The notes beneath the pieces are model-generated. The model was not told the origin of the DNA. It saw only the letters and a program-made list of their open reading frames with translations, and searched no databases. The translations under genes were made by a program, and so were the position numbers. Positions 1 to 64,000 of a DNA stretch of 64,000 nucleotides are shown here, one piece after another; the first letter of the stretch is position 1, and each line of letters opens with the position of its first letter. Source of the DNA: Pseudomonadota bacterium (GTDB lineage: Bacteria > Pseudomonadota > Alphaproteobacteria > Rhodospirillales > Magnetospirillaceae); assembly GCA_021781575.1 (NCBI GenBank), contig JAJXWP010000006.1, positions 62,001 to 126,000 of the forward strand. Reading direction: 5' to 3'.

Positions 1-251
1 TGCGGGATCTTGCCGACCAACTGGCCGAGTGGGGCGAGGCCACCGCCCTGGAGGAACGGCTCGCCCATGTCTGCGGCACCATCGCTTGCCACGGCAGCGT
101 GCGGGCCGGGCGGGCGCTCAACGCCGCCGAGATGAACGCCCTGCTGCGCCAGATGGAGGCGACGCCCCACTCCGGCCAGTGCAACCATGGTCGTCCCACC
201 TATGTCGAACTGAAGCTGGCCGATATCGAGAGGCTGTTCGGCCGGAGGTAG
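1..251 (+). CDS. mutL: DNA mismatch repair protein MutL, C-terminal fragment
   Basis: This is the 3' end of a gene whose start lies outside the window; the reading frame runs through base 3 and stops at 249-251. About 82 residues are visible and they match the C-terminal dimerisation domain of MutL. The diagnostic stretch is [10 protein letters not shown], then an [10 protein letters not shown] segment and [14 protein letters not shown], ending in DIERLFGRR, which is the usual MutL terminus. MutL couples mismatch recognition by MutS to downstream strand removal. The CNHGRP segment is typical of MutL in bacteria without MutH. The natural C-terminus is intact. Confidence 0.93.
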
Positions 252-299
252 CCCGGCGGGGACCTTGCCTGCCCGTCCGCCGGGCAGTACGATTCCTTC

Positions 300-656
300 A
301 TGCGGTTGGCACTACCCCTGCTCATTGCCGCCTTGGCCTTGCCGGTGGCGAAAACGTCACGACTGCCGACAGAGCGTCTGGCCGCCGGATCCTATGCCGC
401 GCGTGCCGTGGACGGCGCGAAAATCGCCAACAAATGGTGCGATACCTGCCATCTGGTGCGGCATGCCCGGGGGCCCGACGTGGCGCCGACCTTCGCCCAA
501 ATCGCTGTTCAGCGCACGCCGGAACAGATTCGCGCCTTCCTCGCCCATCCCCATGGCGGCATGCCGCCCATCGAGCTGTCCAACAAGCAGATCGACGACG
601 TCATCGCCTACATGAACAGCCTGGTTCCCGGTTCCGACGTGCCGCCGGGGAAGTGA
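300..656 (+). CDS. Small monoheme cytochrome c, exported
   Basis: A 118-residue protein with a hydrophobic N-terminal segment (about residues 2-17) that looks like a signal peptide or anchor. One heme-attachment motif, CDTCH, lies near residue 47, and a GGMPP segment near residue 90 would supply the methionine axial ligand. This is the layout of a class I c-type cytochrome, so a periplasmic one-electron carrier is likely. It follows mutL by 48 bp on the same strand but has no obvious functional tie to it. The redox partner cannot be told from context; the large multiheme locus is 14 kb away. Confidence 0.85.
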   Translation: MRLALPLLIAALALPVAKTSRLPTERLAAGSYAARAVDGAKIANKWCDTCHLVRHARGPDVAPTFAQIAVQRTPEQIRAFLAHPHGGMPPIELSNKQIDDVIAYMNSLVPGSDVPPGK

Positions 657-1113
657 TCCAGGGTGATCTTGAACGCGCTACGGCTGCGCGTGCAAGCGAC
701 TATTTTCCGCGCTGGCGCGTTGAGCGATGCGCGAGCCGAGCATCGAAGAGCGCGAGCCGAGGATAGCCAAATGGCGCGGATGCGCCATGCCGGCGACTGA
801 GGACCAATCAATAGACCAGGGCGAACGCCTTCAGAGCGATCGCCTTGGGAAGTGACCGCCTTTCCTTTTGCCCTGTTGGGGTTAAGGCGCTCACTCCTTT
901 TCGACCGATGAAAGTTCTCTGAGTATTGCCGCTTTAGGCAACACGGATAGACACGGATATCAACGGACGGAGACGGATAAAGGGGGGCCTGCCGCCTTCG
1001 GCGGCGATATTCCGAATCTGTGTTCATCCGTTGGCCGCGTAGCGGCATCCGCATTCATCCGTTTCCTCCTCGCCCATTCGACATTTCGGCCGAGTGGGGG
1101 TGGTGGAAAGTGA
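657..1113. repeat. Gene-free stretch containing an ACGGAT/ATCCGT inverted repeat
   Basis: No convincing gene is present in this 457-base gap. The right half holds repeated CACGGAT/ACGGA units on one side (942-977) and ATCCGT/CATCCGT units on the other (1025-1062), around a GC-rich centre that has its own small hairpin (GCCGCC-TTCG-GGCGGC, near 991-1004). This is the look of a dispersed extragenic palindromic element. A similar element built on CACGGAG/CTCCGTG lies at 55315-55378. The left half (657-940) shows no recognisable feature. Confidence 0.5.
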
Positions 1114-1671
1114 TCAGGCGCCGCCGAGGGCTCGCAAGAACACCAGCCGCGCCGCGCCGTAAGTCCGCTCGTCGGCGATCGCCAGGCCGGCGACGGGCGA
1201 GGCGAAGGGCTCGCCGGCGGCCACTTCGACCACCACCAGCGCGTCGGCGGCCAGCCAGCCTTGCGCCTGCAGGGCGGCCAGCGCCGGTCGGGCCAGGCCG
1301 CTCTTGTAGGGCGGGTCCATCAGCACCAACCGGCAGGGCGTCGGTGCCTTGGGCGGCTTGGTGGCGTCCAGGCGCTGCACCGTCACCTGGTCGAGCACCC
1401 CCAGTTTTTTGGCATTGGCGAAGATGACGGCCAGGGCCGCGCCGTCGGATTCCATGAAGGTGACATGGCCGGCGCCGCGCGACAGCGCCTCGAAACCCAG
1501 GGCGCCCGAACCGGCGAAGGCGTCGAGGACCCGCTCGCCCGCCAGGCTGGGCGCCCCATGGGCGATGATGTTGAACAGGGCTTCGCGGACGCGGTCGGCG
1601 GTGGGGCGGGTCTGCGGCCCGGAGGGGGCCTGCAACACCCGGCCCCTATGACGGCCGGCGACGATGCGCAT
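1114..1671 (-). CDS. rsmD: 16S rRNA (guanine(966)-N(2))-methyltransferase RsmD
   Basis: A 185-residue SAM-dependent methyltransferase that modifies G966 of 16S rRNA. The start MRIVAGRHRG is the standard RsmD N-terminus and was chosen over a longer in-frame extension. Family marks are RPTADRVREALFNI near the N-terminus, the SAM-binding VLDAFAGSGALGFEALSRGA segment and the catalytic MDPPY motif. The start lies 26 bases inside the 3' end of the pseudouridine synthase gene, so the two rRNA-modification genes are translationally linked. This rluB-rsmD order is common in alphaproteobacteria. Confidence 0.95.
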   Translation of the reverse strand: MRIVAGRHRGRVLQAPSGPQTRPTADRVREALFNIIAHGAPSLAGERVLDAFAGSGALGFEALSRGAGHVTFMESDGAALAVIFANAKKLGVLDQVTVQRLDATKPPKAPTPCRLVLMDPPYKSGLARPALAALQAQGWLAADALVVVEVAAGEPFASPVAGLAIADERTYGAARLVFLRALGGA

Positions 1672-2434
1672 CGGGTTTTCCTTTGCCTTGCCGCTTGCCG
1701 CCCAGCTGTTCGGCAAGAACCCGGGCCGGCACTTCCTCGGCCTGCCCCGGCTCCAGCAGGCCCAGCTGGAACGGGCCGTAGGCGATGCGGATCAGCCGGC
1801 TGACCGTCCAGCCCAGATGCTCCATCACCCTGCGGATCTCCCGGTTCTTGCCTTCCTTCAGGCTGACCGTCAGCCAGGCGTTGGATCCCTGCTGGCGGTC
1901 GAGCACCGCCTTGATCGGGCCATAGGCCACGCCGTCGACCGTCAGCCCCCGCTCCAGGCCGGACAACTGGGCCGGATCGGGGGTGCCGTGAATGCGTACC
2001 CGGTAGCGGCGGACCCAGGCGGTGGCGGGCAGCTCCATGTGGCGCGCCAGCTCGCCGTCGTTGGTCAGCAGCAGCAGCCCTTCCGAGTTGAGGTCGAGGC
2101 GCCCCACCGATATGACCCGCGGCATGTCGTCCGGCAGGCGCTCGAACACGGTCGGGCGGCCCTGGGGATCCTTGTGGCTGGTCACCAGTCCCGGCGGCTT
2201 GTGGTAGCGCCACAGGCGGGTGCGTTCCGCCTCGGGCAGCGGCTTGCCGTCTACGGTGATGTGGCTGGTGTCGGTAACGGTCACCGCCGGGGTCGCCAGG
2301 ACGGTGCCGTCCACCGCCACCCGGCCCTCGGCAATCCAGCGTTCGGCTTCACGGCGCGAACACAAGCCGGCGCGTGCCAGGCGCTTGGCGATTCGCTCGC
2401 CCTTGGTGGAATCGCCGGCGGTCTGATCGGTCAT
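1646..2434 (-). CDS. rluB: 23S rRNA pseudouridine synthase, RluB/RsuA family
   Basis: A 262-residue RsuA/RluB-family pseudouridine synthase. It has an N-terminal S4 RNA-binding domain (RIAKRLARAGLCSRREAE) followed by the catalytic domain with GRLDLNSEGLLLLTNDGEL, in which the aspartate is the family's catalytic residue, and a C-terminal EGKNREIRRVMEHLG segment. The ATG at 2434 forms an ATGA overlap with the stop of the upstream peptidase gene, so it is preferred to a TTG three codons earlier. The basic tail (KRQGKGKPDAHRRRPS) may add RNA affinity. RluB modifies helix 80 of 23S rRNA; RluE or RluF specificity cannot be excluded from sequence alone. Confidence 0.9.
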   Translation of the reverse strand: MTDQTAGDSTKGERIAKRLARAGLCSRREAERWIAEGRVAVDGTVLATPAVTVTDTSHITVDGKPLPEAERTRLWRYHKPPGLVTSHKDPQGRPTVFERLPDDMPRVISVGRLDLNSEGLLLLTNDGELARHMELPATAWVRRYRVRIHGTPDPAQLSGLERGLTVDGVAYGPIKAVLDRQQGSNAWLTVSLKEGKNREIRRVMEHLGWTVSRLIRIAYGPFQLGLLEPGQAEEVPARVLAEQLGGKRQGKGKPDAHRRRPS

Positions 2435-3144
2435 CGGCGGCAAGCCTCGATGAAAGCGTGGAAGATAGCGGTATCAGCGGGGTCGATGGCATATTCGGGG
2501 TGCCATTGCAAGCCCAGGCAGAAGCGGCGGGACGGAACTTCGATCCCCTCGATGACGCCATCGGCCGCCGTGGCGTTGATCACGACGCCAGCCGGTACCG
2601 TCTTCACCGCCTGATGGTGGGCACTGTTCACCGCCACCGATGCCGTCCCGGCGATCCGGCGCAGCAGCGTCCCGGCGACGACGTCGACGGCATGGCCGGG
2701 CTCGCTGCGCGGGTTCGGCTGTTCGTGGGCCAGCGGCGATCGGATCTCGTCGGGAATGTGCTGGATCAGCGTGCCGCCCAGGGCCACCGCCAGCAACTGC
2801 TCGCCGCCGCAGATGCCGAGAAGCGGCATGTCGCGGTCGAGGGCGCCTTTGACCATGGCCAGTTCGAAGTCCGTTCGCCGGGTCTTCAGCGTCACCGTTT
2901 CGTGGCGGATCGGAGCGCCGAACAGCGCGGGGTCGACGTCGAAGGCGCCGCCGGTGACGACCAAGCCGTCCAGGCGGCCGAGATAGGCCTCCGCCAGCTC
3001 GGGATGGTGGGGCAGCGGCAGCGGCAGTCCGCCTGCCGCCGCCACGGCGTCGCAGTAGTTGCGGCGCAGCGCATACCAGGGCAGTGTCGAATAGCCGCCC
3101 GGCTCCTCGCTGTCCAAGGTAATGCCGATCAGGGGAGGGATCAT
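2431..3144 (-). CDS. Gamma-glutamyl-gamma-aminobutyrate hydrolase-like peptidase C26
   Basis: A 237-residue class I glutamine amidotransferase-like hydrolase of the PuuD / peptidase C26 family. The nucleophile cysteine sits in PLLGICGGEQ, the catalytic His-Glu pair in LGLQWHPEY, and the N-terminal PPLIGITLD is typical. Members release glutamate from gamma-glutamyl compounds such as gamma-Glu-GABA in putrescine breakdown. No other puu gene is nearby; the gene heads an operon with rluB and rsmD through an ATGA overlap, so the substrate here is uncertain. A gabD-type dehydrogenase lies 9.5 kb away and could share a GABA route, but that is inference. Confidence 0.85.
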   Translation of the reverse strand: MIPPLIGITLDSEEPGGYSTLPWYALRRNYCDAVAAAGGLPLPLPHHPELAEAYLGRLDGLVVTGGAFDVDPALFGAPIRHETVTLKTRRTDFELAMVKGALDRDMPLLGICGGEQLLAVALGGTLIQHIPDEIRSPLAHEQPNPRSEPGHAVDVVAGTLLRRIAGTASVAVNSAHHQAVKTVPAGVVINATAADGVIEGIEVPSRRFCLGLQWHPEYAIDPADTAIFHAFIEACRR

Positions 3145-3262
3145 CGCGGCACTTTAGTGCGCAAGCCGAGGCAGAAACCAGCGAAAAAGGCCTCGGTCAG
3201 TACTTGTTAACCAAATGACGCCGACAATATCTTGACCGGCAATGCATATCTGGAATGGGAAT

Positions 3263-3679
3263 ATGAGGCATTTCATCCGACGAGCCCCGTTCCTCGCCCT
3301 GTTTCTTTTGCCGGTCGTTGTGCCGCCGGTCATGGCTGCCGGGTCATCCGGGGGACAACGCCATTGCCCCGCATCGACGCCGGAAAATACCCTCGTCTTC
3401 TTCGCGCCCGGCAGGAAAGCGGACGACGACAAGGCGCAACTCGACGGCTTGGCCGAATCCTTGCGCAAGGAGCAGCGACCGGTCTGCATTCTGGCCTTCG
3501 TCGATCCGAAGGAGGCGGGTTATTCGAAGAAGCTGGCCATCCGAAGGATCCTATGGGTGCGCGACAACCTGATCGCCAAAGGCGTTTCGCCGACCGTCAT
3601 CGCCGCCGAACTGCGGCCGGCCGAGGTTGACCAGACCAAGGAATCGCTGCGCCTGGTTGATGTCATCCTTGGTCCTTGA
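3263..3679 (+). CDS. Exported protein of unknown function, weakly OmpA-C-like
   Basis: A 138-residue protein starting at MRHFIRRAPF, with a clear signal peptide (hydrophobic FLALFLLPVVVPPVMAA) and no membrane segment afterwards. The body carries a beta-strand-like NTLVFFAPG, a helix with KAQLDGLAESL, and a region AIRRILWVRDNLIAKGVSPTVI. That last region resembles the helix-strand part of OmpA/MotB peptidoglycan-binding domains, but key residues are not convincing. It ends 4 bp before tadA. I do not recognise a family with confidence; a periplasmic or wall-associated role is inference. Confidence 0.65.
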   Translation: MRHFIRRAPFLALFLLPVVVPPVMAAGSSGGQRHCPASTPENTLVFFAPGRKADDDKAQLDGLAESLRKEQRPVCILAFVDPKEAGYSKKLAIRRILWVRDNLIAKGVSPTVIAAELRPAEVDQTKESLRLVDVILGP

Positions 3680-3683
3680 ACCG

Positions 3684-4124
3684 ATGAATCCTTTTCTCGC
3701 CCTGGCCTTCGCTGAGGCCGATGCGGCGGCTTCGCGCGGCGAAGTGCCGGTCGGCGCGGTGGTGGTGCGCAACCAGGTGGTGCTGGCGCAGGCCGGAAAT
3801 CGCGTCGAGGAACTGGCCGATCCCACCGCCCACGCCGAGATCCTCGCCCTGCGCGCGGCCGCAGCGGCGGTCGGCGAGCCGCGCCTGGTCGGCTGCGACC
3901 TGTGGGTCACCTTGGAGCCCTGCCCGATGTGCGCCGCGGCCATTTCGCTGGCCCGCATCCGCCGCCTCCATTTCAGCGCCTATGATCCGAAAGGCGGCGG
4001 CGTTGACCACGGCCCCCGGGTGTTCGACCATCCGACCTGCAACCACCGGCCGGAAGTGGTCGGCGGACTGGAGGAGCAGATGGGGGGACAGCTGTTGAAG
4101 GCGTTCTTTCGGGACAAGCGTTAA
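3684..4124 (+). CDS. tadA: tRNA-specific adenosine deaminase TadA
   Basis: A 146-residue zinc deaminase that converts A34 to inosine in tRNA-Arg(ACG). The start [13 protein letters not shown] was chosen over an in-frame upstream extension. The zinc-site motifs are HAE (in [10 protein letters not shown]) and PCPMC (in [10 protein letters not shown]), which supply the histidine, two cysteines and the catalytic glutamate. [10 protein letters not shown] near the N-terminus is typical of TadA. Its stop codon is shared, in the sequence TTAA, with the stop of purD on the opposite strand, so the two genes converge with a 4-bp overlap and no room for a terminator. Confidence 0.95.
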
Positions 4125-5392
4125 CCCAACGCCCGCCAGCCGATATCTCGGCGGCAGAAACCTTCCGGCCAGCGGATGCGGTCGACCGCCTGATAGGCGC
4201 GGGCCTGCGCCTCGGCGACGGTGGCGCCGACCGCCGTGACACCCAGCACCCGCCCGCCGTTGGCCACCACGCGGCCCTCGGCATCGCGGCGGGTGCCAGC
4301 GTGCAGCACGGTAACTCCAGGCACCGCTCCCGCCTGGTCCAGGCCGTCGATGACCGTGCCCTTGGCATAGCTGCCGGGGTAGCCCCGGGCGGCCATCACC
4401 ACCACCAGGGCCGGATCGGGTTTCCACGATACCGTGCGGCCGGACAGCCGGCCGTCGCAGGCGGCCAGCATCAGCTCGACGATGTCCGTGTCGAGCCGCG
4501 CCATCAGCACCTGGCATTCCGGGTCGCCGAAGCGGACATTGTATTCCAGCAGCTTCGGCTCGCCGTCCTCGATCATCAGCCCGGCGAACAGGACGCCCTT
4601 GTACGGCCGGCCCTCCGCCGCCATGCCGCGCACGGTGGGCAGGATGCAGTGTTCCATCACCTTGGCGGCGATCTCCGCCGTCACCACCGGAGCCGGTGAA
4701 TAGGCGCCCATGCCGCCCGTATTGGGCCCCGTATCGCCGTCGCCGACCCGTTTGTGATCCTGCGCGGCAGCCAGTGGCAGGGCCGTTTCGCCGTCGACGA
4801 TGGCGAAAAAGCTGGCCTCTTCTCCGGCCAGGAACTCCTCGACCACCAGCTCGTCGCCGGCGGCGCCGAACACCTTGTCGCCCATCATCATGTCGACGGC
4901 GGCCAGGGCCTCGTCGACGGTCATGGCCACCACCACGCCCTTGCCGGCGGCCAGGCCGTCGGTCTTGACCACGATGGGGGCCCCCTTGGCGCGGATGAAG
5001 GCTTTGGCCGCCTCGGCGTCGGTGAAGCGGCCGTAGGCGGCGGTCGGCACACCGTATTTGGCCAGGATGTCCTTCATGAAGCCCTTCGAGCCTTCGAGCT
5101 CGGCGGCCGCGGCGCTGGGGCCGAAGGCCTTGATGCCGGCGGCCGCCAGCTTGTCGGCCAAACCCAGCACCAGCGGCGCCTCGGGCCCGATGACGACGAA
5201 GTCCACCGCCTGGGCCTTGGCGTAGTCGACCAGGGCGTCCACCTCTTCGGCGGCGATGGGCACCAGGGTGGCCAGGTCGGCGATGCCGGCATTGCCGGGG
5301 GCGCACAACAGTTCGCGGCACAGCGGAGAACGGCGGATCGCCCAGCACAGGGCATGCTCGCGTCCGCCCGAACCGACCACCAGGATCTTCAT
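4121..5392 (-). CDS. purD: Phosphoribosylamine-glycine ligase PurD
   Basis: A 423-residue ATP-grasp enzyme for the second step of purine synthesis, joining glycine to 5-phosphoribosylamine. The start [19 protein letters not shown] is the characteristic PurD N-terminus. Further marks are [14 protein letters not shown], the ATP-grasp segment [33 protein letters not shown], and [17 protein letters not shown] with the metal-binding Glu and Asn. Length is normal for the family. It converges on tadA, and a vapBC-type pair is divergent upstream. Confidence 0.97.
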
Positions 5393-5480
5393 CGCCGTCC
5401 CTCCCGACAGATTTGCGTTGGCGGCGTCTTGTACCACAAAACGGCAAGGCGCCAAGCATTGCTGGAGCGTTGAGATTGGC

Positions 5481-5493
5481 ATCATACGATGAT
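5481..5493. promoter_or_regulatory. Short palindrome upstream of the toxin-antitoxin genes
   Basis: The sequence ATCAT-ACG-ATGAT is an inverted repeat with 5-bp arms, 28 bp before the vapB start. VapB antitoxins usually bind such operators to autoregulate their operon, so this is a candidate VapBC operator; that is inference from position and symmetry. Confidence 0.4.
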
Positions 5494-5520
5494 AAATTCG
5501 TGCCTATGAAGGAGGTGGAG

Positions 5521-5718
5521 ATGCGCACGACCTTAGCGCTGGACGATGAATTGTTGGCCAAGGCTCAGGCATTTACCGGCTTGCAGGAGAAATCAGCCCT
5601 GGTTCGCGAGGCGCTCAAGGCGCTGATAGAGCGCGAAAGCGCACGGCGGCTGGCCCGCCTGGGCGGCAGCGAACCCGATCTGGCGACACCACCGCGGCGT
5701 CGGTCGGGCCAAGGGTGA
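5521..5718 (+). CDS. vapB: VapB-type antitoxin
   Basis: A 65-residue protein of the short VapB / DUF2191 antitoxin type. MRTTLALDDELLAKAQAFTG followed by EKSALVREALKALIERESARRLARLGG forms the expected strand-helix-helix DNA-binding head, and the tail (about residues 47-65) is basic and proline-rich and would wrap the toxin. The start codon follows a strong AAGGAGGTGGAG ribosome-binding site. It overlaps the toxin start by 4 bp (GTGA), the usual coupling of type II systems. Antitoxin binding to the palindrome at 5481-5493 is plausible but not shown. Confidence 0.85.
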   Translation: MRTTLALDDELLAKAQAFTGLQEKSALVREALKALIERESARRLARLGGSEPDLATPPRRRSGQG

Positions 5719-6086
5719 TCCTGGTCGATACATCGGTGTGGATCGACCATCTGCGTGCCGGGGATGCGACCCTGGCGGCGCTGCTGGATTCCGGGCAGGT
5801 TCTCGTTCATCCGTTCGTGATCAGTGAACTCGCCCTGGGCAATCTGCGCCAACGCGACCTCGTCCTTGGCAGCTTGCGTGATCTGCCACAGGCCAGCGTT
5901 GCCACGGAGGGGGAACTGCTCCATTTCGTCGAACGGAACGCCTTGTTCGGTCTCGGTATCGGCCATGTCGATGCGCATCTTCTCGCTGCTACCCGGCTGA
6001 CGGATGAGGCCACCTTGTGGACGCGCGACAAGCGTCTCCTCAGGGCCGCCGATCGGCTGCACCTGACGGCCGACGGCTTGTCGTAA
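5715..6086 (+). CDS. vapC: VapC-type PIN-domain ribonuclease toxin
   Basis: A 123-residue PIN-domain protein starting with GTG. The acidic residues of the active site are visible: [10 protein letters not shown] near the N-terminus, the FVISELALG glutamate, HVDAHLLAA and the TLWTRDKRL segment. VapC toxins cut tRNA or rRNA and are neutralised by the cognate VapB. The overlap with the antitoxin gene by 4 bp and their matching sizes make a functional pair likely. The pair sits between purD and xseA with no sign of an associated mobile element. Confidence 0.9.
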
Positions 6087-6112
6087 CGGCCTCGGCCACC
6101 TATTCTCCCCCC

Positions 6113-7546
6113 ATGCCCGCGATCACCGAAGCTCCCGCCTCCCACAATCTGCCGGAATACACCGTCAGCGAGATTTCGCAGGCGCTGAAGCGCACCGTCG
6201 AACAGACCTACGACAATGTGCGGGTGCGCGGCGAGATTTCCGGATTCAAACGCCATTCCTCGGGCCATCTCTATTTCTGCCTGAAGGACGCCGAGGCGGT
6301 GCTGGACGCGGTGTGCTGGCGCGGCTCGGCCGGGCGCCTCATGGTGGCGCCCGAGGACGGCCTGGAAGTGGTGGCGACCGGCCGGCTGACCACCTATCCC
6401 GGCCGTTCCAAATACCAGATGGTGGTGGAACGGATGGAACTGGCCGGGCAGGGGGCGCTGCTCAAGCTGTTGGAGGACCGCAAGCGCCGGCTGGCCGCCG
6501 AAGGACTGTTCGATGCGGGGCGGAAGAAGAAGCTGCCGTTCCTGCCCGAGGTGATCGGCGTGGTCACTTCGCCGACCGGCGCGGTGATCCGCGACATCCT
6601 GCACCGGCTGGCCGATCGTTTTCCGCGCCATGTTCTGCTATGGCCGGTGGCGGTGCAGGGCGAAGGCGCCGCCGAGCAGGTGGCGGCCGCCATCGACGGC
6701 TTTAACCGGATCGCTCGCGGCGGTGCGGTGCCGCGCCCCGACCTGCTGATCATCGCCCGCGGTGGCGGCTCGCTGGAGGACCTGTGGGCCTTCAACGAAG
6801 AGGTGGTGGTGCGTGCGGCGGCGGCTTCGGACATTCCGCTGATTTCGGCGGTCGGCCATGAGACCGATACCACTCTGATCGACTATGCCGCCGACATGCG
6901 GGCGCCGACGCCCACCGGCGCCGCCGAGATCGCCGTCCCGGTGCGCCGCGAGCTGGTGCTGCAGGTGATGGATCGCGGCCGGCGGCTGGTTGCCTCATTG
7001 ACCCGCCTGGTGGACGAGCGGCGCGTTCAAATCGAAGGTCTGGGCCGCGGCCTGCCTGATTTGCGGCGCCGCATCGAGGACCTGATGCGCGGCGTCGACG
7101 ATCGCGGGGAACGCCTCGCCAACGCCTTGCCCAATTTCCTGCAGCGCCGCCAGACCGAGGTGGCGCGGCTGGCGGCGCGCCTCAGGAGCCCACGCGAACA
7201 GATCGCCGAGAAGCGGCACGCGCTGGAAGGCCCGGCGACTCGCCTGGACGCGGCTTGGCAGCGTCTTGTGGAGAATCGGCGGGCCCGCCTGGACCGGGCC
7301 GGCGCGCTGCTCGACAGCCTGTCCTACGAGCAGGTGCTGAAACGCGGCTTCGCCCTGGTGCGCGATGCCGCCGGCCAGCCGGTGATCTCGGCCGAACAGG
7401 CTCATCCGGGTGACCGCTGGGGGGTGACCTTCCAGGGCGACCATACGGTGCCGGTGGTGGTCGACGGCAGCCACCAGCCGCCGCCCCGGTCCCCGACGCG
7501 CAAGACAGGCAAGGAACGCGACAAGCGCCAGGGGAGCCTGCTTTAG
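6113..7546 (+). CDS. xseA: Exodeoxyribonuclease VII large subunit XseA
   Basis: A 477-residue large subunit of exonuclease VII, which degrades single-stranded DNA with XseB. The N-terminal OB-fold begins with [19 protein letters not shown] and includes [22 protein letters not shown]. The catalytic part contains the conserved [17 protein letters not shown] and [24 protein letters not shown]-type segments. A long helical region (about residues 280-430) forms the coiled-coil, followed by [13 protein letters not shown]. The start at [10 protein letters not shown] was chosen because the family homology begins shortly after it. No xseB is adjacent. Confidence 0.96.
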
Positions 7547-7547
7547 C

Positions 7548-8219
7548 TCACCTGCTGAGGGCGGCCCGCAACGGGTTGGCCTCGGCGTTCTTCCCTGCCC
7601 CCGCGGTGATCTCGGCGGCATTGAGCGGCTGACCGTAGAATGCCTGGTCGAGATCGAAGCGCTGCGAGATGTCGCTGCCCGAAACGGTCAGGCCGCCATA
7701 GGCGCCTTTTGACTTCGACCAGACGATGATATCGGCGCCCGCCAGCTGCTGCTGGTTTGCCGTGTTGTAATCGGCCATCGCCATGCCACCCGACGCTTTA
7801 AGCGAATAGCTGCTGCTCTTCAGCAGGCTGTCCAATGCCTGCTGGTCCATCAGGAACATGACCACGGAACTTTCCTCGCCGCCCAGCTGGAGGCCCACGG
7901 AAAGCGACGTCGCCTCATAAAATGCCGGATCGCTCCAGCCGTGCGGTCCGTGCGCCAAGAGAACCCCCTGGCCGCGCGAAGCGCCGACGACGGCGCCACC
8001 CTTGACCAGGTTGGGAAAGATTACCACTCCCTTGGCCTTGTCCAGGAGGGCGGTGGTCTTGGCCCCCCCGCTTCCCTTCATCGCATCCACCGTCGTGATT
8101 GCTTTCGCGATCAGCGACCGGTTGTCGGCCTGCTCTTCCCCCGGATTGGCGGAGGTGCAGCCGACCAGGGTGAGCATGGCAAACATGCCGGCACAGGCCA
8201 GCAGCGAACGGCGGTTCAT
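7548..8219 (-). CDS. SYLF-domain lipoprotein (Ysc84-like)
   Basis: A 223-residue lipoprotein. The signal peptide ends in the lipobox LVGC, placing the acylated cysteine near residue 21. The mature part is a SYLF / Ysc84 lipid-binding domain: AKGVVIFPNLVKGGAVVGASRG, GPHGWSDPAFYEATSLSVGLQLGG and KGAYGGLTVSGSDI are its standard blocks. Bacterial members are usually annotated as lipid-binding proteins of unknown role. It converges with xseA with a single base between the two stop codons. A ribosome-binding GGAGG lies just before the start. Confidence 0.87.
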   Translation of the reverse strand: MNRRSLLACAGMFAMLTLVGCTSANPGEEQADNRSLIAKAITTVDAMKGSGGAKTTALLDKAKGVVIFPNLVKGGAVVGASRGQGVLLAHGPHGWSDPAFYEATSLSVGLQLGGEESSVVMFLMDQQALDSLLKSSSYSLKASGGMAMADYNTANQQQLAGADIIVWSKSKGAYGGLTVSGSDISQRFDLDQAFYGQPLNAAEITAGAGKNAEANPLRAALSR

Positions 8220-8353
8220 CCGTCACCTCCTCCCTTGTCGAATCCAGGCGGCGAACCAGCCTGGAAAGGCAGGGTGACAGTTGGGGTGTCGCTCACCGGT
8301 CGGGAAGGGGGCGGCGCCGGGAACAACGGATGGTTCTTCCCCATCCGGGGAAA

Positions 8354-10144
8354 TCAGATCGCACGCTCGGCTAGTCTGGCGATCTCCTCTCCGCTCAACA
8401 CTTCCCATTTCAGCAGCCCTTCGGCTACGGCGTCCAGCTGTTGGCGGTGTTCGGCCAGGATGGCGCCGGCACGGCCCATGGCGGCGTCCAGCAGCGCCTG
8501 GATTTCCCGGTCGAGAATGTGGCTGGTCGCTTCCGACCACGATACGCCCTGCTCTGGCGCTCCGTGCCACAGCAGCCCGCGGTCGGCTCCCATTCCCCAT
8601 TCGGTGACCATGCGCCGCGCCAGATCGTTCGCCATGCGCAGGTCGCCGCTGGCTCCGGTGCTGACCTCGGCCGGACCATACACCAGAAGCTCGGCGGCGC
8701 GTCCGCCCATGGCCACCGCCAGATCGGCTTCCAGGCGGGACCGGCGCAGGCTGGGCCGGTCCCGCTCCGGAAGCCGGACCACCATGCCCAGCGCGCCGCC
8801 ACGCGGCAGGATGGTCGCCTTGTGGATGGGGTCCGAGGCCGGGCAATGCAGCGCGACCACCGCGTGGCCGGCCTCGTGGACGGCGGTGTGACGGCGGTCC
8901 TCCTCGGTCATCGCCAGGGCCGGCCGCTCGTTGCCCAGCAGCAGGCGATCGCGGGCGGCGTCGAAATCGGCCATGGTCACCGCCGGCCGGCGGTGGCGGG
9001 CGGCGACGATCGCCGCTTCGTTGGCGAGGTTGGCCAGTTCGGCCCCGGTAAATCCGGGGGTGCCTCTGGCCAGCACCGCCAGGTCGACGTCAGGGGCCAG
9101 CCGCAGCCGGTCGCCATGCACCTCGAGGATGCGCCGCCGCCCCGCCAGATCGGGCGGCGGCAGCACCACATGGCGGGAGAACCGCCCCGGCCGGGTCAGC
9201 GCCTTGTCGAGGATGTCGGGCCGGTTGGTGGCGGCGATGACGATGACGCCGCTGTTCGGCTTGAAGCCGTCCATTTCGACCAGCAACTGGTTCAGCGTCT
9301 GGTCGCGTTCTTCGTGGCCGCCGGGCCCGCCGCCGCTGCGCGCCCGCCCCAGGGCGTCGATCTCGTCGATGAACAGGATCGACGGCGCTTTCTTTCGTGC
9401 TTTGGCGAAAGCGGAGCGCACCCGGGCGGCGCCGACGCCGACGAACATCTCGACGAAATCCGACCCGGCCATGTGGAAGAAAGGGACCCCCGCCTCGCCG
9501 GCGACCGCGCGGGCCAGCAGCGTCTTGCCGGTACCGGGCGGGCCCGACAGCAGCACGCCCGTGGGCACGCGTCCGCCCAACCGGGCGTATTGCCCGGGGT
9601 CCTTAAGGAAGTCGACGATTTCCCTCAGTTCGGCCTTTTCGGCCTCGCAGCCGGCGACATCGGCGAACCGCGCCGAATGGCCGACAGCGGCCCTGCCGGC
9701 TTGGCGAAGGCCGCCCATGCCTAGCCCGCCAAGGCGGTAGAGCAGGAAAGCGAGGCCGGAGAAGATGACGATATTGCCGACGGCGGCCAGGGCGATGGCG
9801 AACGGCAGGCTGCGGCCGGGCGGCAGGATCTCATCATCGGCGAAGGCCACCTCGACGCCGCGGGCGCTTGCTTCACGAGCCAGGTCGGCGGCGACGGCGT
9901 CGGGCAGCCGCGTGCGGCGGAGGACGCCGTCGCCGCCCAGCGCCGCGCCGTCATGATCGCCGTAGATGGTCAGCCGGCGCACCGAGCCCTGGTCGATACG
10001 CCGGCGCAGTTCGGAATAGCTTACATCCTTCGTCGGTGTTGCTGGTGCCCGTAAGGCCTGGACCAGCGGCCAGGACACGGCGGCGGCCAAGGTGAGCGCC
10101 ACGAGGATCGCCAAGGCGGCCGTCAATCCTCTGCGGGTGTTCAC
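8354..10144 (-). CDS. FtsH-type ATP-dependent zinc metalloprotease, short paralogue
   Basis: A 596-residue membrane AAA+ metalloprotease. Two membrane segments (about residues 8-28 and 112-136) flank a short periplasmic part. The AAA module has Walker A GPPGTGKT (201-208), Walker B ILFIDEID and the second region of homology [17 protein letters not shown]. The protease module has the zinc motif HEAGH (423-427) and an aspartate near 501. The GTG at 10144 follows a GGAGG site and is preferred to a longer upstream start. It is shorter than canonical FtsH (about 640 residues), with a short C-terminus and diverged contacts, so it looks like a secondary FtsH; no tilS or other usual ftsH neighbour is present. 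Confidence 0.9.
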
Positions 10145-10348
10145 GCGCTTTCCTCCGATAGAACGAGTGGCCCGCCTCAGGCACCTGCTTGCCAAGCGTT
10201 CGGGCAAGGCGGCCGGTCAGCGAATTGAAGTGTGGTGAGACCCCGGCGATAGTGCGGGCGCCATCATCGGAGTCTCACCACCGGTGCGCCCGAGCGAGTG
10301 TGCCGCAACCCCCGGCCGAAGGGGGATGCGCTGAAGAGGTAGCGGTGC

Positions 10349-11242
10349 TCAAGCGGCTCCGTAGGCTTCCACTTCCGCGAGGAAATGACGCACCGACGGC
10401 CGATGGTCGTCGCCGCGGCAGGCAACGGCCAGCACCATGGTGGCGTCGGCGTCGGCGATCCGGAGGAAACGCGCCCCCTCGACCTGGACGCGCCGCATGG
10501 CTTCGGGAACGATGGAGACGCCGACCCCGGCTGCCGCCAAGCCGACGATAGTCGACATCTGGTGCGCCTCCAGCACGACGCGGGGCAGGAAGCCGGCCGC
10601 CGTACAAAGGCTGATCACCTTGTCATGCAGGCCGGTACCGATATGCCGGGGGTGCAGGATGAATGGTTCCTCGGCCAATTGGGCAAGATCCACGGTTTGC
10701 CCTCCAGCCAGCCGGTGATCGGCCGGCAGCACGACGAACAGCGGTTCGTCCAGGACCGTCCGCATATCGATGCCCTGCGCCTCGCTGGGTTGACCGGGGC
10801 GGACGAATCCGATGTCGAGGCCGCTTTCGGCCAGGGCGCGCAACTGATCGGTGGTCGACATTTCGCACAGCGACAGGCGCAATTCGGGCCAGCGACGGCG
10901 GAACCGGCTGATGATCGCGGGCATGGCGGAGTTGAACGGCGCCGAGCCGGTGAAACCGATTTCGAGGCGGCCCAATTCACCGCGCGCCGCCCGCTGGACG
11001 GTCTGCCGCGCCCGCTCGGCCTGGGCCAAGGTGGCGCGGGCTTCCGGAAGAAGCAGGCGGCCGGCCTCGGTCAGGGCGACGTGGCGGCGGCTGCGTTCGA
11101 ACAGCCGTATCCCGAAGGTGGCCTCGAGGGCCTGGATCTGCAGGCTCAGCGGCGGCTGAGCGATCCCCAGGCGTTCGGCGGCACGGCCGAAATGCAGGTC
11201 CTCGGCAAGGGTGACGAAGGCGCGCAGATGCTTGAGTTCCAT
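10349..11242 (-). CDS. LysR-family transcriptional regulator
   Basis: A 297-residue LysR-type regulator. The winged helix-turn-helix lies at the start (MELKHLRAFVTLAEDLHFGRAAERLGIAQPPLSLQIQALE), followed by a linker helix and a periplasmic-binding-fold effector domain beginning LEIGFTGSAPFNSAMP. It is divergent from an MFS transporter gene, with a 92-bp shared upstream region that contains the near-palindrome ATATGCATTCGATAT at 11251-11265. That arrangement suggests that it controls the transporter. The effector is unknown. Confidence 0.93.
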   Translation of the reverse strand: MELKHLRAFVTLAEDLHFGRAAERLGIAQPPLSLQIQALEATFGIRLFERSRRHVALTEAGRLLLPEARATLAQAERARQTVQRAARGELGRLEIGFTGSAPFNSAMPAIISRFRRRWPELRLSLCEMSTTDQLRALAESGLDIGFVRPGQPSEAQGIDMRTVLDEPLFVVLPADHRLAGGQTVDLAQLAEEPFILHPRHIGTGLHDKVISLCTAAGFLPRVVLEAHQMSTIVGLAAAGVGVSIVPEAMRRVQVEGARFLRIADADATMVLAVACRGDDHRPSVRHFLAEVEAYGAA

Positions 11243-11334
11243 GCTGACTTATATGCATTCGATATCAGTAATCATCAACTCATACATTGACCGAATGAGA
11301 TCACAAGGCCCATGACGGTGGTGCTGTAAGGAGT

Positions 11335-12513
11335 ATGTCCGTGACCTTCGATCGCCCGCGTGCCGCCGTCACCATCGGCGGGTTCTGCGCTTTCCTCGAC
11401 CTTTACGCTCCGCAGGCGGTGCTGCCCCAGTTGGCGCGGGACTTCGGTATTTCGGCCGCTGCCGCCGGAAGCACCGTCGGCATCTCGACGCTGGCGGTCG
11501 CCGGCGCGGCCCCCTTCGTCGGGATGCTGGCCGACCGCCTGGGGCGCAAGATCACCATTGTCGCCGCAGTGCTGCTGCTCACCTTGCCCTCGATCATGCT
11601 GGTGCTGGCCAACGGGCTGGATCAGATCCTGCTGTGGCGGTTCGCCCAGGGACTGTTGCTGCCGGCCATTTTCTCGCCGGTGGTGGCCTATGTCAGCGAG
11701 GCATGGCCGCCGGACGAATCCGCCGATGTCATGGGCCTTTACGTTGCCGGTTCTGCCCTGGGCGGGTTTTCCGGCCGGTTCATCACGGCGCTGATGGCCG
11801 AACATTTCGGCTGGCGCAGCGGGTTCGCCGTGCTGACCTTGGTCACCGTGGCCTGCGGCCTGGCCATCTGGCGGTGGATGCCGACCGACCGGCGCCGGCT
11901 CCGCAGCACCGCCGGCGGCGGCTTCGTCGCCCTGTTCGGGCATCTGCGCAATCCGGCCCTGCTCGCCACCTGCGTCGTCGGCTTCGCCGTGCTCGGCTCG
12001 ATGGTCGCCACCTTCACCTATGTGAACTTCCATCTGGCGGCCCCGCCATACCGCCTCAGCACGGCGCAGCTCGGCATGATCTTCCTGGTCTACCCCATCG
12101 GTGCCGCCGCCGCTCCCGCCAGCGGGCTGCTCATCCGCCGCCTGGGGCGTCGCCGGGCGGTGGTTCTGGCGATGGCCGTCAGCGGCCTCGGCCTGACGGC
12201 AACTCTGGGCACCAGCTTGGCGGCGGTGATCGCCGGCCTGGCGCTGTTCGTCATCGGCGTCTTCACCGTGCAATCGGCGGCCATGGGGTTTGTCGGCCAG
12301 GCGGCGCGCTTCGCCAAGGCGACGGCGGTTGGCCTTTATGTCTGCAGCTACTATATCGGAGGCAGCGTCGGTGCCGTCGTGCCTGGCCTTTTGGTCTGGC
12401 GGACCGCCGGCTGGGCCGGTTGCGTGGCGCTGGTCCTGGTCGTCCTGACTGCCGCCGCGGCGGTGGTTTGGCGCACCTGGCGCGAAGCGCCGGCGTTCTG
12501 CGCCGCGGAGTGA
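11335..12513 (+). CDS. Major facilitator superfamily transporter
   Basis: A 392-residue membrane protein with about 12 predicted helices. Residues GMLADRLGRKITI between helices 2 and 3 match the MFS motif A, and a second copy-like RRLGRRRAVV lies between helices 8 and 9. The closest impression is of the YnfM/arabinose-efflux-like group, which are drug or metabolite exporters. It is divergent from a LysR regulator, a pairing common for efflux pumps under substrate control. Substrate and direction cannot be read from the sequence. Confidence 0.9.
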   Translation: MSVTFDRPRAAVTIGGFCAFLDLYAPQAVLPQLARDFGISAAAAGSTVGISTLAVAGAAPFVGMLADRLGRKITIVAAVLLLTLPSIMLVLANGLDQILLWRFAQGLLLPAIFSPVVAYVSEAWPPDESADVMGLYVAGSALGGFSGRFITALMAEHFGWRSGFAVLTLVTVACGLAIWRWMPTDRRRLRSTAGGGFVALFGHLRNPALLATCVVGFAVLGSMVATFTYVNFHLAAPPYRLSTAQLGMIFLVYPIGAAAAPASGLLIRRLGRRRAVVLAMAVSGLGLTATLGTSLAAVIAGLALFVIGVFTVQSAAMGFVGQAARFAKATAVGLYVCSYYIGGSVGAVVPGLLVWRTAGWAGCVALVLVVLTAAAAVVWRTWREAPAFCAAE

Positions 12514-12558
12514 ACTGGCCCGGCCGGTGCGCCTCCGATGATCGACCGGCATGTGGCC

Positions 12559-12581
12559 CCCCAGGGGTGGTCGCCCTGGGG
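12559..12581. other. Perfect 8-bp hairpin downstream of the MFS gene
   Basis: CCCCAGGG and CCCTGGGG flank a 7-base loop. There is no T-tract after it, so it is a weak candidate terminator for the transporter gene or a structure in the leader of the following dehydrogenase gene. Confidence 0.35.
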
Positions 12582-12650
12582 TTGAAGACGTTGACAGCCG
12601 ATGCCGCGGCGACGACCATGCGGTAACTCCCAACCCCCCGAGGACCTGCC

Positions 12651-14123
12651 ATGACTGCCGAACGCCCCGCTTTTTCCCTCAAGGATCAGTCCCTCCTGCA
12701 GAGTCGCTCTTTCATCGACGGTGTCTGGGTGGACGCCGATACGGGCCGTCGCTTCCCGGTCACCAACCCGGCGGACGGCACGCTGCTGGGCAGCGTCGCC
12801 GATCTGGGGCGGGCCGAGACCAAGCGCGCCATTGCCTCGGCCAATGCGGCATGGCCGGCCTGGCGCGACAAGACGGCGAAGGAGCGCGCGGCGCTGATGC
12901 GCCGGTGGTACGAGTTGATCATGGCCAACCAGGAGGACCTGGCGGTATTGATGACCGCCGAGCAGGGCAAGCCGCTGGCCGAAGCGCGCGGCGAAGTGGC
13001 CTATGGCGCCGCCTTCGTCGAATGGTTCGCCGAGGAAGGCAAGCGGGTCTACGGGGAGACCATTCCCACCTTCGCCGCCAACAAGCGGATCGTCGTGCTG
13101 AAACAGCCGGTCGGCGTGGTGGCGGCCATTACGCCGTGGAACTTTCCGATGGCGATGATCACCCGCAAGGTGGCGCCGGCGCTGGCGGTCGGCTGCACGG
13201 TAGTGATCAAGCCGGCCGAAGACACGCCGCTGTCCGCCTTGGCCTTGGCCGTGCTGGCCGAACGCGCCGGTTTTCCGAAAGGCGTGCTCAACGTCATCAC
13301 CACGGCCGAGCCGGCGGAAATGGGTGATGAACTGGCGACCAATCCGCTGGTGCGCAAGATCTCGTTCACCGGCTCCACCGAGGTCGGCAAGCTGCTGATG
13401 GCCAAGGCGGCCGGCACGGTGAAGAAGGTCTCCCTGGAACTGGGGGGCAATGCGCCGTTCATCGTCTTCGACGACGCCGATCTCGATGCCGCGGTGGCCG
13501 GAGCCCTGGCCTCGAAGTACCGCAACGCCGGCCAGACCTGCGTTTGCGCCAACCGGTTGCTGGTGCAAGACGGGATCTACGATGCCTTTGCCGCCAAACT
13601 GGTCGAAGCGGTCAAGGCGTTCAAGGTCGGCCCCGGCTTGGGCGGTGAAGCCAACCAGGGGCCGCTGATCAACGCCCAAGCGGTCGAGAAGGTCGAGCAG
13701 CATATCGCCGACGCGGTGGCGAAAGGAGCCCAGGTGGTCCTGGGTGGCAAGCGGCACCGGCTGGGCGGGACGTTCTTCGAGCCGACCGTGTTGACCGGAG
13801 TCACGCCGGCAATGGCGGTGGCGCGCGAAGAGACCTTCGGGCCGGTTGCCCCGCTGTTCCGCTTCACCACTGAGGATGAGGCGGTGGCGCTGGCCAACGA
13901 CACTCAGTACGGCCTGGCGGCCTATTTCTACGCCCGTGACATCGGCCGTGTGTGGCGCGTCGCCGAGCGTCTGGAATACGGCATGGTGGGAATCAATGAA
14001 GGGATCATCTCCACCGAAGTAGCACCGTTCGGCGGAGTCAAGGAGTCGGGTATGGGGCGCGAAGGCTCATCCCATGGAATTAGCGATTTCCTCGAAATCA
14101 AATACCTCTGTCTCGGCGTGTGA
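12651..14123 (+). CDS. gabD: NAD(P)-dependent succinate-semialdehyde dehydrogenase
   Basis: A 490-residue aldehyde dehydrogenase of the GabD group, oxidising succinate semialdehyde to succinate. Cofactor and catalytic marks are ITPWNFPMAMITRKVAPALA, the FTGSTEVGK nucleotide loop, the general base in LELGGNAPFIVFDDADLD, and the catalytic cysteine in NAGQTCVCANR. The final part FGGVKESGMGREGSSHGISDFLEIKY is typical of GabD. Length is normal. No gabT is adjacent, so the semialdehyde source (GABA, or a variant TCA cycle) is open. Confidence 0.92.
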   Translation: MTAERPAFSLKDQSLLQSRSFIDGVWVDADTGRRFPVTNPADGTLLGSVADLGRAETKRAIASANAAWPAWRDKTAKERAALMRRWYELIMANQEDLAVLMTAEQGKPLAEARGEVAYGAAFVEWFAEEGKRVYGETIPTFAANKRIVVLKQPVGVVAAITPWNFPMAMITRKVAPALAVGCTVVIKPAEDTPLSALALAVLAERAGFPKGVLNVITTAEPAEMGDELATNPLVRKISFTGSTEVGKLLMAKAAGTVKKVSLELGGNAPFIVFDDADLDAAVAGALASKYRNAGQTCVCANRLLVQDGIYDAFAAKLVEAVKAFKVGPGLGGEANQGPLINAQAVEKVEQHIADAVAKGAQVVLGGKRHRLGGTFFEPTVLTGVTPAMAVAREETFGPVAPLFRFTTEDEAVALANDTQYGLAAYFYARDIGRVWRVAERLEYGMVGINEGIISTEVAPFGGVKESGMGREGSSHGISDFLEIKYLCLGV

Positions 14124-14510
14124 GCTGAAATAGCAGCGGGCCGGGGTCGCCTATCCGGCTCGCTGGTATCAAGAAAATAGCTCTCGCTGGTCCTACCCAA
14201 TTCCATTCATTTCAGGCAGATACCAAACAGCCGGTATCTCGGCGCCCTGGCGGCGTGCCCCTCGCGGATGCTGTGGGCCGCCCGCCCGAGTCTTGCCGTC
14301 GTTCAACGGAGCGCCAACTGCTCCCCCTGTTCGCGCAGGGTAAACGTTTGTTCGAGAATTATTGCGCTATTTTCGAACAGGCGCCGAGCCCGAGCGGTGT
14401 TTGAGCCACGACAGGCGCGGAGGCGTCTGCCGTACTTGAAAGCTCCGGGCCGTTTTCGGAAGCGACGCCGTTAGTTCCGAACGGGGCCCAAACAGGAAAG
14501 GCGATACGCC
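14124..14510. promoter_or_regulatory. Upstream region of the dsr-like operon with a near-perfect inverted repeat
   Basis: No gene is supported in this 387-base stretch. The most distinct feature is an inverted repeat at 14349-14379: TGTTCGA and TCGAACA as perfect outer arms, extended inwards by AAT and ATT after one mismatch, around a 9-base centre. It lies about 130 bp before the start of the dsrM-like gene and is a candidate operator for that operon. The remainder shows no clear promoter by eye. Confidence 0.45.
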
Positions 14511-15701
14511 TTGGACAACGCGGAAAACACACGACAGGTCCTGTCGTACGTTTCGGTGGCCTATGCGGTGATGTTCTATGCCGCGGCCGCCGTTCTTCTG
14601 GTGGGATTGGCCCTCAAGATCACGCAATACCTGCGCGAGCCTCCGCGGCTGCGGCCGCCCGGCGCTTCCGGCGACGACAGCCGGTTCGGCAGCACCATTC
14701 GGGTGGCGACCGACGTGTTTCTCTTCCGCGGCACCTTCTTCAGTGACCGCGTGCAATGGATCTTCAGCGCCTTCTTCCACATTGGGCTGCTGCTGGTGAT
14801 CCTGCGCCATTTGCGCTATGCCCTCGAGCCCGCCTGGGTCGGCCCGTTGTGGAACGTGGTCATCGTCGCCCAGCCGCTCGGGCTATACGGCGGGCTGGTG
14901 ATGATGGCCGGCACAGCCGGCTTCTGGGCACGCCGCATATTCGACCCCGACATCCGCCGGGCGACCACCCTTTCCGATCATTTCATGCTGGGCCTGTTCC
15001 TGCTGATCCCGGCGGTGGGCTACATCAACAACATCCTCCATACCGACGTGATCGCGGTCAAAGAGTTCTTCCTCGGCCTGATCCGCGTCCAATGGACCAA
15101 CCTGCCGACCGACTCCATGCTGCTGACCCATCTGTGGCTGGTCGCCGTGATGATGGTGGCGTTGCCGTTCAGCCAGTTGCTGCATCTGGCCGGGGTGTTC
15201 GACAAAACGCAGCAGATGGACAACGGACGCAACACCAAGGCCCGTGCCGCCGTCGCCGGGGTGTTCGGCGTGTTGCTGCTCATTCCCGCCGCCTTCGCCG
15301 CCGGCCAGGTGGCGGAAGAGGGCTGGACCAGGCCGCAGCCGAATTTCGCCAAGCTGGCGCGCGCCCACAAGAACGACGACCCGACCGTGATGATCCGCAA
15401 CCACCCGAACTTCCTGATGAACGTACGGTCGATCACGGTCTATCGAGGCGTCCGGAAGGATATCAACAAGATCGAGAAATGCGTCGATTGCCACGCCGTC
15501 AAGGGTGCGGACGGGCAGCCGGTCGGCTTCGACAATCCGAAGCATTTCTGCGTCGGTTGCCACTACCGGGCGGCGGTTTCCATCGACTGCTTCGAATGCC
15601 ACAACTCCAAGCCGACCGGAAAGGACAAGGCGGCGTTGGATATGACGACCAAATTCGCGGCCCTTGCGCCTCGTTCCAACCAGAGGAGTTCCGAGCGATG
15701 A
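14511..15701 (+). CDS. DsrM-DsrJ-like fusion: NarI-type cytochrome b with C-terminal triheme cytochrome c
   Basis: A 396-residue inner-membrane protein. Residues 10-230 hold about five hydrophobic helices with several histidines, resembling NarI/DsrM diheme cytochrome b. A further helix at about 244-265 leads into a soluble part with three heme motifs: CVDCH (324-328), CVGCH (347-351) and CFECH (360-364). Three c-hemes behind one helix is the layout of DsrJ, so the chain reads as DsrM fused to DsrJ. The start is TTG after an AGGAAAGG site. The next gene overlaps by 4 bp. Quinol oxidation or reduction coupled to periplasmic electron transfer is inferred; the cytoplasmic partner DsrK is missing from the operon. 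Confidence 0.8.
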   Translation: MDNAENTRQVLSYVSVAYAVMFYAAAAVLLVGLALKITQYLREPPRLRPPGASGDDSRFGSTIRVATDVFLFRGTFFSDRVQWIFSAFFHIGLLLVILRHLRYALEPAWVGPLWNVVIVAQPLGLYGGLVMMAGTAGFWARRIFDPDIRRATTLSDHFMLGLFLLIPAVGYINNILHTDVIAVKEFFLGLIRVQWTNLPTDSMLLTHLWLVAVMMVALPFSQLLHLAGVFDKTQQMDNGRNTKARAAVAGVFGVLLLIPAAFAAGQVAEEGWTRPQPNFAKLARAHKNDDPTVMIRNHPNFLMNVRSITVYRGVRKDINKIEKCVDCHAVKGADGQPVGFDNPKHFCVGCHYRAAVSIDCFECHNSKPTGKDKAALDMTTKFAALAPRSNQRSSER

Positions 15702-16423
15702 GCGAGAGCTTCGAAGTCTCCCGCCGGGCGCTTCTCGGCGGGGCGGTTGCTTTCACCGCCGCCACCCTGGCCCCAGGGGTGGTCCTCTACGCCCGCTCGT
15801 CCGACGAGCCGGCGACCGGAGCGGTGCGCTGGGGATTGCTGATCGACGTTAACCAATGCAAGGGCGACTGCAATGCCTGCGTCGAGGCCTGCAATACCGA
15901 GTTCGGACTGGTCAGCCACGGGCGCCCCGATACCGATCCGCAATGGGTTCGCAAAGTCACGGTGACGGACCCCGAGACAGGAGTGAGCCAGTCCTTCCCG
16001 GTCATGTGCCAGCATTGCGCCCACCCGCCTTGCGCCGACGTCTGCCCGACCGGGGCGTCGTTTCGCCGAGCCGACGGGATCGTCCTGATCAACCGCCATA
16101 TCTGCGTCGGCTGTCGCTATTGCGAAATGGCCTGCCCATACAAGGCGCGCAATTTCGTCCATGAGAACGTCACCGATCAGAAACCTTACGCGCCGCGTGG
16201 CAAGGGAACCTCCGAGGCCTGCACCATGTGCGTGCACCGCATCGATGAGGGGCGTATTCCGGCCTGCGTTGAAGCCTGCGCGGCCAGCGGCCGCGCCGCC
16301 ATGCTGTTCGGCGACCTTAACGACCCCAACAGCGACATCGCCAAGCGGGTCGCCGCCGTCAACAGCGCACAGATCCGGGCCGATTTGCGGACCGATCCCG
16401 GCGTACGCTATCAGGGGCTTTAG
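15698..16423 (+). CDS. DsrO-like periplasmic ferredoxin with Tat signal
   Basis: A 241-residue iron-sulfur protein. The N-terminus has a twin-arginine signal (SRRALLGG, Arg at 9 and 10) followed by a hydrophobic stretch. Sixteen cysteines fall in four ferredoxin-type groups (54-65, 104-116, 136-146, 175-194), enough for four [4Fe-4S] clusters, as in DsrO, HybA and related electron-transfer subunits. It overlaps the upstream gene by ATGA and is followed 3 bp later by an NrfD-type membrane subunit, the order seen in DsrMKJOP and in Geobacter Cbc4-type operons. It likely relays electrons on the periplasmic face between the triheme domain and the NrfD-like quinone site. Confidence 0.88.
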   Translation: MSESFEVSRRALLGGAVAFTAATLAPGVVLYARSSDEPATGAVRWGLLIDVNQCKGDCNACVEACNTEFGLVSHGRPDTDPQWVRKVTVTDPETGVSQSFPVMCQHCAHPPCADVCPTGASFRRADGIVLINRHICVGCRYCEMACPYKARNFVHENVTDQKPYAPRGKGTSEACTMCVHRIDEGRIPACVEACAASGRAAMLFGDLNDPNSDIAKRVAAVNSAQIRADLRTDPGVRYQGL

Positions 16424-16426
16424 ATC

Positions 16427-17647
16427 ATGAGCACTCCCTCCGTCACCTATCACACCATCGACGGCCGCAACGCCGGCACCTGGGCGGTCCTCATCACCTT
16501 CATCCTGATGACCGCCTTGGGCGGCCTAGCCGCCATGTATACGGAACACAACGGTCATTGGGTCACCGGCATGACCAACCATGTCGTGTGGGGCCTGCCG
16601 ATCGTCATCGCCATCTTTCTTATCGTTTCATCCACCGGCTGCCTCAACGTCGCCTCCATCGGCTCGGTGTTCGGGAAGCAACCCTACAAGCCCTTCGGCC
16701 GGCTGGCCGGTGTCACCGCCCTGGCGGTGCAGGCGGGCGGCCTGGCGATCCTGGTGCTTGACCTCGGTCGTTCTGACCGGATCATCACCTTCGTCACCAA
16801 CCTCAACCCGACGTCCATTTTTTCACTGAACGTCTTTCTCTACAGCGGCTTCTTCATTTTCGTCGCATTCTATCTGTGGACGATGATGGACGGGCAGAGG
16901 ATGGACCATCTCTATCGTCCGGCGGCGCTGCTGGCCTTTACCTGGCGGTTGATCCTGACCACCGGTTCGGGCTCGATCTTCGGCTTCATGGTATCGCGCA
17001 GCGCCTATCACTCCACCCTGGTGGCGCCTCTGTTCATCGCGCTGTCCATGTCCTTCGGTCTGGCCATGTACGTGCTGGTTATGCTGTGGTTGAACGCCAG
17101 TACCGGTCGTAAGTATCCTTCGCCCGAGTTGCTGCGCCGGCTACGGATTCTGTTGGGCATCCTGGTCGGTGTGTCACTCTATTTCGTGGTGATCCACCAT
17201 CTTACCAACTACTACACGGCTGAACGCCGCGACGTGGAGAAATTTCTGCTGTTCGGTGACAATGTCTACGTACCGTTGCTGTGGATCGGCTTCGGCCTGA
17301 TCGGCAGCGTCATTCCCATGCTGATGGTGCTGCTGCCGGCACGAACCGTGGGTGGCGCCAAGCTTTCCCTTGGCGTGGCTTCGGCGCTGGTGGTGTTCGG
17401 CGGCCAATGCTTCATGTACGAGTTCGTCGTCGGCGGCCAGGCCTTTCCGGTGGAATTGTTCCCCGGCAAGATCGTCTCCTCGACCTTCGGCGACGGCGTG
17501 ATCGCCCATTACACGCCCAGCATTCCCGAGTGGCTGCTGGTCATCGGCGGCTACGGGGTGGTCGGTCTGATCATAACCGTGGTCATCTGGGCCTTGCCCA
17601 TGCTGCCGAGCAGCTTCGCCCAGGAGACATCCGACACGGCTCACTGA
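16427..17647 (+). CDS. DsrP/NrfD-like polytopic quinone-interacting subunit
   Basis: A 406-residue membrane protein with about nine or ten hydrophobic helices and no heme motif, typical of the NrfD / PsrC / DsrP superfamily, which binds quinone at the periplasmic side together with a ferredoxin subunit. It starts 3 bp after the DsrO-like gene. The operon appears to end here, because a strong hairpin with a short T-run follows at 17693. Proton or charge movement across the membrane by this subunit type is discussed for the family but cannot be judged from this sequence. Confidence 0.88.
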   Translation: MSTPSVTYHTIDGRNAGTWAVLITFILMTALGGLAAMYTEHNGHWVTGMTNHVVWGLPIVIAIFLIVSSTGCLNVASIGSVFGKQPYKPFGRLAGVTALAVQAGGLAILVLDLGRSDRIITFVTNLNPTSIFSLNVFLYSGFFIFVAFYLWTMMDGQRMDHLYRPAALLAFTWRLILTTGSGSIFGFMVSRSAYHSTLVAPLFIALSMSFGLAMYVLVMLWLNASTGRKYPSPELLRRLRILLGILVGVSLYFVVIHHLTNYYTAERRDVEKFLLFGDNVYVPLLWIGFGLIGSVIPMLMVLLPARTVGGAKLSLGVASALVVFGGQCFMYEFVVGGQAFPVELFPGKIVSSTFGDGVIAHYTPSIPEWLLVIGGYGVVGLIITVVIWALPMLPSSFAQETSDTAH

Positions 17648-17692
17648 ACAACGCAACTTCGACAGGGTTTCCGCGGTTCAGTGTGGGGGGGC

Positions 17693-17717
17693 GGGGAGCC
17701 TTCGGGCTCCCCGTTTT
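17693..17717. terminator. Rho-independent terminator between convergent cytochrome operons
   Basis: GGGGAGCC-TTCG-GGCTCCCC is a perfect 8-bp stem with a stable tetraloop, followed on the + strand by GTTTT. It lies 45 bp after the nrfD-like stop and 11 bp before the stop of the opposing cytochrome b gene, so it may serve both. Confidence 0.85.
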
Positions 17718-17728
17718 ACGTTCGGCAA

Positions 17729-18424
17729 TCAGGATTTCGAGACATCGGTGGCGGTGGCCCCGGCCGCCAGGCCGCTTTCCTGTGCGAGCGGTTCGCAAGC
17801 GTCCGCCTCTTCCTCGTGCCAGCCGGTGATCATCGTCGAGATTTTCGATGTCAGCGTGTCGCCGGTGGTGCCCAGATAGACATGGACCAGGACAAACAGG
17901 AAGATCAGGAAGGCCGTGACGAAATGGACGAAGGCTATCGGCAGCAGGCCATCGACGCCGAACCAGCGGTCGGGGGCCACGGTCGGGTAAAGATACGTCA
18001 GGCCGGTCACGATCATCAGCGGCATCAGGACATACATGAGACCCCAATAGATCAACTGCTGCAGAGGGTTGAAGTTGTCGGCGACGGTGGTGGGGAAGGG
18101 GTGGGGGGCGCCGTGGAACATGTCCCACATGTAATAGCGGAACTGAACCCAGCACCGCTGCATGTATCCGTGGGGCCTTGGGATGTACTGCCACCAATTT
18201 CCCGAAACGATGTTGCCGATGAAAAAATACGCATAATCGATGCAAAGCCCGATGCCGGCGATATTATGCATGTCGCGGGCCAGGCTGAACCTGATGATTC
18301 CGGCGCCGGGACGGGCATAGTGGAGGCTGAGGCCCGAGGCGATCAGGCAGAGAATCAGCAATACGTTGATCCAATGCCAGACGCGGATCCACAAGGCGAG
18401 AATGAAGATGCGCCGAGACATCAT
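17729..18424 (-). CDS. Diheme cytochrome b subunit, HydC/FdnI type (CbcB-like)
   Basis: A 231-residue membrane protein with about four helices and histidines in helix positions (RVWHWINV, RDMHNIAG, FVHFVTAF, VLVHVYLG), the pattern of cytochrome b561-type gamma subunits of hydrogenase, formate dehydrogenase and thiosulfate reductase. It overlaps by ATGA with the preceding seven-heme cytochrome gene. That pair matches the layout of CbcBA of Geobacter, an inner-membrane menaquinol oxidase used in metal respiration at low potential. The match is by architecture and heme count, so the role is inferred. Confidence 0.82.
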   Translation of the reverse strand: MMSRRIFILALWIRVWHWINVLLILCLIASGLSLHYARPGAGIIRFSLARDMHNIAGIGLCIDYAYFFIGNIVSGNWWQYIPRPHGYMQRCWVQFRYYMWDMFHGAPHPFPTTVADNFNPLQQLIYWGLMYVLMPLMIVTGLTYLYPTVAPDRWFGVDGLLPIAFVHFVTAFLIFLFVLVHVYLGTTGDTLTSKISTMITGWHEEEADACEPLAQESGLAAGATATDVSKS

Positions 18425-19389
18425 TTCCTCCTTTTTTGGAGCCGGCTGGCGACGATCCGCAGCAGCCCGTGAACGACGATCCCGGCCAGCAACAGGCCGG
18501 TGATCACCCAGGTGGCCCGATCCAGCCAGATGTTCCGTGTAGCGCCGACCACATAGGCTTCGCTCAACACCGCCCCGTTAAGAAAGCCCGCTTGTTCGAT
18601 CTGCCCTTGTTCGGCGAAATAACGGTAAAGGCGGGTACGCAGGCTGGAGGTGGCGCTGTGGCAAACCACGCAATCGCGTTCGGCCTTGTCCTTGCCCAGG
18701 ATCACATGGGACGTGCCGCCGCGTTCGGACGGCGGCGTGTGGCAGTCGATACAGCGCACGCTTTTCCAGTGCAGTTCCGGGTTCGGCTGCCACTTGTGCA
18801 CCTCGACCAGATCCGGCCGCGGCCGGGTGGTGAATTGGCCATACCGCTGGTCGCTGTCGTGGCAGTCGCGGCACATTCCATTGTCCTGGGCGATCAATCG
18901 CTTGGCGGATCCAAGCTGCTTCGCCCTTTGTAGGGTGTGCGGGTTGTGACAGGAGACGCAGCTGAAATTATGCGGGTGATTTATATAATGTAGTGTTTGT
19001 TTGAACTCATTGAATTTTCGTCGACCAGCCGACTTGTGGCATTCCGGGCACATTTTTATCTGATATCGAGAATTTGCTACATGTGGATATTGGACATAGC
19101 TGTCCCCATGGCAATCCTTGCAGGCCTCTTCGCCATGCACTGACTTCTCGAATCGCTCGGCGCTGATCAGAAGGTTGGCCAGGCCTTCGAGATGCATATC
19201 GGCGCGCGGTGGATTATTGAGCCCCGCTTCACTGTGGCAGGCCAGGCATTTGGCGTTGGCCTCCTTCGTTTGCTGGTCCGCGCTGCTGGGCGGCGAACTC
19301 GAGGCCTCCTCGGCGCCTCGTCCAGGCTCGCTCCACATGAGAATGGCGATGAATATTGCCGCGGCGGCGGCAGTTTTGGTGATTTTCAT
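18421..19389 (-). CDS. Seven-heme cytochrome c with C-terminal membrane anchor (CbcA-like)
   Basis: A 322-residue periplasmic cytochrome starting at MKITKTAAAA with a signal peptide. Seven CXXCH motifs begin at residues 48, 90, 114, 144, 173, 213 and 240, and a hydrophobic helix at about 294-312 anchors the C-terminus. Seven hemes plus a C-terminal anchor, co-translated with a diheme cytochrome b, is the design of Geobacter CbcA. The pair would pass electrons between the quinone pool and periplasmic carriers such as the c4 cytochrome encoded divergently at 19861. An octaheme-reductase fragment is less likely because no catalytic signature is seen. Confidence 0.85.
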   Translation of the reverse strand: MKITKTAAAAAIFIAILMWSEPGRGAEEASSSPPSSADQQTKEANAKCLACHSEAGLNNPPRADMHLEGLANLLISAERFEKSVHGEEACKDCHGDSYVQYPHVANSRYQIKMCPECHKSAGRRKFNEFKQTLHYINHPHNFSCVSCHNPHTLQRAKQLGSAKRLIAQDNGMCRDCHDSDQRYGQFTTRPRPDLVEVHKWQPNPELHWKSVRCIDCHTPPSERGGTSHVILGKDKAERDCVVCHSATSSLRTRLYRYFAEQGQIEQAGFLNGAVLSEAYVVGATRNIWLDRATWVITGLLLAGIVVHGLLRIVASRLQKRRK

Positions 19390-19860
19390 GGGCCCTCCCA
19401 TTGCGGAAGATGCCAGGGGCGCCTCGTCGTGAGGCGCCACGGGAGAAATGCGGGAACAGGCTGGCAAGCCGAACGTCTGGCGGCACCCGTCCGGTATGGC
19501 GATACCGGATGCTCCAGCCGCACCTCGACAATGCGATCCGTTGCCGCGAGGCGAACGAGATGCCGAAGCCGTCAATTGTTGCGCGGCATCCTAATTGATA
19601 TCTGTTGGAAAGTCTAATACCAGTACCAATGAATTTTATAATACCAGAAGAAACTATTCTACTTAGTCAATTTCGAATTGACAATAGGGCTTGTTCCACC
19701 GTTTCATTCTCAATATAACTGATTGTCGACTGGTGCCGGTCCTCTCATCGCTGCCGGCTCCTCTTCTTGATATACCCGTCCATTTGCGTAAGGCCTGCCA
19801 TCGATATGCCTAGACTATTGGGCAGTGTACGCAGGGATGGCTCTACGGAGAGACCATAAA
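19390..19860. promoter_or_regulatory. Divergent regulatory region between cytochrome genes, AT-rich with palindrome
   Basis: No gene is seen in this 471-base gap between the seven-heme cytochrome gene (leftwards) and the c4 gene (rightwards). Its middle (about 19580-19730) is distinctly AT-rich against the local background. It contains a perfect inverted repeat GTCAATT-TCG-AATTGAC at 19666-19682 and two copies of TAATACCAG (19616-19624 and about 19639-19647). These are good candidates for an operator and promoter elements that serve both directions. Confidence 0.5.
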
Positions 19861-20463
19861 ATGAATAAGCTCATCGGAGTTTCCTTGTTGGTCGTCGGTC
19901 TGTCAGTGGCACCGAGCGCGATGGCGGCTGATCTGACCGCCGCCTGCGCCGGCTGCCACGGGGTCGACGGCGTCAGCACCGACGCGAAGGTACCGACGAT
20001 CTCCGGCATGTCGGCCGAATACCTCAAGGACGTGCTGCGGCAGTACAAGAAGAAGACGCGCCCGGCCGAGGAGGTGACCATCGCCGCCGGCGACAAGAAG
20101 GGCACCAAGAGTGACATGTACAAGGCGGTCGCCGATCTGAGCGATGCCGATATCGCCACCGTGGCGAACGCGTTCGCCGCCAAGAAATTCGTCCGCGCCA
20201 AACAGGCCGCCGACGCCGCCCTGGCCGCCAAGGGCAAGGCGATCCACGACAAGCTGTGCGAGAAGTGCCATACCGAAGGCGGCAGCGTCGCCGATGATGA
20301 CGCCGGCATTCTCGCCGGCCAGTGGATTCCCTACCTGAAAGCTCAGTTGGCCGATTACAAGTCGGGAAAGCGACCAGTGCCGAGCAAGATGCAGCCCAAG
20401 CTTGACGAGGTTCAGCCGGGCGATCTTGATGCCTTGGCCAATTACTACGGCAGCGAAAAATAA
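19861..20463 (+). CDS. Diheme cytochrome c4-like protein
   Basis: A 200-residue periplasmic protein with a signal peptide ending near AMAAD. It has two cytochrome c domains, with CAGCH at 29-33 and CEKCH at 133-137; methionines near 86 and 177 are candidate axial ligands. This two-domain layout is cytochrome c4, a soluble diheme electron shuttle. Its place between the CbcAB-like pair and the first mtrAB pair makes it a good candidate for the periplasmic link between inner-membrane cytochromes and the outer-membrane conduit. The start ATG follows a GGAGAGACC site. Confidence 0.88.
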   Translation: MNKLIGVSLLVVGLSVAPSAMAADLTAACAGCHGVDGVSTDAKVPTISGMSAEYLKDVLRQYKKKTRPAEEVTIAAGDKKGTKSDMYKAVADLSDADIATVANAFAAKKFVRAKQAADAALAAKGKAIHDKLCEKCHTEGGSVADDDAGILAGQWIPYLKAQLADYKSGKRPVPSKMQPKLDEVQPGDLDALANYYGSEK

Positions 20464-20494
20464 GGCTCGCCGTCAACGTTCCGTCATTGGGTGC

Positions 20495-20527
20495 GGGCCA
20501 CCGCTTTCGGGCGGTGGCCCGTTTCTT
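20495..20527 (+). terminator. Rho-independent terminator after the c4 gene
   Basis: GGGCCACCGC and GCGGTGGCCC form a perfect 10-bp stem with a 6-base loop, followed by GTTTCTTT, 31 bp after the c4 stop codon. Confidence 0.8.
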
Positions 20528-20667
20528 TCGACTCCCGCTCATGGCGAACGGGGGCAGTCGTCGCGATGTTTCTTTGCGGCTCAAATGCCGCGAGGGCTTT
20601 GGCCCGTTCCGCGATGATCCGGCGATTGTCGCGTGGCGGGTGCTTACTCCGGAAAAGGACATCTGCC

Positions 20668-20988
20668 ATGAAACTGCTTCCCGTTGCTGCCCTTTGCCTG
20701 TGGGCCGGCTTTTCTCCCGCCTTCGCCCAGGTCCCCATCCCTCCGGCCGATACGGGCGGGCTGGGGCCGCTGCAGGCCATGCACAAGGATCTTTTCTTCG
20801 GCGAATCCCTGGACGTCACCCAGGGCCACGCTCCGCCCAACACCTACGCCGCCGCCCCTATCCCCCTCTATGGCCCAGGGCCCGGCTGGACGCCGCCCCC
20901 GCCCGGTTCCATTCCGACCGAGGATTGGCGCCCGGCGGTGCCGACCATCCCTGAGTCCGTCGCCATCCCCAACGGAATGGGCGAATAG
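20668..20988 (+). CDS. Small proline-rich exported protein, unknown
   Basis: A 106-residue protein with a clear signal peptide (MKLLPVAALCLWAGFSPAFA, cleaved near residue 20). The mature part of about 86 residues is rich in proline and glycine (for example PLYGPGPGWTPPPPGSIP) and aromatic residues, and has no cysteine, so it binds no c-heme. The start ATG follows a GGAAAAGGA site. I do not recognise a family. It sits alone between terminators in the cytochrome locus, directly before the first mtrA regulatory region. A periplasmic or surface role in the conduit is only a guess from position. Confidence 0.65.
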   Translation: MKLLPVAALCLWAGFSPAFAQVPIPPADTGGLGPLQAMHKDLFFGESLDVTQGHAPPNTYAAAPIPLYGPGPGWTPPPPGSIPTEDWRPAVPTIPESVAIPNGMGE

Positions 20989-21321
20989 TTCTCGGCCTGC
21001 CGGGCAGTGGCCCGGCAGGCTCCCTCGCCAGCGATGCGATAGGCCAAGGTCTGTGGCTGTTTTGCCACAGATCACCGCATTTCTTTTGTGGTCTTATCAC
21101 TTTTCCGAGAACTGGTTCTACAAGCGCTAGATAAGTTCGGGCAGAACTCTACCATCCGGTTCTCAGAGCCCGACCATGGCTCCGATGCGAGCGACGCATG
21201 ATCCGGGGGGCATCAGCTTCGCACCACGCAAGTATTCGTTGACGCTGCACAGCGTTGGCCACGGCGTTCCTGAGTTACGGGTAAGTCTGTCCCAACCCAA
21301 CAGGAATTGGGGGATACGCGA
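20989..21321. promoter_or_regulatory. Upstream region of the first mtrAB pair: terminator-like hairpin and conserved element
   Basis: This 333-base gap begins with a perfect hairpin, GCCTGCCGGGC-AGTG-GCCCGGCAGGC (20995-21020), 7 bases after the stop of the proline-rich gene; it lacks a T-tract but probably ends that transcript. At 21103-21121 lies TTCCGAGAACTGGTTCTAC, whose first 14 bases recur exactly at 32989 upstream of the second mtrA. The element contains AGAAC-TG-GTTCT, an inverted repeat. A second AGAAC...GTTCT pair with wider spacing follows at about 21143-21163. A regulator-binding role is inferred. Confidence 0.55.
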
Positions 21322-22290
21322 ATGTTGATAAAGAACCTGGTGACCGGCGTCTTCACCGGCATCCTATTCATGCTCGGCGCCAGCGCCTGGGCTGCCGAGA
21401 GTCCCGCGGCGGCCCCCGCTTACGCGGCGAAGGGCGAACTGACCTGCATGAAGTGCCACGATTCGGCACCCGTGACCGAAATCCTCAACACGCCGCATGC
21501 GGTGAAGGGCGACAGCCGTACGCCGTTCTCCAACCATGGCTGCGAAACCTGCCATGGCGCCAGTCCCGAGCACATCAAGAGCGCCAAGCACGTGACCGGC
21601 AACGAAAAGCCGGTGCCGCCGGCGATCTCGTTCAGTGGGCCGAATGCCGCCCCGTCCAAGGTGCGTGCCGGCGTTTGCCTGGGATGCCACGAAAACACCG
21701 CGCGCATCAACTGGATCGGCAGCAAGCACGACCGCAACGACGTGGCCTGCAACAATTGCCATACCATCCATGCGAAGAAGGATCCGCTGTTCGTCAAGGA
21801 AGCGCAGCCGGAGAAGTGCTTCACCTGCCATCCGCAGCAGCGCGCCGAGAGCTTCCAGTATTCGCATCACCCCATCCGTGAAGGCAAGGTGGTCTGCTCT
21901 GATTGCCACGCCATTCATGGCTCGCCCGGACCGCATCTGGTCAAGGAATTCACCGTCAACGAGACCTGCTACAACTGCCATGCCGAAAAGCGCGGGCCGC
22001 TGCTGTGGGAACATCAGCCGGTGCGCGAGAACTGCGACAACTGCCACACCCCGCATGGTTCGCCTCAAGCTCGTCTGCTGACCGAACGTCTGCCCTACCT
22101 CTGCTCCGGCTGCCACAGCGGCGCGGCCAACCAGAGCGGCGGCTTCTTCGGCGGTCTGCATTCGCTGCCCGGCCAGAACCTGAACAACGCGGCGCTGCTC
22201 AACAACGAGTTGCAGTACCGCAGCTGCCTGAACTGCCACACGCAGGTGCACGGGTCCAACAGCCCGGCTGGCTTTGCCTTCACCCGCTGA
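21322..22290 (+). CDS. mtrA: Decaheme cytochrome c, MtrA/DmsE/PioA family (copy 1)
   Basis: A 322-residue exported cytochrome with a signal peptide ending near SAWAAE. Ten CXXCH motifs begin at residues 42, 74, 119, 143, 166, 192, 216, 238, 261 and 302, the number and spacing of MtrA/DmsE. MtrA is the heme wire that sits inside the MtrB barrel and carries electrons across the outer membrane. Its length matches MtrA rather than the N-terminally extended PioA. The ATG at 21322 was chosen over an in-frame TTG five codons earlier. It is followed 27 bp later by its barrel partner. It is closely similar along its length to the copy at 33198, which points to module duplication. Confidence 0.93.
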   Translation: MLIKNLVTGVFTGILFMLGASAWAAESPAAAPAYAAKGELTCMKCHDSAPVTEILNTPHAVKGDSRTPFSNHGCETCHGASPEHIKSAKHVTGNEKPVPPAISFSGPNAAPSKVRAGVCLGCHENTARINWIGSKHDRNDVACNNCHTIHAKKDPLFVKEAQPEKCFTCHPQQRAESFQYSHHPIREGKVVCSDCHAIHGSPGPHLVKEFTVNETCYNCHAEKRGPLLWEHQPVRENCDNCHTPHGSPQARLLTERLPYLCSGCHSGAANQSGGFFGGLHSLPGQNLNNAALLNNELQYRSCLNCHTQVHGSNSPAGFAFTR

Positions 22291-22317
22291 CGCAGCGAAC
22301 GGACAACGAGGTGTGAA

Positions 22318-24579
22318 ATGAAAACAGGTTACACTCTTCGGGCCATCGCGCTAGCCGGCGTCAGCCTCCTGCCCTTGGCCGCATATGCCGCAGACGACGC
22401 GGCGAACAAGCCCCTTGTCGAGGGTGACATCAGCGTCGGCGGCTATTGGCAAAGTTCGAGCAATCCGATCTATGGTCGCTACAACGGCTTCGTCGACAAA
22501 GGGTTCGGCATGCTGGGCAGCTTCGACTTGCAAAGTCGCGATGCCTGGAATTCCGGGGGAACCCAGTATTTCGAAGCGACCGGCCGCAATCTTGACTTCA
22601 GCGACAGCTACAATGCCCCTGAAGCCGAGGTGAATGTCAAAGCCGGCCAGCAGGGCATCTGGGGCGCCCATGTCGATTACGACGCCATCACCTATACGGG
22701 CAACAACATCTATACGCCCTATGCGGCAAGCGGCGCCCTGGTGAACGGCCTTCTTCCGTACGGCGGGGCCGGCCTGACCACCAGGGGCTCGGTTTTCACC
22801 ACCACCTATGTCAACAACCCAAGCGCGCTCGCCTCCGTCCTCGCCCTGACCGGGACCGAGACCCGCCGCGACATCGTCGATGGCGGCTTCGACCTGCGAT
22901 CGGGCAGTTGGCTCTACAATGTGGAATTGCGCCACGAGCACAAATCCGGGACCATGGAGCAGACAGTCGATACCAGCTTCGCGGGGACGCCTTTCGCCCA
23001 GCCGATCGATTACGACTTCGACCGGTACCGGGCTTCGGCCGCCTATTCCACGCGGCAACTGCAGGCGCAATTCGCCTACACCTATTCACGGTTCACCGAC
23101 AACAACACGGCGTTCAACGCGACCTATTTCACCTCGCCGCCGACGCCCGCCAATGCCCTTTATCAAGCACAGGCGGCCTATTCCCTGCCGCCCAGCAACG
23201 ACGCCCATTATTTCACCGGTTCTCTGGGCTACAACATCACGCCCAATACCCGCATCAGCGGCAACTTCCGGTATGGTCTGGAATTGCAGGACGCTACCAT
23301 GGCGCCGGCAACCTACTCCACTGCGGCGCAGTTTTCGGCGTTGTCAAACAACGGCAACTATTCCCTGCTGGGGACCAACCCGCAGTCGTTGGACGGTCAG
23401 GCTCAAGTCTACGGGGTGACGGCGCAGTTGAGCTCCAGCCCCATCGAAGACTTGGACATCGAGGCCAATTACCGGCTCGATGGCCGGGATGTCGACACGC
23501 CGGACTATGGCGTCGCCGGCTTCCACGGCACCGACGGGGCGATCGTTCCCAACATCTCCTACAGCTTCCCGCAAAGCTGGCTGAAGCAGAACGCCTCGTT
23601 GGAAGCCGGGTATCGCATCCTCAGGGAAAGCAATACCCGACTGCTCGTCGGCTATGCCTTTGACGACGTCGACCGCAGCATCGCCCAGGTCGGCCACAGC
23701 AGCACCAGCACGCTCTCGGCCAAGATCATGACCGCGCCGACCCAGGAACTGACCGGGCAGGCCGGCTATGAGCATGCCAACCGCAGTGGCGTCGTCAACT
23801 GCAACCTGCCGTGGCAGTACCTGGCCAACAGCGGTGCCGCGGCCTGCGAACCGTCGCTCGCCTTCTACCAGGCGCCGATGACCTCGGATTCGGCAAGGTT
23901 GCGGGCGGACTACACGCCGAACGAGGATACTTCGATCGGGATCTTCGGGAAGTTCACCCAGGATCACTATCATAACCCCGGCTACGACCCGCTCACCGGC
24001 GATGGCTACACCGGCACCAGCATGGATCGCAATATCACCGCCGGGCCTGACGCGTCCTATCGTCTGTCAAAGGACGCAGCGGTACACGCGTTCTATACCT
24101 TCGAGCGGATCTTCTTCGCCAACAACGGCGCCGGTGCCACCCCGGCCGCCCATCCGCCCGGCCTTGGGCACTTCACCTCGGCAACCACCGACGACGTCCA
24201 CAGCGTCGGCCTGTCGGGGGATTGGAAGGTTACGGACCGGTTGAAATTGGGTGCCAACTACACCTTCTACTACGGCGATGTCAGCTATTACCTGTACAAC
24301 GGCGTGATCGCGCCGGTCACCACGGCCAGCTATCAGAACGTGGCCGACCTGCCCAACGTCGATTCCTCGATGCACAGCATCAAGCTCAACGCCCAGTACA
24401 AGCTCACCCCCACGATGACCCTGTGGGGCGGATATTCCTATGACATGTTCAAGGACTCCGACTGGGCCTACAGCTGGCCTGCCACGCCTGTCGGCGGTTA
24501 TTCAACGATGACTACCGGCGTTCCCAGCCCGAGCTATCACGTCAATACCGTGTTCAGCGGGGTGACGTTGAAGTTCTAG
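22318..24579 (+). CDS. mtrB: MtrB/PioB-family outer-membrane beta-barrel (copy 1)
   Basis: A 753-residue outer-membrane protein with signal peptide MKTGYTLRAIALAGVSLLPL and cleavage near AYAAD. The rest is a run of alternating amphipathic strands rich in Tyr, Asn and Thr, ending in the aromatic GVTLKF, the usual terminal strand for BAM-dependent insertion. Marks shared with copy 2 are GRYNGF near the N-terminus, YSLPPSN and FYTF/FYTY strands. The N-terminal CXXC known from Shewanella MtrB is absent; instead two cysteines lie at 495 and 510. It would sheath the decaheme cytochrome encoded just upstream. Confidence 0.9.
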   Translation: MKTGYTLRAIALAGVSLLPLAAYAADDAANKPLVEGDISVGGYWQSSSNPIYGRYNGFVDKGFGMLGSFDLQSRDAWNSGGTQYFEATGRNLDFSDSYNAPEAEVNVKAGQQGIWGAHVDYDAITYTGNNIYTPYAASGALVNGLLPYGGAGLTTRGSVFTTTYVNNPSALASVLALTGTETRRDIVDGGFDLRSGSWLYNVELRHEHKSGTMEQTVDTSFAGTPFAQPIDYDFDRYRASAAYSTRQLQAQFAYTYSRFTDNNTAFNATYFTSPPTPANALYQAQAAYSLPPSNDAHYFTGSLGYNITPNTRISGNFRYGLELQDATMAPATYSTAAQFSALSNNGNYSLLGTNPQSLDGQAQVYGVTAQLSSSPIEDLDIEANYRLDGRDVDTPDYGVAGFHGTDGAIVPNISYSFPQSWLKQNASLEAGYRILRESNTRLLVGYAFDDVDRSIAQVGHSSTSTLSAKIMTAPTQELTGQAGYEHANRSGVVNCNLPWQYLANSGAAACEPSLAFYQAPMTSDSARLRADYTPNEDTSIGIFGKFTQDHYHNPGYDPLTGDGYTGTSMDRNITAGPDASYRLSKDAAVHAFYTFERIFFANNGAGATPAAHPPGLGHFTSATTDDVHSVGLSGDWKVTDRLKLGANYTFYYGDVSYYLYNGVIAPVTTASYQNVADLPNVDSSMHSIKLNAQYKLTPTMTLWGGYSYDMFKDSDWAYSWPATPVGGYSTMTTGVPSPSYHVNTVFSGVTLKF

Positions 24580-24594
24580 GCGGGTTTTCCCACT

Positions 24595-24629
24595 CCGTCA
24601 CCCTGGGTTGTCCAAACTCGGGGTGACGG
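24595..24629. terminator. Hairpin between mtrB copy 1 and the opposing glycan operon
   Basis: CCGTCACCC and GGGTGACGG form a perfect 9-bp stem around a 17-base loop, 16 bp after the mtrB stop and about 50 bp from the end of the opposing operon. No T-tract follows, so termination is likely but not certain. Confidence 0.5.
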
Positions 24630-24681
24630 GGAAAGGCCAAAGCCAAGCCAGGGGCCGGGGTGCAAACCTCGGCCTTTCGGC

Positions 24682-26061
24682 TTATCGAAGGGTTCGGCGC
24701 AAGGCCACCACCAGGCCTGCCTTGCCGCGGCCGGCCTGGTCGGCTTCATGCTCGATCCGATCAAGCATTTCGATCGTCCACTGGCCGGTGGATCCGGCCA
24801 ATTCCCGCACATAGCCCTGGCCATGCTCGTAGCAGCCGCCCGAGGCATAGTCGAACGAGGGAGCCAGACGGTAGTGGCGGCTATCGACGATCCCCTGGTC
24901 AGTCAACAGGGTGAACAGGAACAGGCCCTCGTCCCGCAAAGCGGCGGCGGCGGCGGTGAAGACGCGACTCAGGTCACCGAAATGGATCAAGGTGCCGACC
25001 GAGACGACGACGTCGTAGGCCTGCCGGTGCCGGTCGAGGAATGCCACGAGATCCTCGCAGCACAGCTGCCGGTAAATCCTCTTCGCCCGGGCGTATCGCA
25101 GCATTTCCGGCGACAGGTCGACGCCGTCCAGCCGCCGCGCATGAACGCCGATCAGGGCGCCGGCCAGGCCGCTGCCGCAGCCGGCGTCGAGGATGTCGAG
25201 CTTGCGGCCGTCGGCCAGTCGCGCCAGGCGCTCCGCCACGATGCCCGGGGCATAGTAGGTGGAAAGCCGGCCGACCTGGTCTTCACGGCCGGCCCGATCC
25301 TTGTAGACGCGCAGCAGATGGGCGGTGGAAGCCTGCTCGGGAAGAGCCGCCCCGCCCAGCCCTGCCAGCAGCAGCCGCGCTCCCAGGCGATCCTCGGGGT
25401 CGAGTCGGGCGCAGGCGGCATAACAGGGCCGAGCCAGATCCGGCCGGCCCCGCTCGGTGAACAACACTCCCAGCATGCGCTGCCCATCGGCCAGATCCGG
25501 CTGCAACGCCAGCGCCGCTTTCAGGGCCGCCGCCGCCGGGCCGGGCCGTCCCAGGCGGCGCTCCAGCAGGCCCAGCCGGTAGGCGGGTTCGGCGTGATCG
25601 GGCCTGAGAGCGAGGACCCGGCGATAGGCGCACGCAGCCTCGCCCGGGCGGCCGGCTTCCAGCAGAGTGTCGGCAAGATTGTGCGTGGCCGGCGGCCAGC
25701 GTGGATCGAGCGCCACCGCCTGCCGATAGGCCGCGGCGGCCTCGGCGACGCGCCCGCAATCACGCAAGGCGTTGCCGCGGTTGTTGCGGGCCTCGGGGTC
25801 GCCCGGGTTCAGCGCGATGGCCTGGTCGTAGGCGGCTATCGCCTCGCCGCTCCGCCCGACCGCCCGCAAGGCCAGGCCGAGATTGAAATGCAGGCTGGAG
25901 TCCCGGGGGGTGAGCGCGATCAGCTTGCGGTAGACCGGGATGACCTGGTCGAAGGCGCTGCGGCGGTGCAAGGCCATCGCTTGGGCGATGAGGGTGGAGC
26001 GTTCCTCCGGCCGGCCGGAAGCCCCGTCCTTGGCGGCGGCGCGCCGCTGCTTGCGGTTCAT
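24682..26061 (-). CDS. TPR-repeat protein with C-terminal SAM-dependent methyltransferase
   Basis: A 459-residue cytoplasmic protein. The basic start MNRKQRRAAAK is followed by about six tetratricopeptide repeats (roughly residues 25-230; for example SLHFNLGLALRAVGRSGEAIAAYDQAIALNPGD). A class I methyltransferase domain follows, with the SAM loop LDILDAGCGSGLAGALI and DGVDLSPEML. TPR-methyltransferase fusions of this kind are often found in glycan or lipopolysaccharide clusters in alphaproteobacteria. It is the last gene of a six-gene operon and its start overlaps the preceding stop (TGATG). The substrate is unknown. Confidence 0.85.
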   Translation of the reverse strand: MNRKQRRAAAKDGASGRPEERSTLIAQAMALHRRSAFDQVIPVYRKLIALTPRDSSLHFNLGLALRAVGRSGEAIAAYDQAIALNPGDPEARNNRGNALRDCGRVAEAAAAYRQAVALDPRWPPATHNLADTLLEAGRPGEAACAYRRVLALRPDHAEPAYRLGLLERRLGRPGPAAAALKAALALQPDLADGQRMLGVLFTERGRPDLARPCYAACARLDPEDRLGARLLLAGLGGAALPEQASTAHLLRVYKDRAGREDQVGRLSTYYAPGIVAERLARLADGRKLDILDAGCGSGLAGALIGVHARRLDGVDLSPEMLRYARAKRIYRQLCCEDLVAFLDRHRQAYDVVVSVGTLIHFGDLSRVFTAAAAALRDEGLFLFTLLTDQGIVDSRHYRLAPSFDYASGGCYEHGQGYVRELAGSTGQWTIEMLDRIEHEADQAGRGKAGLVVALRRTLR

Positions 26062-26753
26062 CACCGGGCTTCCCCGATGGGCAGGTCGGTGACGAAGATG
26101 CCGAACCGCATGTCGTGCCGACGGTACACCGCGCACGGGGGCAGCCCGTGGCGGTGCAGTATTGCCTCGATCTCAGGCACCGTGTGGTAGCGGGGGACAT
26201 AGCCGCCGCTGCGGTACCCATAGGACAGCTGGACATAGAGCCGATGGATCCACTGGTCGAGGGATCGACGGCGTTCCGCCACCGCATGGAAATAGTTGCC
26301 GTTTTGGGCGATGGCGAACGCCCGCTCCATCTCGACCGGCGTCAGCCAGTCCAACAGGCCGAGAGACAGCACCAGCGCGTCGCCTTGGGGCGGCAGGTCG
26401 CCGACGGCGGCCACATCGAAGCGGATCAGAGCGCCCCGGGCCGAGCCGGCGAAGCGCGACCGGGCGCGCGTGACCGCCGCTTCGGCGATATCGAAGCCAT
26501 GATAGCCTGCCGCGCCTGCCGCCATCAGGCGGTCGGCCAGCAGGCCCGAGCCGCAGCCAAGCTCGACCACGCGCCGGCCGCAGAGGTGAGGCGCCAGCAG
26601 GGTTGCCGCCCGATCCATCCGGCGGCGCAGCGATGTGGAGAGCCGCGCAGCCAATCGCTCCAGGCTGGTCGGCGCCGCCGCCGGCGAGCCGTAGCGGCAT
26701 TCCTCCCATCCCAGGATCTTGGCGTTCCAGAAGCTTTTCGGGTCAGCCGGCAT
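26061..26753 (-). CDS. Class I SAM-dependent methyltransferase
   Basis: A 230-residue methyltransferase. The SAM-binding motif I is VVELGCGSGLLADRLMAAGA, followed by the acidic motif YHGFDIAEAAV. The start MPADPKSFWNAKILGWEE was chosen over an upstream in-frame start because the conserved FWNAKILGWEE type N-terminus begins there. It begins 7 bp after the stop of the GtrA-like gene and its own stop overlaps the TPR-methyltransferase gene. It probably modifies a lipid-linked sugar or similar surface precursor, judging only from neighbours. Confidence 0.85.
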   Translation of the reverse strand: MPADPKSFWNAKILGWEECRYGSPAAAPTSLERLAARLSTSLRRRMDRAATLLAPHLCGRRVVELGCGSGLLADRLMAAGAAGYHGFDIAEAAVTRARSRFAGSARGALIRFDVAAVGDLPPQGDALVLSLGLLDWLTPVEMERAFAIAQNGNYFHAVAERRRSLDQWIHRLYVQLSYGYRSGGYVPRYHTVPEIEAILHRHGLPPCAVYRRHDMRFGIFVTDLPIGEAR

Positions 26754-26760
26754 CGGTCGG

Positions 26761-27207
26761 TCAACTCCGCCGCGCCCGGTGGAGGGCGCCGAACGACTGT
26801 CGGGCCAGTTGGCCGAGCCCCTGGCGCGCGTGGAAGACATAGCCATTCATCACCACGAAGTTGAGGATGAAGCAGGCGGTGTCCGAGCTCAGCTTGGCCG
26901 GATAGGGCGGCAGGCCGAGGCCGCGGGTCGCCAGGGTGAACAGCGCCACCGATGCGCCGTAGGACACGGCATAAAGCAGCAGGAAGCGGCGACCGTTGCG
27001 GGCCAGGGCGAGATGGCGATTGGCCTTCCAGGTCCAGTGGCGATTGCCCAGCAGCGAGATCAGGCCACCGACGATGCGGGCGGCCATCATGCCGGGAAGG
27101 GACGCGGTGCCGGCTAGCGACAGCAGCAGGGAGAAGGTCAGCCAGTCGCCGGCGGCCGAGAGGAGGGCCACCGCGGCGTATGGGCCAAAGCGCAATATCG
27201 GCCGCAT
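26761..27207 (-). CDS. GtrA-family membrane protein
   Basis: A 148-residue membrane protein with four helices and the GtrA signature layout: RFGPYAAVALLSAAGDWLTF in helix 1, a loop RIVGGLISLLGNRHWTWK with the characteristic N-R-x-W-T, and a last helix with FILNFVVMNGYVFH. GtrA-type proteins are thought to flip polyprenyl-linked monosaccharides across the inner membrane for glycosylation on the outer face. Start MRPILRF overlaps the upstream glycosyltransferase stop by one base (TGATG). Together with the GT39-like enzyme upstream, it suggests a lipid-linked sugar transfer pathway. Confidence 0.87.
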   Translation of the reverse strand: MRPILRFGPYAAVALLSAAGDWLTFSLLLSLAGTASLPGMMAARIVGGLISLLGNRHWTWKANRHLALARNGRRFLLLYAVSYGASVALFTLATRGLGLPPYPAKLSSDTACFILNFVVMNGYVFHARQGLGQLARQSFGALHRARRS

Positions 27208-28298
27208 CAGCGGCCTCCCCGGGCCAGCGCCAGGATCATTTCGGCCGCCTGCGGCGCCCCGTTGGTCTGGCGAGGGAGGGCGCGATAGCCGGCGCGCAGG
27301 CGGTCGATCTGCCGCAGGGCCAGGTTCATCGCCTCCTCGAGTTCGGGCTCGGCCGCGGTCAGCCCGATGCCGAGATGACGGACGACTCGGCCGTTGACCC
27401 ATTGTTCGGCGTGGCGCGGCACCGGTACGACGACCATCGGCTTGGCCATCATCAGGGCCTCGCTGACGGCACTGAAACCGCCGTTGACCACCACCAGGTC
27501 GGCCGCGGCGAGCAGCGTCAGCGAGTCGCGCAGCTTGCCATGATAGACCACCTGTCCGCCGCCGCTTTCCTCCTCCGGTGCCGGGCGCCCCAGGACGTCG
27601 ATCCGCAGATCTGAATGGGCACGGCGGAACAGCACATGGCTGCCGAAGACCGATCCCGACAACATGACGGCGACCCGCCTCGGCGGCCCATCGGCGGGCT
27701 GCGATGCGGCATGGCAGCCCCGCCGGACGATTGGACCGACGCGGCGGAACGGGCCGCCTTCGGCGCGGTCGGCCGGATCGAGGCGCGGGCTGATGACCAG
27801 GTCGGGAATGGCGCGGTGATAGAGGTGGTCGGCCAGTTCGATCGCCAGGAACTGGGGTAGGATCGACGGCGGCCAGTCGCGCAGGCGGACCATGTTGCGT
27901 CCGACCATGTCGGAATTATTGAGCGCCGCCAGCGGCAGGCCGGCACGCCGTACCGGGCGACAGGCGTAAACCGAGTCGGCGACCACCACATGGGGGCGGA
28001 AGCGGGCAATGGCGGCGGCGACGACCCGGTCAAGCCGGCGCAGGGCGGCCAGCATCTCTCCCGCCTGGCCGAGCGTCGCGGCGATGCTGATGCGGCCGCC
28101 TTTTTGCCCATAGCGCAGCGACGGGACCGCCGTTATTCCCTGCAGCTGACCCTTGTCGGCGAAGTACCACAGGCCGTTGTCCGAGGTGATGATTTCCACT
28201 GCCGCCCCCGACGCCAGCAGCTCTTCGATGACCGCGTGGCAGCGGGTGGAGTTTCCCAGGCCGAGGCCGTTGACCAGGAACAGGACGCGCGGCGTCAT
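27207..28298 (-). CDS. MurG-like (GT-B fold) glycosyltransferase
   Basis: A 363-residue glycosyltransferase. The N-terminus MTPRVLFLVNGLGLGNSTRC has the glycine-rich loop and the GxGNSTR motif seen in the MurG/GT28-like group. The C-terminal half has the nucleotide-sugar site VVNGGFSAVSEALMMAKPMVVVP followed by HAEQWVNGRVVRHLG. It most likely uses a UDP-activated sugar. The start overlaps the upstream methyltransferase stop by ATGA, and its stop overlaps the gtrA-like start. The acceptor is unknown. Confidence 0.85.
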   Translation of the reverse strand: MTPRVLFLVNGLGLGNSTRCHAVIEELLASGAAVEIITSDNGLWYFADKGQLQGITAVPSLRYGQKGGRISIAATLGQAGEMLAALRRLDRVVAAAIARFRPHVVVADSVYACRPVRRAGLPLAALNNSDMVGRNMVRLRDWPPSILPQFLAIELADHLYHRAIPDLVISPRLDPADRAEGGPFRRVGPIVRRGCHAASQPADGPPRRVAVMLSGSVFGSHVLFRRAHSDLRIDVLGRPAPEEESGGGQVVYHGKLRDSLTLLAAADLVVVNGGFSAVSEALMMAKPMVVVPVPRHAEQWVNGRVVRHLGIGLTAAEPELEEAMNLALRQIDRLRAGYRALPRQTNGAPQAAEMILALARGGR

Positions 28299-28906
28299 CG
28301 GGCAACCATGGCATGGACCATGCCGTAAGGACGAACCGGCCGGCTGGCGGTCACCATCAGGCCGGCGGCCGAGGCCAGCCGGGAAAGGCGGCCGGGCTCG
28401 AACAGGGTGATGTCGATCCCATGGCGGCAATGGAACAGGCGGTAGAGTCGCCCGGCCGGATTGGCCGGCGGCGCCAGGGTGACGACCGTGCCGCCCGGCG
28501 CCAGATGGCGGCAGGCGTTGGCGAGCACGGCGCCGGGATCGCCGACGAATTCCAGAACGCCGGCCAGGATGACCAGGTCGAACCGCCGTCCCAGGTCGAT
28601 CCGCGCGGCATCGCCGGCTACCCGTTCGATGGTCGGGACATCGAGTTGCGCCAGCATGGCCGGTGCCGCGTCGACGGCAACCACCGGAGCTGCGTGCCGC
28701 GCTGCCAGCAGGCGGGCATAAAAGCCGCTGCCGCTTCCCAGGTCCAGCACCGAGCGTCCGGCGATCGGGCCGGCCAGCGCCAGCACCGCGGCGGTTTCGC
28801 GACGGCGCTGCCAGGCCCACAGGCCGCGCCGGCCGGCGGCATCGTATCCGGCGGCTCGGCCGTTGAAATAGGCCAGGACGGCCGGAAGATTCTCCGGCCT
28901 AGCCAT
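28295..28906 (-). CDS. Class I SAM-dependent methyltransferase
   Basis: A 203-residue methyltransferase with the N-terminal VLAYFNGRAAGYD that often precedes the fold in ubiquinone/malonyl-ACP-type enzymes, SAM motif VLDLGSGSGFYARLLAA, VVAVDAAPAMLAQL and the post-motif FDLVILAGVLEFVGDPG. The ATG lies 8 bp inside the end of the upstream glycosyltransferase gene, and the stop overlaps the next gene by ATGA, so it is a tightly coupled member of the glycan operon. The substrate cannot be assigned. Confidence 0.83.
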   Translation of the reverse strand: MARPENLPAVLAYFNGRAAGYDAAGRRGLWAWQRRRETAAVLALAGPIAGRSVLDLGSGSGFYARLLAARHAAPVVAVDAAPAMLAQLDVPTIERVAGDAARIDLGRRFDLVILAGVLEFVGDPGAVLANACRHLAPGGTVVTLAPPANPAGRLYRLFHCRHGIDITLFEPGRLSRLASAAGLMVTASRPVRPYGMVHAMVAR

Positions 28907-30977
28907 CGCGACCGGCTCCTTGATCGGGGAAACAGGACGTCGGTGCGGTCCTGGCAGCCTCGCCTTGCGGTAGCGCAGGGGTCATGTCGGGTAAGCTGAG
29001 CCGGCCGATCGGCCGATCGATCGACCCCGGCTCGCGACCTTCGCGGCCGATCAGCCATACCTCGTAGGCGTTGTCGGCAAGGGTGAAGACGGGCGATCGC
29101 CACGGTGCCAGGGTGCCGTGCCAGGGGGATCCCACCGTGACGTTGCCAAACGACACCAGCCGGCTGCCGCTGCGGCCGACGAAGCAAAGCCGCGGGGCGA
29201 CGATGGTGCGGTAGTAGAGTCCGCTATAGCCGCGCAGCAGGCGGCCGTGCAGGACCGCGGTGAAGCTCTGCCCGTCCCGCCTGACCTCGATCCCCAGCGG
29301 GAAGAGATGACCTTGTTGCGGGACGACGAAAATTGCGGCTTGAGGTGCCTTGACGGCGGCAGAGCCGCTTCCGGCAGCCAGGTAGGTCGTCTCGAAGACC
29401 GTTGGAACATATGGGTTGGGGAAGGTTTTCAGGCAGTTTCCATCGCGTGACGCATAGGACAGATAAAGGAAGTGCGGGCTTTCGACGGTGGCGGTGTCGA
29501 AGACCGGGGCGAGCTGCGCGAGGGCCGGGGTCGCCGCCAGTTCGCTGCGAAGGTTGCCGTCGGCTCCACGTTTATCGACCACCAGGACGCAGTCATGGCG
29601 CCCGGGGGGGGTGGCGGCGGCCGGCGTGGCGCGATAGATGAACGCCATGTGGTTGCCGACGCCGCTCTGGATCAACCGCCAGCGGTTGTTGGCGTCGCGC
29701 TGGAACAGCGCCGTGCGCGCTTCGAAGGCCTGGTAACTGGAAAAAAAGGCCGATTTCAGCGTGCGGGCGATTTCCTCCTGGGCGACGGCCGAGTCGGTGA
29801 AGAAGCCGGTCTGGAGAAAGCCGGCGGCCCCCAGGGCGGCGGGTCGGAGGGCGATCAGGCCGCACAAGGCCGCCGCCGCCGCGCGGCCGCCGTTCCCGCC
29901 AGCCAGCAGGCGCTGGATGGCCGCCTCGGCAGATAGGCCGACCATGACGGAAACGGCTGGGATGGCCGCCGCCATGTGGCGGAAATTGACCTCGGACACC
30001 AGCGCGACGGCGGCATAGACCAGGGTAATGATGGCGAACAGGCCGAGTGGCCGCGGCTGTCCTTGCTCACTCCGGCGGACGATCAGTCGGACCAGGAAGC
30101 CGCCGGCCAGGGCCGCGGCCAGGAAATCCGCAGCGGCCAAAGCCGTTGCCACCCCGGCGTAGGCGAAGCCGCCGCGCTCGGCGAAGACCCGGGCGCTGCC
30201 GCCGAACAGGTCATAGACGAACCGCGCCTTCTGCCAAAGAGCGCCGCTCCAATAGATATAGGCGGCAGCGGCCTCGCCCGGCGCCGCCGTCGCCTCGGTG
30301 AAAAACCGCCCGCCGCCGAACAGGATGGCCGGCAAATAGGCGGCACCACTGCCGGCAACAAGCGCCATGACATGCTGGCGGCGCAGCCTCGGGCGGTAGA
30401 CTCCGATGGCGATGACCAGGCCGATGGCCAGTTCGAAAATCTGCATGTGGATCTGCATGCCAAGGCCCAGGGCCAAGGCCGCCGCCGCCAGATGCATCGC
30501 CCGGCCGCGGCTGACGAAAAGGTAGCCCCACAGGGTAGCGGCGGTGGCGAAGACGACAATATAGCCGGGGTTCCACACCGTCAGCGATTGGGCCAGGGTC
30601 CCCGACCCGGCGAAGGCGGCGGTAACCAGGGCTCCCGCCAGGGGTGAGACCTCCTTGGCAAAACATCGCCACAACAGGACGGCGGAAATGCCGAAGAGGC
30701 CGATGACGCCCAGATTGGCGGCAAGAATGTCAGCCTTGATGGCTAGCAGCGCCGCCAGCAGCAGGTAGAAGGCGCCGCCCGGAGTGCGCGCGCCGCTGTT
30801 GGTTTCAGGGCCGAGAAACGGCCAATGCTGCGGAACCGCCAGGGCCCGCCACAGGTCGCGGTCGCCCCAGACGGTCAGTTCGACATTGCCGGCATGGTAA
30901 AGATCGGCGCAAAACAGGAAGGCGAGAGCGGCAGATAGAACGATCAGAAACAGACTATCGTGCCGAACTGCTGTCAT
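28899..30977 (-). CDS. Polytopic membrane glycosyltransferase (GT39/ArnT-like)
   Basis: A 692-residue integral membrane protein. About ten to twelve hydrophobic helices occupy roughly residues 1-400, and an early acidic loop (WGDRDLWRALAVPQHWPFLGPETN) fits the periplasmic catalytic loop of PMT/ArnT-type enzymes that use polyprenyl-phosphate sugars. A soluble C-terminal part of about 280 residues follows. It is the first gene of the operon that ends at 24682. The ATG at 30977 is used; a GTG five codons upstream is an alternative, and neither has a strong ribosome-binding site. Family assignment is from topology and is moderate. Confidence 0.65.
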   Translation of the reverse strand: MTAVRHDSLFLIVLSAALAFLFCADLYHAGNVELTVWGDRDLWRALAVPQHWPFLGPETNSGARTPGGAFYLLLAALLAIKADILAANLGVIGLFGISAVLLWRCFAKEVSPLAGALVTAAFAGSGTLAQSLTVWNPGYIVVFATAATLWGYLFVSRGRAMHLAAAALALGLGMQIHMQIFELAIGLVIAIGVYRPRLRRQHVMALVAGSGAAYLPAILFGGGRFFTEATAAPGEAAAAYIYWSGALWQKARFVYDLFGGSARVFAERGGFAYAGVATALAAADFLAAALAGGFLVRLIVRRSEQGQPRPLGLFAIITLVYAAVALVSEVNFRHMAAAIPAVSVMVGLSAEAAIQRLLAGGNGGRAAAAALCGLIALRPAALGAAGFLQTGFFTDSAVAQEEIARTLKSAFFSSYQAFEARTALFQRDANNRWRLIQSGVGNHMAFIYRATPAAATPPGRHDCVLVVDKRGADGNLRSELAATPALAQLAPVFDTATVESPHFLYLSYASRDGNCLKTFPNPYVPTVFETTYLAAGSGSAAVKAPQAAIFVVPQQGHLFPLGIEVRRDGQSFTAVLHGRLLRGYSGLYYRTIVAPRLCFVGRSGSRLVSFGNVTVGSPWHGTLAPWRSPVFTLADNAYEVWLIGREGREPGSIDRPIGRLSLPDMTPALPQGEAARTAPTSCFPDQGAGRDG

Positions 30978-31027
30978 GACCGTGCCGACCACCGAAGACT
31001 ACGGGCAGTATGCCCGGTACTGCGGGG

Positions 31028-31051
31028 GGAGGGAACCGGCCGGTTCCCTCC
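31028..31051. terminator. Perfect 24-bp palindrome downstream of the EB_dh-like gene
   Basis: GGAGGGAACCGG is followed directly by its reverse complement. It lies 20 bp after the stop of the leftward cytochrome operon. A second inverted repeat (GCAGTA...TACTGC) follows at 31005-31023. No T-tract is present, so this is a likely transcript end with moderate confidence; it also sits in the promoter region of the glycan operon. Confidence 0.5.
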
Positions 31052-31071
31052 TCTCCGGCCCTTGTATCGAT

Positions 31072-32022
31072 TTACTTGACGACGAAGTCGGCGTTGCCGC
31101 CATCGAAGGTCATGGTCTTTTCGAACGAGACCCAGTGATAACGATGGGCCGCATAGCCGCCGTGGATGGCGAAGCCGATAGTGTAGATCTTGCCGGCCTC
31201 GAGATCCTTATAGGGGGCGCCAGCCTTCAGCTTGCGGCTGATGACGACCACCCACTTGCCGCCTTCCAGCTTGCCGTCGGCCGCCACCTGCTTGGCCGGC
31301 TGGTATTCGCGCTTCTCGAGGACGAAGGCCTCGCGGGCGCTGGCGGGCTTGCCGGGGTTCAGGTCGGCCTGCCAGTATTCCAGATACTCGCCGTCGGCCC
31401 GCATCTTGTCGAGGTCGGCCGCCGGCTTGATGTCCGGCCCGCCATGGCGGGTCATCTTGACGCGCGAGCGCATCAGGTACTTGGTGTTCTCCTTGCCGGG
31501 GGTGGCGCTGGCCATGTTGTCCAGGTCGTCATGGCAGGCGACCCAGCAGCCGGCGCGGTTGGCTTCCTTGACCACGCCGTCGTTGACCATCATGGTGACC
31601 TTGGTCTCGACGTCCGGATCCATCTTCGGACCGGCCGCCGGCATGTCGGGGAATTCGAAGCGGACATAGAGCTTGTCGGCGTCATGCGCCATCTTGACAT
31701 TGGCGACGATATGGCCGGCCTTGCCGGGGATCGGCGCCGGCTCGAGCTTCTTGCCGCTGGCGATCTTGTCGCCCATCATCGCCGCTTCGCTCTTGCCCTC
31801 GACGTCGTGGCATTCGTGGCAGTTCTTGCCGTCGCGGAAAACCGGGGCGCCGCTATGGTCGGTCGGCGTCAGCACCCATTCCCAGGATGCCTGGCCGGGG
31901 TAGAACATGGTGATGTTCTTGCCCTGCACCGCGTTCCAGTCGACCGCATGAGCCGGGGCACACCACAGGGTGGTGGCCAGCGCCGCGGCGGCGAAGGGGG
32001 CGTAAGACTTGCTGATTTTCAT
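31072..32022 (-). CDS. Ethylbenzene-dehydrogenase-like heme-binding cytochrome c
   Basis: A 316-residue exported protein starting at MKISKSYAPF with a signal peptide ending near AHAVD. It carries CHECH at 68-72 and an unusual CX3CH motif, CWVACH, at 159-164, within a beta-rich domain of the ethylbenzene dehydrogenase gamma-subunit / DMSO-reductase-like heme-binding type (HIVANVKMAHDADKLYVRFEF and a C-terminal YTIGFAIHGGYAAHRYHWVSF). A GGAG site 9 bp upstream supports the chosen start over an upstream TTG. It lies 29 bp after the NapC-like gene, so the pair probably works as quinol oxidase plus periplasmic acceptor. A catalytic role cannot be assigned. Confidence 0.82.
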   Translation of the reverse strand: MKISKSYAPFAAAALATTLWCAPAHAVDWNAVQGKNITMFYPGQASWEWVLTPTDHSGAPVFRDGKNCHECHDVEGKSEAAMMGDKIASGKKLEPAPIPGKAGHIVANVKMAHDADKLYVRFEFPDMPAAGPKMDPDVETKVTMMVNDGVVKEANRAGCWVACHDDLDNMASATPGKENTKYLMRSRVKMTRHGGPDIKPAADLDKMRADGEYLEYWQADLNPGKPASAREAFVLEKREYQPAKQVAADGKLEGGKWVVVISRKLKAGAPYKDLEAGKIYTIGFAIHGGYAAHRYHWVSFEKTMTFDGGNADFVVK

Positions 32023-32051
32023 GGAAGTCATCTCCAAGATCCTGGAAATCG

Positions 32052-32660
32052 TCAGCCGCCGAGGTCAAAGGATTCGGGTGCGGCCGGCTTGAGAAGATTT
32101 TGCAGCGGCTTGTGGGTGATGCCCTTATGGCAGTCGATGCAGGTCATCCCCTTCTGCCGGGCATAGGCATGCTGCACCTGGGCGCGCTCCGGCTGATCCG
32201 GGGCGGACATCGCCTCGAAGCTATGGCAGTTACGGCATTCGCGGGAATCGGTCGCCTTCATCCGGGCCCAGACGTCCTGAGCCAGTTCCAGGCGGTCCTT
32301 TTCGAACTGCGCCGCCACGTCGGGGGCATGGGCCATATGCCCGAACAGGTGTTCGAACAGGTCTTTGGTCGCCATCACCTTGGCCAGCATGGTGAACTGC
32401 CACTTCTTGTGCGGGACATGGCAGTCCGGGCATTCGGCGCGCACGCCAAAGGCGTTCTGATAATGCTTGCTCTTTACGTATTCCTGGTAGGGAACCTGCA
32501 TTTCGTGGCAGGAGAAGGCGCAGAATTCCAGGTGGTTGGTATAGTCGACGGCGGTCGCATAGGTGCCGGTCAGGGCCAATCCGAACATGAAAAAGACGCC
32601 TGCGACGATGACGTATTTTCGGTATTTGGGTGAGAAAAGAAGCTTCAAACTTTTGAACAT
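32052..32660 (-). CDS. NapC/NirT-family tetraheme quinol dehydrogenase
   Basis: A 202-residue protein with one N-terminal membrane helix (about 16-38) and a periplasmic tetraheme domain. Heme sites are CAFSCH (47-52), CPDCH (77-81), CRNCH (142-146) and CIDCH (174-178). The context (CHEM after heme 1, CPDCHVPHKKW, ECRNCHSFEAM, CIDCHKGITHKP) is clearly NapC/NirT/CymA. The first site has three residues between the cysteines, where NapC normally has CISCH with two. Such proteins take electrons from quinol and deliver them to periplasmic or outer-membrane cytochromes. It is divergent from the second mtrAB pair, which supports a CymA-like job there. Confidence 0.9.
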   Translation of the reverse strand: MFKSLKLLFSPKYRKYVIVAGVFFMFGLALTGTYATAVDYTNHLEFCAFSCHEMQVPYQEYVKSKHYQNAFGVRAECPDCHVPHKKWQFTMLAKVMATKDLFEHLFGHMAHAPDVAAQFEKDRLELAQDVWARMKATDSRECRNCHSFEAMSAPDQPERAQVQHAYARQKGMTCIDCHKGITHKPLQNLLKPAAPESFDLGG

Positions 32661-33197
32661 TGCCAGAATTCCCTGTATCGCCCCCCCATGACTGGGACAT
32701 CGCGTAAGCGGACGGCGATCCCCCCTCGGACCGCAGCTGGACTGGGCAGTCGCACGGACTGCCGGGGAAGGTTCTGCCTTTAATTCTTTTAGATTGGTAG
32801 TACCAGTTCCGATCAGAATCGTAAGACCAGTGGCGAATTTTCGATGACGCCAGGGCGTGCGTATTAAAAACATTCGAAACAAGTGCTGAAACACGCCCTC
32901 GAGTGCCGATTTTATTGACCATCTCCAGTCAATATCTGTGACTTTTGGGCAACAGCGTTCGGCAAATCCTGAACCGGTATTATCAAAATTCCGAGAACTG
33001 GTCGTACCGGTGGTGGGGCGATTAGTGGATAACGCGCGATCAGCGGGCTGGGCGAGGAGCATGCCGATTGCGGCATTTGGGGCTTCCAAACGCCGTTAAG
33101 TGTGACCTGGGAACCGGGCCCGTCGGTTTTTCCACTGCGGCGACGCCGCAAACAACTGCCGCCAGGGAATCCTCCCGGCGAGACAGGGGGAACTGAT
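32661..33197. promoter_or_regulatory. Divergent regulatory region between napC-like and mtrA copy 2 genes
   Basis: This 537-base gap has no gene. It contains TTCCGAGAACTGGTCGTACCGGT at 32989-33010, whose first 14 bases are identical to the element before the first mtrA and which lies at nearly the same distance from the start codon (about 187 bp against about 200 bp). It also contains TTGGTAGTACCAGTTCC at 32794-32810, a related motif in reverse orientation about 135 bp before the napC-like gene. A regulator shared by both mtr modules and the napC operon is inferred. Confidence 0.55.
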
Positions 33198-34151
33198 ATG
33201 CATTTGAGAACGTTGATGATCGGGTTGTTGTCCGGCGTCGCGCTGAGCTTGTGCGCCGTTGGCGCCCGGGCGGCGGAGACGGCCGCGGCGGCGCCTCAGT
33301 ACGCCCCGATGGGGGAGCAGACCTGCCTGAAATGCCACGACCGTGCGCCGATCGACGCCACGGCGATCTTCAAGACGCCGCATGGCGTCAAGGGCGACAG
33401 CCGGACCCCCATGGGGCAGCACGGCTGCGAAAGCTGCCATGGCCCCAGCTCGGCTCACTACGAGAGCACTCCGGCCCCCGGCCAGAAGCGCGTCTCGCCG
33501 GCCGTCGTGTTCACCGGCCCGAACGCCTCTCCGGTGGCGGCCCGCAACAAGATGTGCATCTCCTGCCACGAGAACGGCCTGCGCATGAACTGGGTCGGCA
33601 GTCAGCATGAGATGAACGACATCGCCTGCAACAACTGCCACACCATCCACGTCGCCAAGGATCCGGTGCTGGTCAAGTCGACTCAGCCGGAGAAATGCTA
33701 CACCTGCCATGCCGAGCAGCGTGCGCTGGCTCTCCAGTTCTCCCACCATCCGATCGACGAAGGCAAGGTGGTGTGCTCGGACTGCCACAACCCCCACGGG
33801 TCGCCAGGTCCGAAACTGCTGAAGGAAGTGCGTGTCACCGACACCTGCTACAACTGCCATGCCGACAAGCGCGGCCCGATGCTGTGGGAACATCAGCCAG
33901 TTCGCGAGGATTGCACCAACTGCCACAACCCCCATGGTTCGGTGAATGCCTGGTTGCTCAAAGAGAAGGTGCCGTTCCTGTGTCTGGATTGCCATGCGGC
34001 GACCAACGACATGGGCGGCGTCGGCGTCTCCGTCAAATCGGTGCAGCCGCATAGCAGCAGCCTGTACCTGTACGGTGACCGCAGCTGCCTGAACTGCCAC
34101 TCGCAGATTCATGGCTCGAACAGCCCCAGCGGCTCGACCTTCTTCCGTTGA
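33198..34151 (+). CDS. mtrA: Decaheme cytochrome c, MtrA/DmsE/PioA family (copy 2)
   Basis: A 317-residue exported cytochrome with a signal peptide ending near GARAAE. Ten CXXCH motifs begin at residues 43, 77, 120, 144, 167, 193, 217, 239, 262 and 297, almost the same spacing as copy 1. Long blocks are nearly identical in the two, such as HGVKGDSRTP/HAVKGDSRTP, ACNNCHTIH, EGKVVCSDCH and LWEHQPVRE, with most differences near the N-terminus and between hemes 9 and 10. ATG 33198 lies behind a GGGGGAACTGAT leader and was chosen over a longer ORF. The barrel gene follows after 16 bp. The module probably arose by duplication of mtrAB. Confidence 0.93.
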   Translation: MHLRTLMIGLLSGVALSLCAVGARAAETAAAAPQYAPMGEQTCLKCHDRAPIDATAIFKTPHGVKGDSRTPMGQHGCESCHGPSSAHYESTPAPGQKRVSPAVVFTGPNASPVAARNKMCISCHENGLRMNWVGSQHEMNDIACNNCHTIHVAKDPVLVKSTQPEKCYTCHAEQRALALQFSHHPIDEGKVVCSDCHNPHGSPGPKLLKEVRVTDTCYNCHADKRGPMLWEHQPVREDCTNCHNPHGSVNAWLLKEKVPFLCLDCHAATNDMGGVGVSVKSVQPHSSSLYLYGDRSCLNCHSQIHGSNSPSGSTFFR

Positions 34152-34167
34152 GTGGAGGCATAGAATC

Positions 34168-36540
34168 ATGAGAACTCACTACACATTGAAAGCCGCTGCG
34201 CTTGCCGGTGTGTGCATGCTGCCGCTCATCGCTGTGGCCAACGCTCAGGATGCCGACGGCTTCGACGTCTCCACGGCGGCGCCGAAGGCGGTCAGCAACA
34301 ACCTGCAGGCACCCGACAACGAAGTCACCCTTGGCGTCGGTGGAGTCACCACCAAGAACGCCGTGTTCGGCCGCTACAACGGCCTGACCAACTCCGGCGT
34401 CGGCGGTTGGGGCGACTTCAATCTGAACGCCCGCGATGCCTGGGATAGTGGCAAGACCCACTATTTCAGCTTCACCGGGGACAATCTTTACTTCGGGAAT
34501 GCCGCCAACAACCCTAGCATCGGCGGCGTCGGCGCCATCGCGCCGGAAGCGTCGCTGAACATGAAGGTGGGCGATCAGGGCAAATGGGGGGTGAACGCCT
34601 TCTATAACGCCATGACCTACACCTGGAGCACCAACTTCACCACCATTCTCGACCAGGCCGGCAACCTGAACCCCGGCCTGCAGGCGGCGTTTATCCGCAA
34701 CGGAGCGTATCTCACCAATGCGACGAGCCTGGGATCCTTCTATAATCCACCCAATGCCCGTGGCATGATCAGCACCACGGCGGCGAACACCGGCCCGGCT
34801 CTCGGCTCGGCCAACGAGTACATCGATACGGTCGGCACCCGCCGCGATCTGTTCGGAGTGAGCGGCAACTATCGGCTCGGCGATTGGCTGTTCACCTCCA
34901 CGGTGTCGGACGAACACAAGGAAGGTTCGCTGGAGAACGCGATGACCACCTCCGGCAGCAATGCCGGCTTCATCCCGTTCGCCATGCCGATCGACTACGA
35001 CACCGAGTCCTATAAGGTCGCGGGCGCCTACACCACGCCGAGGCTGCAGGCGCAAGTCGGCTACACCTACTCGAACTTCATCGACCACAATACCGGTGGT
35101 TATCAGTTCGAGGGCTGGAACTTCGCCGTCGCCAACACCGGCGGCGTCTACAACAGCTTCCAGGAGTCGGGCGTCTATAGCCTGCCGCCCAGCAACCAGG
35201 CCCATACCTTTGCTGGCCAGGTCGGCTACAATCTGACCCCGACCACCCGCTTCAACGCCACCGCCAGCTATCAGCTGCAGTTGCAGAATGATCCGTTCGC
35301 GGCGGCCACCCAGAACGGGTTCGTCCTCGGCAGCTCGACCCTGTCGAGCCAGCTGGCGTCCAATCCGAGCAACCTCTCCGGCGTGGTCCAGACCTTCTTC
35401 GGCAATGCGACGGTGAACTCGCATCCGCTGCCGAAGTTGAACCTGAAGGCCAGCTATTCGATCGACATGCGGACTCCCGAAATGAGCCCGGTGTGGATCT
35501 ATGGCGATGCGACCGACTCCAACGCCCTCAGGTTGCGCGAAGCGGTGCAGGAACAGTGGACCAAACAGGACATGGTGCTGGAAGCCGGCTATCATGTGCT
35601 CGACTCCACCCGGGTGACCTTGGGCTACGCCTATCGCGACGCCGATCGCGAGAACGCCATCACCCATCACACCGGCGACAACGAAGGATCGATCAGGGTC
35701 AACAGCACCTTAACCCCGAACCTGATCGGTATCCTGGGCTATGTCCACGCCGAGCGGACCGCTTCGGCGCCCGACTTCAGCCTGTGGAACCTGCAGATCA
35801 ACTCGGACTGCGGAAGCAGCCTGACCGCCGGCAACAACCTCGGCTGTCAGCAGGTTCCGTTCTACGAGGCGGCCCGTACCGAAGATGCCGTCACGGCCAT
35901 GCTGAACGGCACCATCCGCCCCGACATGTCGGCCAGCCTGTACGGCAAGTTCACCAACAACCAGTACCACAACGACGATGCCCTCTATCATGCGATCTTC
36001 AATTCGCCGGTGGGCATTGATCATGACTACAGCGTGCAGGCGGGGCCCAACCTGTCCTACCGGTATGCTCAGGGTTCGGAAGCGCATATCTTCTATACCT
36101 ACCTGCGCAACTACCGCGACATGCGGGCTCTCGCCAACACCGCTGGCGAATACAACGAGGCCTCGACCTACGACATCCACACCGCCGGCATCGGCGGCAC
36201 CTGGAAGGTGGCCGAGAAGACCAAGGTGGGCGCCGATTACATCTATTCCTACGGGAATCAGGCGTTCAACCAGTCGGGTATCTGGACGATGGGCGAAGCC
36301 GGCCAGAATTACGGCGGCGACCCTCAGCTGAATACCCAGTCGAGCAACAATCAGTTCAAGGTCCATGCGACCTATGATCTGACGACTGCTACCCAGCTTT
36401 ATCTGGCCTATGAGTTCGACAGCCTCGATATGGCCGACTGGGCTTTGACCGGTGCTTCGGTGGGGCAGGTACTGACGGGTGATCTGCCCGCTCATTACAA
36501 TGTCAGCACCGTCATGGCAGCGGTGAAAATGAAGTGGTGA
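34168..36540 (+). CDS. mtrB: MtrB/PioB-family outer-membrane beta-barrel (copy 2)
   Basis: A 790-residue outer-membrane barrel with signal peptide MRTHYTLKAAALAGVCMLPL, nearly the same leader as copy 1. Amphipathic strands fill the rest and the chain ends in VKMKW, an aromatic terminal residue. Two cysteines at 548 and 560 occupy the place of those in copy 1 and are again followed by an FYxA segment; no N-terminal CXXC is present. A GGAGG site precedes the start. The gene ends the second mtr module and is followed by a strong bidirectional terminator. Confidence 0.9.
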   Translation: MRTHYTLKAAALAGVCMLPLIAVANAQDADGFDVSTAAPKAVSNNLQAPDNEVTLGVGGVTTKNAVFGRYNGLTNSGVGGWGDFNLNARDAWDSGKTHYFSFTGDNLYFGNAANNPSIGGVGAIAPEASLNMKVGDQGKWGVNAFYNAMTYTWSTNFTTILDQAGNLNPGLQAAFIRNGAYLTNATSLGSFYNPPNARGMISTTAANTGPALGSANEYIDTVGTRRDLFGVSGNYRLGDWLFTSTVSDEHKEGSLENAMTTSGSNAGFIPFAMPIDYDTESYKVAGAYTTPRLQAQVGYTYSNFIDHNTGGYQFEGWNFAVANTGGVYNSFQESGVYSLPPSNQAHTFAGQVGYNLTPTTRFNATASYQLQLQNDPFAAATQNGFVLGSSTLSSQLASNPSNLSGVVQTFFGNATVNSHPLPKLNLKASYSIDMRTPEMSPVWIYGDATDSNALRLREAVQEQWTKQDMVLEAGYHVLDSTRVTLGYAYRDADRENAITHHTGDNEGSIRVNSTLTPNLIGILGYVHAERTASAPDFSLWNLQINSDCGSSLTAGNNLGCQQVPFYEAARTEDAVTAMLNGTIRPDMSASLYGKFTNNQYHNDDALYHAIFNSPVGIDHDYSVQAGPNLSYRYAQGSEAHIFYTYLRNYRDMRALANTAGEYNEASTYDIHTAGIGGTWKVAEKTKVGADYIYSYGNQAFNQSGIWTMGEAGQNYGGDPQLNTQSSNNQFKVHATYDLTTATQLYLAYEFDSLDMADWALTGASVGQVLTGDLPAHYNVSTVMAAVKMKW

Positions 36541-36568
36541 TCTGCTGATCAGGCAGAGCCAATAGAAC

Positions 36569-36604
36569 GGGGCGGCTCCTTCGGGGGCCGCCCCAATTTT
36601 TTTT
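36569..36604. terminator. Strong Rho-independent terminator after mtrB copy 2
   Basis: GGGGCGGC and GCCGCCCC form an 8-bp stem, extended inwards by TCC/GGG around TTCG, followed by AATTTTTTTT. It overlaps the end of the opposing NrfJ-like gene by 2 bases. Confidence 0.92.
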
Positions 36605-36992
36605 ACTTGGCCGGAACCGGTTCCACCGCTTCGACGAAATCGACCGATTCAAAATTCCGCTGAAGCGTCTTGCTGAAGAAATTCTTCATCGGCATGCCGT
36701 CGGGCCAGCGGATGGCTGCGCCGGGCTTGAGGTCGATGGCCGGAGCCGCCAGCCATTTGTCGTCACTGCCTTCCTTTACCCGGATGTACACATAGGGATT
36801 TGCCGAAAGGACTTCCTCCACCGTTCCGCTGTGGTTCATCTCGGCCTTCGCGGTGCCATGGCCCTGGCCCTGGCCGATTGCCGGATGCCCGGGCGGCATC
36901 TTGCCCATGGGCATCGGACCGGTGGGCATCTGCGCGACGCTGGTTGCCAAAGGGATGACGACGAATAGCGTGGCAAGAAGGGGAAGTCGCAT
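36603..36992 (-). CDS. NrfJ-like periplasmic protein
   Basis: A 129-residue exported protein with signal peptide MRLPLLATLFVVIPLATSVAQ and a Met/Gly/Pro/His-rich linker (residues 22-50). Its small domain reads GTVEEVLSANPYVYIRVKEG, then WLAAPAIDLKPGAAIRWPDGMPMKNFFSKTLQRNF. The MPM-NF-SKTL-R-F pattern matches the NrfJ-related family, small OB-like proteins found beside multiheme cytochrome genes. Function in the family is poorly known. It faces the second mtrB across a shared terminator. The methionine- and histidine-rich linker could bind metal, but that is inference. Confidence 0.7.
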   Translation of the reverse strand: MRLPLLATLFVVIPLATSVAQMPTGPMPMGKMPPGHPAIGQGQGHGTAKAEMNHSGTVEEVLSANPYVYIRVKEGSDDKWLAAPAIDLKPGAAIRWPDGMPMKNFFSKTLQRNFESVDFVEAVEPVPAK

Positions 36993-37056
36993 GTGGGCTC
37001 CTGTTGCAATGGACTGATGAACGTGCGCCTGGGTCCGTTTCGGGTGCCGATGACGG

Positions 37057-38535
37057 TCAGCCCGCCGCCTTCCGACGGTGCTCCATCAAGACCGCCGCCA
37101 GGCCATCCACGCCTTCCTGGATCTGCCGCTCGTCGAGCGACGAGTAGCCGAGCACCAGCGCATTGGACGCATAGTGGCAAGGGACATGGCTCAGTGGACC
37201 CTTGGTATTGATGGTATAGATGCCGATTCCCCGCTGGCGGGCCAAATCCTGGACGACCGAAGCCGACGGGAATTCGGATGGCAACAACCAGGTCACATGG
37301 TATCCGGCGTCGGTGCCGAACAGTTGCGGTTCGCCGAAATGGCGCTGCAGCCGGCCGATCAGGCAATCGCGCCGCTCCATGTAGACCTTGCGGACCCGCC
37401 GCAGATGGCGGTCGTATTCACCGGAGGCGATGAACTCAGCCAGGACCATCTGTTCGAGCCACGGGTTTCCCTGGTCGAGCAAGGTCTTCACGGCGACGGC
37501 CGACGGGACCAGTTCCTGCGGCACCACCAGATAGCCGAGGCGCAGGCCGGCCCCCAGGTTGCTGGCGAAACTGCCGCTGCACAACACCAGTCCGTAGGGG
37601 TCGAGGCTCTTCAGCGACGGCGGTCCCATGCCACGGTAGCGGCATTCACCGTCGCAGTGATTGTCGATCAGATAAGCCCCGGCCTGGCGGGCCCACTGGA
37701 TCAGCCGCTCCCGCCGATCGGTCGGCAAGGTGCCGCCGAGCGGGTTCTGGTGGGAGGGCGTGACATAGGCCAGAGTCACCGGGCCGCTCGGCAGATGGTC
37801 GACGTCGATGCCGTTCTCATCAACCGGCACCGCGCATTGCACCGCGCCCAAGCTGTCGAACAGATGGCTGACAGCTTCCGGGCAGGGCCATTCGACCACC
37901 ACCCGGTCTCCGCGGCGCAGGAACATTTGGGCGGCGATATGGTGCGCCTGCTGGCAGCCGGTGACCACGATCACCTGTTCCGGATCGACGACGATACCGC
38001 GGTGGGAGGCCAGCCATTCGCTGATCGCCTGCTTCAGCGGCGGGACGCCGCTGACCGGCGACACCTGGCTCAGGCCCTTGCCGAAGCATTCGAGGACATG
38101 CTGGGTGATGCGCTGCCAGGTTCTTAACGGGAAAATGCGGAAATCGGGGCCGTTCCAGAAATCGATCAGTGGCCGTCGCTCCGGCAATGCCGGCGGGGAG
38201 GGGCCGAGAAAGACTGGTGGGCGGAGCTCCGACTGGGGGAGGACCTCGACGCTGTGGGGCGCCGCCGCGCAGGTGGGAACAATGTCGGGCAAGGTGCCGC
38301 AGACGAAGGTGCCGACGGCCGGGCGGGTTTCCACATAGCCTTCGGCGATCAGCCGTTCATAAGCGAGAAGCACCGTGGTCCGCGACACGCCCAGGCTTTC
38401 GGCGAGGAAACGGGTGGCGATCAGGCGAGAGTTGGGCTTCAGGCGCTTGCTGATGATGAGAGCGCGCAGCTGCTCGTATAACTGGTTTTGCAGCGGCTCG
38501 GCGAGATGGCGGTCGAGTTCGATGGGAAGCTGCAT
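37057..38535 (-). CDS. MocR-type (GntR + aminotransferase-like) regulator lacking the PLP lysine
   Basis: A 492-residue regulator. Residues 10-80 are a GntR winged helix (LAESLGVSRTTVLLAYERLIAEGYVETRPAVGTFV), and the rest is an aminotransferase fold I domain as in MocR/GabR/PdxR. The block that normally reads GTFSK-L, where K forms the Schiff base with PLP, here reads GSFASNL, with Ser325 at the lysine position. The usual DDYDSEFRY block is altered to DNHCDGECRY (291-300). Covalent PLP binding therefore looks lost, although the fold is full length. It lies next to the mtr locus, but no divergent target gene shows what it controls. Confidence 0.88.
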   Translation of the reverse strand: MQLPIELDRHLAEPLQNQLYEQLRALIISKRLKPNSRLIATRFLAESLGVSRTTVLLAYERLIAEGYVETRPAVGTFVCGTLPDIVPTCAAAPHSVEVLPQSELRPPVFLGPSPPALPERRPLIDFWNGPDFRIFPLRTWQRITQHVLECFGKGLSQVSPVSGVPPLKQAISEWLASHRGIVVDPEQVIVVTGCQQAHHIAAQMFLRRGDRVVVEWPCPEAVSHLFDSLGAVQCAVPVDENGIDVDHLPSGPVTLAYVTPSHQNPLGGTLPTDRRERLIQWARQAGAYLIDNHCDGECRYRGMGPPSLKSLDPYGLVLCSGSFASNLGAGLRLGYLVVPQELVPSAVAVKTLLDQGNPWLEQMVLAEFIASGEYDRHLRRVRKVYMERRDCLIGRLQRHFGEPQLFGTDAGYHVTWLLPSEFPSASVVQDLARQRGIGIYTINTKGPLSHVPCHYASNALVLGYSSLDERQIQEGVDGLAAVLMEHRRKAAG

Positions 38536-38686
38536 GCCCCGTAGCCAACCATTGGAGAGACCGCTTGCCTACCCGCCAAGGCAAGCGGAACATTCGTATT
38601 ATACCCATAAGATATATAGGTTTACCACCCAACTTATTGTTTTGTTGCGGGACGAAAAAATCGCCACTATGGATATAATACTAATT

Positions 38687-40378
38687 TTAATATTTTAGGG
38701 TTGTCAACCTCTTAAAAAGGTTGGCCCGCGGCAATGGAGTGAAATCGCGCAACTCTCGCGATGGTCGGCCAAATAGAAATCCCTGCACATAGTTGCAGCC
38801 GCAATCGCGGCAGAAGTCCAAGGTCTCCGGCGTGTCGACCATTTCGGCGATGGTTTCCACGTTCATCCGCCGGCACAGTTCGGTCAGAGCCGACAGGAAG
38901 GCGCGGCCCTTGGCCGCCCGCTGGGCGTTCTTGACGGCCGAGCCGTCCAGTTTCACCACGTCCACGTCAAGCACCGATAGGTACTGGAACGACGCCGCGC
39001 CGGCACCGAAATCATCCAGGCAGACATGATACCCGCGCGTGCGCAGGCACTGGATGAAGTTGTTGGCCGATTCGAGGTCGCTCATGCGCGAACTCTCGGT
39101 GATCTCGAACATCAGCTTGCCTTGCGTCCAGGGATTTTCACCGAGCATCTTCATCAAGGCGTCGACATAGCCGGGCTTGCCGATCGAATAGCCCGAAACA
39201 TTGACCGCGACCCGGTATTTCGCGCTGTTGCGGGGGAATTTCGCCAGCCAGTCGACCACCTTCCGCGCCATCGCATAGTCGAATTCATGAATGAGCCCGG
39301 TTTCCTCGGCGAAGGTGATGGTCTTGAACGGCGATTCGCCCGGCCTGGCGTCGAACCGGCACAGCGCTTCATAGTGGTGGATGTCGCCGCTGCTGATGTG
39401 GATGATGGGCTGCAAGGCCACATAGAATTCCGCCAGGGCCACCACCTGCTTGAAGCTGTTGACCTCGCTCACCGCCTCGCCAACCAGCGACGACATGTTG
39501 GAGGCCAGATCCTTGATGCTGACGCCGTCGTCGTCGCGGAACTTGTTCAGCGTGTAAAGCAGGCCCTTGGCCAGATCCTCTTCACTGATGTCCTCGGTCG
39601 CCGCCATGCTCACGGTGGCCGACTCGACCCTGACCCCCTGGCCCGCCGGGTCGGCCTTGCGCGTCAGGGTCTCGATCTGCTTCACCACCTCGCCGATATT
39701 GGTTCCAGTGGCATGCATGATCGAGAACTGGCCGTCGCCGACCCTGGCGGCCGAGTCCCCCCCTACCGAGTTGGCTTTCAGGAAGTCGCCGACCGAACGG
39801 TTCAGGGCGTCGCTCGACCGCGAGTCCAGGCGCTCGTGCAGTTCCTTCATCTCGGGCATGGAGACCAGGGTTACTTCGGCGCTTTCGCCCGCCGACTGGA
39901 TCTTTTTCAGCCGGTCGGCGGCCAATTCGGCGAAACTCGCCGAATCGAACAACCCGTCGTCGCCGCCGCGGGCCACGCTGAGCGCCGCCGCCTTGGCCGC
40001 CGGGCTGCATTTGCGCAGGCCGATATAAAGGTTGCCGTCGACTCCGTTCAGGCAATAGGCCGACATCGATACCCACAGCATGCCCCCGTCGGCGCCGACG
40101 ACCCTCAGCGCCTGCTCCTGAATTCGTCCGGTCTTCAGGATCTGTTTCAGGGATTGGCCGACCAGGGGGATATCGGCCGGGGCGACGAGGTCGCGAAAGG
40201 ACGAGCCAAGCAGTGATTCGATCGCCCGGCCAAAGAACGCCTGGGTTGCGCCGGCAGCGAAGATGACGTTGAAACTGCGATCGACTTCGAACAACAAATC
40301 GGCCCAGCAGAACGCCAGAGAAACATAGCGATCCCGTTCCGCCTTAGATGTTTCGTTTTTTACAAAACTGTCGTTCAC
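38687..40378 (-). CDS. PAS and EAL domain protein, probable c-di-GMP phosphodiesterase
   Basis: A 563-residue protein from a GTG behind an AAGGATCC site; a TTG seven codons upstream is an alternative. The N-terminal part (about 25-125) is a PAS-like sensor. A middle region (about 150-300) resembles a degenerate GGDEF domain without the GGDEF motif. The EAL domain (about 320-555) keeps the catalytic set: EALCRF, NVSGYS, EITES, LDDFGAG, KLDGS, AEMVD and QGFLFG. It should hydrolyse c-di-GMP in the cytoplasm, with activity tuned by the PAS domain. No membrane segment is seen. AT-rich DNA flanks it on the right-hand side of mtr. Confidence 0.83.
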   Translation of the reverse strand: MNDSFVKNETSKAERDRYVSLAFCWADLLFEVDRSFNVIFAAGATQAFFGRAIESLLGSSFRDLVAPADIPLVGQSLKQILKTGRIQEQALRVVGADGGMLWVSMSAYCLNGVDGNLYIGLRKCSPAAKAAALSVARGGDDGLFDSASFAELAADRLKKIQSAGESAEVTLVSMPEMKELHERLDSRSSDALNRSVGDFLKANSVGGDSAARVGDGQFSIMHATGTNIGEVVKQIETLTRKADPAGQGVRVESATVSMAATEDISEEDLAKGLLYTLNKFRDDDGVSIKDLASNMSSLVGEAVSEVNSFKQVVALAEFYVALQPIIHISSGDIHHYEALCRFDARPGESPFKTITFAEETGLIHEFDYAMARKVVDWLAKFPRNSAKYRVAVNVSGYSIGKPGYVDALMKMLGENPWTQGKLMFEITESSRMSDLESANNFIQCLRTRGYHVCLDDFGAGAASFQYLSVLDVDVVKLDGSAVKNAQRAAKGRAFLSALTELCRRMNVETIAEMVDTPETLDFCRDCGCNYVQGFLFGRPSRELRDFTPLPRANLFKRLTTLKY

Positions 40379-40429
40379 ATAGAGGATCCTTTTTTCCAAT
40401 AATAGGGTGCATCGCGTCCATCTTCAGCA

Positions 40430-40451
40430 CTATAGGAAAAAAGGCCTATAG
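40430..40451. promoter_or_regulatory. Inverted repeat upstream of the EAL gene
   Basis: CTATAGG and CCTATAG form perfect 7-bp arms around an 8-base A-rich spacer, about 50 bp before the EAL gene and 50 bp after the large flavoprotein gene on the same strand. It could be an operator or a weak terminator. Confidence 0.35.
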
Positions 40452-40499
40452 CGCCCGCTTCGTCCCGATGGCGGCAGGCGGTTGGCCGGCCTGGGGATT

Positions 40500-43400
40500 T
40501 TATGGCTTGAGGCCGCCCTGTCTTAGACTTCGGTCAATCCACTGCCGGGTCAATTTTTCCTGGACAGTATTCTGCCCCAGGCGCTGATGCAGCCCTTCCC
40601 AGTCCACCCGATCCAGCGGCTGATCCTGGTTGGCGCAGGTGAACACCACCAGTTCCCGGCCGGTCAGGGGATCCTTGTGCTTCTGCAAGCATTGGGCGCA
40701 AATCTCCTTCATCATGCATTGCATTGGCGAATTGATCGAACCGATCGCCTGATGTCCGGCCGCCAGATAGGGTGCCAGCACGCCGTGGCGGGCTGTCGCC
40801 ACCGCTTGCATCATGCGGTCCGAGCCGATGGCGATGATGCGGTCGACGGCGGACATGGCGATGTCGCTCTCGCCCAGCCGCCCTTCGGCATAGGCGGTCA
40901 TGGCCTCGACGATGTTGCCGCGGAAGGTCTTGTCCTGGGGCCGGTCTGGCGCCGGCGCAACGCCCCCGTCGACGCACCACACGACGATGTCTGCGGCCGC
41001 CTCGATCTCCTCGATCTTGAAGCGGTCGACCGCCGAACGGTAGCCGGCGAAGTATAGAACCTTCGAGCCCGCCTGGCGGAAAGCCTGGCCGATGGAAAAC
41101 AGGACGGCGTTGCCCAGGCCGCCGCCGGCCAACAGGACGGTCCGCCCGCCGGGGGTGTCGGTGGGGCTGCCGGTCGGCCCCATCAGGACCACCGGCTCTC
41201 CCGGCCGCAGGCTGCGGCACAGGTCGGACGACCCGCCCATCTCCAGGACGATGACCGAAACCAGGCCGGCTTGGCGATCGACCCAGGCGCCGGTCAGCGC
41301 CAGTCCCTCCATGGCCAGCGTGGTGCCGTCGCTGCGCCGTGCCAGGGTCTCGAAATTCTGCAGACGGTAGAATTGGCCGGGGGCAAAGGCCCGCGCTGCC
41401 GCCGGTGCCTCGACCACCACTTCGACGATCGCCGGGGCCAAACGTTCGACCTTGCGCACCTTTGGCCGGAACTCCGCGTTGATCCGGTCGAACAGCCGTT
41501 CCGGCGCGATCCTGGGGGGGGCCGAGCGGGCCATCGCCCGGCTGACCACCGGATAACCCTGCTTGGCCGAAGCCATGGCCGAGACTACGTTGCCGGCGAA
41601 CGACGGATGAAGGTCGCCGAAGAACGACACCGCCGACGGGTGGCCGTCGCAGGCCATCAGCACCTGCGGCTGATCCGGCTTGCTCAGCCGTTCCGGGGTG
41701 ACCGGCCAGCCGTTCTCATCGATCGCCCGGAAATATTTGCCGTCCAGTTCGATGCTTCCGCCCTCACGGGCCAGGACGGTATTGGGCACGGTGCCGGCAG
41801 CGACGATCACGGCCTTCGCCGGCAGCACCGCTTCCGTGCCCTCGGCCGTCCTCACCCGCAGCCCCGCGGCATGACCGTGGCTGTCGGTCTCGACGGCGAC
41901 CGGCGACAGGCCTTCGGCAAAGCGAATGCCTTCCTCCAGCGCCTTGTTGACCTCTTCATGGTTGCGGTAGGCGGGGCTGTCCACCAGCCGGCGGCGATAG
42001 GCGACGGTGGCGCCGCCCCAGCGGTCCAGCAATTCGTGCAGGCGGGGAGGGCGCTCTTCCGCCTGGGCCGCCCGCCGTTCGGCGCGGATGGCGCGGCCAT
42101 GGGCGAGGAACTCGTCGGCGATGGCGGCCTCTTCCGCGGTGTAGGCCGCCCGCACCGCCGCCTCGCCACGTTCGGCGACCAAGGTCTCGTAGCGGCGCAG
42201 GAATTTTTCGACCTGGACGGGATAATAGGCCAGAGCCTCGGTGCAGGCGTCGACGGCTGTCAGGCCGCCGCCGATCACCACCACCGGCAAGCGCAGCTGA
42301 AGGCAGGCCAGGCTGTCCGCTCGTGCCGCGCCGGTCAGTTGCAGGGCCATCAGGAAATCGGAGGCCTGGCGCACGCCGCGCGCCAGGTTGTTGGCCATCG
42401 GGACGATGGTCGGCCTACCGGCTCCCATACACAGCGCCACATGGTCGAAACCCATGGCAAAGGCGTCGTCCAGGGTCAGCGTGCCGCCAAGACGCACGCC
42501 GCCGGCCATCAGGAATTCGGCGCGCCGTTCGAGCAACAGGCGGATGATCTTGAGGAAATTCTTGTTCCAGCGGACGGTGATGCCGTATTCGGCCACGCCG
42601 CCGAACCCGGCCATGATGCGCTCGTCCAGGTCTTCGTACAGTTCGGTAACCTCGCGGATCGGGCGGAACGGGACCCGCTGTCCGTCCGGCGTCACGCCGG
42701 ACAGTTCGTCGGGCAGCGGCTCGATCTTAAGGCCGTCCACCGCCACCACCGCGTGGCCGTCGTTCATCAGGTGGTGGGCCAGGGTATAGCCGGCCGGTCC
42801 CAGCCCCACCACCAGCACGCTTCGCCCCGTCGGTGCCGCCGGATAGGGGCGACGCAGGTTGAGCGGATTCCAGCGGCTGAGCAGGCCGTAAATCTCGAAG
42901 CCCCAGGGCAGGTCGAGAACATCCTTGAGGATTCGGGTCTCCGCCTGCGGGATGTCGACCGGCGCCTTGTTGCCGTTGGTATAAATGCAGGCGGTCATGC
43001 AGTCGTTGCAGATGCGGTGGCCGGTGCCGGCCACCATGGGATTGTCGACCACTGCGACGGCCAGAGCCGCCACGCCCAAGCCTTGCCGCTTGACCTCGTG
43101 CATCTCCGAGATGCGTTCCTCGAGCGGGCAGCCCGTCTGCGCCACGCCCAGCGCGGTGGTGGCGAAGCCGGCGCCCTGCTTGGTTCGCAGGCCTTTCGAA
43201 CAGCTGTCCTTGCCCTGGTGGTGGCACAGAATGCAGTAGGTGGCTTCGTCAAGGGCGCCCGTCAGATCGGTCCCCTGGTCGGTCAGGGCGAAGCCGTCCC
43301 GGCAACGGCGCTGCTCGGCCGGAAGGAAAAACTGGGTGACGCCGTCCAGGGCGGCGGCCTCGTACGCCACCAGGCGGGACGGCTCATGCCGGGCCGGCGC

Positions 43401-43970
43401 CCTGAACAGACGGCCATGCCGATGGCGCCGCCTGCCGGCCGGGGAAAACAGCGCCCAGGCGGCGTAGCGCGCCGCCAGGGCGAGCGAGGCCTGGTGCTCG
43501 GCCTCGTCGTCCAGCCAGGCCATGACGTGGCGGGCGAAGTCCAACTCCTCCCACTCCGCGCCGAACAGGGTGGTAAGCTCGGCCGCCAGCGCGGTGCCGT
43601 CCAAGGCGATCGCCTCCTCCGGCTTCAAGGCCTTCATGGCGCGGCGCTGGACGAACATCCGCTTGCAGGCGTAAAGCGGTGCCAGCCGATCCTGGCGCGC
43701 GGCCAGATCGGCAAGTTCGGCGGAAATGCCGAACAGGCGGCCGATGAAATCGTCGAGATGGGGGGCCAGGGCGATCAGCAGCGCCGATTCTTCGCCGGTG
43801 GCGGCGGGCGGGTTGGCGCGGGCCGCTTCCAGACGCCGGCGCAGCGGCGGATCGACCTCGGCCAGGTGATCGAGAAACGCCACTTCGACCTTCAGCAGCC
43901 CCCGGCGGGCATAGAGATCGGCGAAGCTCAAAGAAAAACCGAGCACCGGCTCGGTCAGCGCCACACCCAT
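40500..43970 (-). CDS. Single-chain NfnB/GltD-like and NfnA/PyrK-like flavoprotein
   Basis: A 1156-residue cytoplasmic protein. Residues 1-240 are an unrecognised, mostly helical region. Cysteine clusters follow at 246-281 (CILC, then C257 and C281) and 321-328 (CNDCMTAC), suggesting Fe-S clusters. The GltD/NfnB-like pyridine nucleotide module begins with VLVVGLGPAGYTLAHHL (386-402) and VVVIGGGLTAVDA (563-575). A ferredoxin-reductase module starts near 835, with PGQFYRLQNF and VLLAGGGLGNAVL, and ends in a PyrK-like Fe-S site (C1085, C1091, C1094, C1112). This joins in one chain the parts of the bifurcating transhydrogenase NfnAB. GGAGG before MGVALTEP supports the start. Confidence 0.8.
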   Translation of the reverse strand: MGVALTEPVLGFSLSFADLYARRGLLKVEVAFLDHLAEVDPPLRRRLEAARANPPAATGEESALLIALAPHLDDFIGRLFGISAELADLAARQDRLAPLYACKRMFVQRRAMKALKPEEAIALDGTALAAELTTLFGAEWEELDFARHVMAWLDDEAEHQASLALAARYAAWALFSPAGRRRHRHGRLFRAPARHEPSRLVAYEAAALDGVTQFFLPAEQRRCRDGFALTDQGTDLTGALDEATYCILCHHQGKDSCSKGLRTKQGAGFATTALGVAQTGCPLEERISEMHEVKRQGLGVAALAVAVVDNPMVAGTGHRICNDCMTACIYTNGNKAPVDIPQAETRILKDVLDLPWGFEIYGLLSRWNPLNLRRPYPAAPTGRSVLVVGLGPAGYTLAHHLMNDGHAVVAVDGLKIEPLPDELSGVTPDGQRVPFRPIREVTELYEDLDERIMAGFGGVAEYGITVRWNKNFLKIIRLLLERRAEFLMAGGVRLGGTLTLDDAFAMGFDHVALCMGAGRPTIVPMANNLARGVRQASDFLMALQLTGAARADSLACLQLRLPVVVIGGGLTAVDACTEALAYYPVQVEKFLRRYETLVAERGEAAVRAAYTAEEAAIADEFLAHGRAIRAERRAAQAEERPPRLHELLDRWGGATVAYRRRLVDSPAYRNHEEVNKALEEGIRFAEGLSPVAVETDSHGHAAGLRVRTAEGTEAVLPAKAVIVAAGTVPNTVLAREGGSIELDGKYFRAIDENGWPVTPERLSKPDQPQVLMACDGHPSAVSFFGDLHPSFAGNVVSAMASAKQGYPVVSRAMARSAPPRIAPERLFDRINAEFRPKVRKVERLAPAIVEVVVEAPAAARAFAPGQFYRLQNFETLARRSDGTTLAMEGLALTGAWVDRQAGLVSVIVLEMGGSSDLCRSLRPGEPVVLMGPTGSPTDTPGGRTVLLAGGGLGNAVLFSIGQAFRQAGSKVLYFAGYRSAVDRFKIEEIEAAADIVVWCVDGGVAPAPDRPQDKTFRGNIVEAMTAYAEGRLGESDIAMSAVDRIIAIGSDRMMQAVATARHGVLAPYLAAGHQAIGSINSPMQCMMKEICAQCLQKHKDPLTGRELVVFTCANQDQPLDRVDWEGLHQRLGQNTVQEKLTRQWIDRSLRQGGLKP

Positions 43971-44052
43971 GTCTCCTCCCATGAATTCCACTTCACTGGA
44001 CCGTGGTTCGGCCCCCCTTTTCCGGGAACTGCCGCGTTACAACGTATAAGGT

Positions 44053-45102
44053 ATGCGCGAGGAAACTTTTCCAGATCCTTCGGAGTACCGGCGCGGTGTC
44101 GGCCTGTGGCTGCTGACCCTGGCCGGCATGGTGTTCGTCATGGTCGTGCTGGGCGGCCTGACCCGCCTGACCGGCTCGGGATTGTCCATGGTCCAGTGGC
44201 AGCCGTTGACGATGCTGCCGCCGCTGACCGACCAGGCGTGGCACGAATCCTTCGCCAGGTACCAGGCGTCTCCGCAGTATCACCTGGTCAACGCCGGCAT
44301 GACCCTGGCCGGTTTCAAGGGCATCTTCTGGCTGGAATATGTGCATCGGCTGTGGGGCCGGCTGATCGGGCTGGTCTTCCTGGTGCCGTTCCTCTTCTTC
44401 CTGGCCGGGCGCCGCATCACCCGGCGCGAAGCGCCGCGGCTCGCCCTGCTTTTCCTTCTGGGCGGCGCCCAGGGGGCGCTCGGCTGGTTCATGGTCAAGA
44501 GCGGCCTGGTGGACCGCCCGGAGGTCAGCCATTACCGTTTGGCCGCCCATCTGGTCACGGCGCTGGTCATCTATGGCGCGCTCCTTTGGTCGGCTTTCGA
44601 CTTCCTCCGCACTCCGCTCCCCCGCCAGGGCGGCGCGGCCGGCTGGCTGCGGCCGCCGCTGTTCGGCCTGCTCGCCCTGGTCTGCACCACCATCCCGGCC
44701 GGCGCGCTGGTGGCCGGGCTGCATGCCGGGCTGATCTACAACACCTTTCCGCTGATGAACGGCCAGCTGCTGCCGCCCGAGGCGCTGAACCTGTCGCCCT
44801 TGTGGCGAAACGCCTTGGACAACCTGGCCCTGGTGCAGTTCGATCATCGTCTGCTGGCGGTGCTGACCTGGAGCGCCTCGGTGGGGTTCTGGCTATGGTC
44901 GCGGCGCCGGCCGCTGCCGCCGCAGGCCCGCCTGGCCACGGCACTGGTGCCTCTGGCGGCCACCCTGCAAGCGGGGCTGGGCATCGCCACGCTGCTGATG
45001 GTCGTCCCCGTTCCCCTGGCGGTGGCCCACCAGGCCGGGGCCTTCCTGCTGTTCGGCGTGGTGCTGTGGGCGCTGCGGACTTCTTACGGCCCGGTCCGGT
45101 AA
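44053..45102 (+). CDS. ctaA: Heme A synthase (COX15/CtaA)
   Basis: A 349-residue membrane enzyme that oxidises the C8 methyl of heme O to give heme A for aa3-type oxidases. Eight helices are visible. Family marks are VVLGGLTRLTGSGLSMVQWQP in helix 1, WLEYVHRLWGRLIGLVF with the conserved His, GWFMVKSGLVDRPEVSHYRLAAHL and FDHRLLAVLTW and VAHQAGAFLLF in the second half. It is the alphaproteobacterial/mitochondrial type. The gene is divergent from the large flavoprotein gene. Its presence implies an aa3 terminal oxidase elsewhere in the genome, so the organism can respire oxygen. Confidence 0.95.
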   Translation: MREETFPDPSEYRRGVGLWLLTLAGMVFVMVVLGGLTRLTGSGLSMVQWQPLTMLPPLTDQAWHESFARYQASPQYHLVNAGMTLAGFKGIFWLEYVHRLWGRLIGLVFLVPFLFFLAGRRITRREAPRLALLFLLGGAQGALGWFMVKSGLVDRPEVSHYRLAAHLVTALVIYGALLWSAFDFLRTPLPRQGGAAGWLRPPLFGLLALVCTTIPAGALVAGLHAGLIYNTFPLMNGQLLPPEALNLSPLWRNALDNLALVQFDHRLLAVLTWSASVGFWLWSRRRPLPPQARLATALVPLAATLQAGLGIATLLMVVPVPLAVAHQAGAFLLFGVVLWALRTSYGPVR

Positions 45103-45159
45103 TCACCGCCCCTTTCCGCCGGGATCGAACGCTTGTGGGGTCGGGCATTATGTGTATGA

Positions 45160-46680
<1,521 letters not shown>

Positions 46681-46683
46681 GGG

Positions 46684-47988
46684 GTGACCCCAGCCGCACG
46701 GCTGACCGCCGTCCTCGAACTGCTGGCCGAAATCGATGCCCAGAGCCGGCCGGCCGACTTGGTGGCCGGCGCCTATCTGAAAGCCCGGCGTTATATCGGG
46801 TCGAAGGACCGCAAAGCAATCTCCGAGCGCGTATGGGGTTGCCTGCGCCGGCGAGCCCGCCTCGATTGGTGGCTGGCCAGCCAGGACCAGCCGGCCACGC
46901 CGCGCGGCCGCCTGCTCGCCGACCTGGTGCTCCACGACCGGCTGCAGCCCGATGACATCGCCCGGCAATTCACCGGTGGGGCCCACGGCCCGGGCACGCT
47001 GGCGCCGCAGGAATGGGCCTTGCTGCAGGCGCTGAAAGGCCGCGACCTGTTTCACCATGACATGCCGGCCTGGGTGCGCGGCGAATATCCGGAATGGCTT
47101 GAGCCCAAGCTGGCCGCCGTCTTCAGCGATCGGTTGGCGGTCGAAACGGGGGCCATGCGCGACGAAGCGCCGGTCGACCTCAGGGTCAACCGACTGAAAG
47201 CCGATCGTGCGACCGCGCAGGCTGCCTTGGCCGCCGAGGGATTGACGGCCCAGCCGACGCCGTTGTCGCCCATCGGCCTGCGGCTGCCCGCCCGGGTCAT
47301 GCTGTCCGCGCAGGCGGCCTTCCGCGACGGGTTGGTCGAAGTGCAGGACGAGGGGTCGCAGATTCTGGCCTTGTTGACCGATGCACGGCCGGGACAGGCG
47401 GTGGCCGACTATTGTGCCGGGGCCGGCGGCAAGACCCTGGCTTTGGCGGCATGCATGGACAACAAGGGCCGCCTGGTGGCCTGCGATGTCCACCAGGCCC
47501 GTGCCGAGCGCGCCAGCCAGCGGTTGCGGCGGGCCGGCGTGCACAACGTGACCAGGCGGCTGCTGGAAGGTGATACCGACAAATGGGTGAAGCGCCAAGC
47601 CGGCAGTTTCGACCGCGTCCTGGTGGACGCCCCCTGTTCCGGTTCCGGTACCTGGCGGCGCAATCCCGACGCCAAGTGGCGCCTGACACCGCAAGGCCTT
47701 GCCGAAGTCACCGCCGTCCAGCGGCGGATTCTGGACCGCGCCGCCCGACTGGTGCGGCCGGGCGGCCGGCTGGTCTACGCCACCTGCTCGCTCCTGGCCG
47801 AAGAGGACGAGGCCCAGGCCGAAGCCTTCCTGGCGGCTCATCCGGACTTCACCTTGCTGTCGGTCGCCGAGTTATGGCCGGGAACGGTCGGCGGCATCTG
47901 TCCGGTGAACGGCCCCTATCTGCGGCTTACGCCGGCGGTGAACGGCACCGACGGCTTCTTCGCCGCGGTGTTCGAGCGGCGGGCGTGA
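46684..47988 (+). CDS. rsmB: 16S rRNA (cytosine(967)-C(5))-methyltransferase, RsmB/NOL1 family
   Basis: A 434-residue RNA m5C methyltransferase starting at a GTG 3 bp after guaB. The first part (1-150) is a NusB-like helical region, followed by the SAM fold with VADYCAGAGGKTLALAACM and the two catalytic cysteines in VDAPCSGSGTWRRNPDAKWRL and LVYATCSLLAEEDE. These mark the Sun/RsmB/NOP2 family, with RsmB (C967) the most common assignment in bacteria; the short N-terminal region leaves a related m5C target possible. Confidence 0.88.
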   Translation: MTPAARLTAVLELLAEIDAQSRPADLVAGAYLKARRYIGSKDRKAISERVWGCLRRRARLDWWLASQDQPATPRGRLLADLVLHDRLQPDDIARQFTGGAHGPGTLAPQEWALLQALKGRDLFHHDMPAWVRGEYPEWLEPKLAAVFSDRLAVETGAMRDEAPVDLRVNRLKADRATAQAALAAEGLTAQPTPLSPIGLRLPARVMLSAQAAFRDGLVEVQDEGSQILALLTDARPGQAVADYCAGAGGKTLALAACMDNKGRLVACDVHQARAERASQRLRRAGVHNVTRRLLEGDTDKWVKRQAGSFDRVLVDAPCSGSGTWRRNPDAKWRLTPQGLAEVTAVQRRILDRAARLVRPGGRLVYATCSLLAEEDEAQAEAFLAAHPDFTLLSVAELWPGTVGGICPVNGPYLRLTPAVNGTDGFFAAVFERRA

Positions 47989-47992
47989 ATTC

Positions 47993-48169
47993 TCACGGCC
48001 GCGGCATGCGGCCGCGGAACAGGCCGACGACCAGCGCGATGACGAACAGGATCAGGAAGACATAAAACAAGACATGGGCGATGTTCATCGCCGCTCCGGC
48101 GATGCCGCCGAAACCGAAGACGGCGGCGATCAGGGCGATGACGAGAAAGACGGCTGCCCAATAAAGCAT
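47993..48169 (-). CDS. DUF1328-family small membrane protein
   Basis: A 58-residue peptide beginning [20 protein letters not shown] and ending with a basic FRGRMPRP tail. Two hydrophobic helices separated by [12 protein letters not shown] match the DUF1328 / YtjA family of small inner-membrane proteins, which are widespread in proteobacteria and have no assigned role. The start follows a GGAGGCTTCGC leader. It lies between the convergent rsmB and its own-strand neighbour recQ. The reading frame is below most length cutoffs and easily missed. Confidence 0.88.
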
Positions 48170-48220
48170 GCGAAGCCTCCATCCAACTGGAAGAGAAACA
48201 TCCAGAGGCCGGGCCGTGTT

Positions 48221-50020
48221 TCAATAAAATCTGCGGATCACCTCAAGGAACGCCGCGCCATAGCGCTCGAGTTTCGCTTTGCCGATTCCGCTCAGCAGCG
48301 CCAGTTGGGTTTCGTCCAGAGGTTTGCGGCGTGCCATTTCCAGCAACGTCGTATCGTGAAAGATGACATAGGGTGGCACGCCGTTTTCCCGGGCGATGAC
48401 CAGGCGCTCGGCCCGCAGCGCCTTGAAAAGCTCTTCGTCCGCCGGATCGATGCCGGTCTCGGGCCGCCGGGTGGAACGCGAGGCGGCCTTTTTTCGGCCG
48501 GCGTCGCGACGCAGCGAAATGGCTTTTTCGCCGCGCAGGACCGCCCGGCAGGATTCGGTCAAAGCGAGACCGCCGTGACCCTCGATATCGACGCGCAACA
48601 GGCCGGCGGCGACCAATTGGCGGAAGATCGAGCGCCATTCGTCCTTGCCGTATTCGCGCCCAATGGCGAAGGTCGTCAGCTTGTCGTGCCCAAGATTGCG
48701 GACGCGTTCGCTGTCGCTGCCGGTCAGCACGTCGATGAGATGGCCGGCACCGAACCGCTGGCCGGTGCGGTAAACGCAGGACAAGGCCTTTTGCGCAGCC
48801 AGGGTGCCGTCGAAGCTCTCCACCGGCTCCAGGCAGGTGTCGCAATTGCCGCAGGGCAGCCCGGCGTCGCCGAAATATTCCAGCAGGACTTGGCGGCGGC
48901 AGCGGGTAGTTTCGCAATAGCCCAGCAGGGAATCGAGCTTGCGGTGCTCCAGCCGCTTCTTCGCCTCGGGCGCATCCCCATCCTCGACCATCTGGCGCAA
49001 CCGGGCCACGTCCTGCATGCCGTAGACCATCCAGGCGTCGGCCGGCAAGCCGTCGCGACCGGCGCGGCCGGTCTCCTGATAATAGGCCTCGATGCTCTTC
49101 GGCAGGTCGAGATGGGCGACAAAACGCACGTCGGGCTTGTCGATGCCCATGCCGAAGGCAATGGTGGCGACCATCACCACTCCGTCCTCGTTGAGGAATC
49201 GCGCCTGGTTTTCCGACCGCACCGTCTTGTCCAGGCCGGCATGGTACGGCAGGGCGTCGATTCCCTGGTCGCGCAGCCAAGCCGCCGTCTCGTCGACTTT
49301 GTTGCGCGACAGTCGGTAGACGATCCCGGCATCGCCGGGATGTTCCGCCTTGAGGAAAGACAGCAGCTGGTTGCGGGCGCTGCCGGCCTTGGCCGCCACG
49401 CGGTAGCGGATGTTCGGGCGGTCGAACCCGGCGACGAACCGGCGGCCGTTCTCCAGCTTCAGCTTCTCGATGATTTCGCGGCGGGTCGGGCTGTCGGCGG
49501 TGGCGGTGAGGGCAATCCTGGGGATCTCGGGAAAGCGGGTGTGCAGGGCGGCCAACTGCAGGTATTCGGGGCGAAAATCGTGGCCCCACTGGCTGACGCA
49601 ATGAGCCTCGTCGATGGCGAACAGGGCCAGCTGGCAGCGTTCCAATTGGGTCAGGAAGGCATCGGTCATCAGCCGTTCGGGGGCCACATAGACGAGGTCC
49701 ACAGCACCGGCCCGCATCTGCCGCTCGGTTTCCAACTGCTGGCCATAGGACTGGCTGGAGTTGAGCGCCGCCGCCCGCACGCCAAGCTGACGCAGGGCCG
49801 ATACCTGGTCCTGCATCAAGGCGATCAGGGGGGACACCACGATGCCGATGCCGGGGCGGCACAAGGCGGGGATCTGATAACAAAGCGACTTGCCGCCGCC
49901 GGTCGGCATGAGCACCAGGGCGTCGCCGCCGTCGATCACATGGCCGATGATTTCCGCCTGGGCGCCGCGGAACCGATCATAGCCGAATACCCTGCGGAGG
50001 ATTTCGTTTGGATCAGGCAT
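48221..50020 (-). CDS. recQ: ATP-dependent DNA helicase RecQ
   Basis: A 599-residue superfamily 2 helicase. Motif I is [16 protein letters not shown], motif II the DEAH box in [20 protein letters not shown], and motif [15 protein letters not shown]. The zinc-binding region has C-R-R-Q-V-L and CGNCDTC-type cysteines (about 375-400), then a winged helix and a C-terminal HRDC domain (about 520-595). RecQ unwinds DNA in recombination repair and fork restart. Length and domain order are normal. Confidence 0.97.
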
Positions 50021-50205
50021 GGCGAAGGTTCTATTACGGCCGGCGGTCGCCAGGCAACGTCCATCCCAAGCGTTTGTTAGGAAATCCCTGCGTTATTTCC
50101 TGACGGTCCCCCAATGATCCGCGGCCGGCGGCGGCGGGATGGAAACAGAAGCTTCCTCGGCCGCCGCCATCCAGGCTAAAGTCCAGCCGAGACGAGGGAG
50201 AGAAA

Positions 50206-53200
50206 ATGACCAGGAAGCTAGGGCTCATCCTCGCGGCGACGCTGGTTCTGCTGGCGGGCGGCTTGGCCGCCGTCCCGGCGGTGGTCGACTGGAACAGCTA
50301 TAAACCGCGCATCGCCGCTCGCATTGAAGACGGGCTGGGCCGGCGGCTGACCATCGACGGACCGCTGTCGCTGTCGCTGCTGCCCGGCCCGGCCTTCACG
50401 GCCAAGGGCGTACATTTGGCCAATCCCGACGGTGCCGACCCGACCGACATGGCGGTACTGCCGGAATTGCGCGTCCGCCTGCATTTCTGGCCGCTGCTGG
50501 CCGGCCATCTGGAGATCGCCTCGCTCGACCTGATCGAGCCTCGGATCACTTTGGAAACCTTCGCCGACGGAAGCGCCAATTGGCAGTTTTCGCGGAATTC
50601 GGCGATCGCCGCCGGAGCCATTCCACCGCTGCCGGGCCAGGCTTCCGCTCCGTCGCACGTCGCCAGCGCGCCACATATCGACAGCATCGCGGTGGAAAAC
50701 GGGGTCATCAGCTATCGGCGCTCCGGCGCTGAGTTGCTGCGCTTCGACGCGGTGAGCGGCAGTCTGACCGGTCTCGGCGGTTCCGGGCCGCTCCATGCGG
50801 CCGGAGCCGCCCGATCGGGCGGGGCGGCCTTCTCCTTCGATGCCACGGCCGGCTATGGGGAGGTCGGCCAGCCGTTGCCGGCGACCCTGACGATGAAGCT
50901 GGACGACGCCGACCTGCGCCTTGGCGGGCAATGGGTTTCGGCCGGCCCGGACAGCCGCTTCAACGGCAAGCTGACCATCACCGCGCCCGATTTGCCTGGC
51001 CTTGCCCGAGTCTTCGCCGCCCGGCGGCTGGCCGGACTGCTGCCGGCCGGCCCGGGTAGCCTGGAGGCGGCCGTGGCGGCCAATCCACGCCAGATCGAGG
51101 TGCGCGGCCTGACCCTCACCGCCGGCGGCCTGCAGGCCGGAGGCACGGCCAGCCTGGCTCTCGACGGCACCCACCACGTCGATATCGGCCTGGCGTTCGG
51201 CCGGCTCGACCTGACCCGTTGGGGCGACGGCAAGGAAGCCACCGCGGCGGCCGTTCCGCTACCATCCAGTGCCGGTTCGCCGCCCGATGGCCGGCCTTCG
51301 GCGGCGGCTCCGCCGCTGGCCATGATCCCGCCGATTCCGCAGTGGCTTTCGGCCAACGTCGACCTCGCCGCCGATGTGGTGACTTGGCGCGGCACCATCT
51401 TGCGGAGCGCCCATTTCAACGCGATGTTGAGCGATGGCGGGCTCACCCTCAACGACGCCGCCGTCACGCTGCCCGGCAACAGCGAAGTCAATGTTTTGGG
51501 CAAGCTGGGCCTCAGCGGCGGTCAACCGGTTTTTGAAGGCTCGTTCCAGACCGCCAGCGACGACCTGCGCAGCCTGCTCGGCTGGTTCGGCCTGGATGTC
51601 GATGGCGTGCCGGCCGATCGGCTGCATGTCCTCCGGGCGGCCGGGCAGATCAAGGCCGCCGGGGACGAGATCGGCATCGCCAAGGTGCATCTCCAGGTTG
51701 ATGCCAGCCATATGGACGCTGCGGCCAATTTGCGGTTGGGGGCTCGCCCCGCCATCGCCGCGTCCTTCGCCGTCGATGCGCTCAATGCCGATGCCTATTG
51801 GCCGGCAGGCAAGGCGCCCGCGCCGGCGGTCATCCCGCCCGCTCCTGCCGCGGTAGCTGCCGTTCCGCCGACGGCGAAAGCCAATTGGTACGACGGCATC
51901 GACGCCAATATCACCGGCCGCCTCGGCCAACTGGTGTGGAAGGGCGCGACGATCCAAGACCTCGCCGTCGACGGCAGCTGGATCGACGGCCTGCTGACCG
52001 TGCACCAGTTGTCGGCCGGCGACATCAGCGGCGCGCAACTGCAGTTGAGCGGCGGCATCGCCGGTCTCGCGACGGCGGCGGTGCCGCTCAGGCTGCAAGG
52101 GGTGCATTACGAGCTGCACAGCAAGGAGCCGGGACGGCTGCTGCAGCAATTCGGCGTCACTCCGCCGGTCGATCTGGACGGGCTGGGGGCATTGGCCCTG
52201 TCCGGCACGCTCGACGGCGGTACCGACGAGGTGACGGTCGAGACCCGCGCCGAAGCAGCCGGCGGGTTGCTTGCCATTGCCGGCAAGATCGACCAACCTC
52301 TGGCCGCGCCGCGCCTCGATCTGACGGTCGAGGCAAGTCATTCCAGCCTGACCCAGCTGGTCCGCCTGTTTACCCCGGGCTACCGGCCGGCTGGCGCGCT
52401 AGGCGCTTTCGCCCTGTCGACCAAGCTGACCGGAGACATTGCGCAAGCCCAGCTGACCGACCTGCGCATCAAGGCCGGTCCGGTCACCGCGGCGGGCGAG
52501 GCGCATCTGACCTGGCTGGGCCGGCCGCGATTGGAGGCATCGCTGAGCGCCGACCAGGTGCCGGTCGCGCTGTTTCTGCAGAGCGGCCGCCAAGCCGACG
52601 CCCAGCCGACCTTGCGTGATATGATTCGTACCGGCCTGCTCATTCCTTCGCCCCGCGGCCGAGTGGCGCGCGGCGCTTCGCTCTCGGAACCGCCGCAAGT
52701 GACGGCGGCGCCGCGGCCGCTGGTTCGGGTGGCGGCCATCGCCGACCAATGGTCGCGCGAACCGGTGGACTTGTCTTGGCTGAAAAGCTTCGATGCCGCT
52801 CTGAAGCTTGATGCGCGGGCGGTGACGATCGGGGCGACCCGGCTGGACGCTGTCGGGCTGGGGATCGATCTCGCCGATGGGGTGGCCACCGTCAAAGGGC
52901 TTTCCGCCCAGCTCTACGGCGGGACCGTGGCCGGCGGCGGCATGCTGAACGCGGACGGGGCGGCCTCGATGCAGCTGTCGCTGAGCCACGCCCAGGCGCG
53001 CGACGCCCTGCTCGGCATGGCCGGCCTCGACATTGCCGAAGGGGTGATGGACGGTGACGCCGTCTTCACCACCTCGGGCCATTCCGCCGCCGAGATGATT
53101 GGCCGCCTGACCGGGGGCGGCAAGGTGGCGGTGCGGGACGGCATTCTGCGCGGCTTCGACCTGCAGGCGGCGGACCGACGTCTGCAAAGGGTCAAGGGGC

Positions 53201-53577
53201 CGGCCGGGCTGCTGGCCTTGGTGCAGGCCGGCCTGAACGGCGGCAACACTCATTTCTCCAGCTTGTCCGCCAGTTTTCGCGGCGACAATGGGGTGGTCCG
53301 GTCGGACGATCTGCAGCTGACCGCCGATGGCGGCGGGGCCAAAGGCGCCGCCCAGATAAACTTGCCGACGCGAATGATCGATGCCCATGCCGATTTTCAC
53401 CTGGCCAGCGCGCCCGACGCTCCGCCCCTGGTCATGCGAATGGCGGGGCCGCTGGAGTCGCCTCGCCGCTTCGTCGACATCAATGCCATCCAGACCTGGC
53501 TGGCCCGGCGCAGCCCGGTAAAAGGCCGCAAGCCGAAGGACCTGTTGAAGGAAGTGCTGCACGGGCTGGGGCACTGA
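50206..53577 (+). CDS. AsmA-family protein
   Basis: A 1123-residue protein with one N-terminal membrane helix (LGLILAATLVLLAGGLAAVPAVV) followed by the AsmA start block, WNSYKPRIAARIEDGLGRRLTIDGPLSLSLLPGPAFTAKGVHLAN. The long middle is beta-rich with low-complexity Ala/Pro stretches (about 350-375 and 535-560). The C-terminal region (about 820-1080) has the second AsmA domain (KVAVRDGILRGFDLQ, LQLTADGGGAKGAAQINLPTRMID). AsmA-like proteins form bridge-like grooves thought to move phospholipid between membranes. A GAGGGAGAGAAA site precedes the ATG. Confidence 0.9.
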   Translation: MTRKLGLILAATLVLLAGGLAAVPAVVDWNSYKPRIAARIEDGLGRRLTIDGPLSLSLLPGPAFTAKGVHLANPDGADPTDMAVLPELRVRLHFWPLLAGHLEIASLDLIEPRITLETFADGSANWQFSRNSAIAAGAIPPLPGQASAPSHVASAPHIDSIAVENGVISYRRSGAELLRFDAVSGSLTGLGGSGPLHAAGAARSGGAAFSFDATAGYGEVGQPLPATLTMKLDDADLRLGGQWVSAGPDSRFNGKLTITAPDLPGLARVFAARRLAGLLPAGPGSLEAAVAANPRQIEVRGLTLTAGGLQAGGTASLALDGTHHVDIGLAFGRLDLTRWGDGKEATAAAVPLPSSAGSPPDGRPSAAAPPLAMIPPIPQWLSANVDLAADVVTWRGTILRSAHFNAMLSDGGLTLNDAAVTLPGNSEVNVLGKLGLSGGQPVFEGSFQTASDDLRSLLGWFGLDVDGVPADRLHVLRAAGQIKAAGDEIGIAKVHLQVDASHMDAAANLRLGARPAIAASFAVDALNADAYWPAGKAPAPAVIPPAPAAVAAVPPTAKANWYDGIDANITGRLGQLVWKGATIQDLAVDGSWIDGLLTVHQLSAGDISGAQLQLSGGIAGLATAAVPLRLQGVHYELHSKEPGRLLQQFGVTPPVDLDGLGALALSGTLDGGTDEVTVETRAEAAGGLLAIAGKIDQPLAAPRLDLTVEASHSSLTQLVRLFTPGYRPAGALGAFALSTKLTGDIAQAQLTDLRIKAGPVTAAGEAHLTWLGRPRLEASLSADQVPVALFLQSGRQADAQPTLRDMIRTGLLIPSPRGRVARGASLSEPPQVTAAPRPLVRVAAIADQWSREPVDLSWLKSFDAALKLDARAVTIGATRLDAVGLGIDLADGVATVKGLSAQLYGGTVAGGGMLNADGAASMQLSLSHAQARDALLGMAGLDIAEGVMDGDAVFTTSGHSAAEMIGRLTGGGKVAVRDGILRGFDLQAADRRLQRVKGPAGLLALVQAGLNGGNTHFSSLSASFRGDNGVVRSDDLQLTADGGGAKGAAQINLPTRMIDAHADFHLASAPDAPPLVMRMAGPLESPRRFVDINAIQTWLARRSPVKGRKPKDLLKEVLHGLGH

Positions 53578-53625
53578 TGCCAGGCTGCGGTGATCGGAAC
53601 CGATCGCCGCCCCTCCGCCCCTCCC

Positions 53626-53862
53626 TCAGGCGCTCGGCGGGCTTTGGCCTGTCTTCTCCATCAGCTCGCGCAGGACGAACACCCGCAAGGCGCTCGACAG
53701 GTTGCCCCGGCGGCTGCCGTCGATACTGGCCACCAGGCTGTTGAGGGAGGTGCCGCGGCGTTCGGCAATGGCTTTCAGGGCGTCCCAGAACTCCACTTCC
53801 AGCGACACGCTGGTGGCGTGGCCGGCGATCATCACCGACCGCTTGCGAATTTCGCCGGTCAT
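53626..53862 (-). CDS. Ribbon-helix-helix domain protein
   Basis: A 78-residue protein. [45 protein letters not shown] has the strand followed by two helices of the RHH_4 family, a small DNA-binding fold common in alphaproteobacteria. The start overlaps the fumC stop by ATGA, and fumC-RHH linkage recurs in Rhodospirillales and Rhizobiales. It may regulate the fumarase genes or a nearby promoter; there is no direct evidence for a target. Confidence 0.85.
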
Positions 53863-55256
53863 GCGCTGGTGTTTCCCACCATGTCGTTCGGACGCACCCA
53901 CCGGCCGAACTGTTCCTCGTCGACCCAGCCCGAAGCTATCGCCGCTTCGCGCAGGCTCGATCCTTCGGCGTGGGCCTTGCGGGCGATAGCCGCCGCCTTG
54001 TCGTAGCCGATATGGGGGGCTAGCGCGGTGACCAGCATCAGCGAGCCTTCCACCATCCGGGCGATGCGCTGCTGCTCGGCGCCGATGCCCTGGACGCAGT
54101 TGGCGGCGAAGCTGTCGCAGGAATCGGCGAGCAGCCGCACCGACTGCAGGAACGACGCGATGATCACCGGCTTGCACGCATTGAGCTCCAGCTGTCCGCC
54201 GGCCCCGGCCACCGTTACCGTGACATGGTTTCCCATCACCCGCGCACAGACCATGATCAGTGCCTCGGCCTGGGTCGGGTTGACTTTGCCCGGCATGATC
54301 GATGATCCCGGCTCGTTTTCCGGCAGCCGCAGCTCACCGATGCCCGAGCGTGGGCCCGATCCGAGGAAACGGATATCGTTGGCGATCTTGGTCAGCGAGA
54401 CGGCCAAAGTGTTGAGTGCCGCCGAGGCGTCGACCAGCGCGTCATGGGCGGCGATCGCTTCGAACTTGTTGGCAGCGGGCAGGAAGGGCAGGCCGGTCAG
54501 TTCATTCAGTTCGCGGCAGAAGGCCTGATCGAAGTTCGGCGGGGCGTTGAGCCCGGTGCCCACCGCCGTGCCCCCCTGAGCCAGGCGATAGAGGGCGGGC
54601 AGGGTCCGTTCCAGTCGTTCGATCCCCATGCCCACCTGTGCCGCCCAGGCGGAGAATTCCTGCCCGAGGGTCAACGGGACGGCGTCCTGCAGATGGGTTC
54701 GCCCGATTTTGACCAGGCCGCTGAATTCAGCCGCCTTGTCCGCCAGGGTCTTGGCCAGCAGGCGCAACGACGGCATCAGCCGGGACTGCAACTCCGTCAC
54801 CGCGGCGATGTGCATGGCGGTGGGAAAGCTGTCGTTGGAGGACTGGCTCAGGTTCACGTGATCGTTGGGATGGACGGGGGCCTTCCGGCCCAGGGGGGCG
54901 CCGAGCATTTCGTTGGCCCGGTTGGCGATTACCTCATTGGCGTTCATGTTGGTCTGGGTGCCTGAGCCGGTCTGCCATACCACCAGGGGGAAATGGGCGG
55001 CCAGGCTGCCGTCGACCACTTCTCCGGCGGCGGCGACGATGGCCTCGGCCAGATGCGGCGCCAGCAGCCCCAGGGACCGATTGGCCAGGGCCGCCGCCTT
55101 TTTCTGCAATCCGAAGGCGCGGATCAAGGGGGCGGGCATGCGTTCGCTGCCGATGCGGAAATTCTCCAGGCTGCGCTGGGTCTGGGCGCCCCAATAGCGG
55201 TCGGCGGGAACTTCCACGGTGCCCAAGGTGTCGTTTTCCAGACGATATTCGGTCAT
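53859..55256 (-). CDS. fumC: Class II fumarate hydratase FumC
   Basis: A 465-residue homotetrameric, iron-free fumarase that interconverts fumarate and malate. The family signature [13 protein letters not shown] is present, as are [13 protein letters not shown] near the N-terminus, [14 protein letters not shown] and [14 protein letters not shown]. Length is normal. It lies downstream of the iron-sulfur class I fumarase gene on the same strand, separated by 131 bp that contains a repeat element. Having both classes gives fumarase activity under oxidative or iron-poor conditions as well as anaerobically, as known for E. coli. Confidence 0.96.
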
Positions 55257-55314
55257 GGTCGCCTCCGTCTTGAATCTGGGGTGCGGGGGCGGTGGTGGAA
55301 AGGGGAACCTGCAC

Positions 55315-55378
55315 CACGGAGTTCACGGAGATCACGGAGAAAAAAACCGATGTCTCCGTGCACTCCGTGTCCTCCGTG
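55315..55378. repeat. CACGGAG/CTCCGTG inverted repeat element
   Basis: Three CACGGAG units spaced every 9 bases (55315, 55324, 55333) face three CTCCGTG units with the same 9-base period (55354, 55363, 55372), with an A-rich centre. It can fold as a long hairpin and sits between fumA and fumC. Elements of this general look are dispersed in many bacterial genomes; a related ACGGAT element is at 942-1062. Confidence 0.75.
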
Positions 55379-55387
55379 TTAAATAAA

Positions 55388-57010
<1,623 letters not shown>

Positions 57011-57088
57011 GGTGGGCCCCGTCTGGTTAACGGATTGGTTGCCTTCTCGCGGGAATGTCGCCGGAGAGGCGGACGGGGCCTAAGGAAG

Positions 57089-57586
57089 CTATTTTTTGCG
57101 GAAGGCGTCAAGCGTGATGACCTGGGCGCCAGCCTCTCCCGCTTCCGTCGGGGGCTCGGCGGCGCCGGCGGCGTCCGCTTTCCCGGTCGATTGGCTCTCC
57201 CCGGGGCCGCCGGGCAATTCCACTTCGATGCTGGTGTCGGCCTGGAATTGCAGGCCGAATTTGGCCGAGGGATCGGCGAAGGCGGTCACCGCGGCGAAAG
57301 GAATATGCAGCCTTTGGTTCATCCGATTGAACGACAGCGTGACCTCGAACCAGTCGGGGGTCACTTCCAGGCCCCAATATTGATGTTGGAGCACGATGGT
57401 CATTTCATCGGGGTAACGGGCCCGAATGGAATCGGCGACATCGACCCCCGGATGCCGCGTACGGAAGGTGATGTAAAAATGGTGATCACCCGGCAGCCCT
57501 TCGAGGCTGGCGTTCAGCGCCTCCCGCAGCACGCCGCGTAGGGCGTCTTCCACCATCTTGTCGTAACGCAACACCATTTTCGACAT
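57089..57586 (-). CDS. sspB: SspB-family ClpXP adaptor
   Basis: A 165-residue protein of the alphaproteobacterial SspB type. The fold region includes LRYDKMVEDALRGVLREAL, DHHFYITFRTRHPGV and PDEMTIVLQHQYWGLEV, followed by an acidic Gly/Ala/Pro linker and a C-terminal VITLDAFRKK peptide that fits the ClpX-binding tail. SspB delivers ssrA-tagged proteins to ClpXP. It lies next to the tmRNA gene on the same strand, so the tag RNA and the tag adaptor are encoded side by side. Confidence 0.92.
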   Translation of the reverse strand: MSKMVLRYDKMVEDALRGVLREALNASLEGLPGDHHFYITFRTRHPGVDVADSIRARYPDEMTIVLQHQYWGLEVTPDWFEVTLSFNRMNQRLHIPFAAVTAFADPSAKFGLQFQADTSIEVELPGGPGESQSTGKADAAGAAEPPTEAGEAGAQVITLDAFRKK

Positions 57587-57619
57587 TTGTCCGGCGGCCC
57601 TTCTTGCATCCGGTGAGGG

Positions 57620-57900
57620 AAGTGGGGGGCTTTCTGTTGCCCGGCGCCCCCCGGACCGCGCTTACCTAATTAGGCAGCGAGAGCAACGAAGTTATCGTTG
57701 GCACTTGTGAGTTTGGTCCGGTAACGGCGGTACCATGCCGAGCACAAGCCATACCTTTACCACGCGCGTCGATCCTATTTCGCCCCCTTCGAGTTCGCCG
57801 CCCATCCGAGCGCGGCTTTGAATGGTGGAGGCGCCGGGTACCGCCCCCGGGTCCGCAACGCTTATTCCGTATGGTGTTTAGCGCCATAGCCGGTGTCCCG
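57620..57900 (-). ncRNA. ssrA: Transfer-messenger RNA, circularly permuted two-piece type
   Basis: The minus strand encodes a permuted tmRNA; outer limits are approximate. First comes the acceptor piece, ending in a T-arm-like GGCGGTACCCGGCGCC and CCACCA, with the CCA end at 57823. After a short intervening segment, the coding piece begins near 57787 with GGGGGCGAAATAGGATCGAC, the usual tmRNA 5' block. The tag frame at 57702-57670 reads ANDNFVALAA and stops at TAA. A hairpin with 7-bp arms (57624-57652) closes the 3' end. This order, acceptor piece before coding piece, is the alphaproteobacterial arrangement. tmRNA rescues stalled ribosomes and tags the product for ClpXP. Confidence 0.93.
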
Positions 57901-58004
57901 GCACAATCAATATAGAGCGGCGGCACCGATTGCGCCAGAGCGGCGGCGGCGACAGCGTCGGAAATCCGCGATAGGATGCCGCTTGCCACAGACAGAGGAA
58001 GACA

Positions 58005-58799
58005 GTGAAGCAGTATCTCGACCTGATGCGCCATGTGCGGCAACACGGCGTCTTCAAGCCGGACCGTACCGGTACCGGCACCTATAGCGTCTTCGGCTGG
58101 CAAATGCGCTTCGACCTGGCCGATGGCTTCCCCGTGGTCACCACCAAGAAACTGCACCTGCGCTCGATCATTCACGAGCTTCTGTGGTTCCTCAAGGGCG
58201 AGACCAATATCCGCTACCTGAAGGAGAACAATGTCTCGATCTGGGACGAGTGGGCGGATCAGGAGGGCGAGCTTGGCCCGGTTTACGGCTATCAATGGCG
58301 GTCCTGGCCGGCGCCCGACGGCCGGCGTATCGACCAGATCGCTGAATTGGTGGCGCAGATTCGTGACAATCCGGATTCCCGCCGGCTGATCGTCTCCGCC
58401 TGGAACCCCGCCGATATCGGGCGGATGGCCTTGCCGCCCTGTCACTGCCTGTTCCAATTCTACGTCGCCGAGGGGCGGCTGTCCTGCCAGCTGTACCAGC
58501 GCTCGGCCGACATATTCCTCGGCGTACCGTTCAACATCGCCTCCTATGCCCTGTTGACCGTGATGATGGCCCAAATCGCCGGTCTGGTCCCCGGTGAGTT
58601 CATCCATACCTTCGGCGACGCCCATCTCTACGCCAATCACCTGGAGCAGGCCGATCTGCAACTGGCGCGGCAGCCCCGGGGCTTGCCGGTGATGCGGTTG
58701 AACCCGGACGTCACCGACCTGTTCGCCTTCCGCTACGAGGATTTCACCCTCCAAGGCTACGAACCGCATCCGCATATCGCCGCGCCGGTGGCGGTATGA
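58005..58799 (+). CDS. thyA: Thymidylate synthase ThyA
   Basis: A 264-residue folate-dependent thymidylate synthase, methylating dUMP to dTMP. It starts at a GTG behind an AGAGGAAG site. Marks are [23 protein letters not shown], the [21 protein letters not shown] block with the catalytic cysteine, and HIYANHLEQ-type [18 protein letters not shown] near the C-terminus. Length matches the short E. coli form. It overlaps folA by 4 bp, which pairs the enzyme that oxidises the folate with the one that reduces it again. Confidence 0.97.
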
Positions 58800-59278
58800 C
58801 GCTGGCTCTCATCGTCGCCGTCGCCGAGAACGGGGTGATCGGCCGGGGCAACCGGCTACCGTGGCATCTGCCCGAAGATCTCCGCTATTTCAAGCGGGTG
58901 ACCATGGGCAAACCGGTGGTGATGGGGCGCAAGACCTACCAGTCCATCGGCCGGCCCTTGCCCGGCAGGCCCAATATCGTGGTGACGCGGGATGCCGGTT
59001 TCGCTGCCGAGGGGGTTCATCTGGCCGGCTCCCTCGACCAGGCCCTGGATCTGGCGCGAAGCCTGGCCTCAGGCGGCGAAGTGATGGTGATCGGCGGGGC
59101 CGAGTTGTTCAACGCGGTCCTGCCGTCGGCCGATCGCCTCTATCTGACCGAAGTGCACCGGGCCTATGAAGGCGACGTGTTCTTCCCCCAACTCGATCCG
59201 GCCGTATGGCGAGAGGCAAGCCGCGAGGATCACCCCGGCGATCCGAGCTACAGCTTCGTTGTGTTGGAAAAGGGTTGA
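58796..59278 (+). CDS. folA: Dihydrofolate reductase FolA
   Basis: A 160-residue NADPH-dependent dihydrofolate reductase. The start [29 protein letters not shown] has the substrate-loop and catalytic acid region, [25 protein letters not shown] the cofactor region, and [15 protein letters not shown] the C-terminal cofactor loop. It regenerates tetrahydrofolate used by ThyA, with which it overlaps by ATGA. Length is normal. Confidence 0.97.
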
Positions 59279-59399
59279 TCCGCGGATGTCCCGGCTCCGC
59301 CGAGGCGGCGGATTGGCTGCTTCGGAGTGGGGCCGGGCGTCTCGGCCGCCTTCCGGCAAAGCCGGAGCCTGAGCAATTCCGCCGCATTGCGGCGGAGGC

Positions 59400-59429
59400 G
59401 GGCGGGAGAGCCCGCCCCACTCAATTTTT
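59400..59429 (+). terminator. Probable terminator after folA
   Basis: GGCGGG-AGAG-CCCGCC (extended by one more G-C pair) is followed after a few bases by TCAATTTTT. It lies about 120 bp after the folA stop, between convergent folA and the Mrp gene. Confidence 0.6.
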
Positions 59430-59455
59430 CAAGAATGCTCTCCCGCCCACGATAA

Positions 59456-60592
59456 TTACTGCATGACGATTTTGGGCGCCTTTTTCGCACCCTTCAGGGT
59501 CAGCACCTTGTCCCATACCTTGACGGCGATCGCCTTGTAGGCCTGGGACAGCGGGCTGTCCGGCTGGGTGGCGACGATCGGGCGGCCTTCGTCCGAGGTG
59601 GCGCGGATGTCAATGTCGAGCGGCAATTCGCCGAGGAAGTCGGCGGACAGCTTGGCCGCTTCCTGCTGGGCGCCACCATGGCCGAAAATATGGGCCTCAT
59701 GCCCGCAATTGGGGCAGTGGTAATAGCTCATATTCTCGATGATGCCGAGGACCGGAACGTTGACCTGGCGGAACATGTTGAGGCCCTTGCGGGCGTCGAG
59801 CAGCGCGATGTCCTGCGGCGTCGAGACGATGACGGCACCGGCCAGGGGCACCCGCTGGGTCATGGTCAGCTGGGTGTCGCCGGTGCCCGGCGGCATGTCG
59901 ATGATCAGCACGTCGAGCGCACCCCAGTTGACGTCGCGAAGCAGCTGTTCGAGGGCGCCCATGACCATCGGGCCGCGCCACACCAGCGGGGCGTCTTCGG
60001 GGACCAGGAAGCCGATGGACATGACCTTGAGGCCGAAGGCCTCGATCGGTTCCATCTTCTTGCCGTCGCCCGAGGTCGGCTGCACACCCGAGACGCCCAG
60101 CATGCGCGGCTGCGACGGGCCGAACACGTCGGCGTCGAACATGCCGACCGAAAGCCCCAGGCTTTTCAGCGCCAGCGCCAGGTTGACCGCCGTCGTCGAC
60201 TTGCCGACGCCGCCCTTGCCCGATGCCACCGCGATGATCGCCTTCACTTCGGGCAGCAGCGGTTCCTCCTGCCCATGGCCATGACCATGCCCATGCCCGT
60301 GACCATGACCGCCGTGGCCCTGCGGGGCCGGCTGGGGAGCCTGTCGCTCGGCGGTAAGCACGGCAGACACCGTCAGTACTCCCGGGATGTCGTGGATCAC
60401 CTGTTCGGCCACCTTGCGCATGGGTTCCAGGTGCGGGCCGCGCTGGGGATCCACCTCGATGGCGAAAGCCACGTGCCCGTTCTTGACAACCACGCCGGAA
60501 ACCATGCCGAGGCTCACGATGTCCTTCCCGCGGTCGGGATCGACGACTTGTTCCAGCGCGTGAAGGATGGTCTTTTCAGTGACCTCTGCCAT
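59456..60592 (-). CDS. Mrp/ApbC-family iron-sulfur cluster carrier ATPase
   Basis: A 378-residue P-loop ATPase. Residues 1-95 form a MIP18-like domain (TILHALEQVVDPDRGKDIVSLGMV). A histidine-glycine linker of about 18 residues with alternating HG follows near 105. The Mrp domain has the deviant Walker A SGKGGVGKSTTAVNLALAL, DADVFGPSQPRMLG and IIDMPPGTGDTQLT, and the cluster-binding CPNC pair near the C-terminus. Such proteins carry and insert Fe-S clusters. The start MAEVTEK was chosen over a 55-codon extension. Many c-type and Fe-S proteins in the window would need such maturation, but a specific link is not shown. Confidence 0.92.
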   Translation of the reverse strand: MAEVTEKTILHALEQVVDPDRGKDIVSLGMVSGVVVKNGHVAFAIEVDPQRGPHLEPMRKVAEQVIHDIPGVLTVSAVLTAERQAPQPAPQGHGGHGHGHGHGHGHGQEEPLLPEVKAIIAVASGKGGVGKSTTAVNLALALKSLGLSVGMFDADVFGPSQPRMLGVSGVQPTSGDGKKMEPIEAFGLKVMSIGFLVPEDAPLVWRGPMVMGALEQLLRDVNWGALDVLIIDMPPGTGDTQLTMTQRVPLAGAVIVSTPQDIALLDARKGLNMFRQVNVPVLGIIENMSYYHCPNCGHEAHIFGHGGAQQEAAKLSADFLGELPLDIDIRATSDEGRPIVATQPDSPLSQAYKAIAVKVWDKVLTLKGAKKAPKIVMQ

Positions 60593-60786
60593 TCTTGAAT
60601 TCTCCGTCGGTTGCCCTATATCCACAAAACTTTTGTATAAAGCTCCTGCGCGCGCTGTGCCGTTGGGCGGCGTGCGTTGCACCTTGGGGCCGTCTGTCAT
60701 ATAAGGCGCAATACCTCTGTTGCAAAGTTCGGGCGCGCAGGAGGGCGGCGATACCATGCCGCGCTACATTACAGGGATGTAAAATC

Positions 60787-61923
60787 ATGGCATGGAATGC
60801 GCAGGGTGGAGGTGGCGGCCCATGGGGCAGCGGCCAGGGGCCTTGGGGGCGTGGCCCCAGCGGCGGCGGCAATCCGCCCGATCTCGAAGAACTTCTGCGC
60901 AAGAGCCAAGAGAAATTCCGCCAATACATGCCGGGCGGCGTCGGCGGCGGGCGCGGCATCGCCCTGGTGGTGCTGGCCGGGCTGGTGCTGTGGGGGCTGA
61001 CCGGGTTCTACAAGGTCAACCCGGACGAACTTGGTGTGGTCTTGCGCTTCGGTCGCTTCGTCGGCTTTACCCAGCCCGGTCTCAACTACCATTTGCCAAG
61101 CCCGATCGAGACGGTGCTGACGCCGGCCGTGACGCGGATCAACCGGATCGAGCTGGGCTACCGTTCGGCCGGTGAGGACCGTCGCATCGCCGCCCGCAGC
61201 GACACGGCCGACGAAAGCCTGATGCTGACCGGTGATGAAAACATTGTCGACATCAACTTCTCGGTGTTCTGGAAGATCGGCGACAAACCGGATGATGCCG
61301 AGAAATACCTGTTCAACATTCGCGACCCGGAAGGCACGGTCAAGATGGTGGCGGAATCGGCGATGCGCGAGATCATTGGCCAGCTGCCCATCCGCGCGCC
61401 GCTGTTCGAGAACCGCCAGGCCATCGGCGATCGTACGCGGGCTCGCATGCAAGAGTTGCTGGACGCCTATGGATCAGGCATCCAGGTGACTCAGGTGCAA
61501 TTGCTCAAGGCCGATCCGCCGGCCGAGGTGATCGACGCCTTCAACGACGTTCAACGGGCCAAAGCCGATCAGGAGCGCCTGCGCAACGAGGCCGAAGCCT
61601 ACCGCAATGACATCATTCCGCGCGCCCGCGGCGAGGCCGAACGGATCGTCCAGGAAGCGCAGGCCTACAGGGAGCAGGTCATCGATCTGGCCGAGGGCGA
61701 GGCCAAGCGCTTCACCTCGGTGTATCAGGCATACAAGCTGGCGCCTGATGTGACGGCGCGGCGCATGTACATCGAGACCGTCGAGGACGTGCTGAAGAGC
61801 TCGCAGAAAGTGATCGTCGACCCGTCGGTCAAAGGCATCGTGCCCTATCTTCCGTTGCCCGAGCCGGGCAAGCCGAAACATACCGCGGCGCCGCAGCCCG
61901 CCAGCCAGGGAGGCAGCCGATGA
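60787..61923 (+). CDS. hflK: HflK, FtsH-regulating SPFH protein
   Basis: A 378-residue membrane protein. The Gly/Pro/Trp-rich cytoplasmic N-terminus (MAWNAQGGGGGPWGSGQGP) is typical of HflK. One helix (about 58-78) is followed by the SPFH domain (FYKVNPDELGVVLRFGRFV, PGLNYHLPSPIE) and a long coiled-coil region with RAKADQERLRNEAEAYRND. HflK and HflC form a large periplasmic assembly around FtsH that modulates its proteolysis. It overlaps hflC by 4 bp (ATGA). Confidence 0.95.
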   Translation: MAWNAQGGGGGPWGSGQGPWGRGPSGGGNPPDLEELLRKSQEKFRQYMPGGVGGGRGIALVVLAGLVLWGLTGFYKVNPDELGVVLRFGRFVGFTQPGLNYHLPSPIETVLTPAVTRINRIELGYRSAGEDRRIAARSDTADESLMLTGDENIVDINFSVFWKIGDKPDDAEKYLFNIRDPEGTVKMVAESAMREIIGQLPIRAPLFENRQAIGDRTRARMQELLDAYGSGIQVTQVQLLKADPPAEVIDAFNDVQRAKADQERLRNEAEAYRNDIIPRARGEAERIVQEAQAYREQVIDLAEGEAKRFTSVYQAYKLAPDVTARRMYIETVEDVLKSSQKVIVDPSVKGIVPYLPLPEPGKPKHTAAPQPASQGGSR

Positions 61924-62801
61924 AGCGCGTCAGTCTTGCCGGCGCCGGCATCGGCGCCCTGGTGCTTCTCGTCCTGCTGTCCTCCTCCTTCTACATCGTC
62001 CGGCAGGGCGAACAGGCGTTGGTGTTGCGCTTCGGCGCCGTCGCCTATCCCGACGCGCCGGTCAAAGGGCCGGGGCTGCACGTCAAGAAGCCATTCATCG
62101 AGGATGTTGTGCGTTACGACGCCCGCCTCCTCGCCCTCGATCCGCCCGCCGAAGAGATGATCCTGGCCGACCAGAAGCGTGTCCTGGTCGATACCTATAC
62201 GCGGTTCCGTATCGCCAACCCGTTGCTGTTCTTCCAGGCTGTCCGCACCGAGGATGGGGCGCGGCCGCGACTGCGCGAGATCGTCAACAACTCGGTGCGC
62301 CGCGTGCTGGGCAACGTCATGCTGCCCAGCCTGCTTTCGGCCGAGCGCGAGCAGATCATGCACGAGATCCAGCAGCAGGTCAGTCAGGCGGCCAAATCGC
62401 TGGGCGTGGCCGTGGTCGACGTGCGAATCCGCCGGGCCGATCTGCCGCCCGAAACCAGCCAGGCGATCTATCGGCGCATGGAGTCGGAACGCCAGCGCGA
62501 GGCGGCGGAGGCCCGTGCCCAGGGCGCCGAGCGGGCGCAGCAGATCCGCGCCGGAGCCGAGCGCGAACGGACCATCATTCTGGCGGAGGCGCAGCGCCAG
62601 GCGCAGATTCTGCGGGGCGAGGGCGACAGCCAGGCCAATCGGGTCTATGCCGAGGCCTATTCCGCCGACCCGCAATTTTTCGCCTTTTATCGCTCGCTGA
62701 ACGCTTATCGCCAGTCCCTGGGAGACAGCAATACCACCTATGTGCTGAGTCCGGATTCGGATTTCTTCCGTTTCTTCGCCAATGCTCCAGGGCATCATTG
62801 A
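61920..62801 (+). CDS. hflC: HflC, FtsH-regulating SPFH protein
   Basis: A 293-residue partner of HflK. One N-terminal helix (about 7-26) precedes the SPFH domain (YIVRQGEQALVLRFGAV, KGPGLHVKKPFIEDVVRYD), then a helical region rich in Arg, Glu and Ala (MESERQREAAEARAQGAERAQQIRAG begins near 190) and a terminal SPDSDFFRFF motif common in HflC. It is co-translated with hflK and followed by degP, the standard alphaproteobacterial order. Confidence 0.95.
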   Translation: MKRVSLAGAGIGALVLLVLLSSSFYIVRQGEQALVLRFGAVAYPDAPVKGPGLHVKKPFIEDVVRYDARLLALDPPAEEMILADQKRVLVDTYTRFRIANPLLFFQAVRTEDGARPRLREIVNNSVRRVLGNVMLPSLLSAEREQIMHEIQQQVSQAAKSLGVAVVDVRIRRADLPPETSQAIYRRMESERQREAAEARAQGAERAQQIRAGAERERTIILAEAQRQAQILRGEGDSQANRVYAEAYSADPQFFAFYRSLNAYRQSLGDSNTTYVLSPDSDFFRFFANAPGHH

Positions 62802-62902
62802 GGCTGGACCGCCCTTTGCCGCGGCTTTTCTTGACCGCGTCGGGCGGCAAAACTAAATCGTAGTGACCTGCCGTGTTTCTTTGCCCTGAAGGAGGCAATT
62901 CG

Positions 62903-64000
62903 GTGATCATCAGAAGACCTGCCCGTGCACAGGCGCGCCTCGCCACGGGTTCGAACACTCTGTCGCTGCAGTGGCTGCTAGCCGGACTGGTGGCCGTAGC
63001 GGTGATGGCGATGGCCATGACGGCGCGAGCCGCGCCGGTGCCGGACAGTTTCGCCGATCTTGCCGAGCGCCTTCTTCCCGCCGTGGTCAATATTTCGACC
63101 ACCCAAACCCTGAAGAACCCTGAACATCTGCCCGATATGCCGCAATTCCCGCCGGGCTCGCCGTTCGAGGAATTCTTCAAGGATTTCATGGAGAAGCATG
63201 GCACTCCGGATGCGGCGCCACGCCGCGCCACCGCCTTGGGTTCGGGCTTTATCATCGACCCCTCCGGGCTGGTGGTGACCAACAATCACGTGATCGCCGA
63301 CGCCGACCAGATCACCGTCGTGCTGCATGACGGGCAGGCTTTCAAGGCCACGATCGTCGGGCGCGACGCCAAGGGCGACTTGGCCCTGCTCCGGATCAAG
63401 GCGCCGAACAAGCTGCCCTATGTCAGCTTCGGCAATTCCGACGCCATGCGGGTGGGCGACTGGGTGATCGCCATCGGCAACCCGTACGGGCTGGGCGGGA
63501 CGGTGACCGCCGGCATCGTGTCGGCCCGCTCGCGCGATATTTCGGCCGGGCCCTACGACGACTTCCTGCAGACCGACGCCGCCATCAACAAGGGCAACTC
63601 CGGTGGCCCGCTGTTCAACATGAAGGGCGAGGTGATCGGCATCAACACCGCGATCTTCTCGCAGACCGGCGGTTCCATCGGAATCGGCTTTTCCATCCCA
63701 TCGAACATGGCCAAGCCGATCATCGTCGACCTGCAGAAATTCGGCAAGACGCGGCGCGGCTGGCTCGGCGTGCGCATCCAGACGGTGACCGACGAAATCG
63801 CCGAAAACCTCGGGCTGAAGGACCAGCACGGGGCATTGGTGGCCAGTGTCAGTCCCGGCGGACCGGCAGCCAAGGCCGGACTGAAGTCGGGCGACGTGAT
63901 CACCCGTTTCGACGGCAAGGACGTGGTCGACATGCGCCATTTGCCGCGCATGGTGGCCGAAACGCCGATCAACAAAGAGGTCGATGTTACCTTCTGGCGC
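62903..64000 (+). CDS. degP: DegP/HtrA serine protease (Do family), 5' part
   Basis: The first 366 codons of a periplasmic serine endoprotease; the gene runs off the window. It starts at GTG behind a GGAGG site, with an N-terminal hydrophobic segment (about 22-42) ending in TARAAPV as signal peptide. The catalytic triad is visible: His in VVTNNHVIADADQ, Asp in DAKGDLALLRI, and Ser in AINKGNSGGPLFN. The first PDZ domain begins near residue 285 (RRGWLGVRIQ). DegP degrades misfolded envelope proteins; outer-membrane barrels such as those of the mtr modules are typical clients of the family. Confidence 0.95.
   Translation, partial: MIIRRPARAQARLATGSNTLSLQWLLAGLVAVAVMAMAMTARAAPVPDSFADLAERLLPAVVNISTTQTLKNPEHLPDMPQFPPGSPFEEFFKDFMEKHGTPDAAPRRATALGSGFIIDPSGLVVTNNHVIADADQITVVLHDGQAFKATIVGRDAKGDLALLRIKAPNKLPYVSFGNSDAMRVGDWVIAIGNPYGLGGTVTAGIVSARSRDISAGPYDDFLQTDAAINKGNSGGPLFNMKGEVIGINTAIFSQTGGSIGIGFSIPSNMAKPIIVDLQKFGKTRRGWLGVRIQTVTDEIAENLGLKDQHGALVASVSPGGPAAKAGLKSGDVITRFDGKDVVDMRHLPRMVAETPINKEVDVTFWR

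Follow-up and report, generated by a model that had tools for sequence, protein, structure and literature searches.

In an alphaproteobacterium related to Telmatospirillum, two MtrAB pairs and three inner-membrane feeders stand side by side. Here we propose that this locus is a modular island for extracellular electron transfer, in which the carriers would be arranged as NapC-EB_dh-MtrAB2 and DsrMJ-O-P/CbcAB-diheme-MtrAB1, a reading to which we give a probability of about 60%. It draws on gene content, conservation, co-localisation, gene fusions and missing matches to the MtrC/OmcA family and HiPIP, all of which were observed directly. New here are what reads as a Dsr complex re-used beside CbcAB and MtrAB and, most likely, an EB_dh cytochrome acting as a relay at MtrA loci.

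Gene content of the locus

Within the window, the whole 64,000-nucleotide stretch of DNA that was analysed, all genes named by the initial annotation were found at about the positions given there, as judged by ORFs, haem motifs and family profiles (Table 1). The two decaheme/barrel pairs it had described were borne out by 10 CXXCH in each MtrA and by TIGR03508 and PF11854 matches. Three quinone-type interfaces at the inner membrane, namely DsrMJ-O-P, the CbcAB-like pair and NapC, were also supported. Reading of ORFs and haem motifs gave 36 CXXCH over about 22 kb. A DNA motif for CXXCH occurred 277 times genome-wide in the draft as against 156 for a reversed control pattern; thus, the locus accounts for about 30% of the excess. 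The haem genes had been presented as lying together in 22 kb; the parts are present, but the stretch 24682-30992 between the pairs encodes no haem proteins.

Table 1. Features of the locus, with positions in the window and start codons within ORFs as chosen by us
Feature	Position	Strand	Basis
DsrMJ: NarI/DsrM-like cytochrome b fused to DsrJ-like triheme domain	14511..15701	+	PF02665 44.4 bits; 3 CXXCH; TTG start
DsrO 4Fe-4S subunit	15698..16423	+	NF045797 286.6 bits, cut-off 200
NrfD/DsrP-like membrane subunit	16427..17647	+	PF03916 142.4 bits
CbcB-like b561 membrane cytochrome	17729..18424	-	PF01292 81.6 bits
CbcA-like heptaheme cytochrome, C-terminal hydrophobic anchor	18421..19389	-	7 CXXCH
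PdsA-like diheme cytochrome c	19861..20463	+	2 CXXCH; NF049874 PdsA 169.3 bits, cut-off 330
MtrA1 decaheme	21322..22290	+	10 CXXCH; TIGR03508 286 bits, cut-off 192.2
MtrB1 outer-membrane barrel	22318..24579	+	PF11854 292.5 bits, cut-off 23; TIGR03509 262.2, cut-off 240.05
TPR-methyltransferase / methyltransferase / glycosyltransferase / unknown 697-aa cluster	24682..30992	-	adjoins mtrAB1
EB_dh-fold cytochrome	31072..32022	-	PF09459 110.6 bits, cut-off 33.3; CX2CH + CX3CH
NapC/CymA-type quinol dehydrogenase	32052..32660	-	PF03264 187.9 bits, cut-off 24.1; 3 CX2CH + 1 CX3CH
MtrA2 decaheme	33198..34151	+	10 CXXCH; TIGR03508 312.6 bits, cut-off 192.2
MtrB2 outer-membrane barrel	34168..36540	+	PF11854 255.3 bits, cut-off 23
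Small Met-rich (NrfJ-like) protein	36603..36992	-	signal-like start; conserved beside mtrB2

MtrA1 and MtrA2 were 57% identical, and MtrB1 and MtrB2 34%. MtrB2 scored just under the TIGR03509 cut-off (228.2 bits against 240.05). The sole PDB sequence match of MtrA1 was 6r2q_A (E=3e-66; the chain is mislabelled in that listing), 6R2Q being the MtrAB of S. baltica (PMC10654088). MtrB was present in 17/55 family genomes. Both MtrA proteins score in TIGR03508, a family that bears the name DmsE, and this would fit a role for the two pairs like that of DmsEF, which serves DmsAB, with a soluble terminal reductase outside the cell as their partner. Among those window genes that were scanned, none was recognised as a molybdoenzyme, and we consider such a role very improbable.

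The absence of an MtrC/OmcA-type cytochrome and of PioC, pointed out in the initial annotation, was upheld by profile searches. The OmcA/MtrC model (TIGR03507) had no match in the host genome at E<=0.001, and in the family it exceeded its cut-off in 0/55 genomes, with weak matches in 13. The HiPIP/PioC model (PF01355) gave no match in any of the five genus genomes. With no MtrC-type cytochrome found, minerals, chelates or shuttles would be contacted directly by the outer end of MtrA, in the manner suggested for Pio and Mto systems. The small Met-rich protein gave no Pfam match (E<=0.001) and no NCBIfam match (E<=1e-10); its NrfJ label comes from the initial annotation.

The DsrMJ-O-P operon and its neighbours

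Like DsrMKJOP, the first operon carries an M part followed by J, O and P, and its DsrO lies above the curated cut-off. It differs from DsrMKJOP in that M and J are fused, K and the J cysteine are missing, and M, J and P fall far under their cut-offs (DsrM 82.3/300 bits, DsrJ 31.9/100 bits, DsrP model 48.5 bits against 350). No DsrK was found between M and J, either here or in homologues, a single M-J ORF being followed directly by DsrO, the start of which overlaps the DsrMJ end by 4 bp. The TTG/leucine-codon start and the M-J fusion are common to three homologues. The N-terminus of DsrO was read by eye as Tat-type. The canonical DsrJ cysteine was absent from 5/5 fused sequences and present in 5/5 distinct canonical sequences; we take this position to be the ligand of the His/Cys haem of DsrJ.

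Six copies of DsrMJ-O-P, drawn from two genera only, were found in the family, two of them in a single genome (G006), where one is split across two contig ends. All six adjoin CbcAB and/or MtrAB, and five adjoin CbcAB. The order of a G006 copy is mtrA-mtrB-DsrMJ-DsrO-NrfD, mtrB and DsrMJ being some 30 bp apart and the diheme gene following about 340 bp after NrfD on the same strand. Full-length DsrMJ fusions occur in 5/55 family genomes, all five being among the 17 with MtrB, and canonical DsrM was not found in three of these five at E<=1e-20, in draft assemblies. A function in sulfur metabolism, with mtrAB nearby by chance, would agree with the DsrO equivalog score and with the separate dsr operon elsewhere in the host genome, but is made unlikely by the neighbours kept by every copy, by the lack of DsrK and of the DsrJ cysteine, and by the three draft hosts without canonical DsrM. 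Together, these same features lead us to a re-used Dsr complex; thus, DsrMJ-O-P reads as a quinone interface of Dsr origin. Having two membrane subunits that would face the quinone, it may also conserve energy.

The b561 protein of the CbcAB-like pair scored 160.1 bits with the thiosulfate reductase cytochrome b model (cut-off 204). Its gene overlaps that of the heptaheme cytochrome by 4 bp, and the pair recurs in relatives. The diheme cytochrome, in which a Sec-type signal was read, scored far under the curated PdsA cut-off. DsrMJ-O-P, CbcAB and the diheme share no operon with mtrAB1 in the window, and the strands alternate. In a first module, the Dsr-derived complex and the CbcAB-type pair would hand electrons via the PdsA-like diheme to MtrA1. 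The suggestion that the interfaces work at different potentials was an analogy with Geobacter, and nothing in the sequence speaks to it.

The NapC and EB_dh cytochromes

NapC scored 180 bits with TIGR02161, under the cut-off of 310.6. The initial annotation is amended in that EB_dh and NapC each bear one CX3CH in addition to CXXCH. In the EB_dh alignment, both haem motifs and His 287 and 296 were invariant in 22/22 rows, and the fold of a weak structural model (pLDDT 66.8) matched 2ivf_C (Foldseek E 7.8e-09, TM 0.39/0.55) and 7b04_C. EB_dh was present at 24 of 79 named MtrA loci, which were chosen by similarity to this MtrA and are not independent genomes; in 20 it lay directly upstream of mtrA on the same strand. 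It occurred together with NapC in 13 and with CbcA in three. Neither of the two was seen at 8 of the 24 EB_dh loci, four of which (L100, L116, L122, L137) show 5-9 kb upstream. In a quick tree, MtrA2 belonged to a clade of 8 rows (SH-aLRT 95), all of which have EB_dh in the vicinity. As background, 12 of 385 class genomes had an EB_dh match at E<=1e-20. With the host excluded, 9 of the 11 other EB_dh-bearing class genomes had no MtrB match; EB_dh is thus not specific to MtrAB. A second EB_dh in the host genome adjoins a PQQ alcohol dehydrogenase.

Telmatospirillum sp. SA7853_bin3, a MAG from a goethite-reducing enrichment, is described as having two MtrAB and no MtrC/OmcA, with a two-haem 'cytochrome c-552' beside or before one MtrA placed outside the cell (PMC6933298). 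By our mapping, c-552 is an EB_dh homologue, 52% identical to that of the window, and genome G051 matches this MAG. The published prediction (PMC6933298) and the mtrC-like position of the gene directly before mtrA would suit a terminal cytochrome standing in for MtrC outside the cell, which is what has been suggested for c-552. We doubt this strongly, since NapC-EB_dh fusion proteins, found in 7 other genomes, tether the EB_dh domain to an inner-membrane protein, an ordinary Sec signal without a lipoprotein box was read from the sequence, and most other EB_dh-bearing class genomes lack an MtrB match. Moreover, at L112 EB_dh co-occurs with a separate 10-haem candidate (690 aa long, its ORF truncated at the end of the contig) in a set with MtrA, MtrB, CbcA and CbcB. 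EB_dh at MtrA loci is most likely a periplasmic relay and not a surface cytochrome. This would move the surface cytochrome candidate published for Telmatospirillum to the periplasm, which makes the outer contact a testable question.

From these data we infer subunit partnerships, carrier order, quinone chemistry and flow direction. In a second module, the quinone pool would trade electrons with NapC, EB_dh would ferry them across the periplasm, and MtrA2 inside MtrB2 would take them through the outer membrane. The broader proposal that DsrMJ-O-P, without DsrK and the Cys-ligated haem, was recruited as a quinone interface for MtrAB, and that EB_dh is an unnamed class of relay between NapC/CbcAB and MtrA, is tentative, with slightly less than an even chance in our estimate.

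Direction of flow and relation to known systems

By analogy with the Telmatospirillum MAG, our first guess is outward flow, with Fe(III) reduction. It is possible, with lower odds, that the conduits work mainly inward, electrons from Fe(II) or minerals passing via MtrAB and EB_dh or the diheme to NapC, CbcAB or DsrMJ-O-P, which would reduce quinone to support CO2 fixation. In favour of inward flow, the host genome encodes three RuBisCO large subunits above curated cut-offs, dsrA and dsrB above cut-offs with an M-K-L-J-O-P-like series behind, and an ACIII/Qrc-like cluster with every score under cut-off; a reaction centre was not found in it. MtoAB/PioAB, likewise without an extracellular cytochrome, are tied to Fe(II) oxidation (PMC6344600). 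Against inward flow, the phenotype-linked relative stems from a goethite-reducing culture (PMC6933298), RuBisCO was not found in 3/5 genus genomes whereas MtrB was found in 5/5, and ImoA of the Mto pathway is a quinol oxidiser in vivo (PMC9600427).

The gene set points to a way in which these bacteria might trade electrons with iron minerals. It offers a testable parts list for alphaproteobacterial extracellular electron transfer beyond Pio and two defined hypotheses, the re-used Dsr complex and the EB_dh relay, for MtrAB running without known carriers.

The layout had been thought unusual and possibly undescribed in an alphaproteobacterium. Synteny comparison showed instead that most of it is conserved, the same modules recurring in relatives, and two MtrAB without MtrC were already published for Telmatospirillum (PMC6933298). 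SA7853_bin3 shares with our locus the two MtrAB, the lack of MtrC/OmcA and the EB_dh before mtrA, with DsrMJ-O-P and CbcAB upstream; one contig of the MAG holds DsrMJ-O-P, CbcAB, EB_dh and MtrAB. None of the terms DsrM, DsrO, Dsr, NrfC, NrfD, b561, CbcL or ethylbenzene appears in the main text of that paper (PMC6933298).

MtrCAB with CymA, NetBCD and PdsA occurs in Shewanella, Aeromonas and Vibrio, and group 6 of that survey has an unspecified periplasmic monoheme ('mono') (PMC8805035). Those systems and ours share a modular build, with MtrAB, a quinol dehydrogenase of the inner membrane that can be exchanged for another, and a periplasmic diheme carrier; unlike them, our locus has no MtrC that we could find, its feeders are DsrMJ-O-P, CbcAB and NapC, and EB_dh would be the relay. 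Geobacter CbcBA, which oxidises quinol for extracellular acceptors (PMC12307469), resembles the CbcAB-like pair in architecture, as a multihaem c with a b-type membrane subunit; the partner here is MtrAB, with no Geobacter-type conduit. In Sideroxydans, ImoA (NapC family), PmcA, an 11-kDa monoheme, and MtoA interact (PMC13390432). Our second module is alike in its MtrAB homologue, NapC-family partner and periplasmic carrier between them, but the slot of PmcA would here be filled by a 316-residue EB_dh-fold protein.

Gene layout and lineages of the mtrAB pairs

The genome carrying the window (G000, contig C6, positions 62001-126000) is a draft of 4.48 Mb in 114 contigs, 99.6% complete with 3.02% contamination, and its tmRNA is of the alphaproteobacterial type. 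Near relatives in the named collection were a proteobacterium MAG (G006, JAJYTF01), an uncultured Telmatospirillum (G007, CAIOJO01) and two Telmatospirillum MAGs (G054, JARLJB01; G051, WASQ01, isolate SA7853_bin3), these four being matched to accessions through identical 1-kb stretches on one contig each. All genes listed in the initial annotation were recovered as ORFs, by haem motifs and by family profiles.

Features in and beside the putative electron transfer locus
Feature	Position	Strand	Remark
DsrMJ-O-P	14511-17647		fused DsrM/DsrJ, DsrO, NrfD/DsrP-like
CbcAB	17729-19389		heptaheme and b561 pair
Diheme	19861-20463		PdsA-like
Pro-rich ORF	20668-20988		106 aa, signal-like start
MtrAB1	21322-24579		decaheme and barrel
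Surface cluster candidate	24682-30992	(-)	TPR/methyltransferase/glycosyltransferase-like proteins and one without family (697 aa), from family scans
EB_dh	31072-32022	(-)	ethylbenzene-dehydrogenase-gamma-fold cytochrome
NapC	32052-32660	(-)
MtrAB2	33198-36540		decaheme and barrel
Met-rich small protein	36603-36992
Second EB_dh gene	L166:9458-12409		G000, outside the locus

With the start codons chosen in this analysis, a 4-bp overlap joins DsrMJ to DsrO, and 3 bp separate DsrO from NrfD; the heptaheme gene likewise shares 4 bp with the b561 gene. Gaps of 27, 16 and 29 bp separate mtrA1-mtrB1, mtrA2-mtrB2 and napC-EB_dh, respectively, the last pair being divergent from mtrA2. This spacing suggests operons. 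The cluster of methyltransferase- and glycosyltransferase-like proteins and the 697-aa protein may serve cell-surface decoration; all or part of it also adjoins an mtrAB pair in G004, G006, G007, G050, G051, G052 and G054. The Met-rich small protein is kept next to mtrB in G004, G006, G048 and G049, with weaker matches at loci L099 and L121 and still weaker ones at L102 and L110. The Pro-rich ORF, which sits between the diheme gene and mtrA1, had no convincing relative among the loci compared (best E 0.81).

The MtrB profile PF11854 matched 17 of the 55 genomes of the family, among them each of the five genus members, and in the G000 draft it matched the two MtrB genes and nothing further. MtrB1 had no match among PDB sequences. 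In G006 the segment that runs from mtrAB1 as far as the regulator and EAL genes is conserved at 60-92% identity. In a quick MtrA tree of 96 rows, with SH-aLRT as the only support measure, MtrA1 grouped in a 10-row set from the genus and g17 (SH-aLRT 99) and MtrA2 in an 8-row set with EB_dh nearby in every row (SH-aLRT 95). Since the two fall in different supported sets, the mtrAB pairs seem to have diverged long ago as distinct lineages and not to stem from a recent duplication. A record titled Klebsiella pneumoniae MAG (L132) holds an MtrA 44% identical to that of the window, and its title may be wrong.

The putative DsrMJ-O-P complex

By the fusion profile, a full-length DsrMJ fusion was present in five of 55 family genomes (G000, G006, G007, G051 and G054), all of them MtrB-positive. 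The remaining matches listed were separate DsrM- or DsrJ-like pieces and a split second copy in G006, and in a class sample of 385 genomes the fusion was found at E≤1e-20 in G000 only.

Neighbourhoods of DsrMJ-O-P in genomes with the fusion
Genome and contig	Neighbours	Remark
G000	CbcAB, diheme, MtrAB1
G006-C27	mtrA-mtrB-DsrMJ-DsrO-NrfD, then diheme	no CbcAB within the 20 kb covered
G006-C6	CbcAB, diheme	DsrMJ cut by contig end; C41 probably ends with its front piece
G007-C434	CbcAB	contig ends
G051-C13	CbcAB, EB_dh, MtrAB
G054-C350	CbcAB, two MtrAB

G000 holds the fused DsrMJ in the window and, elsewhere, dsrA and dsrB, which scored over cut-offs and are followed on contig C51 by an M-K-L-J-O-P-like series, K and L being named by sequence and position. 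No canonical DsrM was found at E≤1e-20 in G007, G051 and G054, although as draft genomes these may simply miss the gene. A Cys of canonical DsrJ was present in all five distinct canonical sequences and missing from all five fused ones; we take it to be the ligand of the His/Cys haem in canonical DsrJ. Against PDB sequences, DsrMJ matched nitrate reductase gamma chains only. PMC9562282 describes the His/Cys-ligated haem of DsrJ, for which sulfur chemistry has been proposed. Our reading is that DsrMJ-O-P would be a Dsr-derived complex in which the quinone/haem/Fe-S relay is retained and the sulfur-specific parts are lost.

The EB_dh cytochrome

EB_dh begins with a Sec-type signal, as read from its sequence, and CX2CH, CX3CH (a putative haem site) and two further His were invariant in 22/22 aligned rows. 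Its predicted fold (pLDDT 66.8), too weak for haem placement and used for fold class only, resembled gamma-type subunits of ethylbenzene dehydrogenase and Kuenenia nitrite oxidoreductase (TM 0.37-0.55). Of at least 580 confirmed matches in a scan with the MtrA alignment, the 80 best were kept and gave 79 loci, some sharing one genome and with a bias to alphaproteobacterial MtrA; among these loci EB_dh occurred in 24, immediately upstream of mtrA in 20, and was accompanied by NapC in 13, by CbcA in three and by neither in eight, four of which show 5-9 kb upstream while the rest end early. A tie between EB_dh and the diheme was considered and rejected: none of the same 79 loci combined EB_dh with a diheme match of at least 150 bits; the window holds both, about 11 kb apart. 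Rows with EB_dh nearby (31/96) were scattered over the MtrA tree, with a minimum of 11 changes, at least five being forced by starred branches. NapC of the window shares with those of L032, L034 and L037 a first haem motif of the form CX3CH in place of CX2CH (4/7 aligned rows).

An exclusive partnership with MtrAB was rejected, as nine of 11 class genomes bearing EB_dh (own genome left out) had no MtrB match. NapC and EB_dh form a single protein in seven class genomes (L154-L160, L169), in which MtrB was not found, and these fusions make an extracellular role beside MtrAB unlikely. A PQQ alcohol dehydrogenase gene lies immediately upstream of the second EB_dh gene of G000. From its gene context (beside mtrA, fused to NapC, in MtrB-less hosts and as this paralogue), EB_dh looks like a periplasmic protein that pairs with NapC more generally and has been taken up by MtrAB systems repeatedly.

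Contig C13 of G051 carries EB_dh, a 10-haem MtrA and MtrB in this order, and its contig C94 a 9-haem MtrA with MtrB. PMC6933298 reports a 10-haem and a 9-haem MtrA and, by one of them, a 2-haem c-552 numbered just before the 10-haem MtrA. Because gene order and haem counts fit, we provisionally identify the published Telmatospirillum c-552 with EB_dh by mapping.

Electron flow, outer contact and known systems

Electrons may flow in either direction, outward flow being slightly the more probable. The SA7853_bin3 MAG derives from a goethite-reducing enrichment (PMC6933298) and ImoA oxidises quinol in vivo (PMC9600427); for inward flow, PMC6344600 links MtrC-less relatives to Fe(II) oxidation. 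Inward flow is also favoured by RuBisCO large subunit matches, three each in G000 and G006 and none found in G004, G005 and G007, and by ACIII/Qrc-like genes in G000 scoring under curated cut-offs. The RuBisCO matches presumably belong to forms I and II. Loci L165 and L194-L197 of G000 hold dsrAB with the dsrMKLJOP-like series, the three RuBisCO large subunits and the ACIII/Qrc-like cluster. The host may be an autotroph with a facultative metabolism based on sulfur or iron oxidation.

The initial annotation had seen neither an MtrC/OmcA-type surface cytochrome nor PioC, and both absences held: TIGR03507 (OmcA/MtrC) had no match in G000 and none over cut-off in 55 family genomes (weak matches in 13), and PF01355, for a PioC-like route, matched none of the five genus genomes. 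The genome-wide CXXCH listing covered the first 100 of 277 places, on contigs C1 to C26, and an unusual surface multihaem protein may lie on later contigs. Photoferrotrophy was rejected for G000, where a reaction centre was not found. Another genus member, G004, carries reaction-centre genes on contig C41 as well as PF11854 matches and is a possible photoferrotroph.

Among the titles and abstracts listed (at most 20 per search of the open-licence literature), none described DsrMJ-O-P or EB_dh together with MtrAB, which argues weakly that such a description is lacking. PMC6295460, on quinol oxidases in extracellular electron transfer, leaves NrfD, DsrM, CbcA and Alphaproteobacteria unmentioned, and ethylbenzene dehydrogenase is named in connection with archaeal FoxC in PMC10654088. 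Already published are MtrC-less MtrAB pairs in Telmatospirillum with MtrA/B homologues in other Rhodospirillales (PMC6933298), and modular feeders for MtrCAB (PMC8805035).
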